From: a virus
DNA length: 64,000 nt
Virus record (IMG/VR): IMGVR_UViG_3300031759_000004
Coordinates: 62,001 to 126,000 of that record
Reading direction: 5' to 3' (one strand)
Translations under genes and position numbers: made by a program
In this document: in pieces, positions 1-64,000 of the stretch
How the letters are laid out: each line of letters opens with the position of its first letter
Position numbering within the stretch: the stretch's first letter is position 1
The notes under the pieces: model-generated
What the model was told of the DNA's origin: nothing
The model's input: the letters and a program-made list of their open reading frames with translations, nothing else
The model's database searches: none

Positions 1-117
1 CTGTGCGGCGCGCAGTTCAAGTTTCGCTCACAGTTGACCAAGCACGCGCGGGCCAAGCATCCGGACAACATGCACGAGGTGCTGGCGGCCTATCCGGAGG
101 ACCCGCAGGCGGTTTGA
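1..117 (+). CDS. C-terminal end of a C2H2 zinc-finger-like protein (partial)
   Basis: Frame 1 is open from the window edge to a TGA at 115-117, giving 38 residues. The visible start is a cysteine followed by 12 residues, a histidine, 4 residues and a second histidine, with F and L at the usual hydrophobic core positions. This is the C-terminal half of a C2H2 zinc finger (C-x2-C-x12-H-x3-5-H); the first cysteine pair lies mostly off the window. C2H2 fingers bind DNA or protein and are uncommon in phages. The rest of the protein and its function are unknown. The strong terminator at 141-182 ends this transcription unit. Confidence 0.6.
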   Translation: MCGAQFKFRSQLTKHARAKHPDNMHEVLAAYPEDPQAV

Positions 118-140
118 TCTTGGTGACTTTGGGGTCCGGG

Positions 141-182
141 AAAGTGCGGTCGTTATTCGCTGCGACCGCACTTTTGTTTTTT
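141..182 (+). terminator. Rho-independent terminator
   Basis: A perfect 12-bp stem (141-152 paired with 163-174) with a 10-nt loop is followed by a T-rich run. It sits right after the C2H2-type gene and before the gene at 203. Confidence 0.9.
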
Positions 183-188
183 CAAATC

Positions 189-196
189 GTAGTTAG
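189..196 (+). promoter_or_regulatory. GTAGTTAG start-proximal motif
   Basis: GTAGTTAG begins 14 nt before the ATG of the gene at 203, and no purine-rich Shine-Dalgarno sequence is seen. It is one of about 23 copies of a motif placed just upstream of genes in this window. Confidence 0.55.
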
Positions 197-202
197 GCCA
201 CT

Positions 203-964
203 ATGGCAACCAGCAACGCTAGCGAGCCGCGAGTGACAGCGGCTCAAAGCCCCGACACGCTGCCTCTGCGCGGCTACGCCGTGGAGCAGCTGGCCAACTA
301 CATCATGCGTCAGCTTGGCGCGCCGACCTGGAACGTCGAGCTGACCAACCAGCAAATTTACGACTGCATCCAGGACTCCTTGGGTTTGATTTCTCAGTGG
401 GTCCCTTTGACGAAAGTTGGCACCCTCCCGCTCGTACGGGGCCAATTCAAATATCTACAAGGAGTGGACGTCGGCCTTGGCGTAGCTCGTATCGACTTTG
501 TCGAACCCAACCCAGTCCCCACTGAGATTTTTTATGGCAACCTGATCAACCCCGCGCCGCTGTTTCGGACCGGGTTGGACGAGTACGACACCTTTCTGCG
601 CTGGCGCAAAACCTGGCAGCGGGTCACGTCCATCAGGCCCGACTGGTTTTACGACGAAGTCGAAGAGGCCCTGTACATCCACAATCCGATTGAGCGCTAT
701 CAGGCGGGCGTGATCTGCTACTTCCCGCAGACGGACACCACCAAGCTGAACCTGACGGCGGCAGACTGGGTCAAGCGCATGTCACTGGCCAAGTCCCGTT
801 TGCTGCTGGGCGAAGTGTGGATGAAATTTTCTGGCGCAATTCCGGGGCCGATGCAGAACATCCAGCTGGACCAGACGAAGCGGGAGAAGGCCCAGGAAGA
901 AGTGGACCGGCTGATGGAGCAGCTCAAAGGCATGCAGCTGTCTACACCAGCCATGATCGACTGA
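203..964 (+). CDS. Putative virion structural (neck/connector-like) protein
   Basis: This encodes 253 residues and starts at ATG 203, just after a GTAGTTAG motif. The C-terminal third has a conserved-looking pattern: a tryptophan/lysine segment followed by small and basic residues, K-F-S-G, I-P-G-P, and a charged helix. I recall this arrangement from neck or head-tail connector proteins of large T4-like phages, but could not align it. There is no signal peptide, membrane segment or catalytic motif. It leads a cluster of three closely packed genes (203, 966, 1798) after a terminator, so they are probably cotranscribed. The gene call is secure; the structural role is inference. Confidence 0.8.
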   Translation: MATSNASEPRVTAAQSPDTLPLRGYAVEQLANYIMRQLGAPTWNVELTNQQIYDCIQDSLGLISQWVPLTKVGTLPLVRGQFKYLQGVDVGLGVARIDFVEPNPVPTEIFYGNLINPAPLFRTGLDEYDTFLRWRKTWQRVTSIRPDWFYDEVEEALYIHNPIERYQAGVICYFPQTDTTKLNLTAADWVKRMSLAKSRLLLGEVWMKFSGAIPGPMQNIQLDQTKREKAQEEVDRLMEQLKGMQLSTPAMID

Positions 965-965
965 C

Positions 966-1808
966 GTGAACAAGTACAATCCAAAAGGTCTGCGCCGCGA
1001 CCACCGGGGCCGCCTCCTGGACAAATGGGGCCGCACAATGGAAGTGGACTGGGACGAATTCGAGAAGCGCCGCCGGACACCCGGCAAGCCGCTGAAATAC
1101 CCGCAGGTAGTCAACCCGCTGCATGCGGCGGCCAAGCTCAAGTCGACCGTTGAGGCCGTAAACTTTGACGATCCGGATCAGCTGCTGACGCGTTTTACCA
1201 ACTTTGTCGTTTTCACTGAAGTGCAGAAGCGCAACCACCGCTTCCAGTCGTACATGCTGAAGTATTACTACACCGACAGGGTGTGCTCGTACGGTGAAGG
1301 GCACGAGGGACACTGGACAATTCACGAGCCGTGGGCTAAGCGTTTTCTAACGGTTAAGGCAGCTGAAGCTGCCATAATGGAAATCATCAAAGGTCAGCGC
1401 TACATGGACATTTTCTTGGCCTGGGACGACCCGCGCGGCTATCAAATAGCCGAAGTTTCGCCGAACGGCACTGACATTGTGCGCCGCGTGCCTCACCAGC
1501 TTCGGCATCCGCAGGCGCGCACGGCGGAGTCCATTGTAGACGCTCTCCTGGAGAGCAACCTGGAGGACCGGCTGATGGCCGTGGCCCGGAAGATCAAGCA
1601 CTGCGGCGACTACGGCTGCCTGTTTTACCACCCGGGACTGAAGACGGTCCACTGGACTGCCGCCGACTCTGATGGTTCTCCGGACTTTACTGACTTGGAC
1701 GAGATTAAAAAGATGCTGAAGCTGCCGGGTGTGGAGGAGGTTGTGATCGGCGACGAGTGGTCGCCAGGCAAGGAAAAAGGCTACCAGCGCTTGCGCTATG
1801 AAAGCTGA
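966..1808 (+). CDS. Hypothetical protein with internal capsid-targeting-like motif
   Basis: This encodes 280 residues from a GTG start 1 nt after the preceding stop; the first ATG is about 25 codons in. I do not recognise a family. The N-terminus is rich in arginine, lysine and aspartate. Around residues 188-197 there is an internal stretch ending in D-A-L-L-E, like the N-terminal L-L-E peptides of several other proteins here. The last 95 residues could be a separate small domain. The gene overlaps the next by 11 nt, suggesting coupled translation. Confidence 0.75.
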   Translation: MNKYNPKGLRRDHRGRLLDKWGRTMEVDWDEFEKRRRTPGKPLKYPQVVNPLHAAAKLKSTVEAVNFDDPDQLLTRFTNFVVFTEVQKRNHRFQSYMLKYYYTDRVCSYGEGHEGHWTIHEPWAKRFLTVKAAEAAIMEIIKGQRYMDIFLAWDDPRGYQIAEVSPNGTDIVRRVPHQLRHPQARTAESIVDALLESNLEDRLMAVARKIKHCGDYGCLFYHPGLKTVHWTAADSDGSPDFTDLDEIKKMLKLPGVEEVVIGDEWSPGKEKGYQRLRYES

Positions 1809-2484
1809 AGCCATAGTGGCCACCCTCCTGGAAGTGGCGGACCCGGACGACCTCGATCCGCTGGCGTACGCCGACGCCACCGTGAATCCGCAGCCCAACA
1901 CGGACACCGATCCGGAGCGGCTGACGCGGGCGCTCCGCGACGCCCTGGTGGAGCGCGGCTGGCGCAACATCCGCGTGTTTCCGCCCGAGGAAGAAGGTGT
2001 CTGGACGGTGACGGCGGGCTGGATCGACGAGCCGTGGCGCACGGAGTCGGAAGTGCAAGGCTACCGGGTCACCGGTCCGCCCCAGCAGCTGTGGAACCTG
2101 CCAGGTCGGCTGACGACTTCGTTCAAAGGCGGACTGACGCGGATCGGGGCCAACGTGATCTGGTTCCACCTGGACGAGGTCGTGCCAGCACATCAAGGCA
2201 TCGACCTGGACAATCCGCCGGATGATTTTGAGGATGACCAGGGCGACTGGTCAGTGACGCTTCAGTTCAAGATCACGCCCAAGCCCAAGTACTGGACGAC
2301 GCTGCATAAGGCCACGCCGACGGACCCGCCGCAGGTTAAGCCGCGCAAGCCGGTGCGGTCCCTGCTCACGCCGGAGCAGCAGGACCAGCGCGACGAGGAG
2401 CACCGGCAGTACATGCGCAAGCTCCAGGCGCGCGGCCAGGGTAGCTGGGAAGACATGCTGCAAATACTGAAAGGCACGCGCTGA
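1798..2484 (+). CDS. Hypothetical protein with N-terminal capsid-targeting-like peptide
   Basis: This encodes 228 residues from ATG 1798, overlapping the preceding gene by 11 nt. The first 12 residues form an amphipathic helix ending in T-L-L-E before an acidic stretch. That fits the T4 gp21 rule of cleavage after (L/I)-x-E and suggests a protein packaged in the prohead. The middle is tryptophan-rich, and the C-terminus is basic with a proline-rich segment. No known domain was recognised. A weak inverted repeat (about 2514-2535) follows the stop. Confidence 0.75.
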   Translation: MKAEAIVATLLEVADPDDLDPLAYADATVNPQPNTDTDPERLTRALRDALVERGWRNIRVFPPEEEGVWTVTAGWIDEPWRTESEVQGYRVTGPPQQLWNLPGRLTTSFKGGLTRIGANVIWFHLDEVVPAHQGIDLDNPPDDFEDDQGDWSVTLQFKITPKPKYWTTLHKATPTDPPQVKPRKPVRSLLTPEQQDQRDEEHRQYMRKLQARGQGSWEDMLQILKGTR

Positions 2485-2571
2485 ATCGTCACTTGCGCCC
2501 GGACCGGAAACGTGGGAGAGTAGCGGGCCACTCTCGCGGACTGATTCCGTTCTTAGTTGGCATTGAAATTT

Positions 2572-3000
2572 ATGAGCATGAAGACTACCGATCTGCTCTC
2601 TGAGCTTTTGCTCGTGGCCAAAGTGCTGCAAAAGCAACAGACTGAAATTTTGCTCGCCTTCCAGGCGCTGCAAAAACAAACCGTAACACCGAAACAAAGT
2701 AGAAAAGAGTACAACGAAATTATGAGCGCACTAGCTGACCTCTCCCAAGCGGTGACCGATCTCGGCACCGCCACCACGACCTTGACCTCCGCCGTCGATG
2801 CGGCGGTCACGGACATCACCGCCCTGTCTCCGACGGACGCCCAGCTGGCGGCCCTGTCGCAGTCCGTGGCGGCAGTCACGGCCACCCTGACGGCCCAAAC
2901 CGCACGCTTGAACGGCGCGGTGAATCCGCCCGCGCCTGCTGTGGCCCCGACGAATCCGGTAGCGGCGCAGCCCGTCAGTCCCGCCGCGTCTCCGACCTAA
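2572..3000 (+). CDS. Small coiled-coil protein, Ala/Thr-rich
   Basis: This encodes about 142 residues; ATG 2572, ATG 2578 or TTG 2563 are possible starts. The first 50 residues are helical with leucine and glutamine heptads. From Met at 2722 the sequence switches to an Ala/Thr/Val/Asp-rich coiled coil, ending in a proline-rich tail. The gene at 29133 has the same plan, with its own internal MSA-type methionine (29241), so the two look like paralogs. Short coiled-coil proteins of this type are common in phages but their role is not established. A GTTCTTAG motif lies at 2549-2556 and a terminator follows. Confidence 0.75.
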   Translation: MSMKTTDLLSELLLVAKVLQKQQTEILLAFQALQKQTVTPKQSRKEYNEIMSALADLSQAVTDLGTATTTLTSAVDAAVTDITALSPTDAQLAALSQSVAAVTATLTAQTARLNGAVNPPAPAVAPTNPVAAQPVSPAASPT

Positions 3001-3020
3001 GTCGCTGTAGACGACATACT

Positions 3021-3052
3021 TGCGGCAGTCTAACGGCTGCCGCATATTTTTT
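3021..3052 (+). terminator. Rho-independent terminator
   Basis: A perfect 8-bp GC-rich stem (3021-3028 with 3037-3044) and 8-nt loop are followed by TATTTTTTG. It ends the 203-3000 unit. Confidence 0.9.
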
Positions 3053-3074
3053 GTATTTTAATTAAAGATTTTTG

Positions 3075-3103
3075 TTGACGGAGACCCTGGTTTCGTCTAC
3101 ATT
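3075..3103 (+). promoter_or_regulatory. Sigma70-type promoter, leaderless
   Basis: TTGACG (3075-3080), 15 nt, then TCTACATT. Read as a -10 of TACATT (3098-3103) the spacing is 17. The ATG at 3110 is exactly 6 nt after the -10, so transcription would start at or near the start codon. Nearly the same promoter occurs on the minus strand at 36838-36866. Confidence 0.75.
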
Positions 3104-3109
3104 TGTCGT

Positions 3110-4582
3110 ATGAAATACATCGTATACGAAGCCAACCTCAAGACCCTGACGGAAAAGCTGACCCGCCTCAACGCCAAGCTGGCGCGCATCGGGGTGCCGG
3201 AAGTCAGCTGCAAAATCACCGGCCACACGGACGAGCCGCATCCGAGCATCGCCGGGGCCACGGCCCGCTACATCAGCCTCGAAGTCGAAGGCGTCACCCC
3301 GGAATTCAACGGCTGGACGTTCGTGGCCACCCTGGTGCATACCCAGGAGGGCAACATCATCCGCTCCGTCCCGGGCTTTGAGGTCGCGCCGGAATACCGC
3401 GACAAGGCCAACTGGTGCGACCACTGCCAGACCAACCGGGTCCGCCGCGACACCTACGTGGTCAAGCACACGGACGGGCGCGTCATGCAGGTCGGCTCTT
3501 CCTGCCTGGCCGAGTTCATCGGCTGCAACCCCAACGGCTTGACCAAGGGCGCGGAACTGGTGCTCCAGGCGTACGACGTTTGCGAGAGTGCGACCAGCCC
3601 GACCTGGCTTGGCGGCAGCAACGCCTTGAACACCTACCGGCTGGACCTGGACACCTACTTGCAGCACGTGGCGGCGGTGGTGCTGGCGCGCGGTGCCTAC
3701 GTCACCCGCAAGGTGGCCTCCGAGCGCGGTCAGCAGAGCACCAGCGACCTGGCCCTCCAGTCCATGCAGGGCGCGTTCAGCCAGCACAACGCCGCCGGTG
3801 AAGTTGTCTACACACCGTACCCGCTCACGGACGAGGCCAAGAAGCTGGCGGCCAGCTCCCGCTCCCTGGTCATGAGCCGTTTCAGCCCGCACGTGGTGGA
3901 CGCCGAGGGACTGTCGGACGACGCGCTGATGGCCAACATCCTGGGCACGCTCAAAGGGACTAACCGCGAGATTTCCGATTTCGAGCACAACCTGCTGGCC
4001 TGCGCCCGTTCCGAGAGCATCGAACCCCGCCTCTGCGGCATTGCGGCCTACATCGTTGAATACTATCGCCGGGAGTCCGACGCGGCCCGCGCCCGGATGG
4101 CCAACCCGGCCAAGCTTAACGGCCACGGCCTGTCCGTCATCTTCGCCATGATCGAAAAGGCGAAGCAGCACCTGACCAGCCCGGCGATCCGCCTGGCCAA
4201 CGAGCAGGGCGTGCGCCTGAACATCACCCTGGCCGGTGCGGCCAGCAAGAATGCGGGCTGCCTGTACATCAAGGGCGAGCGCGGCACGGACACGTACTAC
4301 GGCAAGGTGACGCCCGAAGGCAAGTTCTTCGCCGTGCGGACCTGCCCGCCGACCGTGGAAGCGCTGCTCCTGGCTTTTGCGGCCAACCCGGAAGAGCTGG
4401 CGACCAAGTACGGGCGGCTGACCGGCAAGTGCTCGTTCTGCGGGCGCAAGCTGACGGACGTGCGCTCGACAGCTGTCGGATTTGGTCCTACCTGTGCGGA
4501 GAATTTTGGGCTGGCAGCAGCTTGGCGTAACGGTCAAGTGCCTGCTGTAGCGAACAGCGGTGCCGCTTTGCAAACTGCCTGA
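3110..4582 (+). CDS. DUF6011-like zinc-binding protein
   Basis: This encodes 490 residues from ATG 3110, directly downstream of a strong promoter. Two cysteine-rich modules are visible. One near residues 103-140 is a C-x2-C pair followed by a single cysteine in G-S-S-C-L. The other near the C-terminus has C-S-F-C-G-R-K-L-T-D and a later G-P-T-C-A, typical of the DUF6011 zinc domain found in many phage and plasmid proteins. The middle is helical. The biochemical function of DUF6011 proteins is unknown; nucleic-acid binding is a guess. The last 95 nt overlap a convergent homing endonuclease gene. The promoter suggests early, independent expression. Confidence 0.8.
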   Translation: MKYIVYEANLKTLTEKLTRLNAKLARIGVPEVSCKITGHTDEPHPSIAGATARYISLEVEGVTPEFNGWTFVATLVHTQEGNIIRSVPGFEVAPEYRDKANWCDHCQTNRVRRDTYVVKHTDGRVMQVGSSCLAEFIGCNPNGLTKGAELVLQAYDVCESATSPTWLGGSNALNTYRLDLDTYLQHVAAVVLARGAYVTRKVASERGQQSTSDLALQSMQGAFSQHNAAGEVVYTPYPLTDEAKKLAASSRSLVMSRFSPHVVDAEGLSDDALMANILGTLKGTNREISDFEHNLLACARSESIEPRLCGIAAYIVEYYRRESDAARARMANPAKLNGHGLSVIFAMIEKAKQHLTSPAIRLANEQGVRLNITLAGAASKNAGCLYIKGERGTDTYYGKVTPEGKFFAVRTCPPTVEALLLAFAANPEELATKYGRLTGKCSFCGRKLTDVRSTAVGFGPTCAENFGLAAAWRNGQVPAVANSGAALQTA

Positions 4583-5348
4583 TAGTTTTACGGTCTCTTT
4601 TGACGTAGTTGGCTGCGCCTAAAAAAGACGCAGGGACACCGTTGACAAAGATTCCGCTTTTGTCCGCGAAGGCACTTGAAATTGCGCGACTGTGGGCGCT
4701 GCTTATTACGCGTCCTTTCAGGGCTTTAGACAGCTTGGACCGAACATCTGCCCTGGCTAGCGTGCGCTGGTTGCGTTTAGTTACCATGGCCGTATACTCT
4801 GGACTTCCACGCTTTAACCTGATCGGTGGAACGTAGCCCCGAGCGCGACTACGTGCTCGAAGTGATGCTGCGCACTTGGCGGCAATAGCTTGATTTTTCA
4901 TGGGATTAACCGTTTTTCTTAGCGTAGACATCATTGCGCTTATTTTGGCAGTTTGTTCAGGGGTTCTGGTGGGCTGGAACCACGTGCCGTCACGTATACG
5001 TTTTTTCATGTTGTTTGACAGCTTCTGCCTGGTTTCAGCCGTAGGGCTGCCACCCTCGCCGCCGCTCGTACCGTTCGTTAGCTGGTGTCCAAGACGCTTT
5101 AAGCGTGCAATGTAGGCCCTCTCAGCTTCATCGGCGTGTTCTGCTTGTGTTGTCACGAGTACGAGCATTTGCGGCTGATAACCGGCGCTCTGCATGCTGC
5201 GTATCCAGTTTCCACGGTAGGTTGGCTGGTCGCGACCGGCGGCTTTTAAGTGTTTGCGCCACCTTTTACCTGGCTGACTGGTTTTACCGACGTAGCGCCA
5301 GTCGGAAGGGTACCGTGGATCAAAGAGGGCGTAAATGTAGATTTTCAC
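4488..5348 (-). CDS. GIY-YIG homing endonuclease
   Basis: This encodes 286 residues from GTG 5348. The N-terminus has the GIY-YIG signature (I-Y-I-Y at 3-6, Y-V-G-K-T at 19-23, then a G-K-R-W-R-K-H helix), as in T4 Seg enzymes. The middle and C-terminus are basic with several S/T-x-E-x-R-x-K-I/L-S stretches typical of NUMOD-type DNA-contact repeats, and the end resembles a small helix-turn-helix. Such enzymes make site-specific breaks that spread their own gene. The 3' end runs 95 nt into the DUF6011 gene, and the region is AT-richer than its neighbours, both in line with mobile entry. GTAGTTAA lies 5-12 nt upstream of the start. Confidence 0.9.
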   Translation of the reverse strand: MKIYIYALFDPRYPSDWRYVGKTSQPGKRWRKHLKAAGRDQPTYRGNWIRSMQSAGYQPQMLVLVTTQAEHADEAERAYIARLKRLGHQLTNGTSGGEGGSPTAETRQKLSNNMKKRIRDGTWFQPTRTPEQTAKISAMMSTLRKTVNPMKNQAIAAKCAASLRARSRARGYVPPIRLKRGSPEYTAMVTKRNQRTLARADVRSKLSKALKGRVISSAHSRAISSAFADKSGIFVNGVPASFLGAANYVKRDRKTIRQFAKRHRCSLQQALDRYAKLLPAQNSPHR

Positions 5349-5352
5349 TGGC

Positions 5353-5360
5353 TTAACTAC
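5353..5360 (-). promoter_or_regulatory. GTAGTTAA start-proximal motif
   Basis: On the minus strand GTAGTTAA begins 12 nt before the GTG start at 5348 of the GIY-YIG gene. It shows that the motif follows gene orientation. Confidence 0.55.
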
Positions 5361-5523
5361 TTACTTCAGCTTACAGTGGGGTCTTGGGGCGTGACGTGCG
5401 CGCGGCAAGCCGACCAAAAGGCCACTGGTAATCAATCCAGACGCAAACACCGTCGCGAACCGCCCGCGATGCCTACGGGCCACGGGCGGTACCGGCTGAC
5501 CACCGGCACGCTCCACCAATTTC

Positions 5524-5531
5524 GTAGTTAA
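5524..5531 (+). promoter_or_regulatory. GTAGTTAA start-proximal motif
   Basis: GTAGTTAA begins 11 nt before the GTG at 5535. This spacing favours GTG 5535 over ATG 5550 as the start. Confidence 0.5.
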
Positions 5532-5534
5532 AGT

Positions 5535-6011
5535 GTGACGCCGAACACCATGGTAAACTCTCTGCTTGAAACCGATCCGGACAACCCGGAGGCGGTCCTG
5601 CGCTCGATCAATCCATTCATGGAGATAAAGTGCGTAGTGTGCGCCCGCAATTCCAGCGGCAGTGCGGATTACCTGTTGCTGCGGCTTCAAATGACGGAGG
5701 ACAACTATAATCTCGGCGGCCATTACGGGATCGCCATGGAGGAGGCGGAAAGCCAGGGCTACGAAATGCCCTGCGTGGTGGCGGATGAAAACGAGCGTTT
5801 ATTCGAGCCTTTCAAGGGCATGGACTGGACGACGGCCAAGATTGTAGACGCTTACCGGGAAGATCAGGGAGGCAAGGCTAAAACCGCGCGTCAGGCGCAC
5901 ATGGACATGTTTCCGCGCGAGGACTGGGAATACGAGGTAGCCAACGGCGACACGCGGCTCGGGTACGACGAGTGGCTGGCCCACCGGGTTGAAGGCGAGC
6001 GCGGCATTTAA
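5535..6011 (+). CDS. Hypothetical protein with N-terminal capsid-targeting-like peptide
   Basis: This encodes 158 residues from GTG 5535, or 153 from ATG 5550. The N-terminus is a short helix ending in N-S-L-L-E before T-D-P-D-N-P, matching the (L/I)-x-E cleavage pattern shared with other proteins here. A C-x-x-C pair at about residues 33-36 is the only metal-site hint. The rest is acidic with aromatic residues and no recognisable domain. It probably forms a unit with the genes at 6047 and 6803. Packaging into the head is inferred only from the N-terminal peptide. Confidence 0.7.
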   Translation: MTPNTMVNSLLETDPDNPEAVLRSINPFMEIKCVVCARNSSGSADYLLLRLQMTEDNYNLGGHYGIAMEEAESQGYEMPCVVADENERLFEPFKGMDWTTAKIVDAYREDQGGKAKTARQAHMDMFPREDWEYEVANGDTRLGYDEWLAHRVEGERGI

Positions 6012-6034
6012 GTTTAGCCACCGGATGCAATTCG

Positions 6035-6042
6035 GTTCTAGC
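6035..6042 (+). promoter_or_regulatory. GTTCTAGC start-proximal motif
   Basis: GTTCTAGC begins 12 nt before ATG 6047. The 12 nt GTTCTAGCGGGG matches, except for its last base, the sequence before the minus-strand start at 34013. Confidence 0.5.
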
Positions 6043-6046
6043 GGGG

Positions 6047-6775
6047 ATGCCAATACTACAAGACTCCTATCTGGCGGCAATAGCCGCAACCACTGATCCG
6101 CAGCACAAAACAATCCTGCTTACTCTGTATACAGAGAGCCTGGTAGCTTCAGGTGCTCAGCCTCCGAAAGCTGAACCTCCGAAAGCTGAACCTCCGAAAG
6201 CTGAACCTCCGAAAGCTGAACCTCCGAAAGCTGAACCTCCGAAAGCTGAACCTCCGAAAGCTGAACCTCCGAAAGCTGAACCTCCGAAAGCTGGTTCAAG
6301 TTTACCGACTCGTACTTTTGTTAACCGGTTTAACTTGCCCATGCCGGAGTATGAAATGGAGCACTACTACAAAATTACTAAGCAGTACAGTAAATTTATG
6401 GTCGATAGGCAAATGACCAATTTCAACCTTATCGCTCCGGCCAAAGCGCACTATTACAGAGGAGTGTATACGGAGGCTAACGCGCTAGAAGATCATGAAA
6501 CCTGGTCTGAATTGACCATCCTCACCACAAGACTGGTTAACCGGCTTAAAGCTGAAATCAAATACAAGAAAGTAAGCTACACGGCAACATTGTACTTTGT
6601 ATACGTATTATGCAAGGCGCGCTATAGGGCTTTTTTGACTGAGGCTGACGCCGGTCTTATGGCGGCTGCCTATCATGAGCTTAGTCGCGAAAACAAAGAA
6701 AAAACGTGGAATTTTTGGATTACGTTCTGGAACAAAGCCTTCGCAGACTGGAATAACAGCAGGGTCGAGAACTAA
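6047..6775 (+). CDS. Hypothetical protein with (PPKAE)n repeat linker
   Basis: This encodes 242 residues from ATG 6047. Residues 1-37 form a helical N-terminus. Residues 38-82 are a rigid linker of eight P-P-K-A-E units and a final P-P-K-A-G. Residues 85-242 form a helical, aromatic-rich domain with no family I recognise. The repeat is perfect at the DNA level, so it is recent. Base composition is clearly more AT-rich than the flanks, suggesting transfer. A 14-bp palindrome (CTCTGTATACAGAG, 6123-6136) lies in the coding region. Confidence 0.75.
   Translation: MPILQDSYLAAIAATTDPQHKTILLTLYTESLVASGAQPPKAEPPKAEPPKAEPPKAEPPKAEPPKAEPPKAEPPKAEPPKAGSSLPTRTFVNRFNLPMPEYEMEHYYKITKQYSKFMVDRQMTNFNLIAPAKAHYYRGVYTEANALEDHETWSELTILTTRLVNRLKAEIKYKKVSYTATLYFVYVLCKARYRAFLTEADAGLMAAAYHELSRENKEKTWNFWITFWNKAFADWNNSRVEN
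6161..6294 (+). repeat. 15-nt perfect tandem repeat, 9 units
   Basis: Eight identical CCTCCGAAAGCTGAA units start at 6161 and every 15 nt after that, followed by a ninth ending in GG. The units are in frame and encode P-P-K-A-E. Lack of any third-base drift points to recent expansion by slippage or unequal crossover. Confidence 0.98.
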
Positions 6776-6790
6776 GCGTGTCGTGAATCA

Positions 6791-6798
6791 GTTCTACA
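6791..6798 (+). promoter_or_regulatory. GTTCTACA start-proximal motif
   Basis: GTTCTACA begins 12 nt before ATG 6803, the same position as GTTCTAGC before 6047. Confidence 0.4.
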
Positions 6799-6802
6799 AG
6801 GC

Positions 6803-6985
6803 ATGGACATCGAAGAACTGGCAGACAAGCTGTACACCGTCTACTGTGCCGCCGTTGGCGGCAAAGCTTTCAACGGCGACCCGCTTCCCGCCTGGAGCAC
6901 GTTCCGGGCCGATCCGACCAAGCGCAAGCAGAGCGACGCCTGGATGATTGTGGCCAAGACGGCGCTTGACGCGGTGGTCGGCTAG
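6803..6985 (+). CDS. Small phage protein, unknown function
   Basis: This encodes 60 residues from ATG 6803. It is helical and acidic at the N-terminus, with a W-x-x-F-x-x-D-P-x-K-x-K-Q-S-D-A-W segment of a kind often seen in short phage proteins. No membrane segment or metal site is present. Its stop overlaps the minus-strand gene at 6982 by 4 nt, so the two are convergent. Function is unknown. Confidence 0.65.
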   Translation: MDIEELADKLYTVYCAAVGGKAFNGDPLPAWSTFRADPTKRKQSDAWMIVAKTALDAVVG

Positions 6986-7188
6986 GCGAAATTGACCAGG
7001 GACTGGTTCGGCCCTGTGATAGTGGTGTTGTTTTTCACCACTCCCTTGGCGTTGGGGCCTGGATTTTGATCAGGTGCGCCGACGACCTTGTCGTTGTCTT
7101 TGGCGTTGACCGTGTGATTGAGCCAGTCGGGAATGGCGTAGCGTGGAGCACCGGCGGCTCCCATGCCGCTTACAGAGTTGTTCGTCAT
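6982..7188 (-). CDS. Small Asn/Gly-rich hypothetical protein
   Basis: This encodes 68 residues from ATG 7188. It is rich in Asn, Gly, Pro and Val without charged clusters, cysteine or a membrane segment, and looks disordered. The 74-residue protein at 35481 has a similar Asn/Gly-rich makeup. It lies 7 nt downstream of the HAD gene at 7196 on the same strand and is the last gene of the minus-strand cluster 9228-6982. Function is unknown. Confidence 0.6.
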   Translation of the reverse strand: MTNNSVSGMGAAGAPRYAIPDWLNHTVNAKDNDKVVGAPDQNPGPNAKGVVKNNTTITGPNQSLVNFA

Positions 7189-7195
7189 GCCTTAA

Positions 7196-7561
7196 TTACG
7201 GCAGCGACTCGTCGACGTCGCGCGGGTCCAGCGCCAGGCGGCGCAATGGATTGGCCGGGCGGCCTGTGTTCGGAATCACTTCAACGGCCCTGTCATCCCA
7301 TAAATCTATCATGCGGTAATCCTTCTGGTTGGTGATCTCCAGCGCGGGCAGCCCGTTGTCGGTCAGCCACTGCCGGACGAAAGCCAGGTCCCCTGGATTG
7401 GCCGCCCTGGCGGTCATGATCTTCACTTCTTCGCCGTTGCGCAGCCACGCCTTGACCCGGGCCATCATCGCCGGTACCGGCGGCCCGATGTGCTCGGGGC
7501 CGTGGAAACCAGTGTCATGGGCCAGGGTGCCGTCCAAGTCTACTCCGTGCCAGCCAGCCAT
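7196..7561 (-). CDS. HAD-superfamily phosphohydrolase
   Basis: This encodes 121 residues from ATG 7561. HAD motif I is D-L-D-G-T-L at residues 8-13 (two catalytic Asp), and motif II is the Thr of M-T-A-R near residue 50. The later D-L-W-D-D-R segment supplies the acidic motif IV. This compact, capless form is typical of small phage HAD phosphatases acting on nucleotides or phosphosugars. It sits 3 nt after the methyltransferase gene 7565-8209 and belongs to a glycan/nucleotide modification cluster. The substrate cannot be read from sequence. Confidence 0.85.
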   Translation of the reverse strand: MAGWHGVDLDGTLAHDTGFHGPEHIGPPVPAMMARVKAWLRNGEEVKIMTARAANPGDLAFVRQWLTDNGLPALEITNQKDYRMIDLWDDRAVEVIPNTGRPANPLRRLALDPRDVDESLP

Positions 7562-7564
7562 GGC

Positions 7565-8209
7565 TTAAATACAGTGAACGAGTTGCAACCGCTCCGGGTG
7601 AAAGAAAACCTCCACCAGCTTGAGCGTCCAAAAGCTGGGGAAGGGAAAGCTGAAGTCCGGCAGGCAGCCTTCCGACGTAAAGGTGATAGGTCGATAGTCG
7701 CCGGTCTTGATGTCTGCCGGGCAGCCCGGCCAGATGATCGGGTCGTCGTGGCAGAAGACCACCATTTTCGCCTTGCGGAGCACAGGCACAAGCTCGTTGA
7801 TGACTGCCCGGCTTAAATGGCAGATGACGTCTTTGACCAGGACCACCGCTTCGTCCACCGGCGGCGGAACGCCAGGCTCGCCTAGCTGAGGAAAAGTCTG
7901 GATGTAATGCCGTTGCAGGAGCGGCAGCAGGCGCGCTTTGGCCTTTTCCAGGGCTACCGGCGACACGTCGTAGGGCTGGTAGTAGCTGCGCGGCACGCCG
8001 CTGAGGATGGCCTCGGCCACGCGGCCATCGCCGCAGCCCCAGTCGATGACGCGAAAGTGCGGGTAGTTCTGGTTGGCGTGCAACAGCATCTGCACGAATT
8101 CAATGTACGGGCGGCAGTGCGCCGGGTCGGACCCGGGGCCGGAGCCGGAGGTGGAGTCCCAGGCTCGTTCCGTGTAGTGGACGTCGAAAATTTCGCTGAG
8201 GGGTTTCAT
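7565..8209 (-). CDS. Class I SAM-dependent methyltransferase
   Basis: This encodes 214 residues from ATG 8209, which overlaps the preceding stop as ATGA; the frame stays open upstream, but that overlap and the codon pattern favour 8209. SAM-binding motif I is V-I-D-W-G-C-G-D-G-R-V near residues 52-62, followed by an acidic loop D-V-S as motif II. Together with the adjacent FkbM-type methyltransferase and sugar transferases it probably modifies glycans or small molecules rather than DNA, since no DPPY or PC motif is seen. Substrate is unknown. Confidence 0.85.
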   Translation of the reverse strand: MKPLSEIFDVHYTERAWDSTSGSGPGSDPAHCRPYIEFVQMLLHANQNYPHFRVIDWGCGDGRVAEAILSGVPRSYYQPYDVSPVALEKAKARLLPLLQRHYIQTFPQLGEPGVPPPVDEAVVLVKDVICHLSRAVINELVPVLRKAKMVVFCHDDPIIWPGCPADIKTGDYRPITFTSEGCLPDFSFPFPSFWTLKLVEVFFHPERLQLVHCI

Positions 8210-8823
8210 GGTCGGGCTGCCAGGGTGTTGCCGGTGGTTGTGCCGATGATGCGGGTGAAACCGAGCAGGCTGACGGCGTGGTGCATGCTGGCTTCGTAGG
8301 CGGGGTCGTAGGGGCCGTTGGGCCTGCCCATCTCGTAGCAAAGTAGACGCGTGTCCTTGAGCAGCTGGTGCGACGCCAGGATGATCTCCTGGTCCAGGCC
8401 CTCGCAGTCGATGCTGACGAAGTCGAAAGGCCGCTGGCCGGTCAGCTGCCACAGGGATGCGGGCGTGATCGACGCCAGGTAATGGCAGGAGAGACCGGGA
8501 GTCTCGGTCTTGCGCCGCTCGACCTGCCAGCAGGCCCCGGTGCTTAGGTGCCCGTCGGTGGTGAACTTCAAAATCCGGGCGTCGGAGCTGATGGCGCAGT
8601 TGAGCAGGTTTACGCTCGGCAGTTCCCGGTAGTTCTCCAGGAGTTCGCTGAACTGGCAGTGGAGCGGTTCCACCATCCAGCCGCTCCAGCCATTGAGCGC
8701 CAGGCGGCGCGTGTTGCTGCCGCTTATGCCATTGGCCGCGCCGAGGTCCAGAAAAGTTCCGACGTGGCTGCCAAAGAAGTCGGCGACAAGGCTGTCCTCG
8801 TTGTATTGGCTGAAGCTGGTCAC
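8206..8823 (-). CDS. FkbM-family methyltransferase
   Basis: This encodes 205 residues from ATG 8823. It has the FkbM layout: S-Q-Y-N-E-D at the N-terminus, F-L-D-L-G-A-A-N-G as the SAM loop, V-E-P as the acidic adenosine contact, and F-D-F-V-S-I-D-C-E-G-L-D as the catalytic-side strand. FkbM enzymes O-methylate sugars or small molecules. Both ends overlap neighbours by 4 nt (ATGA), so 9068-7196 is translated as a coupled operon on the minus strand. Confidence 0.88.
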   Translation of the reverse strand: MTSFSQYNEDSLVADFFGSHVGTFLDLGAANGISGSNTRRLALNGWSGWMVEPLHCQFSELLENYRELPSVNLLNCAISSDARILKFTTDGHLSTGACWQVERRKTETPGLSCHYLASITPASLWQLTGQRPFDFVSIDCEGLDQEIILASHQLLKDTRLLCYEMGRPNGPYDPAYEASMHHAVSLLGFTRIIGTTTGNTLAARP

Positions 8824-9068
8824 AGGTCAAACCCAATCAGGGCGTTTTTGTATACAGTAACGCCCAGCGCGGTCGCCTGCCGGTGACCCAGCTCTACCGG
8901 CTTGACCTCTTCACACACCACGGGCAGCCCGTTCCAGACCGGCCCCAGGGACCGCCGGTGGGCCAGGATGACCGCTGCCGCCGGGTGGACGACTATCCGT
9001 TCCGGCGGGCGATTGTGTTTCTGCTGGTACTGGTCCACCAGCTGGCTGAGTATTTTTGGCGGTTTCAT
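8820..9068 (-). CDS. Small hypothetical protein
   Basis: This encodes 82 residues from ATG 9068. The N-terminal 20 residues are a basic helix, followed by alternating hydrophobic strands with no signature motif. Its stop overlaps the FkbM start by 4 nt. It is read in a different frame from the gene at 8911-9228, which overlaps it by 158 nt; this frame looks the more protein-like of the two in the shared part. It resembles short phage proteins of unknown role next to methyltransferases. Confidence 0.65.
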   Translation of the reverse strand: MKPPKILSQLVDQYQQKHNRPPERIVVHPAAAVILAHRRSLGPVWNGLPVVCEEVKPVELGHRQATALGVTVYKNALIGFDL

Positions 9069-9228
9069 CTTCGGTTAAAGCGCGCTGGACCAATTCCAGC
9101 AGGGCGCGGTTAAGCGCCAAAGTTTCGTTCAGCAAGCCCGCCGCCGCGATCAGCGGGTCCGCTTTGGCGGAAAGGGCCACGCAGCGCATTTTCAGGGCGG
9201 CGGCGTCGCGCAGCAGTACTTGATTCAT
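8911..9228 (-). CDS. Hypothetical helical protein, overlapping its neighbour
   Basis: This encodes 105 residues from ATG 9228. The first 60 residues are an Ala/Leu-rich helix pair and look coding. The last 40 are Pro/Gly/Ala-rich and fall inside the gene at 8820-9068 in another frame. Either the two genes truly overlap, or the natural product is shorter, or a frameshift joins the helix region to the downstream frame. The start is divergent from the glycosyltransferase at 9248, so the gap of about 20 nt would hold both 5' ends. Confidence 0.45.
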   Translation of the reverse strand: MNQVLLRDAAALKMRCVALSAKADPLIAAAGLLNETLALNRALLELVQRALTEDETAKNTQPAGGPVPAETQSPAGTDSRPPGGSGHPGPPAVPGAGLERAARGV

Positions 9229-9247
9229 GTTCTTTGAGAACAGAATT

Positions 9248-10774
9248 ATGACTGACACACCTGTATTTTCTCTCGCCTACACTAGCGTGCGCCCCGCCAC
9301 CATACCGGAAGTGGTTAAGCTGTGGAACGAACGCTCAGTCAGCAAGAACCACGAATGGGTCATTTCTGTGGATCAGGATGACGACGCTTCATTCAAGGCA
9401 GCCCTGGCCGCGCTGGAATCGCATGACCGCAGTCTGGTGGTCGTAAACACCGGCAGTCCCGACTGCAACGCGGGCTGGAATGTCGCCTGCGCCTCCACGA
9501 CCGGCAAAGTGATCATCTGCGTGGCCGACGATTTCGTGCCGCCCCGCAACTGGGACGAACTGCTGTTGAGCCTGGAGCCGAAAGGCTGGGAGGACGGCGA
9601 GTACGTGGTCAAGGTCGAGGACGGCTACGTGCATGACATCTTCGTATTGTCCATCCTGACGCGCAAGCGCTACGAGCGGTTCGGCTACGTGTTTTACCCA
9701 AAATACCGGTCCATGTTCAACGACACAGAATTTGGCGACGTCGCCCGGCGTGACGGTGTGGTTATTAACGCCGACCATTTGCTGTTTGAGCATTTACATC
9801 CGGATTGCGGCAAGCGCAACCGCGACGACCACGACCGGTTACACGCGTCCAAGGAGCGTTGGAACGCGTCCCAGATGCTCTACAATTTCCGGAAGGCGCG
9901 CAACTTTCCGCTGGACGACGGCCCCAAGGCGCAGCAGGCCGCGCCGGAGCCGGTGAACGCCAAGACCACGTATGTCGCCTACATGCAGGTGACCAAGGAC
10001 GATCTCTGCCTGCTGGACGTCTGCCGACGCCTGATGACCGAGGGCGTGCAAGACTTCTGCTTCTGCGAGCCGGACCGCTACTGGTCCGGCGAGGCGATTG
10101 AACCGGCAGACACCGAGGCGCTGGCCAAGGTCATCGAGACGGTGAAAGCCGACGGCGCGACGGTGCATCACCGCAAGTTCCATGTGGAACAGTTTCAGGT
10201 CGCCCTCGATACCCGCATCCAGGTGGAGACGCGCGTGCGCAACGAGAGCCTGCGCTGGATACGCAGCCTGGGCTACCAGCACATCCTGGTTGTAGACGGT
10301 GACGAGCTGTGGATTCCGGGCACGCTGGGCCTGATCCAGAAATACGTGGAGCAGGGGCACAAAGCCATTGCCTGTCAGATGATTCCGGTCATCGGCTTCC
10401 CCGGCTACCCGGTGGACTTCGCCACGGACCTGGCGGTTGTCTACATCGGAGAGACGGTCACCTTTTCGTCCTGCCGCAGCCCCTACATCCCGCTGAGCCG
10501 CATTCCCCGGTCGCTGATCTACCACTTCACCGGCACTCGCCGGACGATGGAGGAAACCATCGCCAAGCATCGCCGGGGCGGCCATTACGACGACCCGGAC
10601 TACGATTTCGAGGGTTGGATCAAGGACGTGCTGCCCAACATCGCCCCCGGGCTGAAAAACGCCCACATGTTCAAGCCCAAACAAATCTGGCCCACCGTGC
10701 GGGCCTGGAAAAAGCAGGAGCTGGAGCAGATGCCCGAAGCCGTCCGCGCTTTTCTCGGAACAATCGCCGTTTAA
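9248..10774 (+). CDS. Two-domain glycosyltransferase (GT-A type)
   Basis: This encodes 509 residues from ATG 9248, preceded by AGAACAG; ATG 9227 would add 7 residues. Residues 1-200 look like a GT2-type domain: a sugar-nucleotide strand near I-S-V-D-Q-D-D-D, A-G-W-N-V-A, and V-A-D-D-F-V-P-P as the DxD-like metal site. Residues 245-509 carry a second GT-A-like domain with L-V-V-D-G-D-E-L-W-I-P as DxD. Such enzymes build LPS- or teichoic-type glycans or decorate phage proteins. It is followed 18 nt later by a GT9-like gene, so the two probably act in one pathway. Confidence 0.85.
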   Translation: MTDTPVFSLAYTSVRPATIPEVVKLWNERSVSKNHEWVISVDQDDDASFKAALAALESHDRSLVVVNTGSPDCNAGWNVACASTTGKVIICVADDFVPPRNWDELLLSLEPKGWEDGEYVVKVEDGYVHDIFVLSILTRKRYERFGYVFYPKYRSMFNDTEFGDVARRDGVVINADHLLFEHLHPDCGKRNRDDHDRLHASKERWNASQMLYNFRKARNFPLDDGPKAQQAAPEPVNAKTTYVAYMQVTKDDLCLLDVCRRLMTEGVQDFCFCEPDRYWSGEAIEPADTEALAKVIETVKADGATVHHRKFHVEQFQVALDTRIQVETRVRNESLRWIRSLGYQHILVVDGDELWIPGTLGLIQKYVEQGHKAIACQMIPVIGFPGYPVDFATDLAVVYIGETVTFSSCRSPYIPLSRIPRSLIYHFTGTRRTMEETIAKHRRGGHYDDPDYDFEGWIKDVLPNIAPGLKNAHMFKPKQIWPTVRAWKKQELEQMPEAVRAFLGTIAV

Positions 10775-10792
10775 CCCTGTTCTCTTTCTGGA

Positions 10793-12031
10793 ATGAAGCT
10801 ACCGATCAACACCCAGTGGGTCATCGCCACCGTCAAAGAACCGGTCATTTTCCAGCAAACGCTCGACGAAGCGTGGCTGCTGAATCCCAACCGGCGCTAC
10901 ATCCTGAACGCCAACCGGCTGGAAACCATCGAGCCGTTCCTGGACACCGTGTCTGAGTTTGAGTGTTCGTCCTTGTACCACCGGCTGCACGGCAAAGCCG
11001 ATCTCTGCGGCGGCAAGCTGCTGGTGGAGCGCTGCCGGGAGCGCGGCCTGGGCGACCTGCTCTTTCTGACCGGCGTCCTGGGCTACCTCCAGCACATCTC
11101 CAGCAACAACGTGCAGATTGACCTGATGGGCTTCGCCGACCGTGGCGTCGTGCTGACGCACAGCCCGCTGATCAGCAACGGCTGCGTCAAGTGCGGGCCG
11201 GTGGAGTACGACGCCCTGCGCCACTACAATTACCACTGGTTTGTCAATTCCGTGACCGAGCAGGACACGGAGCAGGATCAGCTGAATGTCTACGACGCCC
11301 TGTACCAGCAGCTGGGCTTCGACTACACCCAGATCGAGCCGCGCTGGAAGCGTCCCACCGCTGTGTTGAAACAAGAGGACTACCTGAGCCTGGACGCGTT
11401 TTTCCGCCGGGTGATGGACGGGGTGAAAGTGGACCTGCGCCACATCGGCTACATCGTGGTCGCGCCGTTTTCCAATTCCAATCTGCGCTGCTTGAGCTAC
11501 ACCCAGTGGCTGAACGTCATCAGCCTGCTGGCCACGCGCCGCCCGGTGGTGGTGGTCGGCACCGCCACCATGCGCCTGCCGGACACGGACATCAGCGCCG
11601 GGGAATTTATCCAGCGCCTGGGCCAGTTCGGCCAGGCCGTGGTCAACGCCGTGGACAGCACCAACACCCGCGCCCTGATGGCGCTGATTTCCCGGGCGTC
11701 CGCCGTGGTCTGCCTGGATTCCGCGCCGCTGTACATCGCCCAGGCGCTGAACACCCCGGCGGTCTCCCTGTGGGGCACCCACCATCCCGCAGCGCGGATC
11801 GGTTACGACCAGCGGTACATGGAGTGGGCCATCTGGCACGGCGACGCCTGCCGCTGCGCGCCCTGCTTCGCCTACAGCTATTTTCCGTACGACAAGTGCC
11901 CGAAAGGCCGTCAGCAGCAGGTGTGCGAAGTCATGCTGGACATCGACGCCCAGGAGGTTCTGAACAAAGTAGACGAAATCCTAGCCACGCCGACGAGCTT
12001 AACCAGCCTGACGGTGCCCCACCATGCCTAA
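10793..12031 (+). CDS. GT9-like heptosyltransferase-type glycosyltransferase
   Basis: This encodes 412 residues from ATG 10793. The C-terminal half has the GT9 (ADP-heptose:LPS heptosyltransferase) layout: I-V-V-A-P-F-S-N-S near 220, a V-V-V-G-T strand, and C-L-D-S-A-P-L-Y-I-A-Q-A-L-N-T-P-A-V-S-L-W-G near 300-330, the donor-binding region. The N-terminal half matches GT9 less clearly. A C-R-C-A-P-C cluster near residues 360-365 may bind metal. It overlaps the UvsY-like gene by 8 nt, so glycan and recombination genes are joined here. Acceptor is unknown. Confidence 0.82.
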   Translation: MKLPINTQWVIATVKEPVIFQQTLDEAWLLNPNRRYILNANRLETIEPFLDTVSEFECSSLYHRLHGKADLCGGKLLVERCRERGLGDLLFLTGVLGYLQHISSNNVQIDLMGFADRGVVLTHSPLISNGCVKCGPVEYDALRHYNYHWFVNSVTEQDTEQDQLNVYDALYQQLGFDYTQIEPRWKRPTAVLKQEDYLSLDAFFRRVMDGVKVDLRHIGYIVVAPFSNSNLRCLSYTQWLNVISLLATRRPVVVVGTATMRLPDTDISAGEFIQRLGQFGQAVVNAVDSTNTRALMALISRASAVVCLDSAPLYIAQALNTPAVSLWGTHHPAARIGYDQRYMEWAIWHGDACRCAPCFAYSYFPYDKCPKGRQQQVCEVMLDIDAQEVLNKVDEILATPTSLTSLTVPHHA

Positions 12032-12476
12032 AGCCCCCGAGCCGCTCATTGACCACCTCCACCTGGCGGGACGGGTCATACCCATCACGGACCTGCTGAC
12101 CGCGCCCTACGAGGATGTCACCGAGGCCAGCCTGAAGCTGCCGGTGGTCCTGGCTTTTCTGGGCATTCAGCGGGCCTGGGCCGTGGAGCGCTGCTGGCGG
12201 GCCGAGCGTGACCTGGACCGGGCCAAGGCGCGCGCCTACTTCGATCTCAAGGGCGGCCAGTTTGTGGCCAAGGGCTACGGCGAAAAGTTCACCGAAGAGG
12301 CGATCAAGCGCGCGGTGGAGCTGGAGCCAGATGTAGACAAAGCCTTCGAGGTCTACGTCGACCGCAAGCGCCGCCTGGACTCGTTTACGGAAACCATCGC
12401 GGCCCTCAAACTCAAAATTGATTTAATCCGTTCTAGCGAAACAACACGACGCAAGGCCGCAGAAGAGGACCTCTGA
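12024..12476 (+). CDS. UvsY-like recombination mediator (probable)
   Basis: This encodes 150 residues from ATG 12024. It is mostly helical, with a central segment rich in W, R and K (W-A-V-E-R-C-W-R-A-E-R-D) and a Y-F-D-L-K-G-G-Q region, then a C-terminal coiled coil. This order and size (T4 UvsY is 137 residues) fit T4 UvsY, which loads UvsX onto gp32-coated single-stranded DNA. The two following genes are gp32-like and UvsX, strongly supporting the call. Sequence similarity is weak by eye, so this rests partly on position. Confidence 0.6.
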   Translation: MPKAPEPLIDHLHLAGRVIPITDLLTAPYEDVTEASLKLPVVLAFLGIQRAWAVERCWRAERDLDRAKARAYFDLKGGQFVAKGYGEKFTEEAIKRAVELEPDVDKAFEVYVDRKRRLDSFTETIAALKLKIDLIRSSETTRRKAAEEDL

Positions 12477-12513
12477 GGCCGTCGTACAACTGAAACATAC
12501 AGACACAAACACA

Positions 12514-13980
12514 ATGAGCAACAACCTAGACCCCAAAATCCTGGCCAAGCTGAACAAAGAATCAGCGTTCATCCAGAGCCAGCAGCGCGGTGCGCGCCAG
12601 ATCAAGATCGAGAAAGGCCAAACTATCGTGGTGCGCTTCCTGCCCGCCCGCATGGGACCCTCCGGCGTGTGGTACGCCCGCGTGGCCAATCACTGGCTGG
12701 ATCGCCGTCCCCTCACCTGCCCCCGCCTGACGGATGAAGACTGGGGCGGCAACCAGGACACCGAGTGTCCGATCTGCACCCTGGCGGACCAGCTTAACGA
12801 CGACCATGACGAAGTGGTCAGCAAGTGGGGCTGGAACCTCAAGGCCAATCCGCAGTACATGACCTATTGCGTGCTGCTGGAAAAGAACGGCAGGCAAATG
12901 AGCATGGACGAGATCATGATCCCGTACGTGTTCAACCTGAACAAGTCGGTGTTTGAGGAGCTGCACGCCTTTTACGTGGCCGGTGGCCGCAAGTCGAAGG
13001 ACAGTGTGCTTGACTACCACAAAGGCAATGACTTCAGCGTCATGCGCACGCAGACCCGCACCCGGCTGGACAAGCTGGACAGCCTGCCTATTTTTGACGA
13101 GGACGCCAGCTTCGACTCCCACATCAAAAAACTGGAAGCGTTGCTCAAGGAGCCGCGTATCAAGCTGCCCACGGACCAGGAGATGGAAGCGTTTCTGCTC
13201 AAGGCCGAAGCCGCCAGCCGCAAGATCGGCCAGGGCGACTCCGACGCGGTGCGTCCGCGCCGCCGGGCGGCTGATGAAGACGAAGCTCCCCGTGGCCGCC
13301 GGGCCGCTGATGACGATGACGATGCTCCCCGTGGCCGCCGGGCTGCTGATCCGGAAGAGGAAGCTCCCCGGGGTCGCCGCGCCCCCGACCCGGAAGGTGA
13401 TCCGGAAAGTGAGGCTCCTCGTCGTCGCCGGGATGACGATGACGATGCTCCCCGTGGCCGCCGGGCCGACGCCGAGGAGGAAGCCCCGCGCCGCCGTCGC
13501 GAGGACGATGACGAGGAAGCTCCTCGCCGCCGGTCAGCTGCCACAGAGACGTCCACGCGCAGCGCCAAGACCCGCCAGGATGACGATGACGATGACGGTG
13601 ATCTAGGCCCGCAGCGCAAGCCTAAGAATCCGCCGCCGGAAGCTGAAGACCCGGACCCGGAACCGGATGCTGGCCGGGACGCTGACCCGGAAGGGGCTGA
13701 CGAGGGCAAACCGGAAAAAGACCCAGAGGACGATCCGCGTCCCGCTGGGCGCAAATTGACGTCTCCAGCCAACCGGGCACGCGCCGAGGGCGGCAAATCC
13801 CAGTCAGTTGAGGATGAAGATGAAAACCTGCCCGAGGAGGAACGGGATTCAGCTCCGCCAGCCAAGGAGCCGGTCGGCGGCAAGAGCGAGGGCGGTGAAC
13901 CGCCGCCGCCGGTGAGCCGTACCGGTAAAAACGCTGAAGCGCTCCGCAGCCGCCTCACCAACCTGGGCAAAAATAAATGA
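12514..13980 (+). CDS. 32: gp32-like single-stranded DNA-binding protein with long charged tail
   Basis: This encodes 488 residues from ATG 12514. Residues 1-235 resemble T4 gp32: a K-I-E-K-G-Q-T-I-V-V-R-F-L-P strand, and zinc ligands H60, C69, C85 and C88 (T4 uses one His and three Cys in a similar order). Residues 240-345 are a repetitive region alternating D/E runs with A-P-R-G-R-R blocks. Residues 345-470 are acidic and proline-rich. T4 gp32 is about 300 residues with a short acidic tail, so the tail here is unusually long and has basic blocks inside it. The stop overlaps uvsX as ATGA. Confidence 0.85.
   Translation: MSNNLDPKILAKLNKESAFIQSQQRGARQIKIEKGQTIVVRFLPARMGPSGVWYARVANHWLDRRPLTCPRLTDEDWGGNQDTECPICTLADQLNDDHDEVVSKWGWNLKANPQYMTYCVLLEKNGRQMSMDEIMIPYVFNLNKSVFEELHAFYVAGGRKSKDSVLDYHKGNDFSVMRTQTRTRLDKLDSLPIFDEDASFDSHIKKLEALLKEPRIKLPTDQEMEAFLLKAEAASRKIGQGDSDAVRPRRRAADEDEAPRGRRAADDDDDAPRGRRAADPEEEAPRGRRAPDPEGDPESEAPRRRRDDDDDAPRGRRADAEEEAPRRRREDDDEEAPRRRSAATETSTRSAKTRQDDDDDDGDLGPQRKPKNPPPEAEDPDPEPDAGRDADPEGADEGKPEKDPEDDPRPAGRKLTSPANRARAEGGKSQSVEDEDENLPEEERDSAPPAKEPVGGKSEGGEPPPPVSRTGKNAEALRSRLTNLGKNK
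13309..13466 (+). repeat. Direct repeats in the gp32-like tail
   Basis: A 35-nt stretch at 13309-13343 recurs identically at 13432-13466, and shorter diverged copies lie between and beside them. All are in frame and encode D-rich plus A-P-R-G-R-R units. Confidence 0.85.
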
Positions 13981-15302
13981 GTAAGAAAGCACCCAGTCTT
14001 GATCCCCAGGACGAGCTGTTCAACTCGTTGTCCAGCACGAGCCACGGGGATCAAATGTGGGACGTGTGTTATACCGACGAGGAAACGCTGTCCCAGGTTG
14101 ATTACTCATTGTCCACCGGCATCGACGCGTTCGACGAAATTGTCGGCGGCATGCCGTTTGGCCGCATCGTGGAAATCTACGGCCTGGAAAGCTCCGGTAA
14201 GACAGCCATGTCGATCCGGTGCGCCGCCCGCGCCCGGCAGAAGCACATTCGCAGGCTGATCCGGGACGACGACAACAAGCTGGTTGGCTTCGAGGAGGTT
14301 GACCCGGCCACCGTGGATACGATGGTTTTCTACATCGACAATGAAGGTTCCCTGGACATGGACGGCAAGGTCACCTTTGAGGGTGAGGCCATCAAGTTCG
14401 TGAACTTTCGGTGCGACACCACGGAGAACATGTTCAAGTCCCTCGACAAGTGCCTGGACAGCGCCGAGAAGTGGAAAGCCAAATACCCCAAGCGCACCCT
14501 GTTCACGCTGATGATCGTGGATACGATTGCCAGCACGGTCACCAACAAGGAGCTGAACGCGGACTGGGACGCCCAGGACTTTCCGCGCGCCCCGCAGCAG
14601 ATCAGTCGCGGCCTGGCCAGGTTGGTCCGCCGGATCAACACGCTCAACGCATGCTTGATCTGCACCAACCAGGTGCGTTCCACGTTCAAGCAGGGTCCGT
14701 CCAAGCGCCCCACGTTCGCGATTGACCCCAAGGACTACAAATCGAGCGGCGGCTTCGCGCTGCGGTTCTACGCCAGCCACCGGGTGTTCTTCTGGGCCAT
14801 GGACGCCAAGTACAAGCTGCTGCCGACGGCCAAGTTCTCCGCCGGTTTTCAGCTGGGCTTCCACACGTCCAAAAACCGGATCAAGCCACCGCTGCGCGAG
14901 GGCCGCATGGTGCTGCTGACCGACCCCAAGCAGGGCGGCCTTAACGACGCCTGGAGTCGCCTGGAGACGATGCTGTTCCTGGGCTTCATCGAGTGCCGGG
15001 CCAAGGAAAAAGGCGTCGGCTTCGTGCTGAAATTCAACAAAAACGGCATCACGCCGACGACGTTCGGAGCGGCGGCCACAACCACCACCCTGGACGAAGA
15101 TGATGACCTGCCGACACCCCGCCGGGGCGGCAGCCGCAAGGACCCGGAATTCAAGTACCGGAGCGAGTGGCCGCAGTTCATGGCGGAGCACCAGGCTGAC
15201 GTAGACTTATTGTGGAAGGCAGCGATTGCCTTCTGCGACAACACGCCGGGCCTGGACGGCAGCATCTGTTTGGAAGAGGAAGAAGAGGAACTTAACACTT
15301 AA
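13977..15302 (+). CDS. uvsX: UvsX/RecA-family recombinase
   Basis: This encodes 441 residues from ATG 13977, overlapping the gp32-like stop by 4 nt. Walker A is G-L-E-S-S-G-K-T at 69-76; the catalytic Glu is in D-N-E-G-S near 121-125; Walker B ends in I-V-D-T near 180-183. The C-T-N-Q-V-R-S segment matches the RecA loop/sensor region. T4 UvsX is about 390 residues; the extra length is an acidic C-terminus (L-E-E-E-E-E-E-L). It catalyses strand invasion for recombination-dependent replication together with the upstream UvsY-like and gp32-like proteins. Confidence 0.93.
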   Translation: MSKKAPSLDPQDELFNSLSSTSHGDQMWDVCYTDEETLSQVDYSLSTGIDAFDEIVGGMPFGRIVEIYGLESSGKTAMSIRCAARARQKHIRRLIRDDDNKLVGFEEVDPATVDTMVFYIDNEGSLDMDGKVTFEGEAIKFVNFRCDTTENMFKSLDKCLDSAEKWKAKYPKRTLFTLMIVDTIASTVTNKELNADWDAQDFPRAPQQISRGLARLVRRINTLNACLICTNQVRSTFKQGPSKRPTFAIDPKDYKSSGGFALRFYASHRVFFWAMDAKYKLLPTAKFSAGFQLGFHTSKNRIKPPLREGRMVLLTDPKQGGLNDAWSRLETMLFLGFIECRAKEKGVGFVLKFNKNGITPTTFGAAATTTTLDEDDDLPTPRRGGSRKDPEFKYRSEWPQFMAEHQADVDLLWKAAIAFCDNTPGLDGSICLEEEEEELNT

Positions 15303-15309
15303 AATTACT

Positions 15310-16014
15310 ATGGCAACAACTACTGAGTACTCAACGGAGAAGGAATTGACGGACCTTTTAGAGTCCGTTTTGGCAAAACAAGAGCTGCTACTGAGCAGCC
15401 TTACCAACGAGGAAGTGGAGATCAAGGCGGTCTTTTACATCAAGACCGACGAAGAGGGCGAGACCAAGCCCAGCGCGGGCGCGCCGGTCAAGCTGCGCAA
15501 AATCAGTCCCGAGTTCAAGCTGTTCATGAAGGACAAGCCGGACTTCATCCTGATTTTCGATTATCACGCCTGGAAGCACGTGTCGCCTGAAAAACGGGAA
15601 CCCATGATCCATGAAACGCTGCGGCGCATCAGCGTGGAGCGCAACCAGGCGGGCGCGCTCAAGCTGCGGACGCTGCCGCACGCCATTCAGACCGACATCG
15701 CCACGGCCCAATGTTATGGGGCCTGGAATCCAGCTCTAGTGCAGATGAAAGACGCGCTGCGGCAGCGCTTGATGCCCTACGGCACGAGCGAGAACGACGA
15801 CCCGGAGGCGTACAACCACCTGGCCGGTAAGGTCAAAAAGCCGACCGAAGAACCGGCGGCGGAGACAAGCGAAACGGCGGAAGCCGAAGTCGCGGCGGCG
15901 GAAGCGGGCGAAGCGGCGGAAGCCGCCGAGGAAGCCGCGCCGGAAAAAGAGACGCTGCCCACCCGCACCAACCGCCGTCGGCGGCCTGCCGTGGGGCAGG
16001 AAGAGGCGGATTGA
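15310..16014 (+). CDS. PhageMetallopep-like protein lacking the full zinc motif
   Basis: This encodes 234 residues from ATG 15310, 7 nt after uvsX. Residues 75-140 follow the layout of the putative phage metallopeptidase family: an F-I-L-I-F-D strand, W-x-x-V-S-x-E-x-R, a helix at the HExxH position, then H-A-I and Y-G-A-W. The zinc helix reads H-E-T-L-R (101-105) instead of H-E-x-x-H, so the second ligand is missing and catalysis is doubtful. The C-terminal 70 residues are Ala/Glu-rich and end in basic residues. A non-catalytic binding role is inference. Confidence 0.7.
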   Translation: MATTTEYSTEKELTDLLESVLAKQELLLSSLTNEEVEIKAVFYIKTDEEGETKPSAGAPVKLRKISPEFKLFMKDKPDFILIFDYHAWKHVSPEKREPMIHETLRRISVERNQAGALKLRTLPHAIQTDIATAQCYGAWNPALVQMKDALRQRLMPYGTSENDDPEAYNHLAGKVKKPTEEPAAETSETAEAEVAAAEAGEAAEAAEEAAPEKETLPTRTNRRRRPAVGQEEAD

Positions 16015-16054
16015 GGCTCGATAAAAATTTTTGAGTACTTTTGTACGATTTTTG

Positions 16055-16083
16055 TTGAAACCTCTGATCCTAAGCTGTATACC
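16055..16083 (+). promoter_or_regulatory. Sigma70-type promoter
   Basis: TTGAAA (16055-16060), 17 nt, TATACC (16078-16083). It lies in the 155-nt gap before the gene at 16169 and would give a leader of about 80 nt carrying the hairpin at 16112-16149. Confidence 0.5.
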
Positions 16084-16111
16084 TAAGACCAGTTAATAAA
16101 CACTGTACCTG

Positions 16112-16155
16112 GAACGGCAACCTGTCATTTCTTTGCTACGTTGCCGTTCGCTTTT
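16112..16155 (+). terminator. Hairpin with short T-run: terminator or attenuator
   Basis: A perfect 10-bp stem (16112-16121 with 16140-16149), 18-nt loop, then GCTTTT. It could end the uvsX unit or act as an attenuator in the leader of the gene at 16169, since a promoter lies upstream and the ATG is 20 nt beyond. Confidence 0.65.
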
Positions 16156-16168
16156 AAGCCTTAACATT

Positions 16169-16993
16169 ATGCCCACTGATCTGACTGCGGGATGGTACCG
16201 TCGGGTAAACGACGTACTACGGGAAGAACCCCAACTGAGCACAAGCTTGTGCAAAGAAACCGAAACCGTGCAAGACGGCAGCCCGAACGGCACCGACTAC
16301 TCCAAAACGGTTTGTGACCTCACCCGGGCGATCTATCGCTCCGGCAAAGACGTGCCCAAGCTGACCAAGCAGCAAATCATTGGCAGCGCCACCAGTGTGT
16401 TGATACTGGATACGCCGCTGCCGGTCGTCAGGGAACTGATGCAAAAGCCAGTTCCCGTGCGCAGCGCTGAACCCAAGAAAACAGCGCCCGCCAAACCCAA
16501 GCCGCCGGAAAAACCCGTCAGCCCTCGCCCAAAAGTAGAACCTTCTGAACCCAAGCCCGCCGCCAAAGTTGAACCCAAGCCGGTCGTCAAGGCGGAGGTC
16601 AAACCCGAACTCAAGCCGCTCAACCGCCCGGCGGAACCGGCTCCAGCCAAGCCCGCCCCGGCTAAACCGGTCCCGGCTAAGCCCGCACCGGCGGCAGCCG
16701 CCGTAGTCCGCGAAAGCGAGGACACGGACGTGGAGGCCAAACCTGCGCCCAAGACGGCGCTGTCCAAGCCCATCAAGTCAGGCACCAAGCCCAGCACTGA
16801 CGAAATCACCTACATCCGGGACAAGATACCTTACATTCCCGGGCTGACCATCATCAACAATCTGCACGCCATCATGCTCTTGATGGAACCGTACGTCCGG
16901 CGCGGGGACAAAGTGGCCGCCGATCTAAACGACGAATTTGCCACCTTGATCGACAAAGTTTACGTCCTCGTTACCCTACCTTCCGGTGGCTAA
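16169..16993 (+). CDS. Hypothetical protein with proline-rich linker
   Basis: This encodes 274 residues from ATG 16169. Residues 1-95 are a helical domain with no family I recognise. Residues 100-205 are a low-complexity linker of K-P, E-P and A-P-A-K-P repeats, which would be stiff and extended. Residues 220-274 are a small helical domain. Two folded ends joined by a long linker suggest a tether or scaffold. It overlaps the sigma-like gene by 8 nt, so it is probably made together with the transcription factors. Confidence 0.75.
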   Translation: MPTDLTAGWYRRVNDVLREEPQLSTSLCKETETVQDGSPNGTDYSKTVCDLTRAIYRSGKDVPKLTKQQIIGSATSVLILDTPLPVVRELMQKPVPVRSAEPKKTAPAKPKPPEKPVSPRPKVEPSEPKPAAKVEPKPVVKAEVKPELKPLNRPAEPAPAKPAPAKPVPAKPAPAAAAVVRESEDTDVEAKPAPKTALSKPIKSGTKPSTDEITYIRDKIPYIPGLTIINNLHAIMLLMEPYVRRGDKVAADLNDEFATLIDKVYVLVTLPSGG

Positions 16994-17990
16994 GAAAGCA
17001 TCCAATCCCGTCGACGGCGAGCACATCTTTCCGGCGAGCAAATTAACGCCTTTGGCGGTCCAGTGGAAGCAGTTGAATGCCACGGGCCGTCACAAAGAGG
17101 CCATGCTCGTCCTGGAAGAGATCGTCATCGGTTCCACGGCCATGTTTCAACGCCTGGCCCAATTTGAAGACTTCCACTACACGGTGGACCTCCCGATCCT
17201 GGTCAGCGCGGCCCAGGAGAAGGTGATCAAGTGGCTGGCCAAATGGCAGCCCAAGAAAGGCAAGCTTTTCTCCTGGTTCAGCAAGTGCGCCAAGAACGCG
17301 TTCAAATCCGAGCTGGTCAAGGTCAACCAGTACCGCAAGCGCTATCATGTCACCAGCGAGCACCTGGAGAAGTTTTACGGCGTCGAAGACCACGAAGTCA
17401 ACAAGCACGACCTGTCCCTGGAAGTGCGCAAGCGGATCACCGACATCATCTGTCGCTGGTCCGACCCGCAGATCATCGGCGCGCTGCGCTTCTCCCTGGA
17501 GTGCATCGTCGAGGACGAGCACGACCGCCAGGCGGTGGTGCGCTCGGCGGCTTACGCCTACTGTCTCAGCCTGGAATTCAGCAAGTACCTGTACGAGTGG
17601 TGTACGGTGGCCTTGCGCACGGCGTTTTACGACAAAGCCTATATTCCGTACACGGAGTACGAGCTGCTGATGGCGGCGGAGAGCTTCACCTTTCTTCCCG
17701 ACCTGTTCAACATCATCGGCATCGAAAAGGGCAAGGAAGTGCTGGCCATTTTTGGCGGCCACCGGATCAAATTTCCAACCTTGCAGGCCGTGGCCCTGCT
17801 GGTTGAGAAACAAAAAATAGCCCGCGACATCGAGCGCAGCGATCAGGACCCCGATGCCGTCGTGGAGGTGGCGCGCAAATATAAACGGACCCAGCGCGCC
17901 GCCGAACAGATATTCAACGAAATGTTAGAAATAAGAGACCCCCGACGTTATGGCGAATATGGCGTTTTCGACGAAGATTCCGGACAGTGA
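16986..17990 (+). CDS. Sigma-factor-like protein (T4 gp55 type)
   Basis: This encodes 334 residues from GTG 16986, overlapping the previous gene by 8 nt. Residues 80-120 resemble sigma region 2: a helix followed by F-S-W-F-S-K-C-A-K-N-A-F-K-S-E-L-V-K and a basic stretch, the -10-binding and core-binding part. T4 gp55 is an equally divergent sigma of 185 residues that reads late promoters with only a -10 element. The remainder is helical with no clear region 4, so -35 recognition seems unlikely. It is a candidate reader of the start-proximal motif seen across this window; that link is inference. Confidence 0.65.
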   Translation: MAKKASNPVDGEHIFPASKLTPLAVQWKQLNATGRHKEAMLVLEEIVIGSTAMFQRLAQFEDFHYTVDLPILVSAAQEKVIKWLAKWQPKKGKLFSWFSKCAKNAFKSELVKVNQYRKRYHVTSEHLEKFYGVEDHEVNKHDLSLEVRKRITDIICRWSDPQIIGALRFSLECIVEDEHDRQAVVRSAAYAYCLSLEFSKYLYEWCTVALRTAFYDKAYIPYTEYELLMAAESFTFLPDLFNIIGIEKGKEVLAIFGGHRIKFPTLQAVALLVEKQKIARDIERSDQDPDAVVEVARKYKRTQRAAEQIFNEMLEIRDPRRYGEYGVFDEDSGQ

Positions 17991-19467
17991 TTGCTGGCAG
18001 GTAAAACTGACCCGGCACCACGTCTGTCGCGGCCCGCTCTGGGCCGACCCCAAGCTGCGACCACCCATCTTGGAAGAGATGATGGAAGACCTGGAGCGCG
18101 TGATCGCCTCCGTGGCCTGGCAGTACCGGGATGTGACCACCCCGTTCATGCACTACGACGAATTGATCGGCGAGGGCCGGTTGAAGCTCGCGGAGCTGAT
18201 CAGCAAGGGCGAGCTGGACCGCCAGGTCAGCCGCTACGACTTCTTCCGCTTCTTCACGGCCTGCGTGAGCAACATGGCCCGCAGCCGTCTACAGAAGTAC
18301 CGGTTCACGGAAAAGCGCACCGGCCAGAAGCCGCCGCCCCGGGACCAGCGTTTCGCCCCGGCACCAGGGGCTAAGCCCTTGAGTGTAGACGACGACAACG
18401 AGCATGAAGAGGAGGCCCCCGCTTACCACAAAAACGTCGAGCTGAGCCTGGACGATCCGGAGCTGAACGTCCAGGTGGCCAACGGCAGCGACCATGACCA
18501 GCAGGAAGCCCGCGAGGTCGAGGCGGAGTATGAGTCGCTGTTGACGGAGACGGAAATCCTGGTGTTCCGGCAGCTCCACCGGCCCAACGCCAAAGCCTGC
18601 TGCCTGGCCCAGCTGGACGCCTGGCGTAAACGGGAGGACCAGGGCTTCAACATCAAGCTCAAGAACGAGCATCTGGCCGAGGGGTTGGGCATGGATGTCA
18701 AGGACTTCGCCAAATACGTTCTAACAGTCAGGCAGAAAATCACCGCCTACCGCAACATGAGCAACGAACAACTAGATGAACAAAGCCGCCGGAACGTCCT
18801 GATCGCCACCTTGAGCCAGCTGTTTGGCATCCAGATTCCCGCCAATCTGCACGACGACATGGTGGTCCGGCGATTGTTTACGATGGCGGCGCGCAATCAA
18901 TTTGACGAGAAGGTCAAGGGCAAGCCCGAGGTGGAGGAGATGCTGATCGAGATCGGGGCCAAGCCGCCCCGGATGATCGGCAACATCATGTCCTGCTACG
19001 GCATCCTGTACTCCCGCAACTGCCGCAAATGCAACATGTGCGACATGCGGGACAGCTGCCGGATCGAAGCGGCCAACCTGGGCCTGACCACTATGGCCAT
19101 CAGCCCGCGCCTGCTGGGCCGCAACCAGGAGCGCATCCCGGCCTGCCTGCCGCACCCGGCGGACAAGGAGTTCCGGGTTTCCAGCAGCGACGAGCAGGAA
19201 ATCATCGCCTACCTGGATGACAGCTTTTCCCGCCGTGTGGAAGACGAAACCATTGTCTACTACGGCGAGGACTCGTCCAACAACCGGCACCGGGTCCTGT
19301 TCACGGTAGACAACACCAGCCCCATGCGCCTGCGGTTCAGCGCGCCCAGCGACAAGCTCAAGACCCGGCTGGTCAGCAAGCAGAAGGCGTGGCAGCCCCG
19401 GGATTGCGCCTCGCTCGCGGAAATCTTCGCCCTGATCGAACAACACGCCAAAGAGGCGCTCAGCTAA
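17950..19467 (+). CDS. Second sigma-like protein with a four-cysteine cluster
   Basis: This encodes 505 residues from ATG 17950 (or 17959), overlapping the previous gene by 41 nt. Residues 45-120 look like sigma region 2 (Y-D-E-L-I-G-E-G-R-L-K-L, then F-F-R-F-F-T-A-C-V-S-N-M-A-R-S-R-L-Q-K). An acidic linker follows. Cysteines at 358, 361, 364 and 370 (C-x2-C-x2-C-x5-C) could bind zinc or an Fe-S cluster. The last 80 residues form a separate alpha/beta domain. Two adjacent sigma-like genes suggest a late or middle transcription switch. Sigma assignment is by motif shape, not alignment. Confidence 0.6.
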   Translation: MANMAFSTKIPDSDCWQVKLTRHHVCRGPLWADPKLRPPILEEMMEDLERVIASVAWQYRDVTTPFMHYDELIGEGRLKLAELISKGELDRQVSRYDFFRFFTACVSNMARSRLQKYRFTEKRTGQKPPPRDQRFAPAPGAKPLSVDDDNEHEEEAPAYHKNVELSLDDPELNVQVANGSDHDQQEAREVEAEYESLLTETEILVFRQLHRPNAKACCLAQLDAWRKREDQGFNIKLKNEHLAEGLGMDVKDFAKYVLTVRQKITAYRNMSNEQLDEQSRRNVLIATLSQLFGIQIPANLHDDMVVRRLFTMAARNQFDEKVKGKPEVEEMLIEIGAKPPRMIGNIMSCYGILYSRNCRKCNMCDMRDSCRIEAANLGLTTMAISPRLLGRNQERIPACLPHPADKEFRVSSSDEQEIIAYLDDSFSRRVEDETIVYYGEDSSNNRHRVLFTVDNTSPMRLRFSAPSDKLKTRLVSKQKAWQPRDCASLAEIFALIEQHAKEALS

Positions 19468-19468
19468 C

Positions 19469-19795
19469 ATGCCTGCCATTCCCGCTCCCGAAAAGCCGAT
19501 GTCGCGCTTCGAGGCCCAGCGCAAGCTGGGTCTGTTTGCGCCCTTGGACTTCACCATGGCCGCCCTCATTCTGTTCAGCTGGATGACGCTGGGCTTCTGG
19601 AAGCTGTTCGGCGCGCCGACGGCCAACGAGCTGATCGCCTTTGCCATCGTGAACGTGGTGGTGACCCAGCTGTGGATCGTGGTGCTGTGCTACCGGGTGC
19701 TCGTGTTCGTGCTGGACCTGGGCGCGGACGTCAATCTGATGCCAGAGTCCGCCGCGCGCATCGTGGTGGGCTACTGGGAGGGCCGGAACAAGTGA
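19469..19795 (+). CDS. Small inner-membrane protein, two TM helices
   Basis: This encodes 108 residues from ATG 19469. Two hydrophobic segments, about residues 27-48 and 55-82, are long enough to span the membrane, with a short charged loop between. The N-terminus is basic, so both ends are probably cytoplasmic. No holin-specific motif is seen, although a two-helix protein of this size could be one. It lies between transcription genes and an HU-like gene, with a 4-nt overlap (GTGA) to the latter. Confidence 0.7.
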   Translation: MPAIPAPEKPMSRFEAQRKLGLFAPLDFTMAALILFSWMTLGFWKLFGAPTANELIAFAIVNVVVTQLWIVVLCYRVLVFVLDLGADVNLMPESAARIVVGYWEGRNK

Positions 19796-20079
19796 ATTAC
19801 AACCGCAACCAGCTGGCCGTAGACTTGAACAAGCGCCTGGACCTGCCGGTCTCCCGCGCCCTGGGAATTGTAGACACCATCCTGGACTGCGTCACCGAGG
19901 CGCTGGGCAAGGGCCGCCGGGTGGAGTTCCGCAACTTCGGCGTGCTGGAGGTGGTCACCCGCAAGCCCAAGGTGGGCCGCAACCCCAAGCGCCCACACGC
20001 CGCCCAATACCACATCCCGGCCCGCCAGGCGGTCCGCTTTCGCATGGGCAAGGTGCTGACCTCCCGGCTTAACAACTGA
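19792..20079 (+). CDS. HU/IHF-family DNA-bending protein
   Basis: This encodes 95 residues from GTG 19792, overlapping the preceding stop as GTGA. The body follows HU/IHF: two N-terminal helices, V-E-F-R-N-F-G-V-L-E, a basic beta arm with G-R-N-P-K, and P-A-R-Q-A-V-R-F-R-M-G-K at the end. The G-R-N-P motif marks the DNA-inserting arm tip. Length equals cellular HU/IHF. It would bend or compact DNA, possibly for packaging or recombination. It is cotranscribed with the sigma-like genes. Confidence 0.9.
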   Translation: MNYNRNQLAVDLNKRLDLPVSRALGIVDTILDCVTEALGKGRRVEFRNFGVLEVVTRKPKVGRNPKRPHAAQYHIPARQAVRFRMGKVLTSRLNN

Positions 20080-20084
20080 AGCGT

Positions 20085-20321
20085 ATGGAAACCAAAGTCA
20101 TGCCCCTGCCCCGGGTCAAAGCCACCGCCCGCATCCAGCTGACCGTGGAGATCAAAGCCACGTCGCCCTGGGGCCACGACTGCCTGATCGGCCAGCTGTA
20201 CGACCAGGCGGCCAAAGAGGCGGTGGAAACGCTGACGTGCCTGTTCCGGGCCAACGCTGCCGCCGCTAAAATCGTCGGCGAGCCAAAAGTCATCGGCGTG
20301 CTCACGGAATCTGAATCATGA
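20085..20321 (+). CDS. Small hypothetical protein
   Basis: This encodes 78 residues from ATG 20085. The predicted pattern is a beta strand pair followed by a long helix (D-Q-A-A-K-E-A-V-E-T-L) and a final strand, a simple alpha/beta fold. No metal site or membrane segment is present. It lies 5 nt after the HU-like gene and overlaps the glycosyltransferase at 20318 by 4 nt. Function is unknown. Confidence 0.65.
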   Translation: METKVMPLPRVKATARIQLTVEIKATSPWGHDCLIGQLYDQAAKEAVETLTCLFRANAAAAKIVGEPKVIGVLTESES

Positions 20322-21247
20322 AATCTTTCATCGGCATCCTCACCTTCCGGCGGCTGGCGGCGCTCCAGGCCATGATGGCCGGAATTGAAGAGCACTGCTC
20401 CCAGTACCAGTGCGCCATCGCTGAAGACTGCGGCCAGCGGGACAGCACGTCGAGCTTCCTGAAAGCGGGCCGCACGACAGAGTACGCCTACCGGCGCGAT
20501 CTCATGGCCACGGAATACGTAGACAGCGGCGACCCGGCGGCGGTCTATCCCAACGCCCGGGTGCTCCTGGGCGAACGCAACCTGGGGGTGGCAGGCAACA
20601 GCAACCGGCTGATCAAAATGTTCATGGACTCGGGCTGCGACCACCTGTGCCTGTGTAACGACGACCTGCTGGTCACCGGTGATTTCGTCCGCGCGTACGC
20701 CCAGGCGCACGATGACCTGGGCGTGGGCCTGTTCTGTTTCTGCGACTTCGACAAGGCCAGCCCGGCCATCTCCGGCAACCCGGAGAGCTACAAGTGGGTC
20801 ACGTACCCCTGGCGCGGGTACAAGGTCAAGATGCTGCCGCGCATGACCGGAATCATGATGTCCATGACCCGGGCGGTGATTGAAAAGATCGGTTACTTCG
20901 ACACTGAGTTTGGGAAATTCGGCGAGGAGCACTGCGACTTCAACATCCGGGCGCGCCTGGCTGGTTTCATCCAGATGGAAAAGCAGGACATGAACTGCCT
21001 GGACATCGAACATGGTCTGCTCCAGCACCAGGATGTCCCCACCAGCTTTGCCGGGGTTCCGCGCAAGCAGGCCGACCTGGTTGCCTCCCAGGCCATGAAC
21101 CGGGCCACGCGTGAGTATAGCTACCGTCACTACTACCGTCCGTTCAAGCTGATCTATCCCCCGTGGTCGGGCGGCTACATGAACGCAGGCAGCTCCACCC
21201 GTCAACTTGAGCAGGTCGGTTATCGGATTCTCACTGACCTGGTGTAG
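20318..21247 (+). CDS. GT2-family glycosyltransferase
   Basis: This encodes 309 residues from ATG 20318. It has the GT2 layout: N-terminal I-G-I-L-T-F-R-R-L, G-E-R-N-L-G-V-A-G-N-S-N-R near 88-100, L-C-L-C-N-D-D as the DxD-type metal site near 112-118, and G-K-F-G-E-E-H-C-D-F as the catalytic-base region near 205. It has no membrane segment, so it should act in the cytoplasm. It stands alone between HU-like and head genes, unlike the clustered transferases at 9-12 kb and 60-64 kb. Its stop lies inside the GTAGTTAG motif of the next gene. Confidence 0.85.
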   Translation: MKSFIGILTFRRLAALQAMMAGIEEHCSQYQCAIAEDCGQRDSTSSFLKAGRTTEYAYRRDLMATEYVDSGDPAAVYPNARVLLGERNLGVAGNSNRLIKMFMDSGCDHLCLCNDDLLVTGDFVRAYAQAHDDLGVGLFCFCDFDKASPAISGNPESYKWVTYPWRGYKVKMLPRMTGIMMSMTRAVIEKIGYFDTEFGKFGEEHCDFNIRARLAGFIQMEKQDMNCLDIEHGLLQHQDVPTSFAGVPRKQADLVASQAMNRATREYSYRHYYRPFKLIYPPWSGGYMNAGSSTRQLEQVGYRILTDLV

Positions 21248-21251
21248 TTAG
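21244..21251 (+). promoter_or_regulatory. GTAGTTAG start-proximal motif
   Basis: GTAGTTAG begins 15 nt before ATG 21259, and its first TAG is the stop of the glycosyltransferase. It is the candidate promoter for the head-protein cluster 21259-24196. Confidence 0.6.
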
Positions 21252-21258
21252 CCCAGGT

Positions 21259-21696
21259 ATGAGCTACAACCCATTTTTGCGCCGCCTGCTGGGCGAGTCG
21301 GACGATGAAATCGCGCCGCCCGAGGTAGACGACGCGGCTCAGAGCCAGGCGCAAGCAGGTCCGGAGCCAGCCCAGATTGATCCGGAGCCAACCGAGATGG
21401 ATGCGCCGCCAGCTCAATCCAGCACCGTGCCGGTTCAGGAGCTGGCCCGCATGTGGCAATCCGGCCAGAAGATGGACGTGGCCACCCAGCTGATGTTTAC
21501 ACCCGCCAGCTACGTTGATTTTGTCAACCTGTGCTTTGTGATCGGCCAGGGCGCAGGGCGCGAGCTTGGCCAGCTGCTGGACGAGCTGGCGGATTCGGAG
21601 AACATTCCCGTGCCGGAGCCGTCGTCCGATTATTCCCAGATTTTGCAGCGGGTGGTCGCCAACCGTGACAAAGGCACAATGGAGCCGGTTTCGTGA
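21259..21696 (+). CDS. Probable prohead core/internal protein with capsid-targeting-like peptide
   Basis: This encodes 145 residues from ATG 21259. It opens with a basic amphipathic helix (F-L-R-R-L-L-G-E) and then becomes acidic and Pro/Gln-rich, like T4 core proteins with a capsid-targeting sequence cut after (L/I)-x-E. A helical domain fills residues 55-130. It is the first of four adjacent genes with almost the same N-terminus, directly upstream of the prohead protease. In T4 the core-protein genes 67 and 68 occupy the same place. Confidence 0.75.
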   Translation: MSYNPFLRRLLGESDDEIAPPEVDDAAQSQAQAGPEPAQIDPEPTEMDAPPAQSSTVPVQELARMWQSGQKMDVATQLMFTPASYVDFVNLCFVIGQGAGRELGQLLDELADSENIPVPEPSSDYSQILQRVVANRDKGTMEPVS

Positions 21697-21908
21697 ATGC
21701 ACTGATTGCACAGGTACTGGGCGAAGACAGCGAAACCTCCGGCAGCCCGGAAGAGCGCCGGGAGGTGGAGCTGGCCAACGCCATTGTGGCCGCCGCCAAG
21801 CGCGGCGACCGCGACCAGATCATCGCCCTGGCCAGCGAACTGATCCGGATGCACGATCCGGCCACGGCGGCCTCCTACGACCGGGAAATGTCAAAATTAC
21901 GCGTATGA
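21693..21908 (+). CDS. Small prohead core-type protein with targeting-like peptide
   Basis: This encodes 71 residues from ATG 21693, overlapping the previous stop by 4 nt. Residues 1-11 end in V-L-G-E, followed by an acidic Ser-rich stretch and one long charged helix. T4 gp67 is similarly small, acidic and helical. Its stop overlaps the next ATG. The role as a scaffold-core component is inferred from N-terminus, size and position. Confidence 0.7.
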   Translation: MNALIAQVLGEDSETSGSPEERREVELANAIVAAAKRGDRDQIIALASELIRMHDPATAASYDREMSKLRV

Positions 21909-22510
21909 ATCCAATGTTGAAACGTGTGCTTGGCGAAGAGCGCGGCACCAAAGGGGTAATTCCTGACGACGCCGAAGAGCACGACATGACCCAGGAAGTG
22001 GTAGGCAAACCGCTGGCTCCGCTGACCCGGGTGGTCCAGGAACCCAGCAAGCCGACCGGCGAAAAGGAGAAGTACCTGACGCCGTACTCGGCGCTGACCG
22101 CCCCGGACTGCACGCCCGACTCACAGCAGCCCATCGACCCCTCCAAAGTGCCAGGCAGCGGCAGCCCGCAGAAGTTTACCGTGGCTGACCTGGAGAACGC
22201 CCCGGAGCTGCCCCAGAACGGCATGGGCCAGAGCGATCCAGCCATGCGCGCCATGGATGTGCTTTTGGGCCACCGGCGCACTGGAGCGCCTGCGCGCAAC
22301 GGCCAGGAGATGGCCGCCGCCGGAGCCGTGTCCACCGAGGAGGCTGAGGCCATGGTGCAGAATATGACGGTCTTGACTGAAGACGCGCCCCAGGCGCAGG
22401 GCCACGCCGCCATGGCGTTGCTATCGGCCAAGGACGGCGGCACGATGCCGGAGCCGACCAGCAATTTTAATCCCACCAACGCCTACGAGGCCCTGCGGAG
22501 GTTCATGTGA
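21905..22510 (+). CDS. Prohead core/internal protein with targeting-like peptide
   Basis: This encodes 201 residues from ATG 21905. Residues 1-11 (M-N-P-M-L-K-R-V-L-G-E) are the same type of peptide as in the two genes before it. The rest is disordered-looking, rich in Pro, Glu, Gln and Ala, ending in a short helix (A-Y-E-A-L-R-R-F-M). This fits an internal protein that is trimmed during head maturation. Overlaps of 4 nt at both ends show tight translational coupling. Confidence 0.72.
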   Translation: MNPMLKRVLGEERGTKGVIPDDAEEHDMTQEVVGKPLAPLTRVVQEPSKPTGEKEKYLTPYSALTAPDCTPDSQQPIDPSKVPGSGSPQKFTVADLENAPELPQNGMGQSDPAMRAMDVLLGHRRTGAPARNGQEMAAAGAVSTEEAEAMVQNMTVLTEDAPQAQGHAAMALLSAKDGGTMPEPTSNFNPTNAYEALRRFM

Positions 22511-22989
22511 GCCAGGACGCCGACACGTTCTGGGGCCGGTGCTCGGTGATGACCGAAGCTGAGATCGCGGCCAGTCCTTTGGTTTACCACTCCCACAGCC
22601 AGCCGCACTGGCGTGACGACAACACCTGCTCCCACTGCGGCGGCATGAAGCCATCCATCGCCCTGGAGGCCATCAAAAACGGTGCGACGGTGGTGCCGAC
22701 CGACAAGAATTACAAAATCTACCTGGAGCCGGTGGCGGGCCAGCACCTGCCCAGCAGCCCGGCCAACAAGTGCTACCTGAACCATTTCAGCGAAGCCCAG
22801 GCCGTCGAATTCGTGCTCCTGAATGAGCAGGGCAAGATGAAGCTCGCGACGCCAGGCCGATTTTACAGCGGGCTGTGCTTCGGTATCTACAAAGACGCCA
22901 TAACCAAGGCACTGCATGAACACAACGCTACGAAGAGTCCTGGGGGAGAGCCAGCAAAGCCAGCCGACCCAGTCCCTGGAAGTAATTGA
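22507..22989 (+). CDS. Conserved phage protein with CxxC motif
   Basis: This encodes 160 residues from GTG 22507, overlapping the previous stop as GTGA. Near residues 34-48 it has W-R-D-D, then C-S-H-C-G-G-M-K-P. Later come Y-K-I-Y-L, a K-C-Y-L-N-H-F strand, and P-G-R-F-Y-S-G. I recognise this order from an uncharacterised protein found in many phages; its role is not known to me. The 3' 74 nt overlap the next gene in another frame. Confidence 0.72.
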   Translation: MSQDADTFWGRCSVMTEAEIAASPLVYHSHSQPHWRDDNTCSHCGGMKPSIALEAIKNGATVVPTDKNYKIYLEPVAGQHLPSSPANKCYLNHFSEAQAVEFVLLNEQGKMKLATPGRFYSGLCFGIYKDAITKALHEHNATKSPGGEPAKPADPVPGSN

Positions 22990-23212
22990 GGCCACGCGCG
23001 CAGAGACGTATCACGTCTGTCCGCACTGCCAGCAGGAAATTCACGAGAAGCACGTCTTTTTCCAGGGCGAGAGCATGGATCAGGCGTACCATTCCGACTG
23101 CAAAGGCCCGATCATCTGGCCGCCCAAGACCATCCGGGCCGCGCACGAAAAGTTCCGGCAGGCGGCCCGGGACCCGAACCACCCCTGGCACGACATTTTC
23201 GGCAAAGGATGA
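22916..23212 (+). CDS. Small zinc-binding protein with targeting-like peptide
   Basis: This encodes 98 residues from ATG 22916, starting inside the preceding gene. Residues 1-11 (M-N-T-T-L-R-R-V-L-G-E) match the shared N-terminal peptide. Then C-P-H-C near 34-37 and H-x3-C near 59-63 form a plausible zinc site. The C-terminus is basic. If the peptide is a true targeting signal, the mature product is a small zinc protein carried in the head. Overlap with both neighbours suggests coupled translation. Confidence 0.72.
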   Translation: MNTTLRRVLGESQQSQPTQSLEVIEATRAETYHVCPHCQQEIHEKHVFFQGESMDQAYHSDCKGPIIWPPKTIRAAHEKFRQAARDPNHPWHDIFGKG

Positions 23213-23949
23213 ACGCCGCCCAGTTAGCCTTCAGCCTGTTGGAAACCGACGGCGAGTGGACGCCCGAGGGCTACACCCTGGTGGCCGCCGCCGACGTCGG
23301 GGACTACAACATGAAGCTCTGGCAGGGCAAAAAGCACATCAAGGGCGAGGAGGTCAAGTTCAACGAAATTTCGCTCAACCGGCGCGGCCTGTCGTTCGAC
23401 CCGGACAGCCAGCAGAAGCGCCAGGTGGGCGGACATCACGCGTTGGGCCACCGGCACGAGTTTCTGGACCTGGTGCGCAGCTGGATTTCCAAGTACGGCA
23501 CTCTCCTGGTCGGCAGCTACAACCAGGACAAGCTGAGCTTTTATCACCGGCTGCTGCGGCGCTACCTGCCCCGCGTACACGTGAGCGATCCATTTCCGCC
23601 GTTCGACGAATCAGAGGGTGTGGCCGACTACTTCACCATCGGCGACGCCAGGAACATCCGGCCCATGGGCGAGTCCGCTGAAAACGTAGACCCGCAGCGG
23701 TACATTGACGAATTGCCGTCTACTTTGGACCGGATGAAAGAGGCGGCTCTGGAGCGCTACAAGGAGTGCCTGCCGGGCATAAATCGGGATAATTTTTGCG
23801 ACTGGGCGGATGAAATTGCGCTCGCTATTGTATACGAGTTCATGCAACCAGATCAGCTTGAGCTGGTTGACAGTCGTGAATCGTTCAACTTAGCCTTCCA
23901 AGACCTGTCCGCCTACCTGGTAAAATATGCAGATTCCACCCTCCCCTGA
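23209..23949 (+). CDS. Hypothetical head-cluster protein with targeting-like peptide
   Basis: This encodes 246 residues from ATG 23209. Residues 1-12 end in F-S-L-L-E, again before an acidic segment. The body is a mixed alpha/beta protein with V-G-G-H-H-A-L-G-H-R-H near 75-85, a histidine-rich stretch that might bind metal. I do not recognise a family. It sits between the small core-type genes and the protease, so a head role is likely. It overlaps the next gene by 23 nt. Confidence 0.7.
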   Translation: MNAAQLAFSLLETDGEWTPEGYTLVAAADVGDYNMKLWQGKKHIKGEEVKFNEISLNRRGLSFDPDSQQKRQVGGHHALGHRHEFLDLVRSWISKYGTLLVGSYNQDKLSFYHRLLRRYLPRVHVSDPFPPFDESEGVADYFTIGDARNIRPMGESAENVDPQRYIDELPSTLDRMKEAALERYKECLPGINRDNFCDWADEIALAIVYEFMQPDQLELVDSRESFNLAFQDLSAYLVKYADSTLP

Positions 23950-24196
23950 ACCCCTGCACGTGATCATCACCCGGGAGATGTTCAGCACCTTTTGCACGCT
24001 GACCACTCCGGTGGACGGTTTCAGCGAAGAGCTTGAAATTGAGGAGGTTCGTGAGTGGTTCAAGCAGCGCGGCGCGAACATGGACGCCATCGAGGAAGCC
24101 TTGACCATGGCCTGGAATTTTCTGAAGGCAGAGGTGCTAATTGAGAGGCCGCGACTGCCCAAAGCGCCGGTGCTGCCTTATTCTCCCAACATTTGA
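23927..24196 (+). CDS. Small hypothetical protein
   Basis: This encodes 89 residues from ATG 23927, overlapping the previous gene. A short strand and two helices are followed by a basic, proline-rich end. The frame continues cleanly to the stop at 24196, about 100 nt before the protease start. It is the last gene of the coupled cluster starting at 21259. Function is unknown; position suggests head assembly. Confidence 0.62.
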   Translation: MQIPPSPEPLHVIITREMFSTFCTLTTPVDGFSEELEIEEVREWFKQRGANMDAIEEALTMAWNFLKAEVLIERPRLPKAPVLPYSPNI

Positions 24197-24266
24197 TGTA
24201 GTTTCAATCGTCTTAGCGGCGTTTTCGCGTTTCGTTTACTTTCGGCGGCGGTTCCTCGTGGTTATA

Positions 24267-24294
24267 GGCGGACCCTTTAATCAGCGCGTCCGCC
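24267..24294 (+). promoter_or_regulatory. Hairpin just upstream of the protease-scaffold start
   Basis: GGCGGAC (24267-24273) pairs perfectly with GTCCGCC (24288-24294) across a 14-nt loop, ending 6 nt before ATG 24301. It could limit ribosome access or define a processed 5' end. The rest of the 104-nt gap holds nothing I recognise. Confidence 0.4.
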
Positions 24295-24300
24295 GCATAC

Positions 24301-25977
24301 ATGAGACAATACTTAGCCGAAGGCATTGCCGGAGCCTATACGTTCATCGTAGACCGGTCCAAACCTCCCGTTATCGAGAGCCGTCCCAACGGCGGAAGTG
24401 TTGCTCGCATACCGGGTCGCTTCAGCGTCTGTGACTGCGTCAACGGCAACAACCGGCGCTACAGCAAGCGCGTCTGGGAAAAGAATCTCACGCCCGGATC
24501 GCCGCTCCAGGAAGCCATCAAGCGCAACGCCGCCTTCGGCCTGCTGGAACATCCCAAGGACGGCCTGGTGACGCTGCAATCCCCGATTTCCCACCAGGTG
24601 GTCAGCGCGCAGATGGTGGAGTCCAAGGACGCGGACGGGAAAGTCATTCACGAGGTCATGGGCGAGATTGCGCTGTATAATCCCACGCTCATACCTGAGT
24701 CCGGCAAGCTGATGGGATTGATTGAAGGCGGCTACAATCCACTGGTGTCCAGCCGAGGCTACGGCTCCCTGAAGCGCGGAGCGGACGGCGTGGACAACGT
24801 GGAGGAGGACTACGTGTGTGAAAGCTGGGACGTGGTCATCAAGCCGAGTTTTGAATCCGCCGAACTGACCCCGCAGCGCCCCGCCCTCAGCACCTCGACC
24901 CCGCAGTTCGCCGCCCCTGTTTCCCCCAACCCCACCGCAGAATCTCTCCAACCGGCCAAAACGGCCCCAGTCCTCGAAGCCGAGACTGCCAAAAATTTGA
25001 AGGAATCGTCGCCTTCATCTGGTTCAAGCAGTAGCCCTGCAACAGCCAGCAACAAACACACCACAAAAAATATGGAAATCAACGAAATCAAGACGCGGGT
25101 GACCGCGCTCCGAGGTTTGGAACCCACCAAGCTGAGCAGATTCGCCGAGTCCATGGGCCAAATCGAGGACTTGCACCAGCAGGTCTGCGAATGGGCTGCT
25201 GCCGATCCGAAACGCTCCTGGGAAGCCCAGAAGCTGCACAAGGAACTCGACAGTCTGTCCGAGACCTGGACCCAATCGGCCCGCCTTCCCATCAAGGAGG
25301 CCAAACGCCTGACCGAACAGAACGGCAAGCTGATGCGCGTCATCAACGCCACCGCTCAAACGGCGGTCACGTACAAGAAAAAGCTGGGCGAAGCCATCAA
25401 AGGCAAGCGCAGCGGCCAGAAGATGGTCGAAGAATTGACCCGGCGCGGTCAGGGCTGGCAACGCCTGGCGGAAAGCCGCAAGGCCAAGTTCCTGGCGCTG
25501 GAGCACGACTTCGACACCTCCTGCGAGGCCCTGGACCTGATGGCCCAGCGCTATCACGAAGACGTCACGGAACTCGGTCGCCGGGTGATCGTCCTGGAAT
25601 TCAAGGACAAGGCGCAGACGCCGGAAATCCAGAAGGCGCTCAAAGAGGCCACTCGTCTCCGTCACATCGCGGTCATCCGGGAAAAACTGGAAGGCCCCAA
25701 GAAAGATTCGGTCCAAGAAGCTGACGCGCTGAAACAGCCCAAAGAGGGCGAAGTGCCGTCCAAAGAAGGCATCAAGGACGAAAAGGTGAAGGGCGCTGGC
25801 AGCCCTGAATCCGGGAAAGTGGCCGCCGAACCGGGCAAGGTGAAAACCGAGTCCAACGACGCCAAGCCCGCTGCTCCGGCGATTACCGAAGCCCGTGTGC
25901 TTACCCAGAGTCGCGACATTCGCGACCTGAGCGAGTCCATCGGCCTGGTGCAACGCTTGAGCGGTTCAGTCAAGTAA
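24301..25977 (+). CDS. gp21-like prohead protease fused to gp22-like scaffold
   Basis: This encodes 558 residues from ATG 24301. Residues 1-200 match the T4 gp21-type prohead serine protease: D-C-V-N-G-N-N-R-R-Y near 45-54, the catalytic His in L-L-E-H-P (H84), and the Ser in L-V-S-S-R-G (S150/S151). Residues 200-257 are a Ser/Thr/Pro/Ala linker. Residues 258-558 are a long charged coiled-coil scaffold like T4 gp22. In T4 these are separate genes in the same order, 21-22-23. An in-frame ATG at 25072 with an A-rich leader could make the scaffold alone. Confidence 0.88.
   Translation: MRQYLAEGIAGAYTFIVDRSKPPVIESRPNGGSVARIPGRFSVCDCVNGNNRRYSKRVWEKNLTPGSPLQEAIKRNAAFGLLEHPKDGLVTLQSPISHQVVSAQMVESKDADGKVIHEVMGEIALYNPTLIPESGKLMGLIEGGYNPLVSSRGYGSLKRGADGVDNVEEDYVCESWDVVIKPSFESAELTPQRPALSTSTPQFAAPVSPNPTAESLQPAKTAPVLEAETAKNLKESSPSSGSSSSPATASNKHTTKNMEINEIKTRVTALRGLEPTKLSRFAESMGQIEDLHQQVCEWAAADPKRSWEAQKLHKELDSLSETWTQSARLPIKEAKRLTEQNGKLMRVINATAQTAVTYKKKLGEAIKGKRSGQKMVEELTRRGQGWQRLAESRKAKFLALEHDFDTSCEALDLMAQRYHEDVTELGRRVIVLEFKDKAQTPEIQKALKEATRLRHIAVIREKLEGPKKDSVQEADALKQPKEGEVPSKEGIKDEKVKGAGSPESGKVAAEPGKVKTESNDAKPAAPAITEARVLTQSRDIRDLSESIGLVQRLSGSVK
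25072..25977 (+). CDS. Possible internally started scaffold protein (gp22-like)
   Basis: In frame within the protease-scaffold gene, ATG 25072 (codon 258) follows an A/C-rich stretch like the leaders of the capsid and gp32-like genes. It starts exactly where the disordered linker ends and the coiled coil begins, giving 301 residues close to the size of T4 gp22. Phages such as lambda make scaffold from an internal start in the protease gene (C/Nu3). Whether this start is used is inference; the match of start and domain border is visible. Confidence 0.5.
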   Translation: MEINEIKTRVTALRGLEPTKLSRFAESMGQIEDLHQQVCEWAAADPKRSWEAQKLHKELDSLSETWTQSARLPIKEAKRLTEQNGKLMRVINATAQTAVTYKKKLGEAIKGKRSGQKMVEELTRRGQGWQRLAESRKAKFLALEHDFDTSCEALDLMAQRYHEDVTELGRRVIVLEFKDKAQTPEIQKALKEATRLRHIAVIREKLEGPKKDSVQEADALKQPKEGEVPSKEGIKDEKVKGAGSPESGKVAAEPGKVKTESNDAKPAAPAITEARVLTQSRDIRDLSESIGLVQRLSGSVK

Positions 25978-26017
25978 ACGCCATCAACCAACACAACAAA
26001 CTAAGAAATAAATACTT

Positions 26018-27487
26018 ATGGTTATTCTAACTGAAAGTGGAAGACCGGTATTGGCATCTGATGGCGGGCACATTTCCCGCTTCATGGATGTCCTTGAGTG
26101 GGGCTACCGCCTGGCGGAAACGCCGGTCGGGGTCAGCCGCGACAAAAATCCCCGAGGTCTTTGGGAAGCCAAAGGCTGGAAGGAATTCGTCGACCACATG
26201 CCGGAGCACAAGAAACCGCTGGCGGCGATCATGCTCGAAAACTGCCGCAGCCGTTTTGGCCGTCTGGACGAAGTCACTCGTACGACCTCCCTCGGGACGT
26301 TCGACAAGTGGATTTTCCCCATCATCGCCAACATGTCGGAAAACGACGTGATTGATCAACTGGTGGCCCTCCAGCCCATGGCTGGCCCGGTCAGCCAGAT
26401 CGTGTACATGGACATCGTCACCGGTCGGCGCAAAGGCCGCACCCCGGCAGGCGCACCCGTCTGGCGCGCGCTGCAAGGCGCGGTGGACCGCGACGATGAC
26501 GCTGATGAAGTCGTCCAGGACGAAACCGGCACCACGAATGGTTCCGGCGTGTTCGTGCTGGAATGGACTCCGATCCGCACCGGGACGATTTCCGGTTCCT
26601 TCGGTGACGGCACCCAGTTCGCGGACGACGGCAACGGCCAGATCGTCAACGTGGCCACGGGCGCGTATATCGGCGTGGTGACCTATCAAGGTTCCGGCGC
26701 GGGTACGATCACCGTCAGCGCGGAAACGGCTGCCAGCTACACTGTGAGCTACGCGTTCAACTCGGAAGGCAACCTGGCGATCCAGGACTACGAGATGAAG
26801 CTCTCCAGCACCCCCGTCACCGCCAAGGTGATGAAGCTGAAGACGCTCTGGTCCGAGGAAGCCGACCAGAACCTCCAGGCCATGTACAACATCAAGGCGG
26901 AGAGCGTCCTGCTCAACGCGTTGACCAACGCCCTGCAATACCAGAAGCACCGCCAGGTCATCTTTGACTTGCGGGCCAAGGCGGATGCCGGGTTCGTGGT
27001 CTGGGACGCTATCGCTCCGGCGAACGTCAATTACCAGACGCACAAGTTCTCCATCATCGACGCGTTCGAGACTGCCTCGAACTTCATCTTCGGTTCCACG
27101 AACATGGTCGCCGGTAACTGGATGCTCTTGGGCCTCCAAGCCGCTACCGTGGTGGCCACGCTGCCGCAGTTCGTGCCGAAGAACAACCGGGTCCAGATGC
27201 AGGGCATCACGTACCTGGGCGACATCGGCAACAAGAAAGTGTTCGCCGATCCCCACTATCCGGTGAACGAGTTCCTGGTCGGCCACAAGGGCGATCAGTT
27301 CCTCACGACCGGCTACGTGTTGGCCGAGTACCAGAAGCTGTACACCACCCCTGACGTGGTGCTGCCTGACTTCATCCATCAACGGGGTTTTGCCACGAGC
27401 TTCGCGCGCAAAATGATCAACTCGAAGATGTTTGCACGCGGCCTCGTGCAGAATAGTCCAAGCGCTTTTGGCCAGACTATCGGTTAA
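26018..27487 (+). CDS. 23: Major capsid protein (T4 gp23-like)
   Basis: This encodes 489 residues from ATG 26018, preceded by an A-rich leader containing AATAAATA, close to the T4 late element TATAAATA. The C-terminal half follows gp23: K-V-M-K-L-K-T-L-W-S-E-E-A-D-Q-N-L, then L-L-G-L-Q-A-A-T-V-V, K-V-F-A-D-P-H-Y-P and F-L-V-G-H-K-G-D. Candidate maturation sites for the upstream protease are L-T-E at residues 4-6 and L-A-E at 32-34. It directly follows protease-scaffold as in T4 and ends with a strong terminator. Confidence 0.92.
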   Translation: MVILTESGRPVLASDGGHISRFMDVLEWGYRLAETPVGVSRDKNPRGLWEAKGWKEFVDHMPEHKKPLAAIMLENCRSRFGRLDEVTRTTSLGTFDKWIFPIIANMSENDVIDQLVALQPMAGPVSQIVYMDIVTGRRKGRTPAGAPVWRALQGAVDRDDDADEVVQDETGTTNGSGVFVLEWTPIRTGTISGSFGDGTQFADDGNGQIVNVATGAYIGVVTYQGSGAGTITVSAETAASYTVSYAFNSEGNLAIQDYEMKLSSTPVTAKVMKLKTLWSEEADQNLQAMYNIKAESVLLNALTNALQYQKHRQVIFDLRAKADAGFVVWDAIAPANVNYQTHKFSIIDAFETASNFIFGSTNMVAGNWMLLGLQAATVVATLPQFVPKNNRVQMQGITYLGDIGNKKVFADPHYPVNEFLVGHKGDQFLTTGYVLAEYQKLYTTPDVVLPDFIHQRGFATSFARKMINSKMFARGLVQNSPSAFGQTIG

Positions 27488-27510
27488 GCCTAGCCGCTTA
27501 AGTCTTCACA

Positions 27511-27537
27511 AACCCACGGGAAACCGTGGGTTTTTTA
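27511..27537 (+). terminator. Rho-independent terminator after the capsid gene
   Basis: A 9-bp stem (27511-27519 with 27524-27532), GAAA loop, and a T-run. It isolates capsid transcription from the homing endonuclease downstream. Confidence 0.95.
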
Positions 27538-27559
27538 TTTGTTGCGTTTGACTGCATGA

Positions 27560-27565
27560 TACATT
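27560..27565 (+). promoter_or_regulatory. Possible -10 element of leaderless promoter
   Basis: TACATT ends 5 nt before ATG 27571, the same arrangement as the stronger promoters at 3110 and 34607. The -35 side is weak (TTGTTG at 27539-27544). Confidence 0.4.
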
Positions 27566-27570
27566 AGTGT

Positions 27571-28350
27571 ATGTACATGAGCTACACATCTAAGAATAAT
27601 CCAAAGCATGCGTACAAAGTACGTTGGAAGTACACAGACGAAGAGCTGATGGCATCTGCTGCGCAGTATCCGCATCGTTCGCACTGGAAGCGCTACGCCA
27701 ACAACCACTACCAGGCGGCTAGTTCAAGGGGCCTGCTTGACCGGTGTTGCGCCCACATGACGCCTATGGCCAGCCCGTTCGCGGCTGACTACGAAATCTA
27801 CGTGTACGAATTTGCCGACAAGCACGCGTACGTCGGGTTGACTTTCTTGCCACGAGCCAGGCAGTACGCGCACAAGGTCAGTGGCCCGGTAGCGGAGCAC
27901 GCTGATGTCTGTGGCACCTACACGCGCAAGGTTCTGGCCACGAGCTTGACCCGGGAGCAAGCTCCGGAGGCGGAGAAGCTGGCCATCGCGCAGTACAAGA
28001 ACGAAGGCTGGACCATGTTGAATCGGAATAGCGGAGGCTCTGTTGGCACTGTGCGTGGTCGCAAGTGGACCAAAGAGCTGATCGTGGCAGAAGCTCGGAA
28101 GTTCACTACCAGACAAGCCTGGATCGACGGCTCTCAGGGGTCTTACCGTGTTGCCAAGCGGGAGGGTTGGTTCGAGGAGGCCAGCGCCCACATGCCCAAG
28201 CGTGACGGCACTAGCCAGATCGGTCACAAGGTCTCAGCCGCCACACGGCGAAAGCAGTCAGCCGTAAAACTAGGCCGCCCGCAGACGCCCGAGCACCGCG
28301 CCGCCCGCAGCGCCGCCGTCAAGCTCTGGTGGGCTTCTCGGCGCGCGTAA
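27571..28350 (+). CDS. GIY-YIG homing endonuclease with two flanking DNA-binding repeats
   Basis: This encodes 259 residues from ATG 27571 (or 27577). The nuclease lies near residues 70-130 (Y-E-I-Y-V-Y-E-F, A-Y-V-G-L-T). On each side is a copy of the same module: about residues 20-63 and 166-208 both read W/Y-T-x-E/K-E-L then an A-rich helix, a W-x3-Q/S turn, a helix and H-M at the end. The C-terminus is basic. It sits directly after the capsid terminator, a typical homing site next to a conserved gene. Confidence 0.85.
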   Translation: MYMSYTSKNNPKHAYKVRWKYTDEELMASAAQYPHRSHWKRYANNHYQAASSRGLLDRCCAHMTPMASPFAADYEIYVYEFADKHAYVGLTFLPRARQYAHKVSGPVAEHADVCGTYTRKVLATSLTREQAPEAEKLAIAQYKNEGWTMLNRNSGGSVGTVRGRKWTKELIVAEARKFTTRQAWIDGSQGSYRVAKREGWFEEASAHMPKRDGTSQIGHKVSAATRRKQSAVKLGRPQTPEHRAARSAAVKLWWASRRA

Positions 28351-28366
28351 TTTGTTCTTCCAGGCT

Positions 28367-28981
28367 GTGAGCAATTTGCTGCCAGCCAAGATCGAACGGG
28401 TGTTCGCCGTCAGCCCGACCGGCGAAACCTCCGTCGTCAAGCCAGGGCCGCCCAAGAAGCTTTCCCTGGGCCAGCGGCACGCCGCCTGGCGCATCGGCCT
28501 GATGGCCGTGAACCAGTTCATGAAGGAGCAGGGCTTTGAGAGCGTCATCGGGGCCTCGACCACGCACTTCGGCTGGCTGAAGGGAGATTTCTCCGTCAAC
28601 GTCTCCCTGCGTCAGCCGTCAAACATCGCTTACGTCACCTCCTACGAAGGCTACGACCCGCACGCCAAGAAAAAGTCCCTGGGCAAGGACATCACCGGCC
28701 ACGAGATGTTTGGGGTCACGGCCCAGGTCACCACGCTCAAGGAGGCCCTGGGCGGCGGCAAGTACGTGCTGATGGTGGACGCGTCCACACTGAGCGGCAC
28801 GGCCAATCCTGTCTACATTCCGCTGGAAGCGGAAGACGACGGTGGCAAGCCCGCGCAGTACGTCTACAGGAACGTGTTGGGCGTCATCGCCATGATGGCC
28901 CAGGCGGACCAGGGGCTGAAGGACGCTTTCGCCGCCGACCAGGTCAGGCTGGCCCAGGAGCGCCAGGTCCAGCTTGACTGA
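28367..28981 (+). CDS. Conserved hypothetical protein, GTG start
   Basis: This encodes 204 residues from GTG 28367, preferred because GTTCTTCC, a variant of the start-proximal motif, begins 13 nt upstream; TTG 28352 would add 5 residues. The protein is alpha/beta with a basic N-terminus and a charged helical C-terminus. No family was recognised. The homing endonuclease stop lies just upstream, so this gene was probably next to the capsid gene before that insertion. A head or capsid-accessory role is only positional inference. Confidence 0.7.
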   Translation: MSNLLPAKIERVFAVSPTGETSVVKPGPPKKLSLGQRHAAWRIGLMAVNQFMKEQGFESVIGASTTHFGWLKGDFSVNVSLRQPSNIAYVTSYEGYDPHAKKKSLGKDITGHEMFGVTAQVTTLKEALGGGKYVLMVDASTLSGTANPVYIPLEAEDDGGKPAQYVYRNVLGVIAMMAQADQGLKDAFAADQVRLAQERQVQLD

Positions 28982-29132
28982 GCACAAATCGGTCCACTTC
29001 TCAGTTTCTGCCGGTAGGTAAACACCTGATAGGCACTTAGCTAAAAACAGGCTAGGGTCAGGTTCGTGAATTCTGTCTTTTGTTTTCGACCTGGTGCGCA
29101 TTGTAGCGACACCGCCCAACTCCTTTTAATTT

Positions 29133-29486
29133 ATGAACGATCAACAATTTGACGTGCTGTCAAAGCAGATTTCCGATTTCCGCAAGTCCATCGGAACGCC
29201 TGCAACCGTACAGGACCTGCAAAGAACGAAAGAACTAATAATGAGTGCAATCACAGACTGGGCGGCCACCGAAGATGCCGACCTGACGGGAATTCAAACG
29301 GCGCTGGCTGCCGTGGTCACGGGCATTTCAGCCTTGGATGCTGAAATTACCGCCTTCAACAACTCACCCGGGACCCTGAGCGCCGCCGACCAGGCCGCGC
29401 TGACTACCCTGAAAGCGCACAGTGCGGCGCTGGTGACCCAGGCGCAAGCCATCTCGACGGTCGCGCCCGTGGCTCCTGCGTCCTAA
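29133..29486 (+). CDS. Small coiled-coil protein, paralog of 2572
   Basis: This encodes 117 residues from ATG 29133. A helical first third is followed by M-S-A-I-T-D (Met codon at 29241) and an Ala/Thr/Asp-rich coiled coil with a Pro/Ala tail. The gene at 2572 has the same domain order. Short phage proteins beginning M-S-A-I are familiar to me, so the internal Met may be an alternative start. The 152-nt gap before it (28982-29132) has no gene and no clear promoter. Function is unknown. Confidence 0.7.
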   Translation: MNDQQFDVLSKQISDFRKSIGTPATVQDLQRTKELIMSAITDWAATEDADLTGIQTALAAVVTGISALDAEITAFNNSPGTLSAADQAALTTLKAHSAALVTQAQAISTVAPVAPAS

Positions 29487-29497
29487 GCAATCTGGCA

Positions 29498-29529
29498 GCG
29501 GGCTACTTGTAGGAGGAAGGGTAGCCCGC
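29498..29529 (+). other. Stem-loop after the coiled-coil gene
   Basis: GCGGGCTAC (29498-29506) pairs perfectly with GTAGCCCGC (29521-29529). No T-run follows, so it is more likely an mRNA 3'-end hairpin or a weak terminator. Confidence 0.55.
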
Positions 29530-29578
29530 CGCCAGCCTTAAACTTTTCGTTGTCAGAGGCTGGTGGTGTAACTATACC

Positions 29579-29800
29579 GTGGGACATAAACTCAATTTTC
29601 GAGACATCTGCTCAAAAGCTGCCGCCATCCGCTGCCGCCAGGGCGGCCAGTCGAACGCGCAGATCGCCAAGTCCGCCAAGGTGGCTCCCGGCACCGTGGG
29701 GAAGTGGGTCAACAAATCCGGGTTTAAGCTGCGGGGTGGCAAGCTGCGCCACCAGGCGGAGAGCGCCAGCGACATTGTAGACAAACTGTTAGACTACTAA
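29579..29800 (+). CDS. Small helix-turn-helix protein
   Basis: This encodes 73 residues from GTG 29579. Residues 23-50 form a helix-turn-helix (S-N-A-Q-I-A-K-S-A-K-V-A-P-G-T-V-G-K-W-V), with basic flanks suited to DNA binding. The end, D-I-V-D-K-L-L-D-Y, resembles the targeting-like peptides but at the C-terminus. Its stop is 15 nt from the parS-type palindrome, so it might bind that site and control the adenine methylase promoter. No ParB signature (such as the CTP-binding region) fits in 73 residues. Confidence 0.72.
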   Translation: MGHKLNFRDICSKAAAIRCRQGGQSNAQIAKSAKVAPGTVGKWVNKSGFKLRGGKLRHQAESASDIVDKLLDY

Positions 29801-29815
29801 GATAAACTTATTACG

Positions 29816-29831
29816 TGTTCCACGTGGAACA
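29816..29831. promoter_or_regulatory. parS-type palindrome (ParB binding site)
   Basis: TGTTCCACGTGGAACA is a perfect 16-bp palindrome. It matches the bacterial parS consensus (TGTTTCACGTGAAACA) apart from the symmetric C/G pair, and that form, GTTCCACGTGGAAC, is the one I know from Pseudomonas. It lies in the gap between the HTH gene and the adenine methylase. No ParA or ParB gene was seen in this window. Confidence 0.7.
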
Positions 29832-29883
29832 ATGCTGACGTTTAGTCATTTTTCAGCTGGCCACGGCTCGTCTGTGTGTGTTC

Positions 29884-29889
29884 TATACT
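29884..29889 (+). promoter_or_regulatory. -10 element of a leaderless promoter
   Basis: TATACT ends 6 nt before ATG 29896, the same geometry as the promoters at 3110 and 34607. No good -35 is seen. Confidence 0.5.
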
Positions 29890-29895
29890 GGCGAC

Positions 29896-30759
29896 ATGAA
29901 ATGCCTATTACGGTACCCTGGCGGAAAAAGTCGAATGCTCGGCGATCTACAGCCGTACCTGGTCGGAATGCTTAAAAATGAAACTGAGTACGGCGAACCT
30001 TTCGTCGGTGGTGGTTCGGTGGCGTTGCACGTGGCGCGCCATTTTCCAAAAATCAAGTTAAGGCTGAACGACAAAGACCCGCTCATAGCCGGGTTATGGC
30101 GCGTAATCTGCGGACCCTCTGCCGGTGTCAATCAGCTAATTAAACTGATTGATGTGGTGCCAACATTAAGCCTGTGGCGGTCCACCCGCAGCAGTGAACC
30201 CAAAACAGACTTGAATCGGGCTTTTAAGGCGATATTCATGAACCGAACCTCGTGGAACGGCATCGTACACGACTCACGTCCGATAGGCGGCCTGGAGCAG
30301 AAAAGTAAGTGGCCAATCGGTTGTCGCTATAACGTAGGCGCTTTAAGCGCCCTTTTAGTAGCCTACCATGAACTTCTGTCCGGACGCACTGTTGTGACGG
30401 AACTGGACGCTGTTGAATTTGTACGTCGATTCAGTTGTCCCTGCTTTATTGATCCGCCGTACCTTATGGACGGCAAAAATAAACTTTACGGCGTTAGCAT
30501 GACTGAAAGCGAGCACAGGAATTTTGCAAAAGCCTTGCGCACGCTGAGAAAGTGGGTACTGACCTACGATAATAAAGATAGGGTTGCCTGCGACTTGTAC
30601 TGGCGCGTAGACAAAAAGCTCATAGATACGAGATACTCGATGGACACAGCCCATCGCGCCCACCGCGAAGTAGTGGGAGTGGCTGAGTGGAAAAAAGCGA
30701 GCGAAATTTGCGCACACAAAGGTTTTTCTCTTGTTCTTAACGGCAGCGCTGAACTATAG
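29896..30759 (+). CDS. dam: DNA adenine N6-methyltransferase (Dam/D12 class)
   Basis: This encodes 287 residues from ATG 29896. It has the D12-class motifs: R-Y-P-G-G-K-S at 6-12 (SAM binding), G-E-P-F-V-G-G-G-S at 33-41 and the catalytic D-P-P-Y at 186-189. It methylates adenine N6 in a short target, protecting phage DNA from restriction or marking it; the target cannot be read here. GC content is lower than in structural genes, and it shares this with the ATPase gene that follows, so both may have been acquired together. Confidence 0.93.
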   Translation: MKCLLRYPGGKSRMLGDLQPYLVGMLKNETEYGEPFVGGGSVALHVARHFPKIKLRLNDKDPLIAGLWRVICGPSAGVNQLIKLIDVVPTLSLWRSTRSSEPKTDLNRAFKAIFMNRTSWNGIVHDSRPIGGLEQKSKWPIGCRYNVGALSALLVAYHELLSGRTVVTELDAVEFVRRFSCPCFIDPPYLMDGKNKLYGVSMTESEHRNFAKALRTLRKWVLTYDNKDRVACDLYWRVDKKLIDTRYSMDTAHRAHREVVGVAEWKKASEICAHKGFSLVLNGSAEL

Positions 30760-30813
30760 TCGGCGTGTAACCGGACTTGCTGGAATTAACCGGTGGGACT
30801 GGGAAAGGAAAAC

Positions 30814-32847
30814 ATGAAATATATGCAAATGGTGGGCGTCTACGCTCACATTAACCGAGCCTACGAATCTTCAGAGGCTTATCAATGGTCAAGAGAAGCC
30901 GCCGTAAACGCCCTCCAAGCTGGTGCGACTGATGTGCGGTTCGACGTGGAGTGGCAAGCAGTACGCAGCCAACAAGTGTACCGACGGCTTGTGGCCGACA
31001 ACGGATCAGGCATGAGTGCGCAGCAAATGCCAGCTTTTTTGAATAAATTTGGCGGTTCAGGCCGCACTATCGGAGCCATTACAGGAAACTACGGTGTAGG
31101 CTTTAAGAGCAGCGTACTGCCGTGGAACGGTTACGGTGTTGTGGTCATTTCCGTGGTTACGCTGAACGGGCGGATAGAAACCAATATGATGTGGCTTCAG
31201 AGGGAAGAGAAAGACGACGGTACCTTGGACTACGGCGCGCGGGAGCTGTTGTCTGATTATTTCGATGGGCGAGAAACTCAAGAAAGCGACGATTTTATCG
31301 GCGACTGGGTCTCCGGTTTTGGAAGAAACGAGGATGCTACAACAGTGATGCCATTGACACTGTTAAACGATTGCGGATACGTGCCTGAATTAGACGGTAT
31401 TAACTGGCTTAAAGTAGTCCCTAAGTTTGTGAAAGAGGCTGGGCACGGCACGGTTATCGTGCTACTCGGGCAGCGTGGAAAAGAACACACCATACTTGGT
31501 GACTTTAAGAGGAACGAACACGACACCAAGTACGGTCTTTGCCGCTACCTGAACACCCGTTTTTATTCTATTCCCGACAACTTCAAAATTACGGTTGCTT
31601 CCGTGGGAACAGAAGAGGCAAGAAAAAACTGGAATCAACCGAGCAGCTGGCCAACGGCACCTGGCACTGGAGGCATAAGCAGCAGGACAGTCATCGGCAT
31701 GAAAAAGTGTCTGGAGTCTTACGTTGTCGCCGCTACTAAAGAGGGCAAGGAGGCTAAGCGCGGTCAGACGCTGCTTAAAGCTGGCGCAGAAGTTCCTGTT
31801 AGTGTAGACACCTTGCTGCTGCCTGAGCTGGAAAAAAGCAGCGGCACCGTTGGTGGTGACAATCACTATGCCGCCGGTAATTATCCTTCACTTCCGCTCA
31901 TCGCTAGCATCTGGAAATGCCATCCCGACTTAGACTTAGTCGAAACTTTTAACGTGCGCATGCTGTCAGAGGGAAAAACTGCGCTTTTTGACTGGATAAA
32001 CTTAATGGATGTACGGCGACGTTTGGCTTTAATCCTAGAGCCGAAGGACGACGGTGACATCTGTGTTTTTGCGGATCAGTCCAGGCGCACTCTACTATAC
32101 CAAAGTAAGACTAAAGGTGGCGCGCCGCTGCCGGAGCTTGAGTGGGCGGCAGCCTACAGGGTAAACCGGCCTGACTTCATATCAAAAGCGGTGGACGCCT
32201 ACTTTGAAGGTTTAAGCGTAGATCGACCTGAAACGGATGCGAGCATCGTGGAGCACCTTAAGCAGTATTTTCCGTTCATGGCGCATACTGTCGTAGAAAC
32301 TCGACGCGCGGAAAAGAAACAGCCTGCTTACGAAAGATCGGATGAATCGGACGGCGACACCGACAGTGGTAATCGCGGCGGTTACCGCTTGCCGGGACAT
32401 TTGGGCGGTCGCGGCAGGGATTTTCAAAATAGTCGAGGCTTGATAACCGTTAATAAGGGTACAGTAGAAGGAGGATTTCCGGTAGAATGGAATACAGATC
32501 AAAAAGAGCCTAGAGGCATTGTAGACATGACACATCCTCTAGTCAAAGATGCGTGGGACATGTGCGAACTCAAGCTAAGAGCCGACGGTGTGGATGACGG
32601 CGCTGAAATGACTAGCTACCGACGAGCTTTTGAGAGCCAGGTAATCGGGCACGTGAGCTTGGCTATGACGCACATTTACGCCTACCTTAAGGCCAACAAA
32701 ATGAAAAACTCGGATGAATTGACAAAGCCCAGCGCGCTACTGTCTATCGTAGCTGGCATAAGGCATTTGCACCAAGCCTCGCAAGGGCCGTTCGGCACGA
32801 TTAAAGGTGGAAGAGCGAAAGTCAAAACCGCTTGCCCGGTCAACTAG
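30814..32847 (+). CDS. GHKL (Hsp90/MORC-like) ATPase
   Basis: This encodes 677 residues from ATG 30814, chosen because AAAGGA lies upstream, one of few good Shine-Dalgarno sequences here. The GHKL fold is clear: N-box E28 and N32, D-N-G-S-G-M at 62-67, and the lid G-V-G-F-K-S at 94-99. The remaining 550 residues are of unknown fold with a charged, Gly-rich linker near 505-545. MORC- and Hsp90-type ATPases act as clamps on DNA or protein, and similar bacterial ones occur in defence systems. Position after dam and low GC suggest an accessory module. Confidence 0.82.
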   Translation: MKYMQMVGVYAHINRAYESSEAYQWSREAAVNALQAGATDVRFDVEWQAVRSQQVYRRLVADNGSGMSAQQMPAFLNKFGGSGRTIGAITGNYGVGFKSSVLPWNGYGVVVISVVTLNGRIETNMMWLQREEKDDGTLDYGARELLSDYFDGRETQESDDFIGDWVSGFGRNEDATTVMPLTLLNDCGYVPELDGINWLKVVPKFVKEAGHGTVIVLLGQRGKEHTILGDFKRNEHDTKYGLCRYLNTRFYSIPDNFKITVASVGTEEARKNWNQPSSWPTAPGTGGISSRTVIGMKKCLESYVVAATKEGKEAKRGQTLLKAGAEVPVSVDTLLLPELEKSSGTVGGDNHYAAGNYPSLPLIASIWKCHPDLDLVETFNVRMLSEGKTALFDWINLMDVRRRLALILEPKDDGDICVFADQSRRTLLYQSKTKGGAPLPELEWAAAYRVNRPDFISKAVDAYFEGLSVDRPETDASIVEHLKQYFPFMAHTVVETRRAEKKQPAYERSDESDGDTDSGNRGGYRLPGHLGGRGRDFQNSRGLITVNKGTVEGGFPVEWNTDQKEPRGIVDMTHPLVKDAWDMCELKLRADGVDDGAEMTSYRRAFESQVIGHVSLAMTHIYAYLKANKMKNSDELTKPSALLSIVAGIRHLHQASQGPFGTIKGGRAKVKTACPVN

Positions 32848-32853
32848 CAGAGC

Positions 32854-33784
32854 TATGAAGCTATTGATTTGCGGCGGTCTCTACGGCTCCGAGGGCAAGG
32901 GCTGCGTGGCCGATTACTTCGCCCGGCAGACCCAAGCCCTGGTCGCCTTCGCCGAGTCCGGCCCCAACTCCGGCCACACCAACTCAGCCTGGTGTACCCA
33001 CTGCCTGCCCTCCTGCGCCATGCGGGCCAACGCCACGCTGATCGGGCCGGACGCGGTGATCGACCTGGACCAGCTGGCCCGCGAGCTGGCGCAGCTGCCA
33101 AAGAATGCTCGCGTCTACGTCCACGAGAACGCGGCCATCACCCTGCCTGACGACCGCGTCGCGGAGCAAGAGCTGGGCTTGGGGCGGAGCATCTCCAGCA
33201 CCTGTACCGGCAGCGGGTACGCCCGGTACAAAAAGTATACGCTAAGGCAGCCCAATGCCGTGGCGGGCTACTACCCAATCCCAGGCGTAACCGTCGTGAA
33301 GTCGGCGGAGTGGCTGGACCTGGTGGAGGAGCTGTCCAGTTTCGACTGGATCGTCGAGGGCAGCCAGGGAGCGCTGCTGGACACCAACTTTGGCGTGTAC
33401 CCGTACGTGACCAGCCGGTCAACGCTGCCGCTGTCCATTATCGGGCGCAACGGCTTGTCCTGCTTCAACTGGACCATCTGCTCGGTGTACCGGACGCTGC
33501 CAATCCGCACGGGCGGCCCCAGCGGCCCCTGTGGCGGCAAGGAGCTGACCTGGGTTGAGCTGAAGCTGGAGCCGGAGATCGCCTCCACGACCAAGCGCGT
33601 GCGCCGGGTATTTGAGTGGTCGGAGAGCGACTTCAAGCTCAGCCTGCGGCTGACGCGTCCGGATGTCGTGGCCATCACGCACCTGGACTACGCGACTGAC
33701 GCGTTCGTGGCCGACAACATCAGGTCCCATTTCCACGGCACCGTGATCGGCAGCCGCCAGCCTGCAAAGTTCACGTACCTTTGA
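32854..33784 (+). CDS. Adenylosuccinate synthetase family, PurZ-like
   Basis: This encodes 309 residues from ATG 32854. The fold markers are clear: G-L-Y-G-S-E-G-K-G at 8-16 (PurA: W-G-D-E-G-K-G), N-S-G-H-T with H41, S-T-C-T-G-S-G, V-E-G-S-Q-G, and Y-R-T-L-P-I-R-T-G-G-P-S-G-P-C. The catalytic Asp of PurA (D13 in E. coli) is Ser12 here. As I recall, this change marks phage PurZ, which uses dGMP to make the precursor of 2-aminoadenine (Z). Length is below PurA (about 430). High GC contrasts with the two genes before it. Confidence 0.85.
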
Positions 33785-34013
33785 CCGGCTGCTTGGCCAG
33801 GAATTCCTTCGCCGATTCGGTAAACGATTTGCCGCACCAGGGGCAGTAGTGCATCGGCCACATGGTGATGTGCGTGCCGTTGGCGGCGGCCAGTTCGCAC
33901 GCCAGGTTGAGGGTGTGGACGCCCTCCACCATTTTGTCGCAGCACTCCGCGTCTTTGGTCGTGACGTCGGGCGCGCCCGGGATGTCAATGGAAACGAGTC
34001 GATTCGTGATCAT
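33771..34013 (-). CDS. Small zinc-ribbon-like protein
   Basis: This encodes 80 residues from ATG 34013. Cysteines at C-C near 24-25 and C-P-W-C-G-K near 57-60 with nearby His residues form a likely zinc site. The last residues are basic. It overlaps the end of the PurZ-like gene by 14 nt in convergent orientation. GTTCTAGC lies just upstream of its start, as at 6047. Function is unknown. Confidence 0.65.
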   Translation of the reverse strand: MITNRLVSIDIPGAPDVTTKDAECCDKMVEGVHTLNLACELAAANGTHITMWPMHYCPWCGKSFTESAKEFLAKQPVKGT

Positions 34014-34017
34014 GCCC

Positions 34018-34025
34018 GCTAGAAC
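34018..34025 (-). promoter_or_regulatory. GTTCTAGC start-proximal motif
   Basis: On the minus strand GTTCTAGC begins 12 nt before ATG 34013. The plus-strand GTAGTTAG for the divergent gene at 34049 lies only 12 nt away. Confidence 0.5.
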
Positions 34026-34036
34026 TGAATTTGTCC

Positions 34037-34044
34037 GTAGTTAG
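34037..34044 (+). promoter_or_regulatory. GTAGTTAG start-proximal motif
   Basis: GTAGTTAG begins 12 nt before GTG 34049. It decides the start, since a TTG 18 nt upstream also opens the frame. Confidence 0.55.
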
Positions 34045-34048
34045 GGGC

Positions 34049-34555
34049 GTGAGACAGAGACGACTTGCCGTGGTTAAAGCGCGTATCGCGCAGTTGGACG
34101 CTGAGTATGACCGCCTGGACGGCCTGGCGCAGCCCACTGCGCACGTATCCGCCGAGCTGAAGGCGCTCAACAACGAGCTGGACCTCCTGCTGCACCGGCC
34201 ATTTACGAACGCCAAGCTGGAAGAAGCGCTCAAACGCGGCAAGCCGGTGGCCCTGGTTGATGCGCTCCTGGAGGCCGGGCCGTTGCGCACGCTCCGCGAT
34301 CTGCAAGCCATGCCCGACGACCAGCTCTACCGCTGCCACGATGCCAGCGTGGCGGAACGGCACAAGATTCAGGTGCCGTTCCAGTGCGGCTGCCGCCAGT
34401 GGATGGGAGCAGGGGTCGTGCGCGTTGAGTTTTACTCCAACCGGGAAAATGTGTTCGGCAGCCAAAGGTACCAGGACAGCGACCACGCCAGCATCAGGAC
34501 CCTGGAGCCGGTGCCGGGCGAGACGTGGCAGTTCGACATCCTGCCCAGTTTTTGA
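34049..34555 (+). CDS. Hypothetical protein
   Basis: This encodes 168 residues from GTG 34049. The first 60 residues form a basic coiled coil. A helical segment containing V-A-L-V-D-A-L-L-E-A follows, and the C-terminus has C-G-C near residue 114 and a beta-rich end. No family was recognised. It is divergent from the zinc-ribbon gene at 34013 across a 35-nt gap that holds a motif for each gene. Confidence 0.68.
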   Translation: MRQRRLAVVKARIAQLDAEYDRLDGLAQPTAHVSAELKALNNELDLLLHRPFTNAKLEEALKRGKPVALVDALLEAGPLRTLRDLQAMPDDQLYRCHDASVAERHKIQVPFQCGCRQWMGAGVVRVEFYSNRENVFGSQRYQDSDHASIRTLEPVPGETWQFDILPSF

Positions 34556-34571
34556 CGGGTTAAAGCTTAAA

Positions 34572-34600
34572 TTGACATCGACCTGTCGATTGTATACATT
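34572..34600 (+). promoter_or_regulatory. Strong sigma70-type promoter, leaderless
   Basis: TTGACA (34572-34577), 15 nt, TATACATT (34593-34600). Taken as TACATT the spacing is 17. ATG 34607 is exactly 6 nt beyond. It is the best match to consensus in the window. Confidence 0.8.
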
Positions 34601-34606
34601 TTTAGT

Positions 34607-35206
34607 ATGCGTGCCGATCAGCTAGTGACGAAGCTCCTGGACCTGCCCACCCTGGGCCAGCTCCGGGAGTCGCCCCAGTATTACCCAGGTCCCTTCGCCT
34701 ACCAGCGAGATTCCGGCTTCCGGCCCCTGTCGATGGACAACTACTGGGCCTGCCAGCTGATGACCCAGGATGCCGACTACGCCTACGCCCTTTCCCCGGC
34801 GGGCAACTTCGGCTACGTGTTTTCCGTGCCTGACACCGAGAACCCGCCAAGGACCGGCATCGTTCCGGTCATGACGGTTCAGCTGCGCCCGTCCAACATC
34901 AAGGGCTACATGCAGGCGCACCGGCTGAGCATCCGGGAGAGCTTCGCCCGGGGCGGCGTGGCGACGCGCTGGTATTTCAGCTACGTCCAGTATGCGGGCG
35001 GGGTGGTCTCCGATTTTGAGCACCTGGAAGGCGGCAAGCGCCTCTGGAAGTCGTTCGTGCGCACGGCGACGGATCACGGGCTGAAGATTTCCCTGGTGGA
35101 CAGCCGCACCGGCGAATGGCTTCCGGTAAGCCCGCAGTCGCCGGACGAGGCCATCTGGTCCCTGGACAAGACACTGTACCCGGTCGTGCTGGTGCTGGAG
35201 CGCTAG
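34607..35206 (+). CDS. Hypothetical protein, early-type promoter
   Basis: This encodes 199 residues from ATG 34607. It begins M-R-A-D-Q-L-V-T-K-L-L-D, similar to the targeting-like peptides but with Asp for Glu, then becomes an alpha/beta domain rich in Tyr, Phe and Arg. No catalytic motif was recognised. The consensus promoter suggests host-polymerase expression early in infection. The stop lies within CTAGTTAG, the motif for the next gene. Confidence 0.72.
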   Translation: MRADQLVTKLLDLPTLGQLRESPQYYPGPFAYQRDSGFRPLSMDNYWACQLMTQDADYAYALSPAGNFGYVFSVPDTENPPRTGIVPVMTVQLRPSNIKGYMQAHRLSIRESFARGGVATRWYFSYVQYAGGVVSDFEHLEGGKRLWKSFVRTATDHGLKISLVDSRTGEWLPVSPQSPDEAIWSLDKTLYPVVLVLER

Positions 35207-35210
35207 TTAG
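35203..35210 (+). promoter_or_regulatory. CTAGTTAG start-proximal motif
   Basis: CTAGTTAG begins 10 nt before ATG 35213, and its first TAG is the stop of the preceding gene. Confidence 0.5.
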
Positions 35211-35212
35211 GC

Positions 35213-35470
35213 ATGGCCGAATTCACACCCTGGGCGCTGGCGCAGCCGCGAAACCCGCCGCCCATCAGCAAGGTCACGGTATACGCCCGCGACCCTTACA
35301 ACTTCAGCTGGCGCACGCCGGACGGCACCATCATTCCCGCCGTAGGGCCAAACGCTGCCGGGGCGACGAATCCCACGTCGGTGCCGACGATTCAGTCGGT
35401 GGAGATCATTCCGGCCCCTGGGGTGCCTGACTACGGGGTCAACGGGCCAGGCCAGGAGCAGGCGATGTAG
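35213..35470 (+). CDS. Small Pro-rich hypothetical protein
   Basis: This encodes 85 residues from ATG 35213. It is rich in Pro, Ala, Thr and Val, with a short beta-type core (S-K-V-T-V-Y-A-R-D-P-Y-N-F-S-W) and no helices of note. The first part could be a small structural domain and the rest is disordered. Its stop lies in the GTAGTTAA motif of the next gene. Function is unknown. Confidence 0.62.
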   Translation: MAEFTPWALAQPRNPPPISKVTVYARDPYNFSWRTPDGTIIPAVGPNAAGATNPTSVPTIQSVEIIPAPGVPDYGVNGPGQEQAM

Positions 35471-35474
35471 TTAA
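35467..35474 (+). promoter_or_regulatory. GTAGTTAA start-proximal motif
   Basis: GTAGTTAA begins 14 nt before ATG 35481, with TAG as the upstream stop. Confidence 0.55.
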
Positions 35475-35480
35475 TACGCT

Positions 35481-35705
35481 ATGGCCAATAAAAATTTTGA
35501 TCCAAACGCTCGCTACGACAACGGACCCAGCGCCGCTGGCTCGGGCCGCATCTCGACTCCCGCGCCCACGACCAACAGCGGTCTGGCCACGGACAACACC
35601 GTGACCAACTCGAACATCGAGTGCGGTTTCAACTGCGCGGGCAACCAGAAAAAGAACAACGGCCCCAATGTGGCCGGTAATCCGCGCAGCTACAACAACA
35701 CCTAG
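35481..35705 (+). CDS. Small Asn/Gly-rich hypothetical protein
   Basis: This encodes 74 residues from ATG 35481. Asn, Gly, Ser and Thr dominate, with a C-G-F-N-C pair near residues 48-52. It looks disordered or a small decoration-type protein and resembles the 68-residue product at 6982-7188. It ends at 35705, directly against the convergent gene at 35706. Function is unknown. Confidence 0.62.
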   Translation: MANKNFDPNARYDNGPSAAGSGRISTPAPTTNSGLATDNTVTNSNIECGFNCAGNQKKNNGPNVAGNPRSYNNT

Positions 35706-35930
35706 TCAGCTGTTGGTGATGCCGTGCTCGGCCTGGATGTGTTCCTTCAGGCGGGCCGACTTGCGTTGGAGCGAGTCTAGGACATCGCGCCAGTCTTCGT
35801 CCGGCGTCACCTGGGCCGTCAGGTCGAACTTGACGGATTCGTAGTTGCCGATGTTCACGGACATGCCGTAGCTGACCTGGATGATCTTGGTCGGCTTGCG
35901 GGGCGGTTCGGGTGCTTTAGCTTCAGCCAT
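35706..35930 (-). CDS. Small conserved-type protein of unknown function
   Basis: This encodes 74 residues from ATG 35930. The core V-S-Y-G-M-S-V-N-I-G-N-Y-E-S-V-K-F-D is a beta hairpin pattern I associate with a widespread small bacterial/phage family of unknown function, followed by a helix. It lies downstream of the DUF932 gene across a terminator on the same strand, with GTCTAC in the leader but no -35. Confidence 0.68.
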   Translation of the reverse strand: MAEAKAPEPPRKPTKIIQVSYGMSVNIGNYESVKFDLTAQVTPDEDWRDVLDSLQRKSARLKEHIQAEHGITNS

Positions 35931-35943
35931 ATAAGTGTAGACG

Positions 35944-35971
35944 AAAAAGGGCTGGCCTCGCAGGCCAGCCC
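35944..35971 (-). terminator. Rho-independent terminator (minus strand)
   Basis: A 10-bp stem (35949-35958 with 35962-35971), 3-nt loop and CTTTTT on the minus strand, directly after the DUF932 gene. Confidence 0.9.
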
Positions 35972-35979
35972 TGTTTGTT

Positions 35980-36783
35980 TTAGTTCGTGGCCACGACCGC
36001 TGCGTCGACTTCCACCGTGCCCGCCGTAACCTTCTCCGCTGCGGTCGTGGTGGCGAAGCCCACCTGGGCGTCCATTAAACCGCTTAGACGGATGGACCGT
36101 TGCGGCAGAAGGGTCAGGCTGGTCTCTTTGTAAACTTCCGTGAACGCGTTGTGCAGACGCCAGGCGGACTTGTCCTTGGCAAATTCCGGGTGCCGGGGCG
36201 TGCGCCATTCCTTGAGGATGGACGGAATCTGCTGGAGCGTGCAGGCGTTAATGTCCGTGGCGCGGATGATGAAGTCGTGGGCGGTGGAGTCGGTCAGCAT
36301 CGTCTGCTTGTACTGGGCGATGCGGTCGTTCATGACGGACCACTTCTGGGCGAGCAGCCCGACGGCGTTGCCGGTGAGCTTCGGGAGGTCCTGCTCGATG
36401 AACCGGGTGTGCTTGCGGGCGATGGTAATCTCGCCGCTGAAGCTGAGGTTGTCGCACACGAACACGCTGGCCCCGACGGCGAGGGAGGCGGTGAAGGCTT
36501 TGTCGTGGGCGTTGCGCAGGCCCAGGACGTAGGCGTAGTCGTCCGCCGTCTTCTGGCAGTTGGCCACGCGCAGGAGGCCGAAGTAGCGGTCGCCGTTCTT
36601 GGTGAGCGCGTGCGCCTGCTCCATGACGCGCATGTTCAGGCTGCCCAGCGCCTGCTCGACCCGGGAGATCAGGGTCTCGTGGGCGATGGGATACCAGGTA
36701 TCGGTGGGCGAGGGGGTTTTGACTTCCATGACCTGTTCGCGCGTCACGTTGTGGGCACCGCAATGTAGCATCAGACCGTTCAT
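35980..36783 (-). CDS. DUF932-family protein
   Basis: This encodes 267 residues from ATG 36783. It has the DUF932 layout: W-Y-P-I-A-H-E-T-L near 31-39, a helix, Y-F-G-L-L, L-G-L-R-N-A-H-D-K near 88-96, V-F-V-C-D-N-L-S-F-S-G-E near 107-118, then K-H-T-R. The family is common on plasmids and phages and its function is unknown. It has its own promoter (36838-36866) and terminator, so it is a single-gene unit, probably early. The leader of about 50 nt has no gene. Confidence 0.85.
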   Translation of the reverse strand: MNGLMLHCGAHNVTREQVMEVKTPSPTDTWYPIAHETLISRVEQALGSLNMRVMEQAHALTKNGDRYFGLLRVANCQKTADDYAYVLGLRNAHDKAFTASLAVGASVFVCDNLSFSGEITIARKHTRFIEQDLPKLTGNAVGLLAQKWSVMNDRIAQYKQTMLTDSTAHDFIIRATDINACTLQQIPSILKEWRTPRHPEFAKDKSAWRLHNAFTEVYKETSLTLLPQRSIRLSGLMDAQVGFATTTAAEKVTAGTVEVDAAVVATN

Positions 36784-36837
36784 ATTTTTCCTGTGTTTGA
36801 TTGTTTAAGTTTAGACGTTGTTGACTGTCACGTGTCC

Positions 36838-36866
36838 AATGTAGACGAAAAATCCAAACTCGTCAA
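36838..36866 (-). promoter_or_regulatory. Sigma70-type promoter (minus strand)
   Basis: On the minus strand, TTGACG (36866-36861), 15 nt, TCTACATT (36845-36838). Both elements and the last five spacer bases (TTTCG) match the promoter at 3075-3103. Here the start codon is about 50 nt downstream, so this copy has a leader. Confidence 0.75.
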
Positions 36867-36918
36867 CATAAAATTTTAACAAAGTTTTACCAGGGCCAAA
36901 AGCGGCCTGTTTGCGCCG

Positions 36919-36926
36919 GTAGTTAG
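36919..36926 (+). promoter_or_regulatory. GTAGTTAG start-proximal motif
   Basis: GTAGTTAG begins 21 nt before ATG 36940, farther than usual. Confidence 0.5.
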
Positions 36927-36939
36927 GGCAACGAAATAT

Positions 36940-37422
36940 ATGCCAGCAAAAAGTAGCGCACAGTGGCGGGCCATGCAGGCCGCCAAGCACAGTCCGGCCA
37001 GCAAGCTCTACGGAGCGGCCAAGGACATCAAACGGTCCATGAAGCCGGGCGACTTGGAGGATTTCACGCACCGGAAGCCCAAGGGTCTGCCAGACCATGT
37101 CCAGCACGAGGCCCTGCCGCTGACCGCCCGGGAGCTGTTCCAGCGCCAGTGGGCGCTGGAGGGCCGCGACGATCTGGCGGACCACAGCAAGGTCAACGTG
37201 GAGCCGGAGACGCGCAGCTACGCCCGGATGACGTCCAAGGACGTGATGGACCAGCCCGGTGGAACGGCGAGGAAGTGGACCAAATCCCTGAACCTGCGCA
37301 AGGCGATCACCAACCAGCGCGGCTTGAAGGGTTTCACGAACCAGGACAAGGGCCAGACCACAAGCGGCGGTAAGCTGAAGGAAAGCACGCCGGAGTCGGT
37401 GGTTAACCGGTTGTTGGCTTAG
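36940..37422 (+). CDS. Hypothetical basic protein with C-terminal targeting-like tail
   Basis: This encodes 160 residues from ATG 36940. The N-terminus (K-S-S-A-Q-W-R-A-M-Q-A-A-K) resembles small basic phage/bacterial proteins of the DUF3008 type. The middle is helical and basic, and the end reads P-E-S-V-V-N-R-L-L-A, like the peptides found at the N-termini of other proteins. A DNA-binding or head-internal role is possible but unproven. It overlaps the convergent membrane-protein gene by 4 nt. Confidence 0.7.
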   Translation: MPAKSSAQWRAMQAAKHSPASKLYGAAKDIKRSMKPGDLEDFTHRKPKGLPDHVQHEALPLTARELFQRQWALEGRDDLADHSKVNVEPETRSYARMTSKDVMDQPGGTARKWTKSLNLRKAITNQRGLKGFTNQDKGQTTSGGKLKESTPESVVNRLLA

Positions 37423-37679
37423 CCTCCGTTTACGACGATGCTGCCGATGACTAATCCGACGACAATGAGGACCACCAAGAGCGCGAAGGCCCTGTCCTCC
37501 GCGTCTAGTTGCGCGGAACGCACACGGCGGGCAGCTTCCAGTTTTGTTAATCGCCGCCGGTCGGCGCGCGTGAGCGGAGTGTATACCTGGATTGGTGGAG
37601 GTGGTTGTGGCTTTTCCAGCCTACGCGAGCTAAGCGCATGACCGATCACAAAGCCAGCGGTGAATGGATTAACGATCAT
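37419..37679 (-). CDS. Small membrane protein, C-terminal anchor
   Basis: This encodes 86 residues from ATG 37679. Residues 1-15 are mildly hydrophobic, 20-60 are basic and Pro-rich, and 65-84 form a strong membrane helix (A-L-L-V-V-L-I-V-V-G-L-V-I-G-S-I-V-V). It should sit in the inner membrane with the basic part in the cytoplasm. A strong upstream promoter suggests early expression, as for host-takeover proteins. Confidence 0.75.
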   Translation of the reverse strand: MIVNPFTAGFVIGHALSSRRLEKPQPPPPIQVYTPLTRADRRRLTKLEAARRVRSAQLDAEDRAFALLVVLIVVGLVIGSIVVNGG

Positions 37680-37685
37680 AGCGTA

Positions 37686-37713
37686 AATGTATACGTTTAA
37701 TTGAATCTGTCAA
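37686..37713 (-). promoter_or_regulatory. Sigma70-type promoter, leaderless (minus strand)
   Basis: On the minus strand TTGACA (37713-37708), 16 nt, TACATT (37691-37686), and ATG 37679 is exactly 6 nt after. It is divergent from the tail gene at 37726. Confidence 0.72.
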
Positions 37714-37725
37714 CATTAAATAACC

Positions 37726-39966
37726 ATGCCCGGTGAATTTTCAGAGCTAACAGAGCACGCCCACAAACTGGCGGAGCATCTGGAGCGCGGTCAAAAGGCG
37801 GCGCACGGCATCTCCTTTTCCGTTACCCAGCTCGCGGCTTTGACGGTTGGAATGGATGCCCTCAAGCACGCCGTTACTCACGTCGTGCAAGAGACACGGA
37901 TGTACCAAGCACTCTCTAAAGTTCTTACGTCTGAAGCTTCTCAACTGACTGAACTGAAAAAGTCCGAAGCTGTTTTTGACGGTTTAGTCCATACGGCTCA
38001 AATCGGCTACAACCGAGCACGGAAGGCCAGTCGGAAAGAGGAACAGGCTCAGATACTGGAAACGTACAAGGCAGGCCGTGAACACGTACGCGCTCAAATA
38101 CAGGCGGCGGAAATTTGGCAGAAATACGACAAGCTTAAACTGTTGGCGCTGGCGGCCCTCACAGGTATGGCGGCTGACCTTGTGCTCAAGGAAAGCCAGT
38201 TAAACCAGAATCTTATCGAGGCTAATGCCAGCTGGGAGACCCGGGGCGGTCTGATGCGGCGGACTTTGGCTACGCAGACGGAGCTGGGCACGAGTTTTGA
38301 ATTGGCGACCAGCGCCGCACGGGCGCTGGTTCACTACAGCATGGATACGGAGCGCACTTTCGCCGATAACCTGCGCATCGTCAATCAAATGGAGCAGGGC
38401 CTGGGCGTGGAAGTGGACACGGCGGCCCGCCTGGCTTCCATCGTGGAGCGGCAGCTTAAGGGTTCGTTCAGCGGCGTGGCCGACGTGGTGGCTCAGCTGG
38501 TGGACGACACGGCACTGGCGGGCAATGAGGCGGCCAAACTGGCCGAGTCGCTGGCCAATGTCATGGGTCGTCTACGGCCTGGCCTTGGTGCCGCCGGGTT
38601 GCCGGAAGTGCTCAAGCTGGTCGGGCGCTACGAGGGCGCGTTGAAAGAAGTCGGCGGTGTTCCCGGCACCGTGGAGGAGCTGGTCAGCAAGCTGACCACG
38701 CCGGAAGGTTTGACGGGCGCGGGCATCCTGGGCGTTCAGCCGGAGTTTGTGGCCACGTCACAGGGCGTCCAGACGGTCATGGATCGTTTTGCCGCGTACG
38801 GCAAAAGCCTGGTCGGACAGTCGCAGGGTTGGGATCGGCAGTTCCGGCTCAACATCCTGGGTGAGATGTTCAACATGTCGGCTCAGCAGGCGAACCAGCT
38901 GATCATGGCGATTGACCGGGCCAACAAGCAGCAGGTCGGCACCATCTCGCTTCAGGATCGCTGGCGGGAGCAGATGCACGCCACCAACGCCGGGATTACG
39001 CGCATCGTCGAGTCGCTAAAGGGCTTGTTCCAGCAGGCACTGTACTACGTGACGCCTGGGATCAGCTACGTCGTAAACAAGTTGGCGGATTTAACGGGCT
39101 GGCTGGCTAAAAGCAAAGTCGCAGTGGCTGTTGCTGGGGCCGCGTTGGCGGTTGGCGTTGGATGGGCTGTGATCGGCTTGGGATCGTTGGTCAAGAGCCT
39201 GTACGCAGTCGCGGTTTCAGCGGGCATAGCCGCCCGAAGCGCGGCTGCCCTGGCCGTGGCCCAGGCGGCGGGCAACACCGGAAGTGTCGGCGGCATTCTA
39301 GGAAAAATTCCCGGGTACACCGCAGCCGCGCCGACTTTTAGCGGCATGCTGGGGTCGTTGCGGCTGATCTGGGCGATGCTCCGTTTTACCGCCCTGGGTC
39401 CGCTGGCTGTCATCGCCGCAGGCGTTGCCATAATTAGCGGCATGGTGTACCACATCTACCAGATCAACAAGGCGACCGCTGAGGCGCAGGCCAATTCCCG
39501 CAAGGTGGAGTTCGACAAGGCGACGCTGCTGGCCGACCGCACCAAATCCAATCTGTATCGGGAGGCCCGCTTCGGCACCGCCAGCGGGGTGGAGTACCAG
39601 CTGAACAAACTGTACAGCCAGGCCATCCCGATGTTTCAAAGCATCGAAGACCCGCGCGAGCGCAGCGCCAAAATGAAGCAGTGGATGGACGAGCAGCAGG
39701 TGGTGGCGGCGGAAGCGATTGCGCGCGGCGTCTACACCCGTGGCATGTTTCAGACGGTGCAACAGCGTGGCCTGCCGCAAGTGCTCAAGGACAAAGAGCT
39801 GCTTGATGTCACTAAAAAGCAGGGACTCATTGCGGAGAAGCACCTGACCTGGGCGGAGAAGCGCTTCAAACAGGCGGAGGACAGCAGCCGCGATGTCGAA
39901 GTCGAGCGGGCCAAGCAGAATTCAACCTGGCGACAATGGCAAAAATCCGGAGAACTGTCAGACTAG
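37726..39966 (+). CDS. Probable tail tape-measure-type protein
   Basis: This encodes 746 residues from ATG 37726. Residues 1-430 are long helices with coiled-coil content. Hydrophobic segments lie near 465-505, 520-540 and 555-590 (G-A-A-L-A-V-G-V-G-W-A-V-I-G-L and A-V-I-A-A-G-V-A-I-I-S-G-M), and the C-terminus is a charged helix. Helical rods with mid-to-late membrane segments are typical of tape-measure proteins, which set tail length and help DNA cross the inner membrane. A baseplate-type gene follows 3 nt later. For a contractile tail it is short, so a baseplate hub role is possible. Confidence 0.62.
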   Translation: MPGEFSELTEHAHKLAEHLERGQKAAHGISFSVTQLAALTVGMDALKHAVTHVVQETRMYQALSKVLTSEASQLTELKKSEAVFDGLVHTAQIGYNRARKASRKEEQAQILETYKAGREHVRAQIQAAEIWQKYDKLKLLALAALTGMAADLVLKESQLNQNLIEANASWETRGGLMRRTLATQTELGTSFELATSAARALVHYSMDTERTFADNLRIVNQMEQGLGVEVDTAARLASIVERQLKGSFSGVADVVAQLVDDTALAGNEAAKLAESLANVMGRLRPGLGAAGLPEVLKLVGRYEGALKEVGGVPGTVEELVSKLTTPEGLTGAGILGVQPEFVATSQGVQTVMDRFAAYGKSLVGQSQGWDRQFRLNILGEMFNMSAQQANQLIMAIDRANKQQVGTISLQDRWREQMHATNAGITRIVESLKGLFQQALYYVTPGISYVVNKLADLTGWLAKSKVAVAVAGAALAVGVGWAVIGLGSLVKSLYAVAVSAGIAARSAAALAVAQAAGNTGSVGGILGKIPGYTAAAPTFSGMLGSLRLIWAMLRFTALGPLAVIAAGVAIISGMVYHIYQINKATAEAQANSRKVEFDKATLLADRTKSNLYREARFGTASGVEYQLNKLYSQAIPMFQSIEDPRERSAKMKQWMDEQQVVAAEAIARGVYTRGMFQTVQQRGLPQVLKDKELLDVTKKQGLIAEKHLTWAEKRFKQAEDSSRDVEVERAKQNSTWRQWQKSGELSD

Positions 39967-39969
39967 CCT

Positions 39970-40836
39970 ATGGACATTAACATTCGACGCGACGACCAGC
40001 TGCTGTTTGGCAGGCTGGTGGCCATGCCCAGCACCAACTCGCTGTACGCGCTCAAAAACGCGCAGGGTGGTCAGGGGTACGCCAACACGATCTCCGTAGA
40101 CTTTCCCGCCATGCCGGATGTGCTGGAGCTGGCCCGGTCGGCGGATTACGTGGTCAACTACGCGCCCAACATGCCCGACGGCATCCACCAGTACAAGGGC
40201 ACCAAGCCCATGGAGCTGCCGCTGAGCTTTAAGCTCCACTTCATGGACAGCCAGTACTGCAAGGAGGGCGGACTGACACTGCTTAAGTTGGCGGCCAGGC
40301 TGCATTCGTTCATTCTGCCTGTCAGCACTTTCAATCGGGGTGTTACAGTTGCCCCGGTCGCCGGGACGAGCAGTGACCTGACCGGCAAGGCCACCGATCC
40401 TTCTAGTCAGTCAGCGGCCTCCCAGGAGCAGGTGTACAGCGTCCAGCGCACCAGCAGCGACACCAACGGCATGATCACCAGCCCGGTGACCTGCTGGTTG
40501 AACCTGATCTGGATCGCCCAGGGCAGTGTCGGCATTTCCTGCATCGGCTACGTCAAGGATGTGAAGGTGGTTTTTGGCGGACCCTGGAACCGGGGTCCCA
40601 GCAGCAGCTTCAACGTGCCGACCTCGGCGGAATACAGCTTTACCTTTGTCCACAACCCGGGCTACGGCAACTCGCAGAACATCAGCACGTCGAACTTTCC
40701 GACGACGGTGTCGGAAACGCCTCAGACGTACGCTGACGACGTCAAGGGCCTGCTGTACAACACACGCAGCCTGGTGTACGCGGCCAACTATCAAGGCTTT
40801 GGCCAGGGCAACGACACCCAGTCCCCGTACGAGTGA
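39970..40836 (+). CDS. Tail/baseplate structural protein
   Basis: This encodes 288 residues from ATG 39970. It is beta-rich with Gly/Asn/Ser. The segment G-Y-V-K-D-V-K-V-V-F-G-G-P-W-N-R-G followed by P-T-S-A-E-Y-S-F-T-F recalls baseplate tube-cap proteins of myophages (T4 gp48/gp54 class) in large phages; this is by impression, not alignment. It follows the tape-measure-type gene by 3 nt and ends against the convergent gp46-like gene. Confidence 0.68.
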   Translation: MDINIRRDDQLLFGRLVAMPSTNSLYALKNAQGGQGYANTISVDFPAMPDVLELARSADYVVNYAPNMPDGIHQYKGTKPMELPLSFKLHFMDSQYCKEGGLTLLKLAARLHSFILPVSTFNRGVTVAPVAGTSSDLTGKATDPSSQSAASQEQVYSVQRTSSDTNGMITSPVTCWLNLIWIAQGSVGISCIGYVKDVKVVFGGPWNRGPSSSFNVPTSAEYSFTFVHNPGYGNSQNISTSNFPTTVSETPQTYADDVKGLLYNTRSLVYAANYQGFGQGNDTQSPYE

Positions 40837-42783
40837 TCAGCGCCAGCGGATGGTGCTGGCCACCTGGTCGCGCTTGTGCTTCTCCACGATCAGCACGTGG
40901 TCGGCGTAGTTGGCGGCCACCGGGTTGTGGTCCACCAGGAACACCAGGATGCCCAGGCGCTGGGCCACGTCTTTCATGTAGCTGTAGATGCTCTGGCATA
41001 CCTTCGGGTCCTGATGGGGCAGGATTTCGTCATACCACCGGAATCCCAGCCGCCGCGAAACCTGGCCGACTTCGGACAGCGTTTCGGCGATGATGAAGTT
41101 GGTCAGGCCGCCCTCGCCTTTGGAACTGCCTGCCAGTTCCTTGTCGCCCAGTTTGTTGTCTACTTCCACGTGGAGCTGCGCCTTCTCCTGGCCGCTGGCC
41201 AGCTCCCGGACCGTGCTGAAGCGGATGTCGATGGTGCCGCCGGTCATGGCCGCTGACACGCGCCGGGCCTCGTGGTTGAGCGGTCCGATGGCTTCCCGCA
41301 GCACCAGGTTGGGAATGCCGTAGGAGGAGAAAGCGGTGTACCAGTATTTGATCACCTTCGCGGTGAAGTCATTCTGGGTCACGCTCACCGCCGCCGCGTC
41401 CAGCTTGTCCTGGCACTTTTGCAGGTACGCCTTGGAGGCTTTCAAGGTGGTGGCCGCTCTGACCACGTTGCTGTCCGAGGGCGGCGCTTTCAAGCCCGCC
41501 AGTTCCACGTCCAGGTCTTGGACGCGGTCTTCGTTGGCGTTTTGCTTTTCGACGAGGTCCTCGTAGTCGTCCGACAGCTGCTTGACCTCGTCGCTGGCCG
41601 ACGCTTCGCTGAACTCCTTGCGCAGGTCGCGCAGCGACTGCTGCTTGGCCTTGATCTTCTCGTTAAGCTGGCTGAGCTGTTCGTTGATCTCGTTGAAGGC
41701 GTTACAACCCTTCTGGTAGGCAGCTTCCAGCTCCTGCTGGCGCTCCGGGTCCAGTTTTCCACGGGGCCGGTTGCAGGTCGGACAGTTGGCCGCCGAGGAC
41801 AGGTAATTCTGCCTGGCGGTGCGCGTGGTGGACATGGTCTCCTGGCGCGTGTCACGTGTTTTAAGGAGTTTTTCCTTTTCGTCGTCCAGGGCGGTCAGGA
41901 CGTCTTCTACCTTGTGGATGTTGATTTCAATGTCGTGGGACTTTTTGGCGCGCTCGTCCTCCATGAGTTTCAGCTGGGTCTTGATCTCCTGCATTTTGGC
42001 GCTGATCTCCTTCAGGCGATTCTCCAGATTGACTTTGCGCTGGCGTACTTCGTTGATTTTGGCCTCGTGGTTGTCCAGGTTGCGCTGGTGCTCTTCTTTG
42101 GCGGCCAGATACGCGTCCTTGGCCGCGTCCAGGTCGCGCTGGGCGTCGGTTAGGTTTTCGATGGCGGTGGCGTGGGCCTGGCTGTCCTTGGCGGCGGTAA
42201 CCTGGAACTCGCCCGACTTTTTCTTCAGGATTTCAAAGTAGCTGGACCATTCTGGCTGGCGGAGCGCCGCCATGACGAGGCTGACGCTGTCCGCCTGGGA
42301 CAGCCGATTGAACTTGAGCCGCTCGCCGTCGATGAAGGCCGTCCAGTCCGCCAGCTGCGGAGACACGCCCAACAGCTTGGCCAGCTGGGCGCGTGTCTCC
42401 TGCATGCGCCCGCGCTCGACCCGGGTGCCGCCGTGGGTGTAGCTCAGGGCCTCGCCGGAGCTTTGAAATTCGTCGCAGGCGTACCCGGCTTCCACCAGCA
42501 GCGGCTTGCCCAGCAGTTCGGCCTCCAGACGGACGTACAGGTCGCCCTGCTTGTCCAGGCTATACTGCTTGGCGCTGGTGAACCGGCCTGTGATGCCCAG
42601 CAGGGTGCGGCACAAAGCTTCGCCCACGGCGGTCTTACCCGATCCCACCGAGGCCAGGGCACCGCCGGAGGCGGTGTTGAGGCCCTGGACCAGGATCAGG
42701 CCCTGGTCGGGGAACTCCAAATCCACATCACGGAACTTCATCCAGTTGCGCATTTTCAGGCGCTTGAGTTTTAAGTCAGCCAT
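40837..42783 (-). CDS. 46: gp46-like SMC/Rad50-type recombination nuclease subunit
   Basis: This encodes 648 residues from ATG 42783. The ATPase head has Walker A ending G-S-G-K-T at 47-51. Residues 185-330 and 345-440 are antiparallel coiled coils joined by the zinc hook C-P-T-C at 334-337. The C-terminal head has S-S-K-G-E-G-G in place of the ABC signature and a D-E near W-Y-D-E. T4 gp46 (560 residues) pairs with nuclease gp47 to resect DNA ends; no gp47 gene is seen here. It stands on the minus strand between tail genes, preceded by GTTCTAAG. Confidence 0.9.
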   Translation of the reverse strand: MADLKLKRLKMRNWMKFRDVDLEFPDQGLILVQGLNTASGGALASVGSGKTAVGEALCRTLLGITGRFTSAKQYSLDKQGDLYVRLEAELLGKPLLVEAGYACDEFQSSGEALSYTHGGTRVERGRMQETRAQLAKLLGVSPQLADWTAFIDGERLKFNRLSQADSVSLVMAALRQPEWSSYFEILKKKSGEFQVTAAKDSQAHATAIENLTDAQRDLDAAKDAYLAAKEEHQRNLDNHEAKINEVRQRKVNLENRLKEISAKMQEIKTQLKLMEDERAKKSHDIEINIHKVEDVLTALDDEKEKLLKTRDTRQETMSTTRTARQNYLSSAANCPTCNRPRGKLDPERQQELEAAYQKGCNAFNEINEQLSQLNEKIKAKQQSLRDLRKEFSEASASDEVKQLSDDYEDLVEKQNANEDRVQDLDVELAGLKAPPSDSNVVRAATTLKASKAYLQKCQDKLDAAAVSVTQNDFTAKVIKYWYTAFSSYGIPNLVLREAIGPLNHEARRVSAAMTGGTIDIRFSTVRELASGQEKAQLHVEVDNKLGDKELAGSSKGEGGLTNFIIAETLSEVGQVSRRLGFRWYDEILPHQDPKVCQSIYSYMKDVAQRLGILVFLVDHNPVAANYADHVLIVEKHKRDQVASTIRWR

Positions 42784-42788
42784 GCCTG

Positions 42789-42796
42789 CTTAGAAC
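42789..42796 (-). promoter_or_regulatory. GTTCTAAG start-proximal motif
   Basis: On the minus strand GTTCTAAG begins 13 nt before ATG 42783. The plus-strand motif for the divergent gene at 42816 is 8 nt away. Confidence 0.45.
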
Positions 42797-42804
42797 GGGT
42801 TCTC

Positions 42805-42812
42805 GTACTTAG
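42805..42812 (+). promoter_or_regulatory. GTACTTAG start-proximal motif
   Basis: GTACTTAG begins 11 nt before GTG 42816. Confidence 0.45.
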
Positions 42813-42815
42813 GTC

Positions 42816-43610
42816 GTGGTAACCGCCGCACAAATTGTGGAACTGTTTCTGGAGGCCGAAGGGCCGGGTCCCGCCGTATACATGTACGGCCCGCACCTGC
42901 CTGAGCGCGGCAGTACGTTCGACAGCCTCATGCTGGCCGCTTCCTGGCTGCAAGGCCGCTACCCCAAGCCGGTGAGCCGGGAGGAGGTACAGCAGGCGCT
43001 GGACGAGATCGGCCTGCCGCACGGCTATACCCTGGTCCACGTGAAAGCGCCCAACGACATAATTGTATACGCCAGTAAGCTGCCCGCCCGGCTGCCCGCC
43101 GAGGCGGCCCAGGAGCTGGAGCAGCGCCTGAACCTGCCGCCGGACGCCCGGCTGATCTGGCGCTCCAACAGCCGCGACAATCGCGGCCAGCTCGTGAGCA
43201 TGGGTTCCGCCTTCGTCGGAGTCGAACCGGAGGAGAAGCAACCGGCGGCCCCGGCGCAAACGCCCAACCCGGCTCCGCAGGCGCAGGCGGTCGAAGCGCC
43301 GCCCGCCGAGCCGGACAACCGCCCCAAGGCGTCCCTGGGCCTGGCGTACGACCGGCGTTTCCGAGACGGCGTCTATGTGCTTTCGCCCACGGACAACGGG
43401 CCGGTGGCCTTGTCCGGCATCCAGGCCGGAGACATGATCGTGGCCATCCAGTACGACACGGCTTCCGGCCAGCGCAACGACCGGGTGACCACGCCCGAGG
43501 AGCTGGCCGACGCGCTGGCCCTGGTCCAGCCGGACACCCGGGTGGTGCTGACCGTGCGCCGAGGGCCGGACTACTTGAATTTCCCGGTAAAGCCCGTGTG
43601 GCCTGAATGA
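42816..43610 (+). CDS. PDZ-domain protein with targeting-like peptide
   Basis: This encodes 264 residues from GTG 42816. Residues 1-13 end in V-E-L-F-L-E, the shared (L/I)-x-E peptide. Residues 20-125 are an unknown alpha/beta domain, 130-168 a Pro/Ala linker. Residues 170-260 look like a PDZ domain: L-G-L-A at the peptide-binding loop, G-V-Y-V-L-S-P, G-I-Q-A-G-D-M-I-V-A-I, a helix with E-E-L-A-D-A-L, and V-V-L-T-V-R-R. PDZ domains bind protein C-termini and are rare in phage virions. It overlaps the next gene by 4 nt. Confidence 0.75.
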   Translation: MVTAAQIVELFLEAEGPGPAVYMYGPHLPERGSTFDSLMLAASWLQGRYPKPVSREEVQQALDEIGLPHGYTLVHVKAPNDIIVYASKLPARLPAEAAQELEQRLNLPPDARLIWRSNSRDNRGQLVSMGSAFVGVEPEEKQPAAPAQTPNPAPQAQAVEAPPAEPDNRPKASLGLAYDRRFRDGVYVLSPTDNGPVALSGIQAGDMIVAIQYDTASGQRNDRVTTPEELADALALVQPDTRVVLTVRRGPDYLNFPVKPVWPE

Positions 43611-45208
43611 CCATGCCCAGCGTGACCATCAGCCTGCCGCTCAGCCTGTGCGAGCGCCTGTCCTTCGACAAGCTCTTCCGGATTTCCGATCCGAAGCGGG
43701 TGTACCGCAGCTTCACCGTGCGCGGGCCGCCGCTGGAGATCGACAGCTACCAGGACACGGTTTACTACAGCTTCAATTTCAAGTCCAACCCCAGCACCAC
43801 GGGTCTGCGGCATCGCGGCTACATCAAGTTTTTCAAGCCGACGCGCAAGAACCCCAAGGACGTGCCCTTGCAGCACCTGGAGTGCGTGGTGGACTGCATG
43901 TGCCCGGACTTCCGCTACCGGTGGGCCTGGGCCAACAAGCAGCGCGGGTCCAGCGTGGTGGGTCCCAATTCGCTCAACCAGGCGTGGAACAAAGCACCCC
44001 GGATCACCAACCCTTCCGGTCGCCCGGGCCTGTGCAAGCACCTGCTGGCCGCCCGCCAGTACATCTACGGCCTGTTGTCGTCTTTTCCCGGGGATGAACC
44101 GGATACGGCGGAAAAGCTGAACCGCTTGACCAAGATCGCCACCAAGCGCTGGACCGATTTTGAGGGGGCCATGGCGGCGGCGCGCGAACGGGAGAAAGTC
44201 TACAAGGACCGCAAGCAGGCGCGCAACCTGGGCCTGATCCTGCCGCAGCCCGTCACCCCGGTGCGCCCGCCGGAGCCAACGTCTACAAAGGCCCCGCCCA
44301 AGCCCGGAGCGCCCAAGCCCGGCGAACCCAAGCCCAAGCCAGGCGCACCCCAACCGGCCAAGCCCGGGGCCGCCCAGCCGCCCACGGCTCCGCCGCCGGG
44401 AGCGCCGAAGAAACCGGCGCAGGGCGCGCGTCAAATGATCCAGCCCGAGCCGTTGCCGAAGCCGCTTCCAGCCAAGCCCGCTGTGAAAAAGCCCGCAACG
44501 GCTGCGCCGAAAACGTCTACAAACAAGGCCAAGCCGCGCCGGGTGCTGGGCAACCGGATCGTCAAGGGTATGATTCCCTCGCAGCAGTTTCCAGGCACCT
44601 GGGAGTCTGACGGGAGTAGCGTAGTTAGAGCAACAGGTCAACATGACAATATGAGCGCACTGAACGAAGCAAAATCACTGGTACAGGAATTGTACGATGA
44701 AGAATTGGCGGCCACCCAAGGTGCGCCATCAGGCGATGAATTTTCCCAACCCGACGGCGGGATGGACGAACTCGGCGCGCCGGATGAACCCATGGAACCG
44801 GCAGTAAGCGACGCCGCCGTGGGTGCGGACACCGAGGGCGAAACCGCCCTGGGCCTGTTGCGCCAGATGCGCGACTTGCTCGCCGACCTCACCGCCAACG
44901 TCACGGGCCAGGAGATTCCTGGTGCCGAGGGCGGCATGGACGGCATGGACGGCGGCATGGGCGCTGAAGGCGGCATGGGCGCTGAAGGTGAGTTGGGGGC
45001 TGAAGGTGAGCTGGGCGCTGAAGGCGGGATGGAAATGCCCGGCGAGCCGCCCGGTGATCTGCCGCCCGAGGGCGAGGCCGGAGGCGAAGGTGAAGCCAAC
45101 GAATTTGAACCGGAAGAGGAAGCGCCCGAGGAACCCAAAGGCGAGGAAGAGCCTGGTGAAAGCCGTCCGGAACCCAAGAAAAAGAAGGACAAGAAGGAAG
45201 AGGAGTAA
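43607..45208 (+). CDS. SWIM zinc-finger protein fused to an acidic core-type protein
   Basis: This encodes 533 residues from ATG 43607. Residues 1-150 hold a SWIM zinc finger, C97-x-C99 and C143-x-H145, within D-C-M-C-P-D-F and G-L-C-K-H-L. Residues 220-330 are a Pro/Lys/Ala linker. Residues 335-348 are translated from DNA that looks like an intergenic region (GTAGTTAG and A-rich leader). From Met 349 an acidic Gly/Glu-rich domain follows, ending in a lysine-rich tail. SWIM fingers bind DNA or protein; similar proteins occur in large phage virions. The fusion looks recent. Confidence 0.8.
   Translation: MTMPSVTISLPLSLCERLSFDKLFRISDPKRVYRSFTVRGPPLEIDSYQDTVYYSFNFKSNPSTTGLRHRGYIKFFKPTRKNPKDVPLQHLECVVDCMCPDFRYRWAWANKQRGSSVVGPNSLNQAWNKAPRITNPSGRPGLCKHLLAARQYIYGLLSSFPGDEPDTAEKLNRLTKIATKRWTDFEGAMAAAREREKVYKDRKQARNLGLILPQPVTPVRPPEPTSTKAPPKPGAPKPGEPKPKPGAPQPAKPGAAQPPTAPPPGAPKKPAQGARQMIQPEPLPKPLPAKPAVKKPATAAPKTSTNKAKPRRVLGNRIVKGMIPSQQFPGTWESDGSSVVRATGQHDNMSALNEAKSLVQELYDEELAATQGAPSGDEFSQPDGGMDELGAPDEPMEPAVSDAAVGADTEGETALGLLRQMRDLLADLTANVTGQEIPGAEGGMDGMDGGMGAEGGMGAEGELGAEGELGAEGGMEMPGEPPGDLPPEGEAGGEGEANEFEPEEEAPEEPKGEEEPGESRPEPKKKKDKKEEE
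44621..44628 (+). promoter_or_regulatory. GTAGTTAG motif inside an open frame
   Basis: A full GTAGTTAG lies 30 nt before the in-frame ATG 44651. Here it is read through as V-V-R because of frame. Confidence 0.5.
44651..45208 (+). CDS. Possible internally started acidic prohead core-type protein
   Basis: In frame within the SWIM-finger gene, ATG 44651 (codon 349) would give 185 residues. It opens with a helix ending L-V-Q-E-L-Y-D-E, resembling the start of T4 Alt (L-F-D-E) and the targeting-like peptides here. The rest has G-A-E-G repeats and runs of Glu, then a Lys-rich end, like acidic prohead core proteins. GTAGTTAG upstream supports a separate start. Use of this start is inference. Confidence 0.5.
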   Translation: MSALNEAKSLVQELYDEELAATQGAPSGDEFSQPDGGMDELGAPDEPMEPAVSDAAVGADTEGETALGLLRQMRDLLADLTANVTGQEIPGAEGGMDGMDGGMGAEGGMGAEGELGAEGELGAEGGMEMPGEPPGDLPPEGEAGGEGEANEFEPEEEAPEEPKGEEEPGESRPEPKKKKDKKEEE

Positions 45209-45250
45209 GCTCCTGGTCCGCTCTGTTCACCCTTTTTGCAGTTTTAATCT

Positions 45251-45724
45251 ATGAATCCAGGCGAATACTTAGCCCCAATGCCGCGTAAGACACTGGTGCA
45301 GTGTCCGGTTGTTTCAGGTTACGTCGCCGCCCGGTTGCAGGACCGGGACTGGTTCCCGGCTGCGACCTCCGGCATGCCGACCAGCATGCTGGTCACCTTC
45401 GAGAACGTGGGTAATACCAACTTCTCGGTCGTGCTCAACGAAGCGTCGGACCGGAGCACCGCAGGCACGCGGTACCCCCTGTACGGTTTTAGCGGCACGG
45501 CGGCTTACCTGGTTGCAGGCGGCCAGCAGACCTTGCTGTTGAACGGCCACCTGCCTTATCTTGAAGTGTACTGCACAGGCACAACCACCGGCCAGCTGCG
45601 CATGCAGATCGAGTCGCAGCGCCAGTGGAATCAACTGGGCTTTGACCGGCTGGATAACAGCAGCCTCACCGGCCAGTCGCCGACGCTGTGGGAAGCGGCA
45701 GAAATCCCCGGCCCGCTCACTTAA
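45251..45724 (+). CDS. Small beta-rich virion protein
   Basis: This encodes 157 residues from ATG 45251, with GTTTTAAT shortly upstream. It is beta-rich with many Thr, Gly, Asn and Leu, no membrane segment and no catalytic motif. Overall makeup is similar to the 117-residue product at 54023 (M-L-V-T-F-E-N-V-G-N-T-N-F here and L-M-V-T-M-K-N-S-G-V-N-T-L there), so the two may be distant paralogs, perhaps decoration or tail-tip proteins. It overlaps the convergent hub gene by 4 nt. Confidence 0.65.
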   Translation: MNPGEYLAPMPRKTLVQCPVVSGYVAARLQDRDWFPAATSGMPTSMLVTFENVGNTNFSVVLNEASDRSTAGTRYPLYGFSGTAAYLVAGGQQTLLLNGHLPYLEVYCTGTTTGQLRMQIESQRQWNQLGFDRLDNSSLTGQSPTLWEAAEIPGPLT

Positions 45725-47040
45725 TCTGTTGCCCCTGTTTGTGCGTCCGCCACGGCGAGCAGCGTTGTGGCGGACGTTGTGTTTCCAGACCCCTTGGTCA
45801 AGGCCGAGCTTTGCAGCGAGATGATGTTGGGCGTCACGCCCGGGGCGTTGTTTTGCGACACCAGCTGGTCCTGGCTGTTCTGCGTGGCCAGCCCGGTTTG
45901 CTTCAATTCCGTCTCACCCCGGTTCAGCGTATACACGGAAGTCACCAGCGACTTTTTAACCGTGTGGGCGGCGCTGGTCACGTAATAGTAGCCGGAATAC
46001 TCGCTGGTGCGGTTGCCCTCCTGGGTCACCGCCAGGCCCAGCAGGTCGCCGTGCCGGATGTTGATCGTCTTTTGCAGGACCATCACGGAACGGAAAGTTT
46101 GCAGCCGGGCGTGCTGGTACCGGAACTGGGCCAGGGCGTTCAGCTCCGACACCGGGTTCTGCCCCAGATGGTACGCCTGGTTGCGCTGGCCGTTGTCTAC
46201 ATTGTCGAACTGGTAAATGCTGTGGGCCAGCTTGACGGCCTTGGCCGGGTCGGACAGGAACTCCTTGGAGTCGCCGGTGTAGGGGTCGGCGGCCACCACC
46301 CGCGCCCCGGCGATGCCCGCGTCCCAGAGGGCGCTGTCCTCGCTGTAATCGTTAGCTTCCAGGCTGGAGCCGTAGGAGCCGTAAAAATCCATCTTCTTCA
46401 CGGACGCCTGGTAGTCCGGCGTGTGGAAATGGAGGACGTTGTCCAGGATGAAGCAGAAGTAGCCGCCACGTCCCTGCTGGTTGATCGCTCGGGGCAGCAG
46501 CCGCTTCAGCAGGAAGGTGGTGTCGTCGGTGAAAGCCTGCATCAGCAAGTATTTTCCGTCGGTCGGTTCCACCACGGCTTTCAGGCCGTTGGCCTGGGCG
46601 ATGGCGCTGACCATGTCGCTGATCAGGCCCTTGCGCGACAGCACGCGCTGGGTCCGGCGGATGCGCACCAGGCTGTTGCTGCTGTGGACCACCAGGAGGT
46701 GGCCTGCGGTGTCGCCAATGCCCTGAAACTTGGCATAGTGGCGGGTGACGATGTGCTGCTGCCAGGGCAGCCAGTACATGCCGGTGGCCGGGCCGAAGCC
46801 GAGGCGGAACATGAGCAGCGGGTTGCCGTTGCTCATGGCGTTCTGGAGCATGGTCAGGTAGGCGACGTTGTTGCTCTGAAACACGTGGATGCAGCTGCCG
46901 TCGCCGAAGACGTCATCGCGCAGGTTGGCTTCGACCAGGGACACCTGCTCCGGGTCAAAGGTCTGGAACTGTTGCTGGGGCAGCGCCATCTGGTACTGGA
47001 CCTGGGCGAAGCCTTCACCGGGTTGGAGGGGCGCGGCCAT
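45721..47040 (-). CDS. Baseplate hub-type protein
   Basis: This encodes 439 residues from ATG 47040. It is mixed alpha/beta with features of myophage hub proteins (T4 gp27 / P2 gpD class): a beta-rich N-terminus, a helical middle with L-I-S-D-M-V-S-A-I-A-Q-A-N-G, a strand I-N-I-R-H-G-D-L-L-G-L-A-V near residue 345, and a disordered Ser/Thr-rich C-terminus. The gp5-like protein at 56976 would be its partner. Assignment rests on shape and tail context, not alignment. Confidence 0.6.
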   Translation of the reverse strand: MAAPLQPGEGFAQVQYQMALPQQQFQTFDPEQVSLVEANLRDDVFGDGSCIHVFQSNNVAYLTMLQNAMSNGNPLLMFRLGFGPATGMYWLPWQQHIVTRHYAKFQGIGDTAGHLLVVHSSNSLVRIRRTQRVLSRKGLISDMVSAIAQANGLKAVVEPTDGKYLLMQAFTDDTTFLLKRLLPRAINQQGRGGYFCFILDNVLHFHTPDYQASVKKMDFYGSYGSSLEANDYSEDSALWDAGIAGARVVAADPYTGDSKEFLSDPAKAVKLAHSIYQFDNVDNGQRNQAYHLGQNPVSELNALAQFRYQHARLQTFRSVMVLQKTINIRHGDLLGLAVTQEGNRTSEYSGYYYVTSAAHTVKKSLVTSVYTLNRGETELKQTGLATQNSQDQLVSQNNAPGVTPNIISLQSSALTKGSGNTTSATTLLAVADAQTGATD

Positions 47041-47046
47041 ACGGGT

Positions 47047-47364
47047 TTAGATTTCGTCTACAGTGAATTGGTTGGCTTCCAGGTATCCGATCAGGCGCGG
47101 GCTGAGGACCAGGTCCAGCACGTGGATACTGGCGTTCTTCGGGTGGTTCAAGGCTTCGGCCAGCCGCTCGACGGTGTCCTCGTTGGCCAGGATCAGGGCG
47201 CACTCCTCGGAGTTAAGCTGAATCGCCTCGGTTTCATCAGACTCCTCGATGCCGTCCAGGTAGATGTTGGCCATCGTCACCGGGCTGACGTGCGGGTTGC
47301 GCCGGATCGTGCCGTCGTCGCGGAGTTCTTGGAGCAGATCGTCCAGTGCCGTTGGTTTCTTCAT
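47047..47364 (-). CDS. Small hypothetical protein
   Basis: This encodes 105 residues from ATG 47364. It is acidic and helical with no cysteine or membrane segment. It lies 6 nt upstream of the hub-type gene on the same strand, so the two are likely cotranscribed. It could be a small chaperone or baseplate component. It is not recognised further. Confidence 0.65.
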   Translation of the reverse strand: MKKPTALDDLLQELRDDGTIRRNPHVSPVTMANIYLDGIEESDETEAIQLNSEECALILANEDTVERLAEALNHPKNASIHVLDLVLSPRLIGYLEANQFTVDEI

Positions 47365-47405
47365 GTTCTAGTGATAGGTACGTCGCAAGAACGGAAAACC
47401 CGGGC

Positions 47406-47413
47406 GTATTTAG
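47406..47413 (+). promoter_or_regulatory. GTATTTAG start-proximal motif
   Basis: GTATTTAG begins 14 nt before ATG 47420. Confidence 0.5.
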
Positions 47414-47419
47414 CTCATA

Positions 47420-47974
47420 ATGAAATACACGGAGCGAAAAGAGTGGCTCTACGATGGCGAGATTTTCAGGCTCAGGCCGGACGTCACCACGGCGCTGAAA
47501 ATCCACGCGGAGTACATCGCCAAGCACGCGCCCATCCCCGGGCCGCTGTTCCTGGAAGTGGATCGCCGGTCGACCAAGTATGACGACCTGTGGCACATGC
47601 CGCTGGACGAGCGCACCGTGTTCTCCCGGGAGCTGAAGGTGCCTGCGCTGGTGACCAAGGAGCGCCCCGACTGGCGGCTCACCAAGGTGGGCCTGACGCC
47701 CATGCAGAAGCACAAAATCTGGCTGGCCAATCTGCACCTACAGGAGTTTGACTGGTTTCCGGCCCAGGGCGACATGATGTTTTTCGACGGCTACCGGCAC
47801 ATGATCCAGAAGGTGGTACTGGAGCCGCAGGCATTCTGGCAGCAGACCAACGTCTGGCTGGGCCTGATCTGCGAAACGGTCATCCCGGCGGAAGGCGATG
47901 CCAAGCCGCTGCTCGATCCCTCGGTGCCCGTGCCACAGGAACGTATACAAACGAGGCCGCTGCCGGAACTATGA
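47420..47974 (+). CDS. Virion structural protein (neck/tail-completion-like)
   Basis: This encodes 184 residues from ATG 47420. The segment W-F-P-A-Q-G-D-M-M-F-F-D-G-Y-R-H-M-I followed by K-V-V-L-E-P and W-Q-Q-T-N-V-W-L-G-L is a beta-barrel pattern I associate with uncharacterised neck or tail-completion proteins of large myophages. There is no catalytic motif. It overlaps the next gene by 4 nt and starts the run 47420-48585. The precise role is uncertain. Confidence 0.7.
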   Translation: MKYTERKEWLYDGEIFRLRPDVTTALKIHAEYIAKHAPIPGPLFLEVDRRSTKYDDLWHMPLDERTVFSRELKVPALVTKERPDWRLTKVGLTPMQKHKIWLANLHLQEFDWFPAQGDMMFFDGYRHMIQKVVLEPQAFWQQTNVWLGLICETVIPAEGDAKPLLDPSVPVPQERIQTRPLPEL

Positions 47975-48324
47975 GCATCGGCAGCCTCATGGAACAGGCG
48001 CTCCAGCAGCACATGGCCGAGCGCACGCGGGACCCGGAAATCCGGCAGCGCATCGTGCTGGCCGTGATGACCGCGTTTGCCGGACTGCGCAAAAAGCCGG
48101 TGCCTGACCTGGCGCTGCGCGTCCAGAAGATGCAGGAACAGGTGCAACGCCTGGCGGAGGAGGTATCCGTCGAGTTTCAGCACGGGAACCTCGTAGTTAA
48201 GCCAGCAGGTTCCGCTGAGTCGCTGATCCGCCAGTTTCGACTTGGGTCGGACTGGTTTGACCCGGAGCCTGACATTGACCATATAATCGTGGCCGCCGCG
48301 CTGGCAGGCCCAAAGCGTAGTTAA
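47971..48324 (+). CDS. Hypothetical helical protein
   Basis: This encodes 117 residues from ATG 47971, overlapping the previous stop. Two helices with coiled-coil character (L-R-V-Q-K-M-Q-E-Q-V-Q-R-L-A-E-E) make up residues 1-75, followed by an aromatic/acidic segment. It contains a chance in-frame GTAGTTAA at 48193. The last codons form the upstream part of the motif for the next gene. Function is unknown. Confidence 0.65.
   Translation: MSIGSLMEQALQQHMAERTRDPEIRQRIVLAVMTAFAGLRKKPVPDLALRVQKMQEQVQRLAEEVSVEFQHGNLVVKPAGSAESLIRQFRLGSDWFDPEPDIDHIIVAAALAGPKRS
48317..48324 (+). promoter_or_regulatory. GTAGTTAA start-proximal motif
   Basis: GTAGTTAA begins 11 nt before ATG 48328, and its TAA is the stop of the preceding gene. 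Confidence 0.55.
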
Positions 48325-48327
48325 AGT

Positions 48328-48585
48328 ATGAACATCAAAAACGTAATCACCGAGGCTGTGAGTAGCGGCAGCCGGAACTATGTCCAGGAAGCCGTAAACC
48401 AACTCCTGGGCGAGGACGTGAAGTCTGGCCAGACCGTCGCGGTCGTGGACGATCCGATCTCAGGCATGACCGGCCTGAAGGGCAAGGTCCGCAAGATTTC
48501 TGACTCGAACCCGGGCTTTGCCGAGATTGAGTCGGAGAACGGGACGATCTACAACATGCAGACGTCCCTGTTGGTCCCCATCTGA
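48328..48585 (+). CDS. Small SH3/KOW-like protein with targeting-like peptide
   Basis: This encodes 85 residues from ATG 48328. The N-terminus has two candidate (L/I)-x-E sites: I-T-E at 7-9 (T4 internal proteins start M-K-T-Y-Q-E-F-I-T-E) and L-G-E near 27-29. Residues 32-85 look like a KOW/SH3 barrel: G-Q-T-V-A-V, G-L-K-G-K-V-R-K-I, then E-I-E and S-L-L-V-P-I. It may be a small internal head protein that binds nucleic acid. Two perfect hairpins follow. Confidence 0.7.
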   Translation: MNIKNVITEAVSSGSRNYVQEAVNQLLGEDVKSGQTVAVVDDPISGMTGLKGKVRKISDSNPGFAEIESENGTIYNMQTSLLVPI

Positions 48586-48602
48586 TCTAGTTCTAGTGAA
48601 CT

Positions 48603-48670
48603 CTGCCGCGCTGTTCGCGGCAGTGCCCCTGGCGGGGGTCGCTGTTGCATTGTGCAGCGACCCCCGTTTT
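48603..48670 (+). terminator. Double hairpin terminator
   Basis: An 8-bp stem (48603-48610 with 48616-48623) is followed by an 11-bp stem (48634-48644 with 48655-48665) and GTTTTG. Both stems are perfect. This ends the 47420-48585 unit. Confidence 0.88.
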
Positions 48671-48678
48671 GTATTTAG
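48671..48678 (+). promoter_or_regulatory. GTATTTAG start-proximal motif
   Basis: GTATTTAG begins 11 nt before GTG 48682, directly after a terminator. No other promoter space is left, so this copy is strong support for promoter activity. Confidence 0.6.
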
Positions 48679-48681
48679 GGC

Positions 48682-49695
48682 GTGAGCAATGTGCTAGATT
48701 TTGATTCCGGCGCGCTGGCCAGCACCGGCATGCGCTACCACGAGCTGGCGCTGCAAGCGTGGCTCAACCGGATTTTGACGCTGCGCTGGGGTGTGCCCAT
48801 GCCGGTGGTCATGTCCAGCCCCATGGACGCCTTCTCGGAGTTCACCCGGTTGTGGGCCATGGACAAGAATCCGTACAAGTACCTGCTGGATGCCAAGGAC
48901 GAAAACGGCAATCCCCTGTACCAGCCGTATCCCGCGCCCATCCGATACCCGGTGATCTCGGTCTTCCGCAAAAATTACAAGCTGCGCCAGAGCCACAATT
49001 TTTCCATCCACAACATGCGGCACATCGCCTGGCCGACCGTCTCGGATGACACGGTTCCGGTGCCGGGCAAGCCGCAGCAGGGCACCGGCCTGACCCGGGG
49101 CGATCTGGGCAATGTCATTGTGGCCCGGTACCCCATGGCCCTGGACTACCGGTTCCAGATTGACTTTTTCTGCAACCGGCCCGACACCCAGTCGTTTTTC
49201 CTGAACCAGCTGTTTCGGGAATTCTGGCGGACCGGCGGCACGCAGTTGCAGACCTGGACAATGGTCGCCTACCCGCTCATCGGCCCCAAGCTGGTGCGCG
49301 TCTACATTGACGGGGACGTGGAGAACATGACGCCCGAGACGCCCGAGGAGGGAAAAAACGTGGAGTTCCGCGTCAGCTTGACGGTGGTCATGGAGGGCTA
49401 CGAAGTGGACCTGCGCTACAAGGTGCATCCCACGCTCTGGAGCCTGGTCTTCAACAGCGGGGCCGCCGTGCCCGCGACCGTGGTCCAGGCGTTCACGCTC
49501 ACGTCCGACATGGATTTCGTTACGCCCGTGGATTTGCGCGGCGACTGCGACACCAACCCGACCGTGGCTTACCGGGCGGCCACCTCGGACATGCCGCCCT
49601 GCGGAACGTACCAGCCGGACACGAACAACACGCTGCCGACGGCCAGCCCGGCCCCGGCGATCATACCTGGTGAAAGCCAGGAGGTGTTTGATTAA
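48682..49695 (+). CDS. Virion structural protein (tail-sheath-adjacent)
   Basis: This encodes 337 residues from GTG 48682. The middle has a beta-sandwich pattern (Y-P-M-A-L-D-Y-R-F-Q-I-D-F-F, L-V-R-V-Y-I-D-G-D-V-E-N-M) of a type found in tail-terminator or neck proteins of large myophages. The C-terminal 60 residues are disordered. It is the first gene after the double terminator and is followed by the sheath gene, where neck or tail-completion genes often lie. Role is inferred. Confidence 0.7.
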   Translation: MSNVLDFDSGALASTGMRYHELALQAWLNRILTLRWGVPMPVVMSSPMDAFSEFTRLWAMDKNPYKYLLDAKDENGNPLYQPYPAPIRYPVISVFRKNYKLRQSHNFSIHNMRHIAWPTVSDDTVPVPGKPQQGTGLTRGDLGNVIVARYPMALDYRFQIDFFCNRPDTQSFFLNQLFREFWRTGGTQLQTWTMVAYPLIGPKLVRVYIDGDVENMTPETPEEGKNVEFRVSLTVVMEGYEVDLRYKVHPTLWSLVFNSGAAVPATVVQAFTLTSDMDFVTPVDLRGDCDTNPTVAYRAATSDMPPCGTYQPDTNNTLPTASPAPAIIPGESQEVFD

Positions 49696-49741
49696 ACTAG
49701 GCGTCTACAGCTGACGGACAACGGCAGACGGGCGGCAATCG

Positions 49742-49749
49742 GTAGTTAA
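49742..49749 (+). promoter_or_regulatory. GTAGTTAA start-proximal motif
   Basis: GTAGTTAA begins 12 nt before the 20-codon frame at 49754. Confidence 0.5.
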
Positions 49750-49753
49750 GGCA

Positions 49754-49813
49754 ATGAACAACGGAACAGCCAAAGAAACCCAGGGAGGTGCCCAGAGGCA
49801 CCCCCGTAGTTAA
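49754..49813 (+). CDS. Possible 19-residue micro-ORF upstream of the sheath gene
   Basis: ATG 49754 opens a 20-codon frame (19 residues, basic and polar) ending at TAA 49811-49813, which is part of the next GTAGTTAA. A 6-bp GGTGCC/GGCACC hairpin lies inside it. It could be a leader peptide tuning sheath expression, or an accident between two motif copies. Confidence 0.3.
   Translation: MNNGTAKETQGGAQRHPRS
49806..49813 (+). promoter_or_regulatory. GTAGTTAA start-proximal motif
   Basis: GTAGTTAA begins 22 nt before ATG 49828 of the tail sheath gene. It is the second copy within 64 nt. Confidence 0.5.
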
Positions 49814-49827
49814 GACAGCGAAAGCTT

Positions 49828-52122
49828 ATGACGACACCGTCTTTTACACCAAAAACCTTTCCCGGGGTTTACACGCAGATTGTTGACAAGTCCTTTTTTA
49901 CGCCGACGAGCAGCCGGTTCAAACCGGGGTTCATCGGAGTGGCCACCAAGGGACCGTTCAACACGCCCGTTCAGATTCAGTCGCTGAATGACTTCGTGGC
50001 AAATTTCGGCAACCCGATTCCGACCGTTGAAACGCCGGACCCGGACACGGGCCTAATCGGGCCGTCCGACGGGACGGGCTATTTCATGGCCGATGCCGTG
50101 GACGCGTGTTCGGACTACACCAACCAGATGACGGTGATCCGCATCGGCAAGACCTTCACCGAACTGCCCGCCGCCGACGGCGTGGGCACGGTCAACAACC
50201 TGGTGCTCAACTGCCCGGACAGCTACGCGGCGGTGAACGACATTCTTAACGCTTCAACCACATCCGCCCTGTACATCAGCGTCACGGAACCTGGAAAGAA
50301 GTCCACGGTCAACGCCGTGGTGACCAGCGCCTCCAACGGCACCCTTTCCATCCTATCGGGCCTGCCGTTGCAGGACAGTTATGATGCGGGTCAGATTTCC
50401 TACAGCGTGAACAACCCCGCCGCGTTCACGGCGGAAAGCGTCGTGTCCTGCTACACCTACGGCAGCGGAACCAACACGGCGGATCACGCGCTTTCGCTGG
50501 GCACCATTTCCAACGCGGTCAAGAACACGTTTCAGTTCACGGTTTCCTCAAACATCACCAGCGTCACGCCGGGCATGGTCCTCAAAATCCAGCAGAGCAG
50601 CCCGCAACGCGTTCCCACCCTGGAAGTGCGTGTGGCCAGCCGCCTGGTCAATCCGGATGGCAGCGGCACGGTCTTCCTGGAAACAGCCAGCATTCAGCAG
50701 ATCGGTTACCAGGCGCTGCCTTTGCAGGACAACTATTCGGCAGGCGCGCAGGTGTTTGCCGCCACCGGGTCCCAGCCGTTCATGTGGCTGTCCGCTGCCA
50801 GTCCCGGCAGCTGGGCCAACGGCACCAATTCGGCGACCGGCCTGTACGTCAAAGTCCGGCCCGGGTCCGGCCCGGGCACCAAGAAGCTGGAAGTTTACTG
50901 GAACTCGGCCCTGGAAGAGACGCACGACAACATCACCAACATTCCGGGCGACGCCAATTACTGGGATGTTCGGCTGGCACAAGGCATCAGCAAATACGTC
51001 TACGTCAGCAACATCATCGGCAGCAACAATTACGGCTGGACGCCCGCCAACACGGTGGCTCCGTGGGATGCTCGTTTTTACACCAGCACGCCCACGGTCG
51101 GCTTGCCGGTTCCGATGCCCGCCGGTGCCATTAACGCAGGCACCCTGGTCATCAACGGTGTCGTCACCGCCAAGGGCGGTCAGTTTGTCAACGGAGCCGA
51201 CGGCGAAACTTTGGACCCGGTGGCAGACTCTGCGGTCTGGACCGGCACCCTGGACCCGGTGACGGACAAATACTCCGGCATCCGGGCTTTCGAGAACAAG
51301 CGCAAGGTGGACGTCAACGTCATCATCCTGCCGATGGACAATGTCTCGCTGGCGATCTTGAGCCAGCTGGCCAGCACGTGCTTTGCGATCAACGCCATCG
51401 CCGTCACGGACGTGCCCTCCCGGCTTAACGCCCGGCAGGCCATCGACTGGCACAACGGCCAGGGCCAGAACAACCAAACGGGCAAGCTGGACAGCCACAA
51501 CGTGGCCGTGTTCTGGAACTGGGGTCAGCGCACCAACAGCTTTGGCGTCACCCAGCTCGTGCCGCCGTCGGTGTTCTGGGCGCGCGCCGCTGGTTTCACC
51601 TTCAACAGCTTTGCACCCTGGTACGCCATCGCGGGCGAGACCCGGGGCTACCTGCCGGACTGTGAAGCTGTGCAGTTCGACGACGTGTCGGAGGACACGC
51701 TTCAGGCCATGTACGGCAACGGCAACAGCGTCAATCCGATCCTCAACATGCAGGGGAACTTTTTCCTGTACGGCGAGCGCACGATGCAGCGGCTGGAAAG
51801 CAAGCTGACGGCCATCCACTCGGTCATCTGTGTGAACTGGACCGTCAACGGCCTGGCGCAGGTGTTCCGCCGGTTTGTCTTCGATCCGAACGACGCCGAG
51901 CTGCTCACCAACATGGACCTGGCGGGTAACGAGTTCCTGGCGCGGATCAAGAACGACCGGGGCCTGGAAGATTACAACCTGTCCATCACGGCGTCCGCCG
52001 ACGACCGGAACAACCGGCAGGTGATCTGCAACCTGGCGCTCATTCCCGCCGACGTGGCGGAGAAAATCTACATCAACGCCACGGTCTACGAGAGCGGGGC
52101 GGTGATCAACAGCATTTCTTAA
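49828..52122 (+). CDS. 18: Tail sheath protein (T4 gp18-like)
   Basis: This encodes 764 residues from ATG 49828. It opens with the sheath signature P-G-V-Y-T-Q-I-V-D-K and G-F-I-G-V-A-T-K-G-P, followed by variable beta domains with Gly/Asn/Thr. The C-terminal conserved domain has G-E-R-T-M-Q-R, then R-I-K-N-D-R-G-L-E-D-Y-N and a final I-Y-I-N-A-T-V-Y-E-S. T4 gp18 is 659 residues, so this is somewhat long, with additions in the exposed middle. It forms the contractile outer tail, and the tube gene follows 6 nt later. Confidence 0.95.
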   Translation: MTTPSFTPKTFPGVYTQIVDKSFFTPTSSRFKPGFIGVATKGPFNTPVQIQSLNDFVANFGNPIPTVETPDPDTGLIGPSDGTGYFMADAVDACSDYTNQMTVIRIGKTFTELPAADGVGTVNNLVLNCPDSYAAVNDILNASTTSALYISVTEPGKKSTVNAVVTSASNGTLSILSGLPLQDSYDAGQISYSVNNPAAFTAESVVSCYTYGSGTNTADHALSLGTISNAVKNTFQFTVSSNITSVTPGMVLKIQQSSPQRVPTLEVRVASRLVNPDGSGTVFLETASIQQIGYQALPLQDNYSAGAQVFAATGSQPFMWLSAASPGSWANGTNSATGLYVKVRPGSGPGTKKLEVYWNSALEETHDNITNIPGDANYWDVRLAQGISKYVYVSNIIGSNNYGWTPANTVAPWDARFYTSTPTVGLPVPMPAGAINAGTLVINGVVTAKGGQFVNGADGETLDPVADSAVWTGTLDPVTDKYSGIRAFENKRKVDVNVIILPMDNVSLAILSQLASTCFAINAIAVTDVPSRLNARQAIDWHNGQGQNNQTGKLDSHNVAVFWNWGQRTNSFGVTQLVPPSVFWARAAGFTFNSFAPWYAIAGETRGYLPDCEAVQFDDVSEDTLQAMYGNGNSVNPILNMQGNFFLYGERTMQRLESKLTAIHSVICVNWTVNGLAQVFRRFVFDPNDAELLTNMDLAGNEFLARIKNDRGLEDYNLSITASADDRNNRQVICNLALIPADVAEKIYINATVYESGAVINSIS

Positions 52123-52128
52123 TCGACT

Positions 52129-52749
52129 ATGAAAATTGGATTCAACAACACCTTTGGCGCGCAGACCAGCGCGACCAGCTTGGACTTGCAGCGCTCCGAT
52201 CTGTGGAAGGTAAACATCAGCCTTCCCCAGGTGCTGGGTTACCAGTGGGTGGATGACGTTCAATTCCTGCTGGAGAAGTTTCCGTTCCCGAACCGGGAGC
52301 GTGAGATGATCGAAGTGAAATACATGCAGCAGACCAACCTGCTGATCGGCAAGGACACGCCGACGCCTGCCATCGAAATTCCGGTGCGCTACGCCTTCTC
52401 CACCCGGGCGGCGGAAGCCCTGGAAAAGTGGTTCTGGCTGAGTTCCAATCCGCGCACCGGCGGGGTCGGCCTGACCTCCCAGGTGAAGGCCATGGGTCGC
52501 ATGACTTGGTACACGCCCAACATGCAGAACATGGTCAACGACATCAACAACCAGGCCCAGCCGGGGGCGTCCACCATGGACCCGGGCTTGACCTACGTTC
52601 TGGAAGGCTGCCAGCCCAAGGGCCTGAAGTTCAGCGACGGCGACATGACCGCCAGCGGCTTCGTGAACATGATGTTTTCCCTCCAGATTGACCGGTACTA
52701 TCCGGTGGACGTCAACAGCATGGTGACGACGCCGGTGCTCGCCACGTAA
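52129..52749 (+). CDS. 19: Tail tube protein (T4 gp19-like)
   Basis: This encodes 206 residues from ATG 52129, 6 nt after the sheath gene. L-D-L-Q-R-S-D-L-W-K-V-N-I near 19-31 and the C-terminal L-E-G-C-Q-P-K-G-L-K plus L-Q-I-D-R-Y-Y-P are typical of myophage tubes. T4 gp19 is 163 residues. The protein at 57973 shares the Q-R-S-D-L-x-x-V pattern and is probably a baseplate tube paralog. The stop overlaps the next ATG (TAATG). Confidence 0.92.
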   Translation: MKIGFNNTFGAQTSATSLDLQRSDLWKVNISLPQVLGYQWVDDVQFLLEKFPFPNREREMIEVKYMQQTNLLIGKDTPTPAIEIPVRYAFSTRAAEALEKWFWLSSNPRTGGVGLTSQVKAMGRMTWYTPNMQNMVNDINNQAQPGASTMDPGLTYVLEGCQPKGLKFSDGDMTASGFVNMMFSLQIDRYYPVDVNSMVTTPVLAT

Positions 52750-53144
52750 TGTACGACCGCTACAAAGAAGCCATCTTGCGGGTCTGTACTCCGGTTGAGC
52801 GTCCACTGCTCGAAGTGGCCCCTCTGCCGGAGTTTGACTTGGGGACCGCCCACGTCTGCCCGAGCTGTGGCCAGCTGAACGCCTTGGTGTCCGAGTCCGA
52901 GGCGGGTGAGCAAGCGTCGTGTCCGGACTGCCAGGCGATCTTTACGCCCAAGCTGGAGTCCCTGGCCCGTCAGGTGATCCGCAAGCTGTCCGAGCGCCGG
53001 GCCAGCCGCCTGCGTGAGATTAAACGGTACGAGGCCCTGTCCCCGACGCCGCCCAAAGGGGTGGACCCGGACGATTACGCCGCTTTCCGGCTGGCTGTGG
53101 ATACCGCAGGCGTGGCTGAGCCGGAAGAGGATTTGCCGCTATGA
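52749..53144 (+). CDS. Zinc-ribbon protein in tail operon
   Basis: This encodes 131 residues from ATG 52749. Two pairs, C-P-S-C near 37-40 and C-P-D-C near 58-61, make a four-cysteine zinc ribbon, followed by a basic helix and an acidic end. T4 has small baseplate assembly factors (gp26, gp51, gp28), and the gp26-like gene at 56190 is also zinc-binding. An assembly or chaperone role is plausible but not shown. Both ends overlap neighbours. Confidence 0.72.
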   Translation: MYDRYKEAILRVCTPVERPLLEVAPLPEFDLGTAHVCPSCGQLNALVSESEAGEQASCPDCQAIFTPKLESLARQVIRKLSERRASRLREIKRYEALSPTPPKGVDPDDYAAFRLAVDTAGVAEPEEDLPL

Positions 53145-53686
53145 TGTTACCGCGTCCAGTTGGGTTTGTGTCCATCTCCAAGATAACCTTGGCGGACGGC
53201 CAGGAGCTGTCCACGCAGCAGGCCGTCGACTACGGCTGGATCAAGGCACCCGCCGGGCGGCAGCCCGCTGGCTGGGGCCTGGAGCGCCACGAGGTGCCTG
53301 TGGGCAAGAATCTATTCCTCGACCAAGGCCGCCAGGCCATGGCTTTTGCTTTCGGGGGCCGCAGCCCGACGGTCAACTACGCCATCAGTTTGTTTGCCAT
53401 CGGCACCGGCACGACGGCGGCCCAGGTGACGGACGTGGCGCTGGCCGCGCCCATCCTGTTCCCCAGCTCGCTGTACCACAAGGCCGTGGACTCGATTGAC
53501 TACATGTCGCCTTTCGTGGTGCGCGTAGCTTTCACCATCGGCACCACCGAGGCCAACGGCACGCTGATTAGCGAGATGGGCTTGCTGACGGGCGGCCAGG
53601 CGCTGGTGACCCGCAAGGTCCGCGCCACCAGCATCAACAAGACTTCAGATTACGCGCCCACGCTGACCTGGAGAATTCGATTTTAG
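53141..53686 (+). CDS. Virion structural protein, tail-associated
   Basis: This encodes 181 residues from ATG 53141 (or 53144). It is beta-rich, with F-G-G-R-S-P-T-V-N-Y, F-V-V-R-V-A-F-T-I-G, E-M-G-L-L-T-G and V-T-R-K-V-R near its end (S-D-Y-A-P-T-L-T-W-R-I-R-F). I recognise this as a conserved structural protein of large phages, probably of the baseplate or tail fibre. It lies in the sheath-tube operon. Confidence 0.75.
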   Translation: MMLPRPVGFVSISKITLADGQELSTQQAVDYGWIKAPAGRQPAGWGLERHEVPVGKNLFLDQGRQAMAFAFGGRSPTVNYAISLFAIGTGTTAAQVTDVALAAPILFPSSLYHKAVDSIDYMSPFVVRVAFTIGTTEANGTLISEMGLLTGGQALVTRKVRATSINKTSDYAPTLTWRIRF

Positions 53687-53688
53687 CT

Positions 53689-54015
53689 ATGAACAAACTT
53701 ATCCAGAAAATTATCGGCGAGGCCGACATCGAGGCCACCACGCAACACAGCGCAGTACCCGGAGAACTGGATGGCGCTATGACCCAAATTCGTGAGCGCT
53801 TTGTTGAGGAACGAGTTCATGGCTTCAAGGACCCGACAACAGGCCAAGCTGTTGGTCCCGTGAGCCGTGAACAGGCGGAAGCGGCCTGGCAACGCATTGA
53901 GCCTCAGCTCAGGCGGTTATTTAGGCAGGCGGAACCCGGCAGTGAAACGAGCCGGATGTTGGGCTTGCACCAGAGCCGGGACGTGTACAACTACCGGAAT
54001 CCCAACGCACAGTAG
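53689..54015 (+). CDS. Small protein with capsid-targeting-like peptide
   Basis: This encodes 108 residues from ATG 53689, 2 nt after the preceding gene. Residues 1-11 (M-N-K-L-I-Q-K-I-I-G-E) are nearly the same as the starts of the head-cluster proteins at 21693, 21905 and 22916, although the gene lies among tail genes. The rest is helical and polar. If the peptide is cut after Glu11, the mature product would be 97 residues. A head-internal protein is inferred. Confidence 0.72.
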   Translation: MNKLIQKIIGEADIEATTQHSAVPGELDGAMTQIRERFVEERVHGFKDPTTGQAVGPVSREQAEAAWQRIEPQLRRLFRQAEPGSETSRMLGLHQSRDVYNYRNPNAQ

Positions 54016-54019
54016 TTAG
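54012..54019 (+). promoter_or_regulatory. GTAGTTAG start-proximal motif
   Basis: GTAGTTAG begins 11 nt before ATG 54023, with its TAG as the preceding stop. Confidence 0.55.
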
Positions 54020-54022
54020 CGT

Positions 54023-54376
54023 ATGATTGCAACCGTCACAGACAGCCAATTCGTCGGCGAGACTTTGTCTACGCTGTTCAGCGTCATCCAGCAGGGTCCG
54101 GCCAGCTTGATGGTGACGATGAAGAATAGCGGCGTCAACACGCTGAATTATGATTTTCAGGAATTCAACGGCACCTCCTGGGCGGACCTGGGCGCGCCGG
54201 GCAGCCTGCTCAACAACACGCTGATGGCCAACCAGGTGATCCAGCTGATCGTGACCTCCACGTATCCGCAGGTTCAGCTGGTAGGCAACGCCTCCGGCGG
54301 CGCGCTGTTGGAGTTCACGGTGGTCCGGTACTACAACCGGGCCAGCGGCGGAGCGCTGCCGCTCATCGCCGTCTAG
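54023..54376 (+). CDS. Small beta-rich virion protein
   Basis: This encodes 117 residues from ATG 54023. It is almost all beta, rich in Ser, Thr, Asn, Val and Leu, without Cys. Similar composition and the L-M-V-T-M-K-N segment relate it loosely to the 157-residue protein at 45251. A head-decoration or fibre role is possible. Its 3' end overlaps the convergent exonuclease gene by 14 nt. Confidence 0.66.
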   Translation: MIATVTDSQFVGETLSTLFSVIQQGPASLMVTMKNSGVNTLNYDFQEFNGTSWADLGAPGSLLNNTLMANQVIQLIVTSTYPQVQLVGNASGGALLEFTVVRYYNRASGGALPLIAV

Positions 54377-55196
54377 TCTGGTACTCCTCGTAGACGCGGC
54401 TGTACAACAGGCCGATGTTGGGGATACCGAGCGATTTGGCTTCCGCCACGGAAGCCAGCTGCAAACGTCCCGGATCAGGTACGTCCGGGACGTTGGTTTT
54501 TAAGCGGGTCAGCTCCAGGCACGCCAGGAACTGCTCCTGGCACTCCGGCGGCATTTGGCTCAGCAGCGCCGCCTTGGCCTCCTCGAACGTCATGTCTGGA
54601 TTTACCTTACGGAACAGCTCGCGGCACTTTTTAGGACCCCAGCCATGAACGCCCTTGATGTTGTCCACCGGGTCGCCGGTGATGGCCTGAACCAGCGCCA
54701 CCTGGCTGGCCCGGGGCACGCCCCATTTTCGCCGGATGTAGTCGGGCGAGAGGATGGTCTTGGTGTTCAGGCAATAGTAATGGATGTTCCCTCGCTGAAG
54801 CTGTTGCAGGTCCTTGTCACCCGAGACCACGTAAACTTCGTCCGTTTTGGCGGCGCGTACTGCGGCGGTTGCCACGACACTGTCTGCCTCGTACTGGTCG
54901 TGTTCAAAGTTGACAGTGCCAAAGAGGAACGCCAGAACATCTTTAACGGCTTCCTTGGTGTCATGATATACCTTTGGTTTGGTTTCTCGGCCCTTGTTGC
55001 TGGAAATGTTTTTGGGGTCCCAGCCGAACAGGGTCCGGTCTACGTACACCCCAAGTTTGTCGATGTCGGGATTCAGCAGGATCAGCAGTGAGCGCACCAT
55101 CAGACTGACCGCGTCCAGCGGTTCCCCGCCGCTGCGCTCGGCGGCGTACCAGGACCGGGCAAAAATACTATTTGCGTCAAAGCAGGCTGTTATCAT
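54363..55196 (-). CDS. 5'-3' exonuclease / RNase H-type (FEN family)
   Basis: This encodes 277 residues from ATG 55196. Metal-binding acids are visible at D8 (C-F-D-A-N-S), in Y-E-A-D-S-V-V-A near 103-110, and V-S-G-D-K-D-L near 124-130. The H3TH motif G-D-P-V-D-N-I-K-G-V-H-G-W-G-P-K follows near 170-185. T4 RNase H (305 residues) has the same order and removes RNA primers. It is transcribed against the tail genes and is divergent from the HNH endonuclease 14 nt away. Confidence 0.92.
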   Translation of the reverse strand: MITACFDANSIFARSWYAAERSGGEPLDAVSLMVRSLLILLNPDIDKLGVYVDRTLFGWDPKNISSNKGRETKPKVYHDTKEAVKDVLAFLFGTVNFEHDQYEADSVVATAAVRAAKTDEVYVVSGDKDLQQLQRGNIHYYCLNTKTILSPDYIRRKWGVPRASQVALVQAITGDPVDNIKGVHGWGPKKCRELFRKVNPDMTFEEAKAALLSQMPPECQEQFLACLELTRLKTNVPDVPDPGRLQLASVAEAKSLGIPNIGLLYSRVYEEYQTRRR

Positions 55197-55210
55197 GTGT
55201 AGGTACTGGT

Positions 55211-56014
55211 ATGAAAAAGCTAACGGTGCTTAAAAATAAATTTCCACCAGGCACTAGAACAGGAAAGCTAGTCGTCAAAGGCTACGAAAAATACGGCAAA
55301 CCTCCGTATTTTTGGATGCTCGTTTGTCGCTGTGACTGCGGCAATATAATTAGGGAAAGGCCGCACAGACTCATGGCTCGAACAGTTAAAAGCTGCGGCT
55401 GTAGTTTTGCTGGGTGCGCAACTGACAGGTTCAAGTCTACGTATCCAACAGGCTTAAAGTTCGGACAGCTTACGGTGATTGGCTATGATATTAAACCTTT
55501 TGAAACTGCGCAGCGCAATGGAAGTACAGTTGAACGACGCGTCATCTGTGTCTGCGCGTGCGGCAAGAAAAAGTCAATAGCGGTAAAATCGTTAAAATGC
55601 GGAGGAACCATCAGCTGCGGCTGTGTGGGGATCAAGAACAGGGTAGCGGCGGCAAAACGAGCATGGTCGTTACCTCCTGGTACCGCCTCGTTTAACGCAG
55701 TCTACGGTCAAGTCAAAAGACAGGCGGTGAACCGGGGTATAGCGTGGGTTTTGACCCCGGATGAATTTAAGCGCGTCGTAGCTGAAAAATGTTTTTACTG
55801 CGGAGCGCCGCCGTCAAAGTCGTACCGTACTCGTACATCAATCGTAGATTTTGTATACAACGGTATTGATCGTCTGGATTCTGGCTCTGGCTACACTGTC
55901 AGCAACTGCGTGCCCGCGTGCAAAGTGTGCAATTATGCCAAAAACACAATGAGTGTAGACGAATTCAAAACATGGATTCGCAACATATCAGCTCATTTTC
56001 TCGGGCTGCGCTGA
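55211..56014 (+). CDS. HNH homing endonuclease with zinc-ribbon repeats
   Basis: This encodes 267 residues from ATG 55211. Residues 10-75 and 80-150 are two related DNA-binding modules, each with C-x-C and C-G-C type cysteines (C-R-C-D-C-G and S-C-G-C; then C-V-C-A-C-G and S-C-G-C). The HNH nuclease lies at 195-260: C-F-Y-C-G-A, N-G-I-D-R-L-D, N-C-V-P-A-C-K-V-C-N and K-N. The gene is AT-rich and inserted between the exonuclease and gp26-like genes; its stop is adjacent to the stop of the frameshift extension at 56015. Confidence 0.88.
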   Translation: MKKLTVLKNKFPPGTRTGKLVVKGYEKYGKPPYFWMLVCRCDCGNIIRERPHRLMARTVKSCGCSFAGCATDRFKSTYPTGLKFGQLTVIGYDIKPFETAQRNGSTVERRVICVCACGKKKSIAVKSLKCGGTISCGCVGIKNRVAAAKRAWSLPPGTASFNAVYGQVKRQAVNRGIAWVLTPDEFKRVVAEKCFYCGAPPSKSYRTRTSIVDFVYNGIDRLDSGSGYTVSNCVPACKVCNYAKNTMSVDEFKTWIRNISAHFLGLR

Positions 56015-56194
56015 TCATCGCAATTTCGAGTTTCTCTCGTTTTCCTGCTCTACTTTTTCGTTGCGCCAGTGGACCATCTGGCGCAGGATGTCGTCGGGCA
56101 CGCGGCTTAGCTCCAGCGTCAGGCCCTTGCCATCCCAGGCCAGTTCAAACAGGGTTCTCCAGCGGTCTTGGCGGCTAATATAAGCCGCCTCAAC
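56015..56194 (-). CDS. Frameshift extension of the gp26-like gene
   Basis: After the stop of the gp26-like gene the +1 frame is open for 59 codons down to TGA 56017-56015 and reads like real protein: W-R-T-L-F-E-L-A-W-D-G-K-G-L, then W-R-N-E-K-V-E-Q-E-N. There is no ATG, GTG or TTG in its first 30 codons. The junction is TTTTTTC (56201-56195, minus strand), where phenylalanyl-tRNA can slip from UUU to UUC (+1). The fused product would be 312 residues. Tail assembly chaperones commonly use such shifts. Confidence 0.65.
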   Translation of the reverse strand, partial: VEAAYISRQDRWRTLFELAWDGKGLTLELSRVPDDILRQMVHWRNEKVEQENERNSKLR

Positions 56195-56954
56195 GAAAAA
56201 ACTCCTGACCCAGGTCCAGCACGTGGTCGAAGGTCTTCAGGCACTCGTCGCACTTGTGTGGCACGGCGGTGTTCAGATGCGGCGTGATGCGGCGGCCCTC
56301 CTTTTCGAGAAATTTGGAATCCGCTGGCGACAGCGCCCGAAACCATTGGATCAGCTCTTCCAGCGCGTCGGGTCGGGTGTCGTTGATGGTGACGACCCGC
56401 ATCAGGGTGCGCAGCAGTGTGTCAGGCACCCGGGCGCGCTCCACGGTGGGTCGGCCCACGATGGCGCGCTCGTCCTTGACCAACAGCGGGCGCACCTTGA
56501 CGACGTCCTGGACGTCCGGCAGGGTGATGACATCGAAACCGGGATAATCCGGCTCCTTGACCCCCACCGGCTCCAGCTCGTCAGGAATGGCGATGGTTTC
56601 GTCCTTCTTGGCCCCGCAGTGCGGACACACGGAGGTGTAGCGAATATGGTCGTTGGCCAGGCGCGCCCGGGACACCAGCAGGATCAGGTTGATCTCGTCG
56701 GCGACAAAATCGTCCAGCCTGCCGCCGTTGAGGTTGCAGCAGCGCTCGAACAGGCTAAAGATCAGCTCCTCCTTGGTCAGCTTGCGGGCGTTCTCCACGA
56801 ACCAGTCGTCAACTTCATTGTCCCAGGGGTAGACGGTCAATTTGCCGCCGGGCCAGGCCGTGGGGCTGGTGTAGCCGCGCGAGAGCAGGGTGATTTCCCG
56901 CTTGTACGCGTCTCGGCGCGGGACCAGTGATTTCAGGTTGGTGCGAATAGCCAT
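56190..56954 (-). CDS. gp26-like baseplate assembly protein, short form
   Basis: This encodes 254 residues from ATG 56954. The middle fits the T4 baseplate family PF12322 (gp26): a helix with E-I-N-L-I-L-L-V-S-R-A-R-L, then C-P-H-C-G-A near 136-140. A second pair, C-D-E-C, lies near 235-238. The end is L-G-Q-E-F-F-R followed by TGA. It is preceded by GTTCTTAG and lies after the gp5-like gene on the minus strand, matching hub assembly. The stop may be bypassed by frameshift (see 56015-56194). Confidence 0.8.
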   Translation of the reverse strand: MAIRTNLKSLVPRRDAYKREITLLSRGYTSPTAWPGGKLTVYPWDNEVDDWFVENARKLTKEELIFSLFERCCNLNGGRLDDFVADEINLILLVSRARLANDHIRYTSVCPHCGAKKDETIAIPDELEPVGVKEPDYPGFDVITLPDVQDVVKVRPLLVKDERAIVGRPTVERARVPDTLLRTLMRVVTINDTRPDALEELIQWFRALSPADSKFLEKEGRRITPHLNTAVPHKCDECLKTFDHVLDLGQEFFR

Positions 56955-56960
56955 AGGCCA

Positions 56961-56968
56961 CTAAGAAC
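56961..56968 (-). promoter_or_regulatory. GTTCTTAG start-proximal motif
   Basis: On the minus strand GTTCTTAG begins 14 nt before ATG 56954. Confidence 0.45.
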
Positions 56969-56975
56969 GCAAAAC

Positions 56976-57953
56976 TCAGTCTGCCACGGTGACGGTCTGC
57001 GAAAGCAGCTGCGTGGCCTCCGGGGTGATCGAGGACGTGGGCTGCGTGGGCGGCGACGTCGGGTTCCCTGGATTGCTGCTGGTGTGCGTGTGAACGGCCA
57101 GCCAGACGAACAGGGAATTGATCCATTCCACCAGGTAATTGCCCAAAACGGCCTGCTGGGTAGCCCCAATGCCCAGCGTCAGGTTGGTGAAGCCCAGCAC
57201 CATTTCCCCGACGGTGGTCAGGTTCAGGTCGCTCAGGCTGTCGATGGTGATGTCGCCGACGGTGGAAATGTCAATGTTGTCGAAAGCGGTCAGGGCGATG
57301 CCGCCGCCGCTGTCTACACTGAAGTCATCGGCCAGGGTCTGCCAGGAAAAGCTGTTGGAGATGCCGGTCACGCCTTCGTAGACATTGAAGTACAGGTCCT
57401 GGAGCACGTTGAACTTGACCGTGTCGTCCAGATCGTCGAACTGGCAGTAGTTGCCGTTGGGCGTCGTGACCATGATGTTGCCGTCCGAAGAGCCGACCTC
57501 GGTGTCGTCGGTCAGAACAATGCGGTACCCGGCGCTGGTGGTGGCGATCAGCGAACCCTCGTTCATCTCGATGGCGTGGCTGTAGCGGGTCCAGACGGTG
57601 CGGTTGGGCTTGCCCACGGGCGTGCCGATGTCATAGGTGTGCAGCTTCAGTTTCTGCGCCCCGTTCATGGTTTGCATGCCCCACTCCCAGATGGGCTTTT
57701 CCGGCTCCCCATCCAGGAAGCGAACCCAGACGGGATCGCCCGGCTCCGGTATCTGGGAGAAGCCCCCGCTCAGGGCACTGCCACCGGCAGGCATGCCTGC
57801 TGGCATGGCCCATGGCAGGTCGCCGGTGCCGATGTAGCCCGAGCCGGTGGCGCTGGTGCCATAGACGTGCGGGACGCGAACCTTCAACCGGCCAAGTTTC
57901 AGCGGGTCCTGGTTTAGCTCCACCGTTCCGGCATACGTAAAGTTAAGGTTCAT
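56976..57953 (-). CDS. Baseplate hub/spike protein (gp5/gpV-like)
   Basis: This encodes 325 residues from ATG 57953. Residues 5-110 form the OB-fold shared by T4 gp5, P2 gpV and VgrG: L-G-R-L-K-V-R-V-P-H-V-Y-G, then D-L-P-W-A-M-P, then P-E-P-G-D-P-V-W-V-R-F-L-D-G with I-W-E-W-G. Residues 150-260 are a repetitive beta region like the spike prism. No lysozyme domain is present, unlike T4 gp5. A Thr/Pro/Ser tail follows. It pierces the outer membrane at the tail tip. Confidence 0.88.
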   Translation of the reverse strand: MNLNFTYAGTVELNQDPLKLGRLKVRVPHVYGTSATGSGYIGTGDLPWAMPAGMPAGGSALSGGFSQIPEPGDPVWVRFLDGEPEKPIWEWGMQTMNGAQKLKLHTYDIGTPVGKPNRTVWTRYSHAIEMNEGSLIATTSAGYRIVLTDDTEVGSSDGNIMVTTPNGNYCQFDDLDDTVKFNVLQDLYFNVYEGVTGISNSFSWQTLADDFSVDSGGGIALTAFDNIDISTVGDITIDSLSDLNLTTVGEMVLGFTNLTLGIGATQQAVLGNYLVEWINSLFVWLAVHTHTSSNPGNPTSPPTQPTSSITPEATQLLSQTVTVAD

Positions 57954-57960
57954 GCTCAAG

Positions 57961-57968
57961 GTAGTTAC
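57961..57968 (+). promoter_or_regulatory. GTAGTTAC start-proximal motif
   Basis: GTAGTTAC begins 12 nt before ATG 57973. An ATG at 57952 would put it inside the gene, so the motif favours 57973. Confidence 0.5.
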
Positions 57969-57972
57969 TCAA

Positions 57973-58842
57973 ATGTCGCGTGACGCTGATAATAAGAACC
58001 TGGTTAACCTTTGGGGACGGCAGACGGACGCCAACACGTCCAGCGTGCTGGAACCGCAGCGCTCGGACTTGTTCCTGGTGGACCTGACCCTGGCGGCGGG
58101 CGGCATCCAGAGCGCCGCCAACGTCAAGCTCAACGCGCAGCTGCGCCAGTTTGTGCGCAGCGTCAGCCTGCCTGAAGTCAGGCTCAAGGCGGAAGTGTTC
58201 CGCCGGGACTCGGTGCCGTACAACATGCCCAACTGGGACGACCCGGTGGAAGCCGCTAAAATCACCTTTGTGGTGGACACCTGGGAGGGCACCGACCGCA
58301 GTGACACGGCGGACCTGCTGGACGCCTGGGTGGCGCTGACGCGGGCGGGGCGCGGGGCACGCTACGGCGGGTTTGCGGGCCTCAGTCCCCAGGGATATTT
58401 CACCCTGGACAGCAATTTTAGCACGACTTGCCGGTTCGACATCAACGTCAGCTTGCTGCGCGGCAACATGCAGAATATCGTCCAGGGGCTGAGCGGCACG
58501 ACGACCACCGGCCAGGTAAACGGTGCCCAGCTCGCTGCGGTGGCCAAGTACAACAGCCTGCTGAAGCAGCAGGCGGCCAGGCAGTCGAACCAGGGCGCGG
58601 CCACCAGCACGCCCGCTGGTCCGCAGGGCGCACCGTCCGCCACGGCGGCAGCCACCCTGCCTCAGATGGAGGAACACACCAAGTGGGTGCTGCGGCAGTG
58701 CTGGTGCGCCGGGTACAAGCTGTCGGACCTGAATTACACCGAATCCCAGCTGCTGACCCTGGAAGCCACGTTTTACCCGGAAGCGGTGGAACGGTACACG
58801 TCCACCCTCAACTTTAACGGCGCACCGACGATACCCTCATGA
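57973..58842 (+). CDS. Tail-tube-like baseplate protein (gp54/gp48 class)
   Basis: This encodes 289 residues from ATG 57973. L-E-P-Q-R-S-D-L-F-L-V-D-L near 22-34 matches the tube protein at 52129. S-V-S-L-P-E-V-R, an I-T-F-V-V-D-T-W strand and T-L-E-A-T-F-Y-P-E near the C-terminus fit the tube fold. A Gln/Ala/Thr-rich insert lies near 185-230. Baseplate tube initiators of myophages (T4 gp48, gp54) resemble tube proteins this way. It overlaps the next gene by 4 nt. Confidence 0.75.
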   Translation: MSRDADNKNLVNLWGRQTDANTSSVLEPQRSDLFLVDLTLAAGGIQSAANVKLNAQLRQFVRSVSLPEVRLKAEVFRRDSVPYNMPNWDDPVEAAKITFVVDTWEGTDRSDTADLLDAWVALTRAGRGARYGGFAGLSPQGYFTLDSNFSTTCRFDINVSLLRGNMQNIVQGLSGTTTTGQVNGAQLAAVAKYNSLLKQQAARQSNQGAATSTPAGPQGAPSATAAATLPQMEEHTKWVLRQCWCAGYKLSDLNYTESQLLTLEATFYPEAVERYTSTLNFNGAPTIPS

Positions 58843-59978
58843 GCAACCTTTCGCAGTCGGTCATCAACCTGGTCACCCAGTTTCGACCGCCGTTTTCCCG
58901 GTCAGCCACCCTGCTGTACGCGTACACCGCCGAGGGCAGCGTCAACCTGGGCATCACCGTGCAGCTGGCGGCGGGAGAGAGCGCCATCGCTCCGGCCACG
59001 GGGACGGTCAGCCGGATATGGACGTCGCTCCCGGAGTTTTACACGGAAGACCCGGTGCTGCTGGCCACGTACGCCACCAACGTCACCATTGACTGCGGCC
59101 TGGGCGTGCTGGTGACGCTTAGTGGCCTGGCTTCCACCGGGCTGGTCACGGGGCAGCCCGTTACGCGCGGGGCGCTGGTTGGACCGCCGAAAACCAGCCA
59201 AATCTGGATGGGAGTGCTCGTCGGCACCGTCCCGTTGGACCCTCTGCGGCTAAATCCAACCTTTTTGGTGCAAGATGGGGCCGAGGTCCTGGGCCAGTAC
59301 GACATGATCCGGTTCGCTCCTGACGTCCTGCCGCGCGATCTGAGTGGTGGCACGGCAGCCACCCTGGTCGGCGGGAAGCGCTATTTTACGCCGGACGCGA
59401 CGCAGCTGCTGGTCAATGTCGATTTTAACGGCACGGGTCTCAAGCAGGGTCCGGCTCAGGTCGGCAAAACCGCCAGCGACTACTGGAATGTCTACACTCC
59501 CGCCAGTTATACGGCAACGGTGGACCATACCTGCGGCTACGGATACGGGTATGGTTGGGTGTTTTCCAGTGCTCCGCTGATTCCGCTGCTGAATTACGAC
59601 CGCAGCCTGAGCGTCGTTTATTTGGAACGGGTTGCGCCGCTGACATCGGCGGCAGGCACCCAGAGCACTTTTGATCCCATGTTGAACACGTACGCAGGCG
59701 GTCCGTCCGTGCCCAACACGTTCAACCTGCGCAACATCCCGCCCGGCAGCTACACCCTGTACGTCTATTCGGCAGCCGCCTCGGGCACCAGCAGCGTCTA
59801 CATTGGAGTTAATGGCGGTGCTCCTGTCTTGCACACGGTCAACAACACGGCAGCTACGTCTTTTGTAGCCGGTCAGAACTACGTGGCCGTTTCGGCGGCG
59901 GTCAACAGCACGGGAAAAATGAGCTTTGCGGTCTATGGGTACCTGTCGGGACTGCAACTACTCCGAACCGGCAGCTGA
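58839..59978 (+). CDS. Structural protein with degenerate M23-peptidase-like domain
   Basis: This encodes 379 residues from ATG 58839. Residues 30-130 follow the M23/LytM beta layout: G-I-T-V-Q-L, A-I-A-P-A-T-G-T-V-S-R-I-W, V-T-I-D-C-G-L-G-V-L-V-T-L-S-G-L, G-Q-P-V-T-R-G-A-L-V-G. The zinc ligands expected there (H and D, then HxH) are absent, so it should not cleave cell wall. Residues 190-379 are beta-rich with G-Y-G-Y-G-Y-G and Ser/Thr, perhaps a carbohydrate-binding or fibre domain. Role in the tail is inferred. Confidence 0.65.
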   Translation: MSNLSQSVINLVTQFRPPFSRSATLLYAYTAEGSVNLGITVQLAAGESAIAPATGTVSRIWTSLPEFYTEDPVLLATYATNVTIDCGLGVLVTLSGLASTGLVTGQPVTRGALVGPPKTSQIWMGVLVGTVPLDPLRLNPTFLVQDGAEVLGQYDMIRFAPDVLPRDLSGGTAATLVGGKRYFTPDATQLLVNVDFNGTGLKQGPAQVGKTASDYWNVYTPASYTATVDHTCGYGYGYGWVFSSAPLIPLLNYDRSLSVVYLERVAPLTSAAGTQSTFDPMLNTYAGGPSVPNTFNLRNIPPGSYTLYVYSAAASGTSSVYIGVNGGAPVLHTVNNTAATSFVAGQNYVAVSAAVNSTGKMSFAVYGYLSGLQLLRTGS

Positions 59979-59982
59979 TTCA

Positions 59983-59990
59983 GTTCTAAA
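59983..59990 (+). promoter_or_regulatory. GTTCTAAA start-proximal motif
   Basis: GTTCTAAA begins 13 nt before ATG 59996. Confidence 0.4.
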
Positions 59991-59995
59991 GCTGC

Positions 59996-62101
59996 ATGGC
60001 ATGGCCTGAACATCGTTTTGTCTCGGCGGTAATGGTGGTGCGCCCCTGTGATTTACGGGACGCGGCGCTAAACTCGATTTACTGCTTTATTCGCCAGACC
60101 TGGCCGGTAAAAGAGTTGATCGTGGTTAACAGCACCGGTGTCGCCCTGGCTCCGCCGAACGCCGATATTCAGGAAGTGGTCGGTCTCCCTCTGCCCTACG
60201 GCGAATTGCGCAACCAGGCGCTGGCGCTGGCCACTGGCGAGTGGATTTTTAACTGGCTGCCGGACGCCTGGTATGCGCCTGAATACCTCGACACCCTGCT
60301 GGGCAAAGCCAACGGCGCAAACGTGCTGCTGTATGGCCAGGACCGGCGCTTCTGCGGCTACGCCAAGGCAGCTCTGGGCAAGATTCGTTATGACGACCAC
60401 GGCTACGAGCACCTGTTTCTGGGTCAGTTGGGAACCCCGGTAGCGGTGCATTCCGACCGCGTCCTGGCCCACCACGTTAAGTCGGAGACCAAGGTCCGAG
60501 ACGCGGAAGCGCCCAAGCTGACGGTCGCGTCGCCCAAGCCGGACGGCTCAGTAATCGTAAATTTGGGGCGCATCGGTGACATCATTAACGTGCTGCCGGT
60601 TTGCCGGGCGCTCTTTCTGCGCAGCGGCATCGCGCCCAAAATGATGGTCTGCCCGGAGTTTGCCGCCATACTGGAACGGGTAAGCTACGTGGAGCCAGTG
60701 TTGTTTCAAGGCAGCCTTCACGACGCCGAATCGGCGGTAAAGGAAGTCGAGGGCACCGGGCTTAAGGCGACCAACTGCATGTTTTTTGGAACGTCTAAAA
60801 ATCGCAAGACCGGCGCTAACTTTCTGAAAGCCCAGTGGGAGAAGCTTGGCTACCTGGAGCAGTGGGGCAAGCTGCCGCTGGTGTTTGACCGTCGAAACGC
60901 GACCGCCGAGACGGCGGTGTTCGACCGGTTCAACCCCGACTCGCCGTACGTGGTCACCTGCTTAAAAAGCCATTCCTCGCCGCCGACCGATGCTGAGGCT
61001 GCCTGGGTGCAAAAGTTGCTGGCCGAACTCTGCCGGGAATGGGGCTGGTCGGTTGTAGACATTTCTGAGGTACGGTTGGACAACTTTGCGGATTTTCTGC
61101 TGCTGCTGGAAAATGCGAAACTGCTAGTCTGTGCCGACACGGCCATTTTGCACCTGAACCGGGCGACCAACACGCCGTCCATACACTTCGGAAGGCCCAA
61201 GTGGGAATGCTCGGGCCGGGTGGAGAACGTGGTCTTTCATTGTCCCTGGATCGAGCTTACGCTGTGGGAGAATAGCATCCGCGAAGCCTTCCTTTCCGTG
61301 GCCCGGCCCGATCTGCCCTCCGTTCCGCTCCTGATCCACGGTAAACCGCGCCTGGTCAGTATCTGCTATCTGCCGCCGCCGGAAGTCGGGCACAATGACG
61401 TGTTTTTCCGCAATTTAAGCGCCAATCCCCCGACGTTCCCGGTGCATTACGTCAGCGAGACCCCGGATTATCAGCCGCAGCACCTGCTGGCCGAGCCGAT
61501 CAGGTGCGGAGCCAACACCCACGTTACCGGCATTGGTATTTTCAACGAGGTGATCAAAGTGGCGGAACAGTTGGACGCCGAGTTTTTCATGCCCATTGAA
61601 CCCGACTGCCGGGTCAAAGGCGGGGCCTGGGACGAGCGCCTGCTGCGCGAGGCGCTGGCCCACAACCCGGACTTTTTGCTGGCAGGCACCCCGGTGCCCT
61701 TTCACACTCAATTTGCCGGTCCCGGGGTGCGCACGATATGCCGCTTGATTGTGCGCGAGTATAACCGGGTGACCGGTGCCCACATTTACTCCCTGCGCGA
61801 CGAGTGGCTGCCGCGCGAGCAGTGGACGCTGTTTCCCAACGGATGCTTCGCCATTTACCGGACCAAGGAAGTGGTTGCCGCCTGGAAAAGCGGAATCTAC
61901 ACCGACAAGCCCTGGGACATGCGCGTCGGCCTGGAGCTGGCGCGGACCTACGGCCTGGAGTACCTGGAGCGCTTCTCGCCCGTCACCCAGGCGCTGTCCT
62001 TTAACGGCGAGTGCTTTATCCAGCGCGACTACCAAAAGCGAAGGCTCGTAGCCGGAGCGGTCGCCGGAATACACAACATTAAAGACACATGGACACCCTA
62101 A
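59996..62101 (+). CDS. Three-domain glycosyltransferase
   Basis: This encodes 701 residues from ATG 59996. Residues 1-150 resemble a GT2-like N-terminus (L-I-V-V-N-S, G-E-L-R-N-Q-A-L-A-L-A-T-G-E-W, W-L-P-D). Residues 180-440 look like GT9 (N-L-G-R-I-G-D-I-I-N-V-L-P-V near 183-196; C-A-D-T-A-I-L-H-L-N-R-A-T-N-T-P near 378-393). Residues 455-700 are a third GT-A-like domain with P-I-E-P-D-C-R. The N-terminal part is duplicated at 63487. Such multi-domain enzymes could build several sugars of one chain. It overlaps the methyltransferase gene by 13 nt. Confidence 0.82.
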   Translation: MAWPEHRFVSAVMVVRPCDLRDAALNSIYCFIRQTWPVKELIVVNSTGVALAPPNADIQEVVGLPLPYGELRNQALALATGEWIFNWLPDAWYAPEYLDTLLGKANGANVLLYGQDRRFCGYAKAALGKIRYDDHGYEHLFLGQLGTPVAVHSDRVLAHHVKSETKVRDAEAPKLTVASPKPDGSVIVNLGRIGDIINVLPVCRALFLRSGIAPKMMVCPEFAAILERVSYVEPVLFQGSLHDAESAVKEVEGTGLKATNCMFFGTSKNRKTGANFLKAQWEKLGYLEQWGKLPLVFDRRNATAETAVFDRFNPDSPYVVTCLKSHSSPPTDAEAAWVQKLLAELCREWGWSVVDISEVRLDNFADFLLLLENAKLLVCADTAILHLNRATNTPSIHFGRPKWECSGRVENVVFHCPWIELTLWENSIREAFLSVARPDLPSVPLLIHGKPRLVSICYLPPPEVGHNDVFFRNLSANPPTFPVHYVSETPDYQPQHLLAEPIRCGANTHVTGIGIFNEVIKVAEQLDAEFFMPIEPDCRVKGGAWDERLLREALAHNPDFLLAGTPVPFHTQFAGPGVRTICRLIVREYNRVTGAHIYSLRDEWLPREQWTLFPNGCFAIYRTKEVVAAWKSGIYTDKPWDMRVGLELARTYGLEYLERFSPVTQALSFNGECFIQRDYQKRRLVAGAVAGIHNIKDTWTP

Positions 62102-62874
62102 ACGAAGAAGCCCTGCGGGTCAGAGTGAACAAGGTTAAGTGGTACCACACCATGGAAGTGCCGGGCACCAGCATCGTCACCCACGGCCACAGTCTCGGAC
62201 TGGAGAAATCCTGGAACTGGATCAAGGAGCAGCTGAACGATTTGCACGCGCGCAAGCTGCTTAAAGGTCCGGCCCTCGACATAGGCTGTCGCGACGGCAT
62301 GTTCAGTTTTTGGCTGGAGGACAACGGCATCGAGCCAGTCACCGGCATTGATAACAACATCAGCGAAGGCATTGGCCTGATGCGCGAACTACGCGGGTCC
62401 AAGCTGACGATCCGGGAAAAGTCCGTGTATAGCTTGGATCGGGACAACCAGTTCCGCACCGTGCTGTTCATGGGCGTCCTGTACCACCTGCGGTATCCAA
62501 TCAATGGCATATCTGCCGTCGTGGGCGCGACCCAGACCGGCGGCATCATTGTCGTGGAATCTGGATTCTACGGGCCAAATGACGAGCCGCTGATCCACTG
62601 CCCGGTCACGACGTCGCCGTGGGACGCGACCAGTTGCACTTTCTTTAATCTGAGGGGGCTGGACGAAACTTTCGCGTCCTTTGGCTGTAAACGGGTTGGT
62701 GAAGCTGTTTTCATGGACCACGGCAAGGATGACCATACCCTGCGCGGCATGGCGGTCTACACCAAGTGCCGGGAGATGCGCTTTGATTACTGGGAAGGCA
62801 TTCACCGCGACTACACCAACCTGGACGAAAGCGCCAGCAGCCGACTTATTCGGTCGGAAGTTGCCGAGCTATGA
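62089..62874 (+). CDS. Class I SAM methyltransferase
   Basis: This encodes 261 residues from ATG 62089. Residues 15-45 (W-Y-H-T-M-E, then G-H-S-L-G-L-E-K-S-W) and the SAM loop L-D-I-G-C-R-D-G-M-F near 64-73 resemble CmoB/methyltransferase-11 enzymes, including some that act on sugars. V-L-Y-H-L-R-Y-P follows near 134. Context between glycosyltransferases suggests glycan methylation. It overlaps both neighbours, so translation is coupled. Confidence 0.85.
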   Translation: MDTLNEEALRVRVNKVKWYHTMEVPGTSIVTHGHSLGLEKSWNWIKEQLNDLHARKLLKGPALDIGCRDGMFSFWLEDNGIEPVTGIDNNISEGIGLMRELRGSKLTIREKSVYSLDRDNQFRTVLFMGVLYHLRYPINGISAVVGATQTGGIIVVESGFYGPNDEPLIHCPVTTSPWDATSCTFFNLRGLDETFASFGCKRVGEAVFMDHGKDDHTLRGMAVYTKCREMRFDYWEGIHRDYTNLDESASSRLIRSEVAEL

Positions 62875-63500
62875 ACGTGAAGCTGCTTACGCTATACGAC
62901 GCGGGCTACGCTCAGGTGGGCGATCAGTGTGCCAAGTCGCTGCGGACGCACGCGGCGGCCATGGGTGTTGGCTTGGACGTATACACGGAGTTATTGGACC
63001 CAGGGGTGCATCCGTCCTGGAACAAAATAGCCGCCCTCCAAACGACGCTGTCGGATTTACAGGATGGGGACTGGGCGGTGTGGATTGACGCCGACTGCCT
63101 GCTGCTTCGTCCGTTTGCGCTGGTGGACGACTTGGGCGACAAACTTCAGTTTGACCTGCTGGGAGCCTCCGACTGGAACGGCCTGTGCGCCTGCGTGCTG
63201 GCGGTTAAGAAGTGTGCCTGGACCGACTGGTTTTTACCTACGCTTAGCCGGTGCGGAGACGTCAAGGACGACGACCGCTACGGGGCGGCTTTAGGGCCTA
63301 AGTGGGAGCAGAACACCATTAAGGGGCTGCTCAACGAGTTTCCTGCGGTGGCCCGCCGGATTTCCTTTTTGGACTCGAACTGGATAGCAGACATGCCGTG
63401 GTACGATCCAGAGCGGCTAAAGCCGCTGCACCACTTCGGAGCCTTAACCCAGAATCAGCGTTTAAGCATGATGCGAGAATACCCTTATGGCGTGGCCTGA
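62871..63500 (+). CDS. Glycosyltransferase (GT34/GT-A-like)
   Basis: This encodes 209 residues from ATG 62871. W-N-K-I-A-A-L-Q near 47-54 and W-A-V-W-I-D-A-D-C-L-L-L near 64-75 (DxD = D-A-D) are typical of GT34/GMA12-type galactosyltransferases. A later W-E-Q-N-T and H-H-F fit the acceptor side. It has no membrane anchor. It overlaps the methyltransferase gene by 4 nt and the next transferase by 14 nt. Confidence 0.8.
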   Translation: MNVKLLTLYDAGYAQVGDQCAKSLRTHAAAMGVGLDVYTELLDPGVHPSWNKIAALQTTLSDLQDGDWAVWIDADCLLLRPFALVDDLGDKLQFDLLGASDWNGLCACVLAVKKCAWTDWFLPTLSRCGDVKDDDRYGAALGPKWEQNTIKGLLNEFPAVARRISFLDSNWIADMPWYDPERLKPLHHFGALTQNQRLSMMREYPYGVA

Positions 63501-64000
63501 ACAACCCTCGGTAAACGGACTCATGGTCATCGGACCGGATGACCTGAAGGAAAACGCAATGAACGCGGCCTTCTGCTTTATCCGGCAAACCTGGCCGCTC
63601 AAAAGCTTGATCGTCATCAACGGCAGCGGACGCGCCATAAGCCTGCCGCCGGAGGTAAAGGTGGTGGAGTCCGGCGGCAGCATCCAGGAGCTTAAGAACG
63701 CCGCCCTGGAGCTGGCCCAGGCCGAGTGGTGCTTCCCCTGGCTGCCAAACTACTGGTACGACCCCGACTACATCGACTTTCACATGCGGGCAGTCACCAA
63801 CAGTCTCCACCTGGTCAGCAGCGCTTCCGGCGTCGAGCAGCCGGACGACAATGCCGCCTGCTTCGCCTTTTTCCGCTCTGCGCTGGGTCTGATCCGCTAC
63901 AACGCTGAGGGAAATGAGCGTACCTTCGCGGAACAGTTTGTGCCTTCGATTACGCTGATTCAGACGAAGCGTTTAAGCTACCGGATAGGACTTATTACTC
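63487..64000 (+). CDS. Glycosyltransferase, paralog of 59996 (partial, runs off the window)
   Basis: ATG 63487 opens 171 codons with no stop to the window end. The start M-A-W-P-E matches the gene at 59996, followed by the same F-I-R-Q-T-W-P, L-I-V-x-N, L-x-N-x-A-L-x-L-A and W-L-P-x-x-W-Y pattern. The two are therefore tandem duplicates of the N-terminal domain, separated by the methyltransferase and GT34-like genes. Whether the GT9-like middle is also present cannot be seen. Confidence 0.85.
   Translation, partial: MAWPEQPSVNGLMVIGPDDLKENAMNAAFCFIRQTWPLKSLIVINGSGRAISLPPEVKVVESGGSIQELKNAALELAQAEWCFPWLPNYWYDPDYIDFHMRAVTNSLHLVSSASGVEQPDDNAACFAFFRSALGLIRYNAEGNERTFAEQFVPSITLIQTKRLSYRIGLIT

Follow-up and report, generated by a model that had tools for sequence, protein, structure and literature searches.

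Two short upstream motifs predicted to act as compact -10-only promoters in an uncultured clade of T4-related myoviruses

What is the role of a short motif which recurs just before start codons in an uncultured virus? We analysed a window of 64,000 nucleotides (positions 62,001 to 126,000 of IMG/VR record IMGVR_UViG_3300031759_000004), in which a preliminary description had proposed one motif, acting as a late promoter of leaderless mRNAs. We found that a short motif before genes is real and common to a clade of uncultured T4-related phages, but that it consists of two separate motifs: class A, GTAnTTA, and class B, GTTCT(A/T) (Table 1). In our reading, to which we give a probability of roughly 0.8, these are probably two kinds of compact -10-only promoters in a T4-related myovirus clade.

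Enrichment and division of the motifs

GTAGTTA was found 14 times on the two strands of the window, nearly always 11–16 nt before starts, against 1.37 expected (sd 1.13, maximum 5; 100 dinucleotide shuffles), and 20 times in the 129-kb record against 4 for a reversed control. The 35 nt 5′ of 151 independently called genes in genome G000 contained 14 copies of GTAGTTA (0.13 expected), 11 of GTTCTA (0.22 expected) and 10 of GTTCTT (0.44 expected). When the G000 upstream regions were dinucleotide-shuffled, 0.8 class A and 0.3 class B motifs were expected, against 21 and 15 observed. The same signal was present in nine related IMG/VR phage records, and EM motif discovery on 1881 upstream regions ended at gTAnTTAa from all 5 seeds, including AGGAGG. 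The motif was not equally frequent within genes: across ten genomes, a called start followed within 25 nt for 161 of 305 copies of TAGTTA, but for 18 of 743 copies of the hexamer in reverse. Shine-Dalgarno (SD) sequences were nearly absent across the clade, with AGGAGG in none of the 151 upstream regions of G000 and some SD-like sequence in G008.

Most of the coordinates in the preliminary description were confirmed; however, 35203 is a CTAGTTA variant, and at 36919, 44621 and 49806 the closest plausible ATG is 21, 21–30 and 22 nt away respectively, with no start codon at 19 nt or less. An open frame of 185 codons begins at a start codon 30 nt downstream of the site at 44621. Three copies had been missed: one of class B at 28354, and two of class A on the minus strand, at 7199 and 7572. 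The site at 21244 precedes a run of genes which leads to those for the head protease and major capsid protein. It should be noted that neither strict motif was found at 80% of called genes, or at 84% of genes with > 100 nt of same-strand upstream space, and therefore other promoters or miscalled starts exist.

The division into two classes follows gene identity: 57 of 59 ortholog groups were purely A or purely B, leaving 2 mixed groups where shuffles gave 41.9 (minimum 32). Annotated class A genes were virion genes (baseplate wedge, head-tail adaptor, sheath and tail fibre), and annotated class B genes were mostly involved in replication or recombination (DNA polymerase in 7 of 8, DnaB, helicase, SbcC, SbcD and endonuclease VII), the exception being one baseplate hub gene which was class B in 4 of 7 genomes. 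The label "late" suits the first group but not the GTTCTA copies, because it is class A alone that is associated with virion genes. Class A is probably late and class B probably earlier than class A.

Table 1 Class A and class B sites and candidate reader genes in the window. Start codons are given by their distance (nt) from the first base of the motif; YR, pyrimidine-purine step at +10/+11.
Feature	Positions	Strand	Details
Class A
GTAGTTA	189..195	+	ATG +14, head-tail adaptor gene 203-964; YR
GTAGTTA	5354..5360	-	GTG +12; YR
GTAGTTA	5524..5530	+	GTG +11; leaderless predicted
GTAATTA	7193..7199	-	ATG +11
GTATTTA	7566..7572	-	ATG +11; class A in 4/6 orthologues
GTAGTTA	21244..21250	+	ATG +15; class A in 5/5 orthologues
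GTAGTTA	34037..34043	+	GTG +12; back to back with class B 34025; YR absent
CTAGTTA (variant)	35203..35209	+	ATG +10
GTAGTTA	35467..35473	+	ATG +14
GTAGTTA	36919..36925	+	ATG +21; leader of about 10 nt predicted; YR
GTACTTA	42805..42811	+	GTG +11; back to back with class B 42796
GTAGTTA	44621..44627	+	Within called ORF 43607-45208; YR
GTATTTA	47406..47412	+	ATG +14; class A in 6/9 orthologues, one more mixed
GTAGTTA	48193..48199	+	Orphan, within gene 47971-48324; YR
GTAGTTA	48317..48323	+	ATG +11; class A in 6/9 orthologues
GTATTTA	48671..48677	+	GTG +11; class A in 5/9 orthologues
GTAGTTA	49742..49748	+	ATG +12 of short ORF; YR
GTAGTTA	49806..49812	+	ATG +22, tail sheath gene 49828-52122; YR
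GTAGTTA	54012..54018	+	ATG +11; class A in 4/8 orthologues
GTAGTTA	57961..57967	+	ATG +12; class A in 5/6 orthologues; YR one base early
Class B
GTTCTA	6035..6040	+	ATG +12
GTTCTA	6791..6796	+	ATG +12
GTTCTT	28354..28359	+	GTG +13; class B in 3/5 orthologues
GTTCTA	34020..34025	-	ATG +12
GTTCTA	42791..42796	-	ATG +13; SbcC-like recombination gene 40837-42783
GTTCTT	56963..56968	-	ATG +14; baseplate hub gene, class B exception
GTTCTA	59983..59988	+	ATG +13
Candidate readers
gp55-like sigma candidate	16986..17990	+	Mor-like C-terminal stretch; proposed class A reader; phrog_234, phrog_836, Foldseek
Putative second sigma-like protein	17950..19467	+	Conserved neighbour, in 8 genomes

Spacing and predicted transcription starts

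The distance from the G of class A to the start codon was exactly 11 nt in 70 of 161 cases, with a tail to 16, and was almost never shorter (10 nt in 2 cases and 6–7 nt in 3). Among class A sites at a spacing of ≥ 13, a pyrimidine-purine (YR) step was found at G+10/G+11 in 56 of 81 (P = 9e−17) and at the next step in 19 of 81, and its position was independent of the distance to the start codon. GTAGTTA copies with no start codon within 40 nt also had YR at this position: 14 of 19 intergenic, 21 of 29 in-gene sense and 5 of 13 antisense copies, compared to 15 of 93 in-gene copies of the reversed control. Within the window it was present at 17 of 21 GTAnTTA sites (P = 1e−7). Half of the TAGTTA genes at spacing 11 (31 of 62) started with GTG, vs 13% of genes without strict motifs. 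The motif occurred at 33% of divergent genes but at 4% of those which overlap a preceding gene on their own strand, and 20 of 39 divergent gaps of 31–60 bp carried a motif on each side.

Because the YR step is fixed to the motif, the start codon is hardly ever less than 11 nt away and motifs are often paired in divergent gaps, we predict that class A directs initiation at the purine found 11 nt downstream of its G. At the modal spacing this purine would be the first base of the ATG or GTG and the mRNA would be leaderless; at other spacings the leader would usually be 1–5 nt. The idea of a lone -10-type promoter with its start on the start codon is therefore borne out at the commonest spacing, and the 40 nt preceding class A motifs had no conserved position representing a -35 element. 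Leaderless initiation as a general rule fared less well, as around half of class A sites predict leaders of 1–5 nt and those at 36919, 44621 and 49806 predict leaders of ≥ 10 nt. The RGGCR positions after the class A motif could be an extended recognition site rather than a start site.

Class B sites lay 12–15 nt before the start codon, with a mode of 12, and would probably give near-leaderless mRNAs too. Their start site is less certain, because the pyrimidine tracks the start codon and not the motif; a pyrimidine also precedes the start codon in 65% of genes without a motif.

Candidate readers and known promoter systems

The preliminary description had named the products of 16986 and 17950 as possible sigma-like readers. 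The first is a candidate gp55-like protein (gp55 being the T4 late sigma), with weak scores: phrog_234 (E about 1e−4) had a single match in each of 4 genomes out of 6, which was the orthologue of 16986 every time; phrog_836 matched at E 8e−6; and almost all of the top 50 Foldseek matches were sigma or RNA polymerase complexes (best E 0.038, none below 0.001). The second was not confirmed, with no match among PDB sequences and weak, mixed fold matches. The gp55-like product would read class A, and host RNA polymerase would be used. A more tentative proposal, less likely than not, is that the clade has rebuilt its whole transcription programme around two phage-specific -10-only leaderless promoter types, in which the adjacent 16986 and 17950 products confer specificity for class A and class B respectively; one short element would then set both the transcription start and the translation start, since such promoters would specify leaderless mRNAs.

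T4 late promoters consist of a lone -10-type element without a -35, at about -13 to -6, with the octamer TATAAATA and gp55 as late sigma (PMC2988020). The phages described here share with them the lone element, its use at virion genes on both strands, a candidate gp55-family protein and contractile-tailed T4-type structural genes. However, the consensus differs, as TATAAATA was not among the enriched upstream k-mers, and the element is predicted at -11 to -4, a shift of about 2 nt toward the start relative to T4, with the start on or adjoining the start codon. There is also a second class for replication genes, and the sigma candidate is longer and has a Mor-like C-terminal stretch. The T4 system further has the sliding clamp gp45 as activator and gp33 as co-activator; a link to the sliding clamp was not found here (no match to gp45, PF02916, in 6 genomes, with no control genome over the cut-off either). 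The product of 15310-16014, considered as a clamp because of its size, was rejected as it matches a phage metallopeptidase.

In Actinobacteria and Deinococcus-Thermus, the start codon of leaderless genes is preceded at about 12 bp by a TANNNT box (PMC3160421), which likewise is -10-like, at a fixed short distance and without SD, but here the consensus is another, the setting is a phage clade and two classes are sorted by function. phiKZ and AR9 also have short phage-specific elements at their late promoters, which are recognised by multisubunit RNA polymerases of phage origin; transcription in phiKZ starts at the G of TATG, and AR9 leaders are 26–491 nt (PMC5312081). In contrast, RNA polymerase beta′ (PF04998) was absent from our 6 records and present in 14 of 14 control genomes, although the records may be incomplete and phage polymerases divergent; the single-subunit polymerase (PF00940) had no match, nor any in control genomes. 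No match to cultured phages was found by megablast. A weak relative of the sigma candidate was present only in Maribacter phage Molly_1. Both motifs are missing from this phage, and also from Listeria phage LIS04, in which SD sequences are used. Our literature search found no published description of GTAGTTA as a phage promoter.

Alternative explanations and significance

The motifs could instead be translation-initiation signals replacing SD: mRNA elements, set at a constant distance from the start codon, which pair with rRNA or bind a ribosomal protein. Sharp spacing and the near absence of SD are in keeping with this, as is SD-independent initiation in Bacteroidota and other groups (PMC9723704, PMC3160421). 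We nevertheless consider it unlikely, and favour promoters because of the YR phasing, which is fixed to the motif even where a start codon is absent, the scarcity of start codons nearer than 11 nt and the double-sided divergent gaps; the sorting of two classes by gene and function and the rarity of the motif at overlapping genes also speak against a translation signal. Cleavage of longer transcripts at the motif by a nuclease, leaving short leaders, should also give constant 5′ ends downstream, yet compact divergent pairs would need a longer transcript starting inside the opposing gene, the YR signature is typical of initiation and the classes are sorted by function, which makes processing quite improbable. 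As some copies do overlap the previous stop codon, we also considered ordinary overlap of TAG or TAA stops with the next start. This is scarcely credible and was rejected, because the excess remained without a same-strand stop within 40 nt (118 vs 7.4 shuffled in ten genomes; in G000, 10 vs 0.6 for class A and 8 vs 0.2 for class B) and at divergent genes.

A variant of promoter reading, rather than an alternative to it, is that class A is read by the host housekeeping sigma and not by a phage sigma, which we regard as doubtful though by no means negligible. The flavobacterial sigma-A -7 box, TAnnTTTG, lies at -12 to -5 (PMC9723704); if the host were a bacteroidote, this box would be similar in shape (a TA and TT core) and within 1 nt in position relative to the start site. 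One capsid relative occurs in a MAG called Flavobacteriales, which is too weak to name a host. However, the consensus differs, leaderless mRNAs make up only 5.5% of those with mapped starts in F. psychrophilum (PMC9723704), neither TAnnTTTG nor TATAAT was enriched upstream of genes (upstream-to-body ratio for TAnnTTTG 2.1, vs 1.9 for its reversed control), and a gp55-like protein is encoded.

With two classes of -10-only promoters, testable promoter positions could be mapped to the base in phages which are known here through metagenomes alone, and a T4-type late system would be seen to work with another promoter word and with leaders of almost zero length. A question which this raises is how translation of so many phage mRNAs without leaders is begun by host ribosomes. 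The timing of genes, by class A or B, may be predictable from sequence across the clade.

Upstream motifs in ten related phage genomes

Within the window (bases 62001-126000 of the 129,045-base IMG/VR virus record, hereafter G000) GTAGTTA was found 14 times, against 1.4 expected. The coordinates listed for motif copies before genes in the preliminary description were correct on re-checking, apart from minor corrections. The products of the window include T4-type virion proteins (tail sheath, head maturation protease and major head protein), and we used the sheath and capsid proteins as queries to retrieve related IMG/VR contigs. The resulting set consisted of G000 and nine further records (G001-G009, 64-238 kb), with a total of 1.47 Mb and 1888 genes predicted by an in-house codon-usage caller which was blind to upstream motifs. 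A capsid protein 77% identical to that of the window was also observed on a 3.8-kb contig (L137) of an “uncultured Flavobacteriales” MAG.

In nearly every one of the ten genomes the top-enriched hexamers upstream of genes included TAGTTA/GTAGTT and GTTCTT/GTTCTA; only G005 (class B) and G009 (GTAGTT) departed from this. These hexamers correspond to two motifs: class A, with the consensus GTAnTTA, and class B, GTTCT(A/T), which often has AwTCn just before it. It should be noted that counts over the ten genomes are not fully independent, as G001 and G002 are apparently close kin; the same motif excess was found in single-genome counts of G000, G004 and G008. Neither strict motif was present at approximately 80% of called genes. 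The upstream regions of G000 were also weakly enriched for TTTAAC/TTTAAT and GTATACA, which may mark other promoters in this genome.

The features located during the analysis are listed in the table. In the PurZ-like product, GSEGKG stands in place of the GDEGKG of PurA, and a diaminopurine genome is possible for the G000 phage.

Features located in the window, or in the genome named
Position	Strand	Feature	Observation
15310-16014	+	Putative phage metallopeptidase	PF18894; flanked by the recombinase gene and the sigma candidate
16986-17990		Candidate late sigma factor	gp55-like
17950-19467		Conserved neighbour of the sigma candidate	
30793-32847	+	684-aa protein	Weak HATPase_c_3 match (HSP90/gyrase-type ATPase)
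32855-33784	+	PurZ-like adenylosuccinate synthetase	phrog_1211, E 1.5e-44; PF00709 match
59983		Class B site	Precedes the ORF at 59996-62101
59996-62101		Long ORF	N-terminus like that of G000 125523-128213; PHROG search gave no match
G000 125523-128213		Long ORF	N-terminus like that of 59996-62101
G006 73673-73690		Class A site and class B site	Overlapping, within a divergent gap of 16 bp (CATCAGTAGTTAGAACGTTATG)

Spacing and predicted transcription starts

The distance from the G of the motif to the start codon (the spacing) was exactly 11 in 70 of 161 TAGTTA cases, and shorter spacings were very rare. At class A sites a pyrimidine-purine step was found at positions G+10/G+11, counted from the same G, for every spacing up to 14: it was present in 102/105 sites at spacing 11, 12/19 at spacing 12, 23/27 at spacing 13 and 25/33 at spacing 14, and was weaker at spacings of 15-17 (8/21). 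The step was present too at GTAGTTA sites distant from all called starts; downstream of some of these orphan sites there is a start codon that the gene caller had passed over. It was seen neither at antisense GTAGTTA sites nor in the reversed control. The pattern places the predicted transcription start of class A at G+11, which at spacing 11 would coincide with the first nucleotide of the start codon. In class B, at spacings of 12 and 13, the pyrimidine tracks the start codon, and a transcription start is therefore proposed less firmly for this class than for class A.

Of 39 divergent gene pairs lying 31-60 bp apart, 20 had a motif on both sides. The entire promoter would be confined to these short gaps, unless transcripts begin in the opposing gene.

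Motif class and gene function

Among reciprocal best hits of less than 55% identity there were 94 A-A pairs, 72 B-B pairs and only 4 A-B pairs. Two or more members could be assigned to a class in 59 orthologue groups, of which 33 were A only, 24 were B only and 2 were mixed, compared to 41.9 mixed groups after shuffling (shuffle minimum 32). Annotated class A groups comprised baseplate wedge, head-tail adaptor, sheath and tail fibre, plus a peptidase gene, and annotated class B groups comprised DNA polymerase, DnaB helicase, a second helicase, SbcC, SbcD, endonuclease VII, GroES and glycosyltransferase, with the baseplate hub as the one exception, a virion group within class B. With the peptidase excluded, virion groups made up 4/4 of class A and 1/9 of class B (Fisher: P = 0.007), a comparison which is based on few annotated groups.

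Candidate readers and comparison with known promoters

The gp55-like product of the gene at 16986 showed a weak match to phrog_234, the late sigma family of T4, and in four genomes this was the sole place per genome to do so. A structure model of the product (mean pLDDT 63) resembles sigma factors (E 0.04), and the protein also has a stretch similar to the Mor family and late activators. The product of the neighbouring gene at 17950 is conserved; it gave no sequence match in the PDB, and its fold matches were weak and mixed. RNA polymerase beta' was not found in the six records searched, which may be incomplete, while all controls were positive. We infer that class A is read by the host RNA polymerase together with the 16986 product.

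T4 late promoters lack a -35 element and consist of an 8-bp box lying roughly one turn ahead of the transcription start (PMC2988020), and the present system appears to work alike. However, its consensus differs, its motif lies ~2 nt closer to the predicted start, and the T4 late promoter octamer TATAAATA was not among the enriched upstream words. For the sliding clamp, PF02916 had no match in six genomes, nor did any control genome pass the cut-off. The sigma-A boxes of flavobacteria extend from -12 to -5, and in F. psychrophilum only 5.5% of mRNAs with mapped starts are leaderless (PMC9723704). Bacteria are known to have leaderless genes in which a TANNNT box lies ~12 bp ahead of the start (PMC3160421). 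Phage mRNAs have been described as often leaderless (PMC5312081).

Follow-up and report, generated by a model that had tools for sequence, protein, structure and literature searches.

In the Z phages described, purZ generally comes together with enzymes that deplete dATP and with a polymerase that prefers or permits Z. The window analysed here, 64,000 bases corresponding to positions 62001-126000 of a linear virus record of 129,045 bases, holds a purZ-like gene whose P-loop carries the serine typical of PurZ. The locus raises the question of whether this phage has a 2-aminoadenine (Z) genome, as the original prediction proposed from that substitution, or whether the enzyme serves another purpose.

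Identity of the purZ-like gene

The gene runs on the plus strand from an ATG at 32855 to a stop at 33784 and, by its open reading frame, family and fold, encodes a Ser-type succino-2-aminoadenylate synthase homologue of 309 amino acids; the earlier span had the same stop but began one base early, at 32854. The protein matched PF00709 well over the cut-off (E = 5.4e-26) as well as the PHROG family of 2-amino-adenylosuccinate synthetases (E = 1.5e-44), and codon usage was in line with that of other genes of the phage. Host contamination was rejected, as phage genes flank the gene on both sides and an identical sequence occurs in three contigs, the region being found at 100% nucleotide identity in two further IMG/VR contigs. 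Excluding these identical copies, the best relative among viral contigs, bacterial genomes, phages and plasmids was no more than 36% identical, and no other Ser-type protein that was found is as divergent. Scans for promoters and terminators yielded nothing useful beyond the level of shuffled sequences.

The P-loop reads GLYGSEGKG (32876..32902, plus strand), with Leu9, Ser12 and Glu13. The catalytic Asp13 of PurA is thus absent and Ser12 is present, as originally described, and the catalytic His41 (codon 32975..32977, plus strand) is indeed kept, within PNSGHT. Ser was found at position 12 in 101 of the 114 aligned proteins and Asp in all 12 PurA references. Nine columns split Ser-type proteins from PurA, and the purZ-like protein is Ser-type in every one of them (S12, E104, S115, R188, R213, P216, I217, S223, Y279). 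It also has the conserved residue in 20 of the 22 columns that do not vary at all among approximately 100 other Ser-type homologues, despite an overall identity to them of about 30%, which excludes a chance resemblance. The two exceptions are Leu9 and Thr219, where all other aligned Ser-type homologues have Gln and Val, respectively.

Among NCBIfam models, PurZ (NF038379) gave the best score at 154.6 bits, short of its curated cut-off of 300 bits, followed by archaeal-type PurA (110.8) and bacterial PurA (80.1). An AlphaFold2 model built on 46 sequences was confident (pLDDT 91.3, pTM 0.89), and a Foldseek search of the PDB ranked the PurZ proteins of S-2L and phiVC8 at the top (TMq 0.85-0.86), with PurZ0 (7VF6, 0.79) and then archaeal PurA (0.78) below. 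In a PurA/PurZ tree, the check that had been suggested along with the original prediction, the protein joined PurZ with a support of 99/92 and fell outside the actinophage PurZ0 clade, on a terminal branch of 2.79 (2.8-3.1 changes per site) that was the longest in both trees built. Approximately unbiased (AU) tests rejected none of the other placements (PurA, p = 0.076; PurZ0, p = 0.10; bacterial clade, p = 0.21). Taken together, the analyses support a position on the Ser-type PurZ/PurZ0 side, apart from PurA, as had been proposed. An identity as ordinary PurA was rejected on residue pattern, family scores and fold, the tree placement leaving PurA formally unrejected. Two phages of 176-191 kb with weak tblastn matches have the Asp and were set aside as PurA-type.

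Substrate and donor pockets compared with known systems

Thr219 (codon 33509..33511, plus strand) aligns with V241 of S-2L PurZ, which lines the dGMP pocket and is described as standing where it would hinder the 2'-OH of a ribose (PMC8342488). Ala50 of the same pocket corresponds to Ser39, a change seen in about one in ten of the relatives, and the remaining dGMP-pocket residues (G11, S12, N38, T116, Q171) are kept. Since the otherwise invariant Gln9 and Val219 are both altered, the substrate may differ from dGMP.

At the donor site, T-H-L-D (residues 275-278; 33677..33688, plus strand) forms a PurA/PurZ0-like guanine-binding motif resembling the T-K-L-D of PurA. Its Asp278 aligns with Q308 of S-2L PurZ and N297 of phiVC8 PurZ, residues that would clash with the guanine 2-amino group (PMC8342488); the Asn/Gln found at the nucleotide-base position in most ATP-using PurZ is absent. 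Glu13 is likewise as in PurA and PurZ0, and Thr in most PurZ. Based on Glu13 and T-H-L-Asp278, GTP is the predicted phosphate donor, a reading of the sequence that is not clean because seven PurZ-clade contigs combine Ser and Thr with Asp at the 278 column. The Ser12-Glu13-Asp278 combination, typical of PurZ0 and the bacterial Ser-type proteins, was found in 33 aligned proteins, the query counted, and Ser-Thr-Asn/Gln in 57 PurZ-clade members.

Compared with PurZ/DgsS of cyanophage S-2L and vibriophage phiVC8 (NF038379; PDB 7ODX, 6FM1), the protein shares the Ser-for-Asp P-loop, the PIR motif, the catalytic His and the fold, but is only about 30% identical and differs at positions 9, 13, 219 and 278; DatZ, MazZ and DpoZ were not found in its phage. 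With PurZ0 of actinophages (Gordonia phage Archimedes, PDB 7VF6) it has Ser12, Glu13 and the guanine-binding Asp in common, from which GTP use is predicted; however, it is shorter and lies outside the PurZ0 tree group, although that grouping is formally unrejected, and its phage has no DutZ or DmtZ match and a polymerase outside the PurZ0-phage group. Archaeal-type PurA (Pyrococcus horikoshii, PDB 5K7X) shares the short family form and the T-x-L-D guanine-binding motif, whereas its P-loop has Asp and it lacks the PIR/SGP residues common to the purZ-like protein and PurZ. The bacterial Ser-type proteins have Ser12, Glu13 and Asp and a similar aspartate loop (STTKR), but are fused to a kinase-like domain, form a separate clade and come mostly from chromosomal or MAG contigs. 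The purZ-like protein is thus mixed, nearest to PurZ in fold and tree with a guanine pocket like that of PurA and PurZ0.

The fusion proteins (in bacterial genomes L093-L120, L122, L123 and L126, except L096; on a phage contig L050) measure approximately 540-650 aa and occur in Myxococcota, Acidobacteriota, Planctomycetota, Chloroflexota and Proteobacteria. In each, the Ser-type PurZ-like domain is joined to an N-terminal extension, which was P-loop kinase-like (AAA_18/AAA_33/CPT) in the three tested. Their clade is well supported and carries the GTP-type signature. L096 and L121 belong to the PurZ clade and lack the fusion. On a Sinorhizobium medicae plasmid (L135 4989-7051), the gene that comes after a Ser-type PurZ-like one gave a weak dCTP-deaminase/dUTPase-like match, so that the pair recalls purZ0-dutZ, and a Chloroflexota protein of the same clade (L161) has Gly at the Asp/Ser site. 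Because Ser is also found in chromosomal bacterial proteins, mostly kinase-like-domain fusions, Ser12 by itself need not mean Z-DNA.

Partner genes, polymerase and accessory island

A recent survey of 147 phage PurZ sequences distinguishes two subgroups by their typical partners: dutZ is present in all PurZ0 genomes, and most PurZ phages carry DatZ and a MazZ-type enzyme (PMC12884076). All six-frame ORFs of at least 60 aa in the 129-kb record were searched with iterated profiles of DatZ, MazZ-1, MazZ-2, DutZ, DmtZ and PrimPol, which we had built on 90 PurZ-type loci, and no profile gave a match. The Pfam YfbR-like (PF12917) and dUTPase families, the latter covering the dutZ expected of PurZ0 phages, were equally without a match in the record, and positive controls were found. 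Among the 90 loci, DatZ profiles matched 74, and most PurZ0 loci had dUTPase or DmtZ-type matches in place of DatZ. The protein therefore fits neither the PurZ nor the PurZ0 set, neither set of partners having been found, and the absence of DatZ, MazZ and DpoZ that had been noted for the window extends, by profile search and polymerase tree, to the whole record. As the record is linear and possibly incomplete (relatives measure 199-211 kb), partner genes could sit in a missing part.

The phage encodes, outside the window, a family-A polymerase of 1148 aa (G000 33002-36448) that was nested among those of its relatives in the polymerase tree, nearest an SPO1-like phage, with both Z-phage polymerase groups lying elsewhere; DpoZ identity was rejected by this placement. 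The polymerase is shared by relatives, with 48-64% identity along the main part of the match, and no PurA-family gene was matched in their records, which are possibly partial. The phage further has a MazG-like NTP pyrophosphatase gene (G000 23362-23871), different from MazZ-1 and MazZ-2, that three of these relatives share. The purZ-like gene does not adjoin replication genes. Klenow makes no distinction between A and Z, and most polymerases are reportedly just as relaxed (PMC8342488); S-2L needs DatZ for the exclusion of A since its polymerase does not exclude it (PMC8065100). By eye, the long N-terminal region of the polymerase resembles a Cys-containing uracil-DNA-glycosylase domain, and in one relative (G022) the polymerase gene is seemingly split by intein-like insertions (an open frame of 1915 aa with three matched pieces).

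Synteny with a relative (L179) places the gene in an accessory island (29801..35212) that holds a methyltransferase gene, a GHKL ATPase gene, the purZ-like gene and three small genes. The island is bounded by g111 on the left (29579..29800, plus strand; L179 13039-13236) and g118 on the right (35213..35470, plus strand; L179 13243-13491). The gene order g107-g111-g118-g119-g120-g121-g122-g123 is conserved in L179, where the matches to g111 and g118 are only 6 bases apart and the 5.4-kb island is thus absent. Other genes occupy the site in four relatives (L178, L183, L184, L185). In the variable site of a further relative, L187 12531-15425 has low-complexity repeats (ARS.VLVLS / GSL..GAL in translation).

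Directly upstream of the purZ-like gene, across a gap of 7 nt, lies the gene of a 684-aa GHKL (Bergerat-fold) ATPase (30793..32847, plus strand), preceded by that of a D12-class adenine-N6 DNA methyltransferase with DPPY kept (29878..30759, plus strand). The adenine methyltransferase noted earlier as an adjacent dam gene is thus real, but the ATPase gene separates it from the purZ-like gene. A first guess that the ATPase was rIIA-like was dropped, there being no PHROG match, and PADLOC matched neither it nor the purZ-like protein. An ATPase homologue (46%) lies beside DNA methyltransferase genes in G022, which has no purZ. Lower G+C (0.50-0.53) and atypical codons of the methyltransferase and ATPase genes, against a purZ-like gene that matches the phage in G+C (0.60-0.65) and codons, suggest that the three probably have differing histories. 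Elsewhere in the phage, outside the window, we observed a TROVE/Ro60-like protein (G000 53541-55238), and a patatin-like phospholipase gene with two FkbM-type methyltransferase genes (G000 41638-42522 and 28250-29540).

Proposed function and its alternatives

The best explanation, to which we assign a probability of roughly 0.45, is a functional, highly divergent Ser-type synthase of the PurZ side, carried as accessory cargo, that acts on dGMP and leads to partial 2-aminoadenine. From established PurZ chemistry, the enzyme would most likely join dGMP and aspartate, with GTP as the donor, to give N6-succino-2-amino-dAMP (dSMP). Host adenylosuccinate lyase and nucleotide kinases could then yield dZTP, which the ordinary family-A polymerase, probably non-discriminating, would incorporate in competition with dATP. 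With no removal of dATP, partial substitution is the natural expectation, so that the outcome would be at most partial; a plausible purpose is anti-restriction, beside the adenine methyltransferase of the same island. A different substrate is possible given the altered pocket. We hold more tentatively that the protein represents a third, deeply divergent Ser-type synthase, using GTP, with a re-gated pocket, borne as phage cargo without a Z-cluster and giving partial 2-aminoadenine or another purine product.

The same altered pocket underlies a more doubtful proposal, that the synthase has been repurposed away from Z-DNA and that Leu9 and Thr219 admit another purine nucleotide (e.g. GMP or a modified nucleotide), for a small molecule or pool change in counter-defence or metabolic takeover, perhaps like the bacterial Ser-type homologues. 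Both residues are unique among the approximately 100 aligned Ser-type homologues, Thr219 replaces the Val credited with keeping out a 2'-OH on the ribose (PMC8342488), and the long branch, the missing Z-cluster partners and the existence of bacterial kinase fusions point the same way. However, Thr and Val are almost isosteric, the other dGMP-pocket residues are retained and PurZ is the nearest fold. The long branch and the two changed invariant positions might also be signs that an acquired purZ is decaying or has become an inactive relic. This is improbable for a gene whose frame is open and whose codon use is that of the phage, and for a product that keeps 20 of 22 invariant residues and has a confident predicted fold.

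That the phage has a full Z genome, with the DatZ and MazZ roles filled by unrecognised or missing genes, is more improbable still. Ser12, the possible incompleteness of the record and the MazG-like enzyme, which could make dGMP, are compatible with it, but the record has no match to DatZ, DutZ or DmtZ, the MazG-like enzyme and the polymerase are common to relatives without a PurA-family match in their contigs, the polymerase lies outside both DpoZ clades, purZ does not adjoin replication genes and the island itself encodes an adenine-N6 methyltransferase. The claim that the substitution marks a diaminopurine genome is accordingly not supported, the purZ-like gene being island cargo missing from relatives and Ser12 being bacterial as well, and the doubts voiced with it, about missing partners and a nearby adenine methyltransferase, were sound. 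Least probable is an ordinary PurA boosting adenine nucleotides, with Ser12 neutral or convergent: the AU test and the PurA-like guanine pocket would allow it, but the protein has lost the catalytic Asp and carries nine residues specific to the Ser type, PurA family models trail PurZ by a wide margin and PurZ is the better fold match. Since no usual partner genes were found, the phage probably has partial substitution or a different purine-modifying role, not a fully Z genome.

What is new here is a PurZ-side enzyme with a PurZ0-like donor pocket and no partner set detected in the record. It serves as a warning that the Asp-to-Ser change alone is no ground for calling a Z genome. An orphan enzyme of mixed type, in a large phage whose close relatives have the same polymerase without purZ in their contigs, is a test case for the usefulness of PurZ on its own. 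Such an orphan could stand near the beginning of Z-DNA evolution; alternatively, Ser-type synthases may also do something else.
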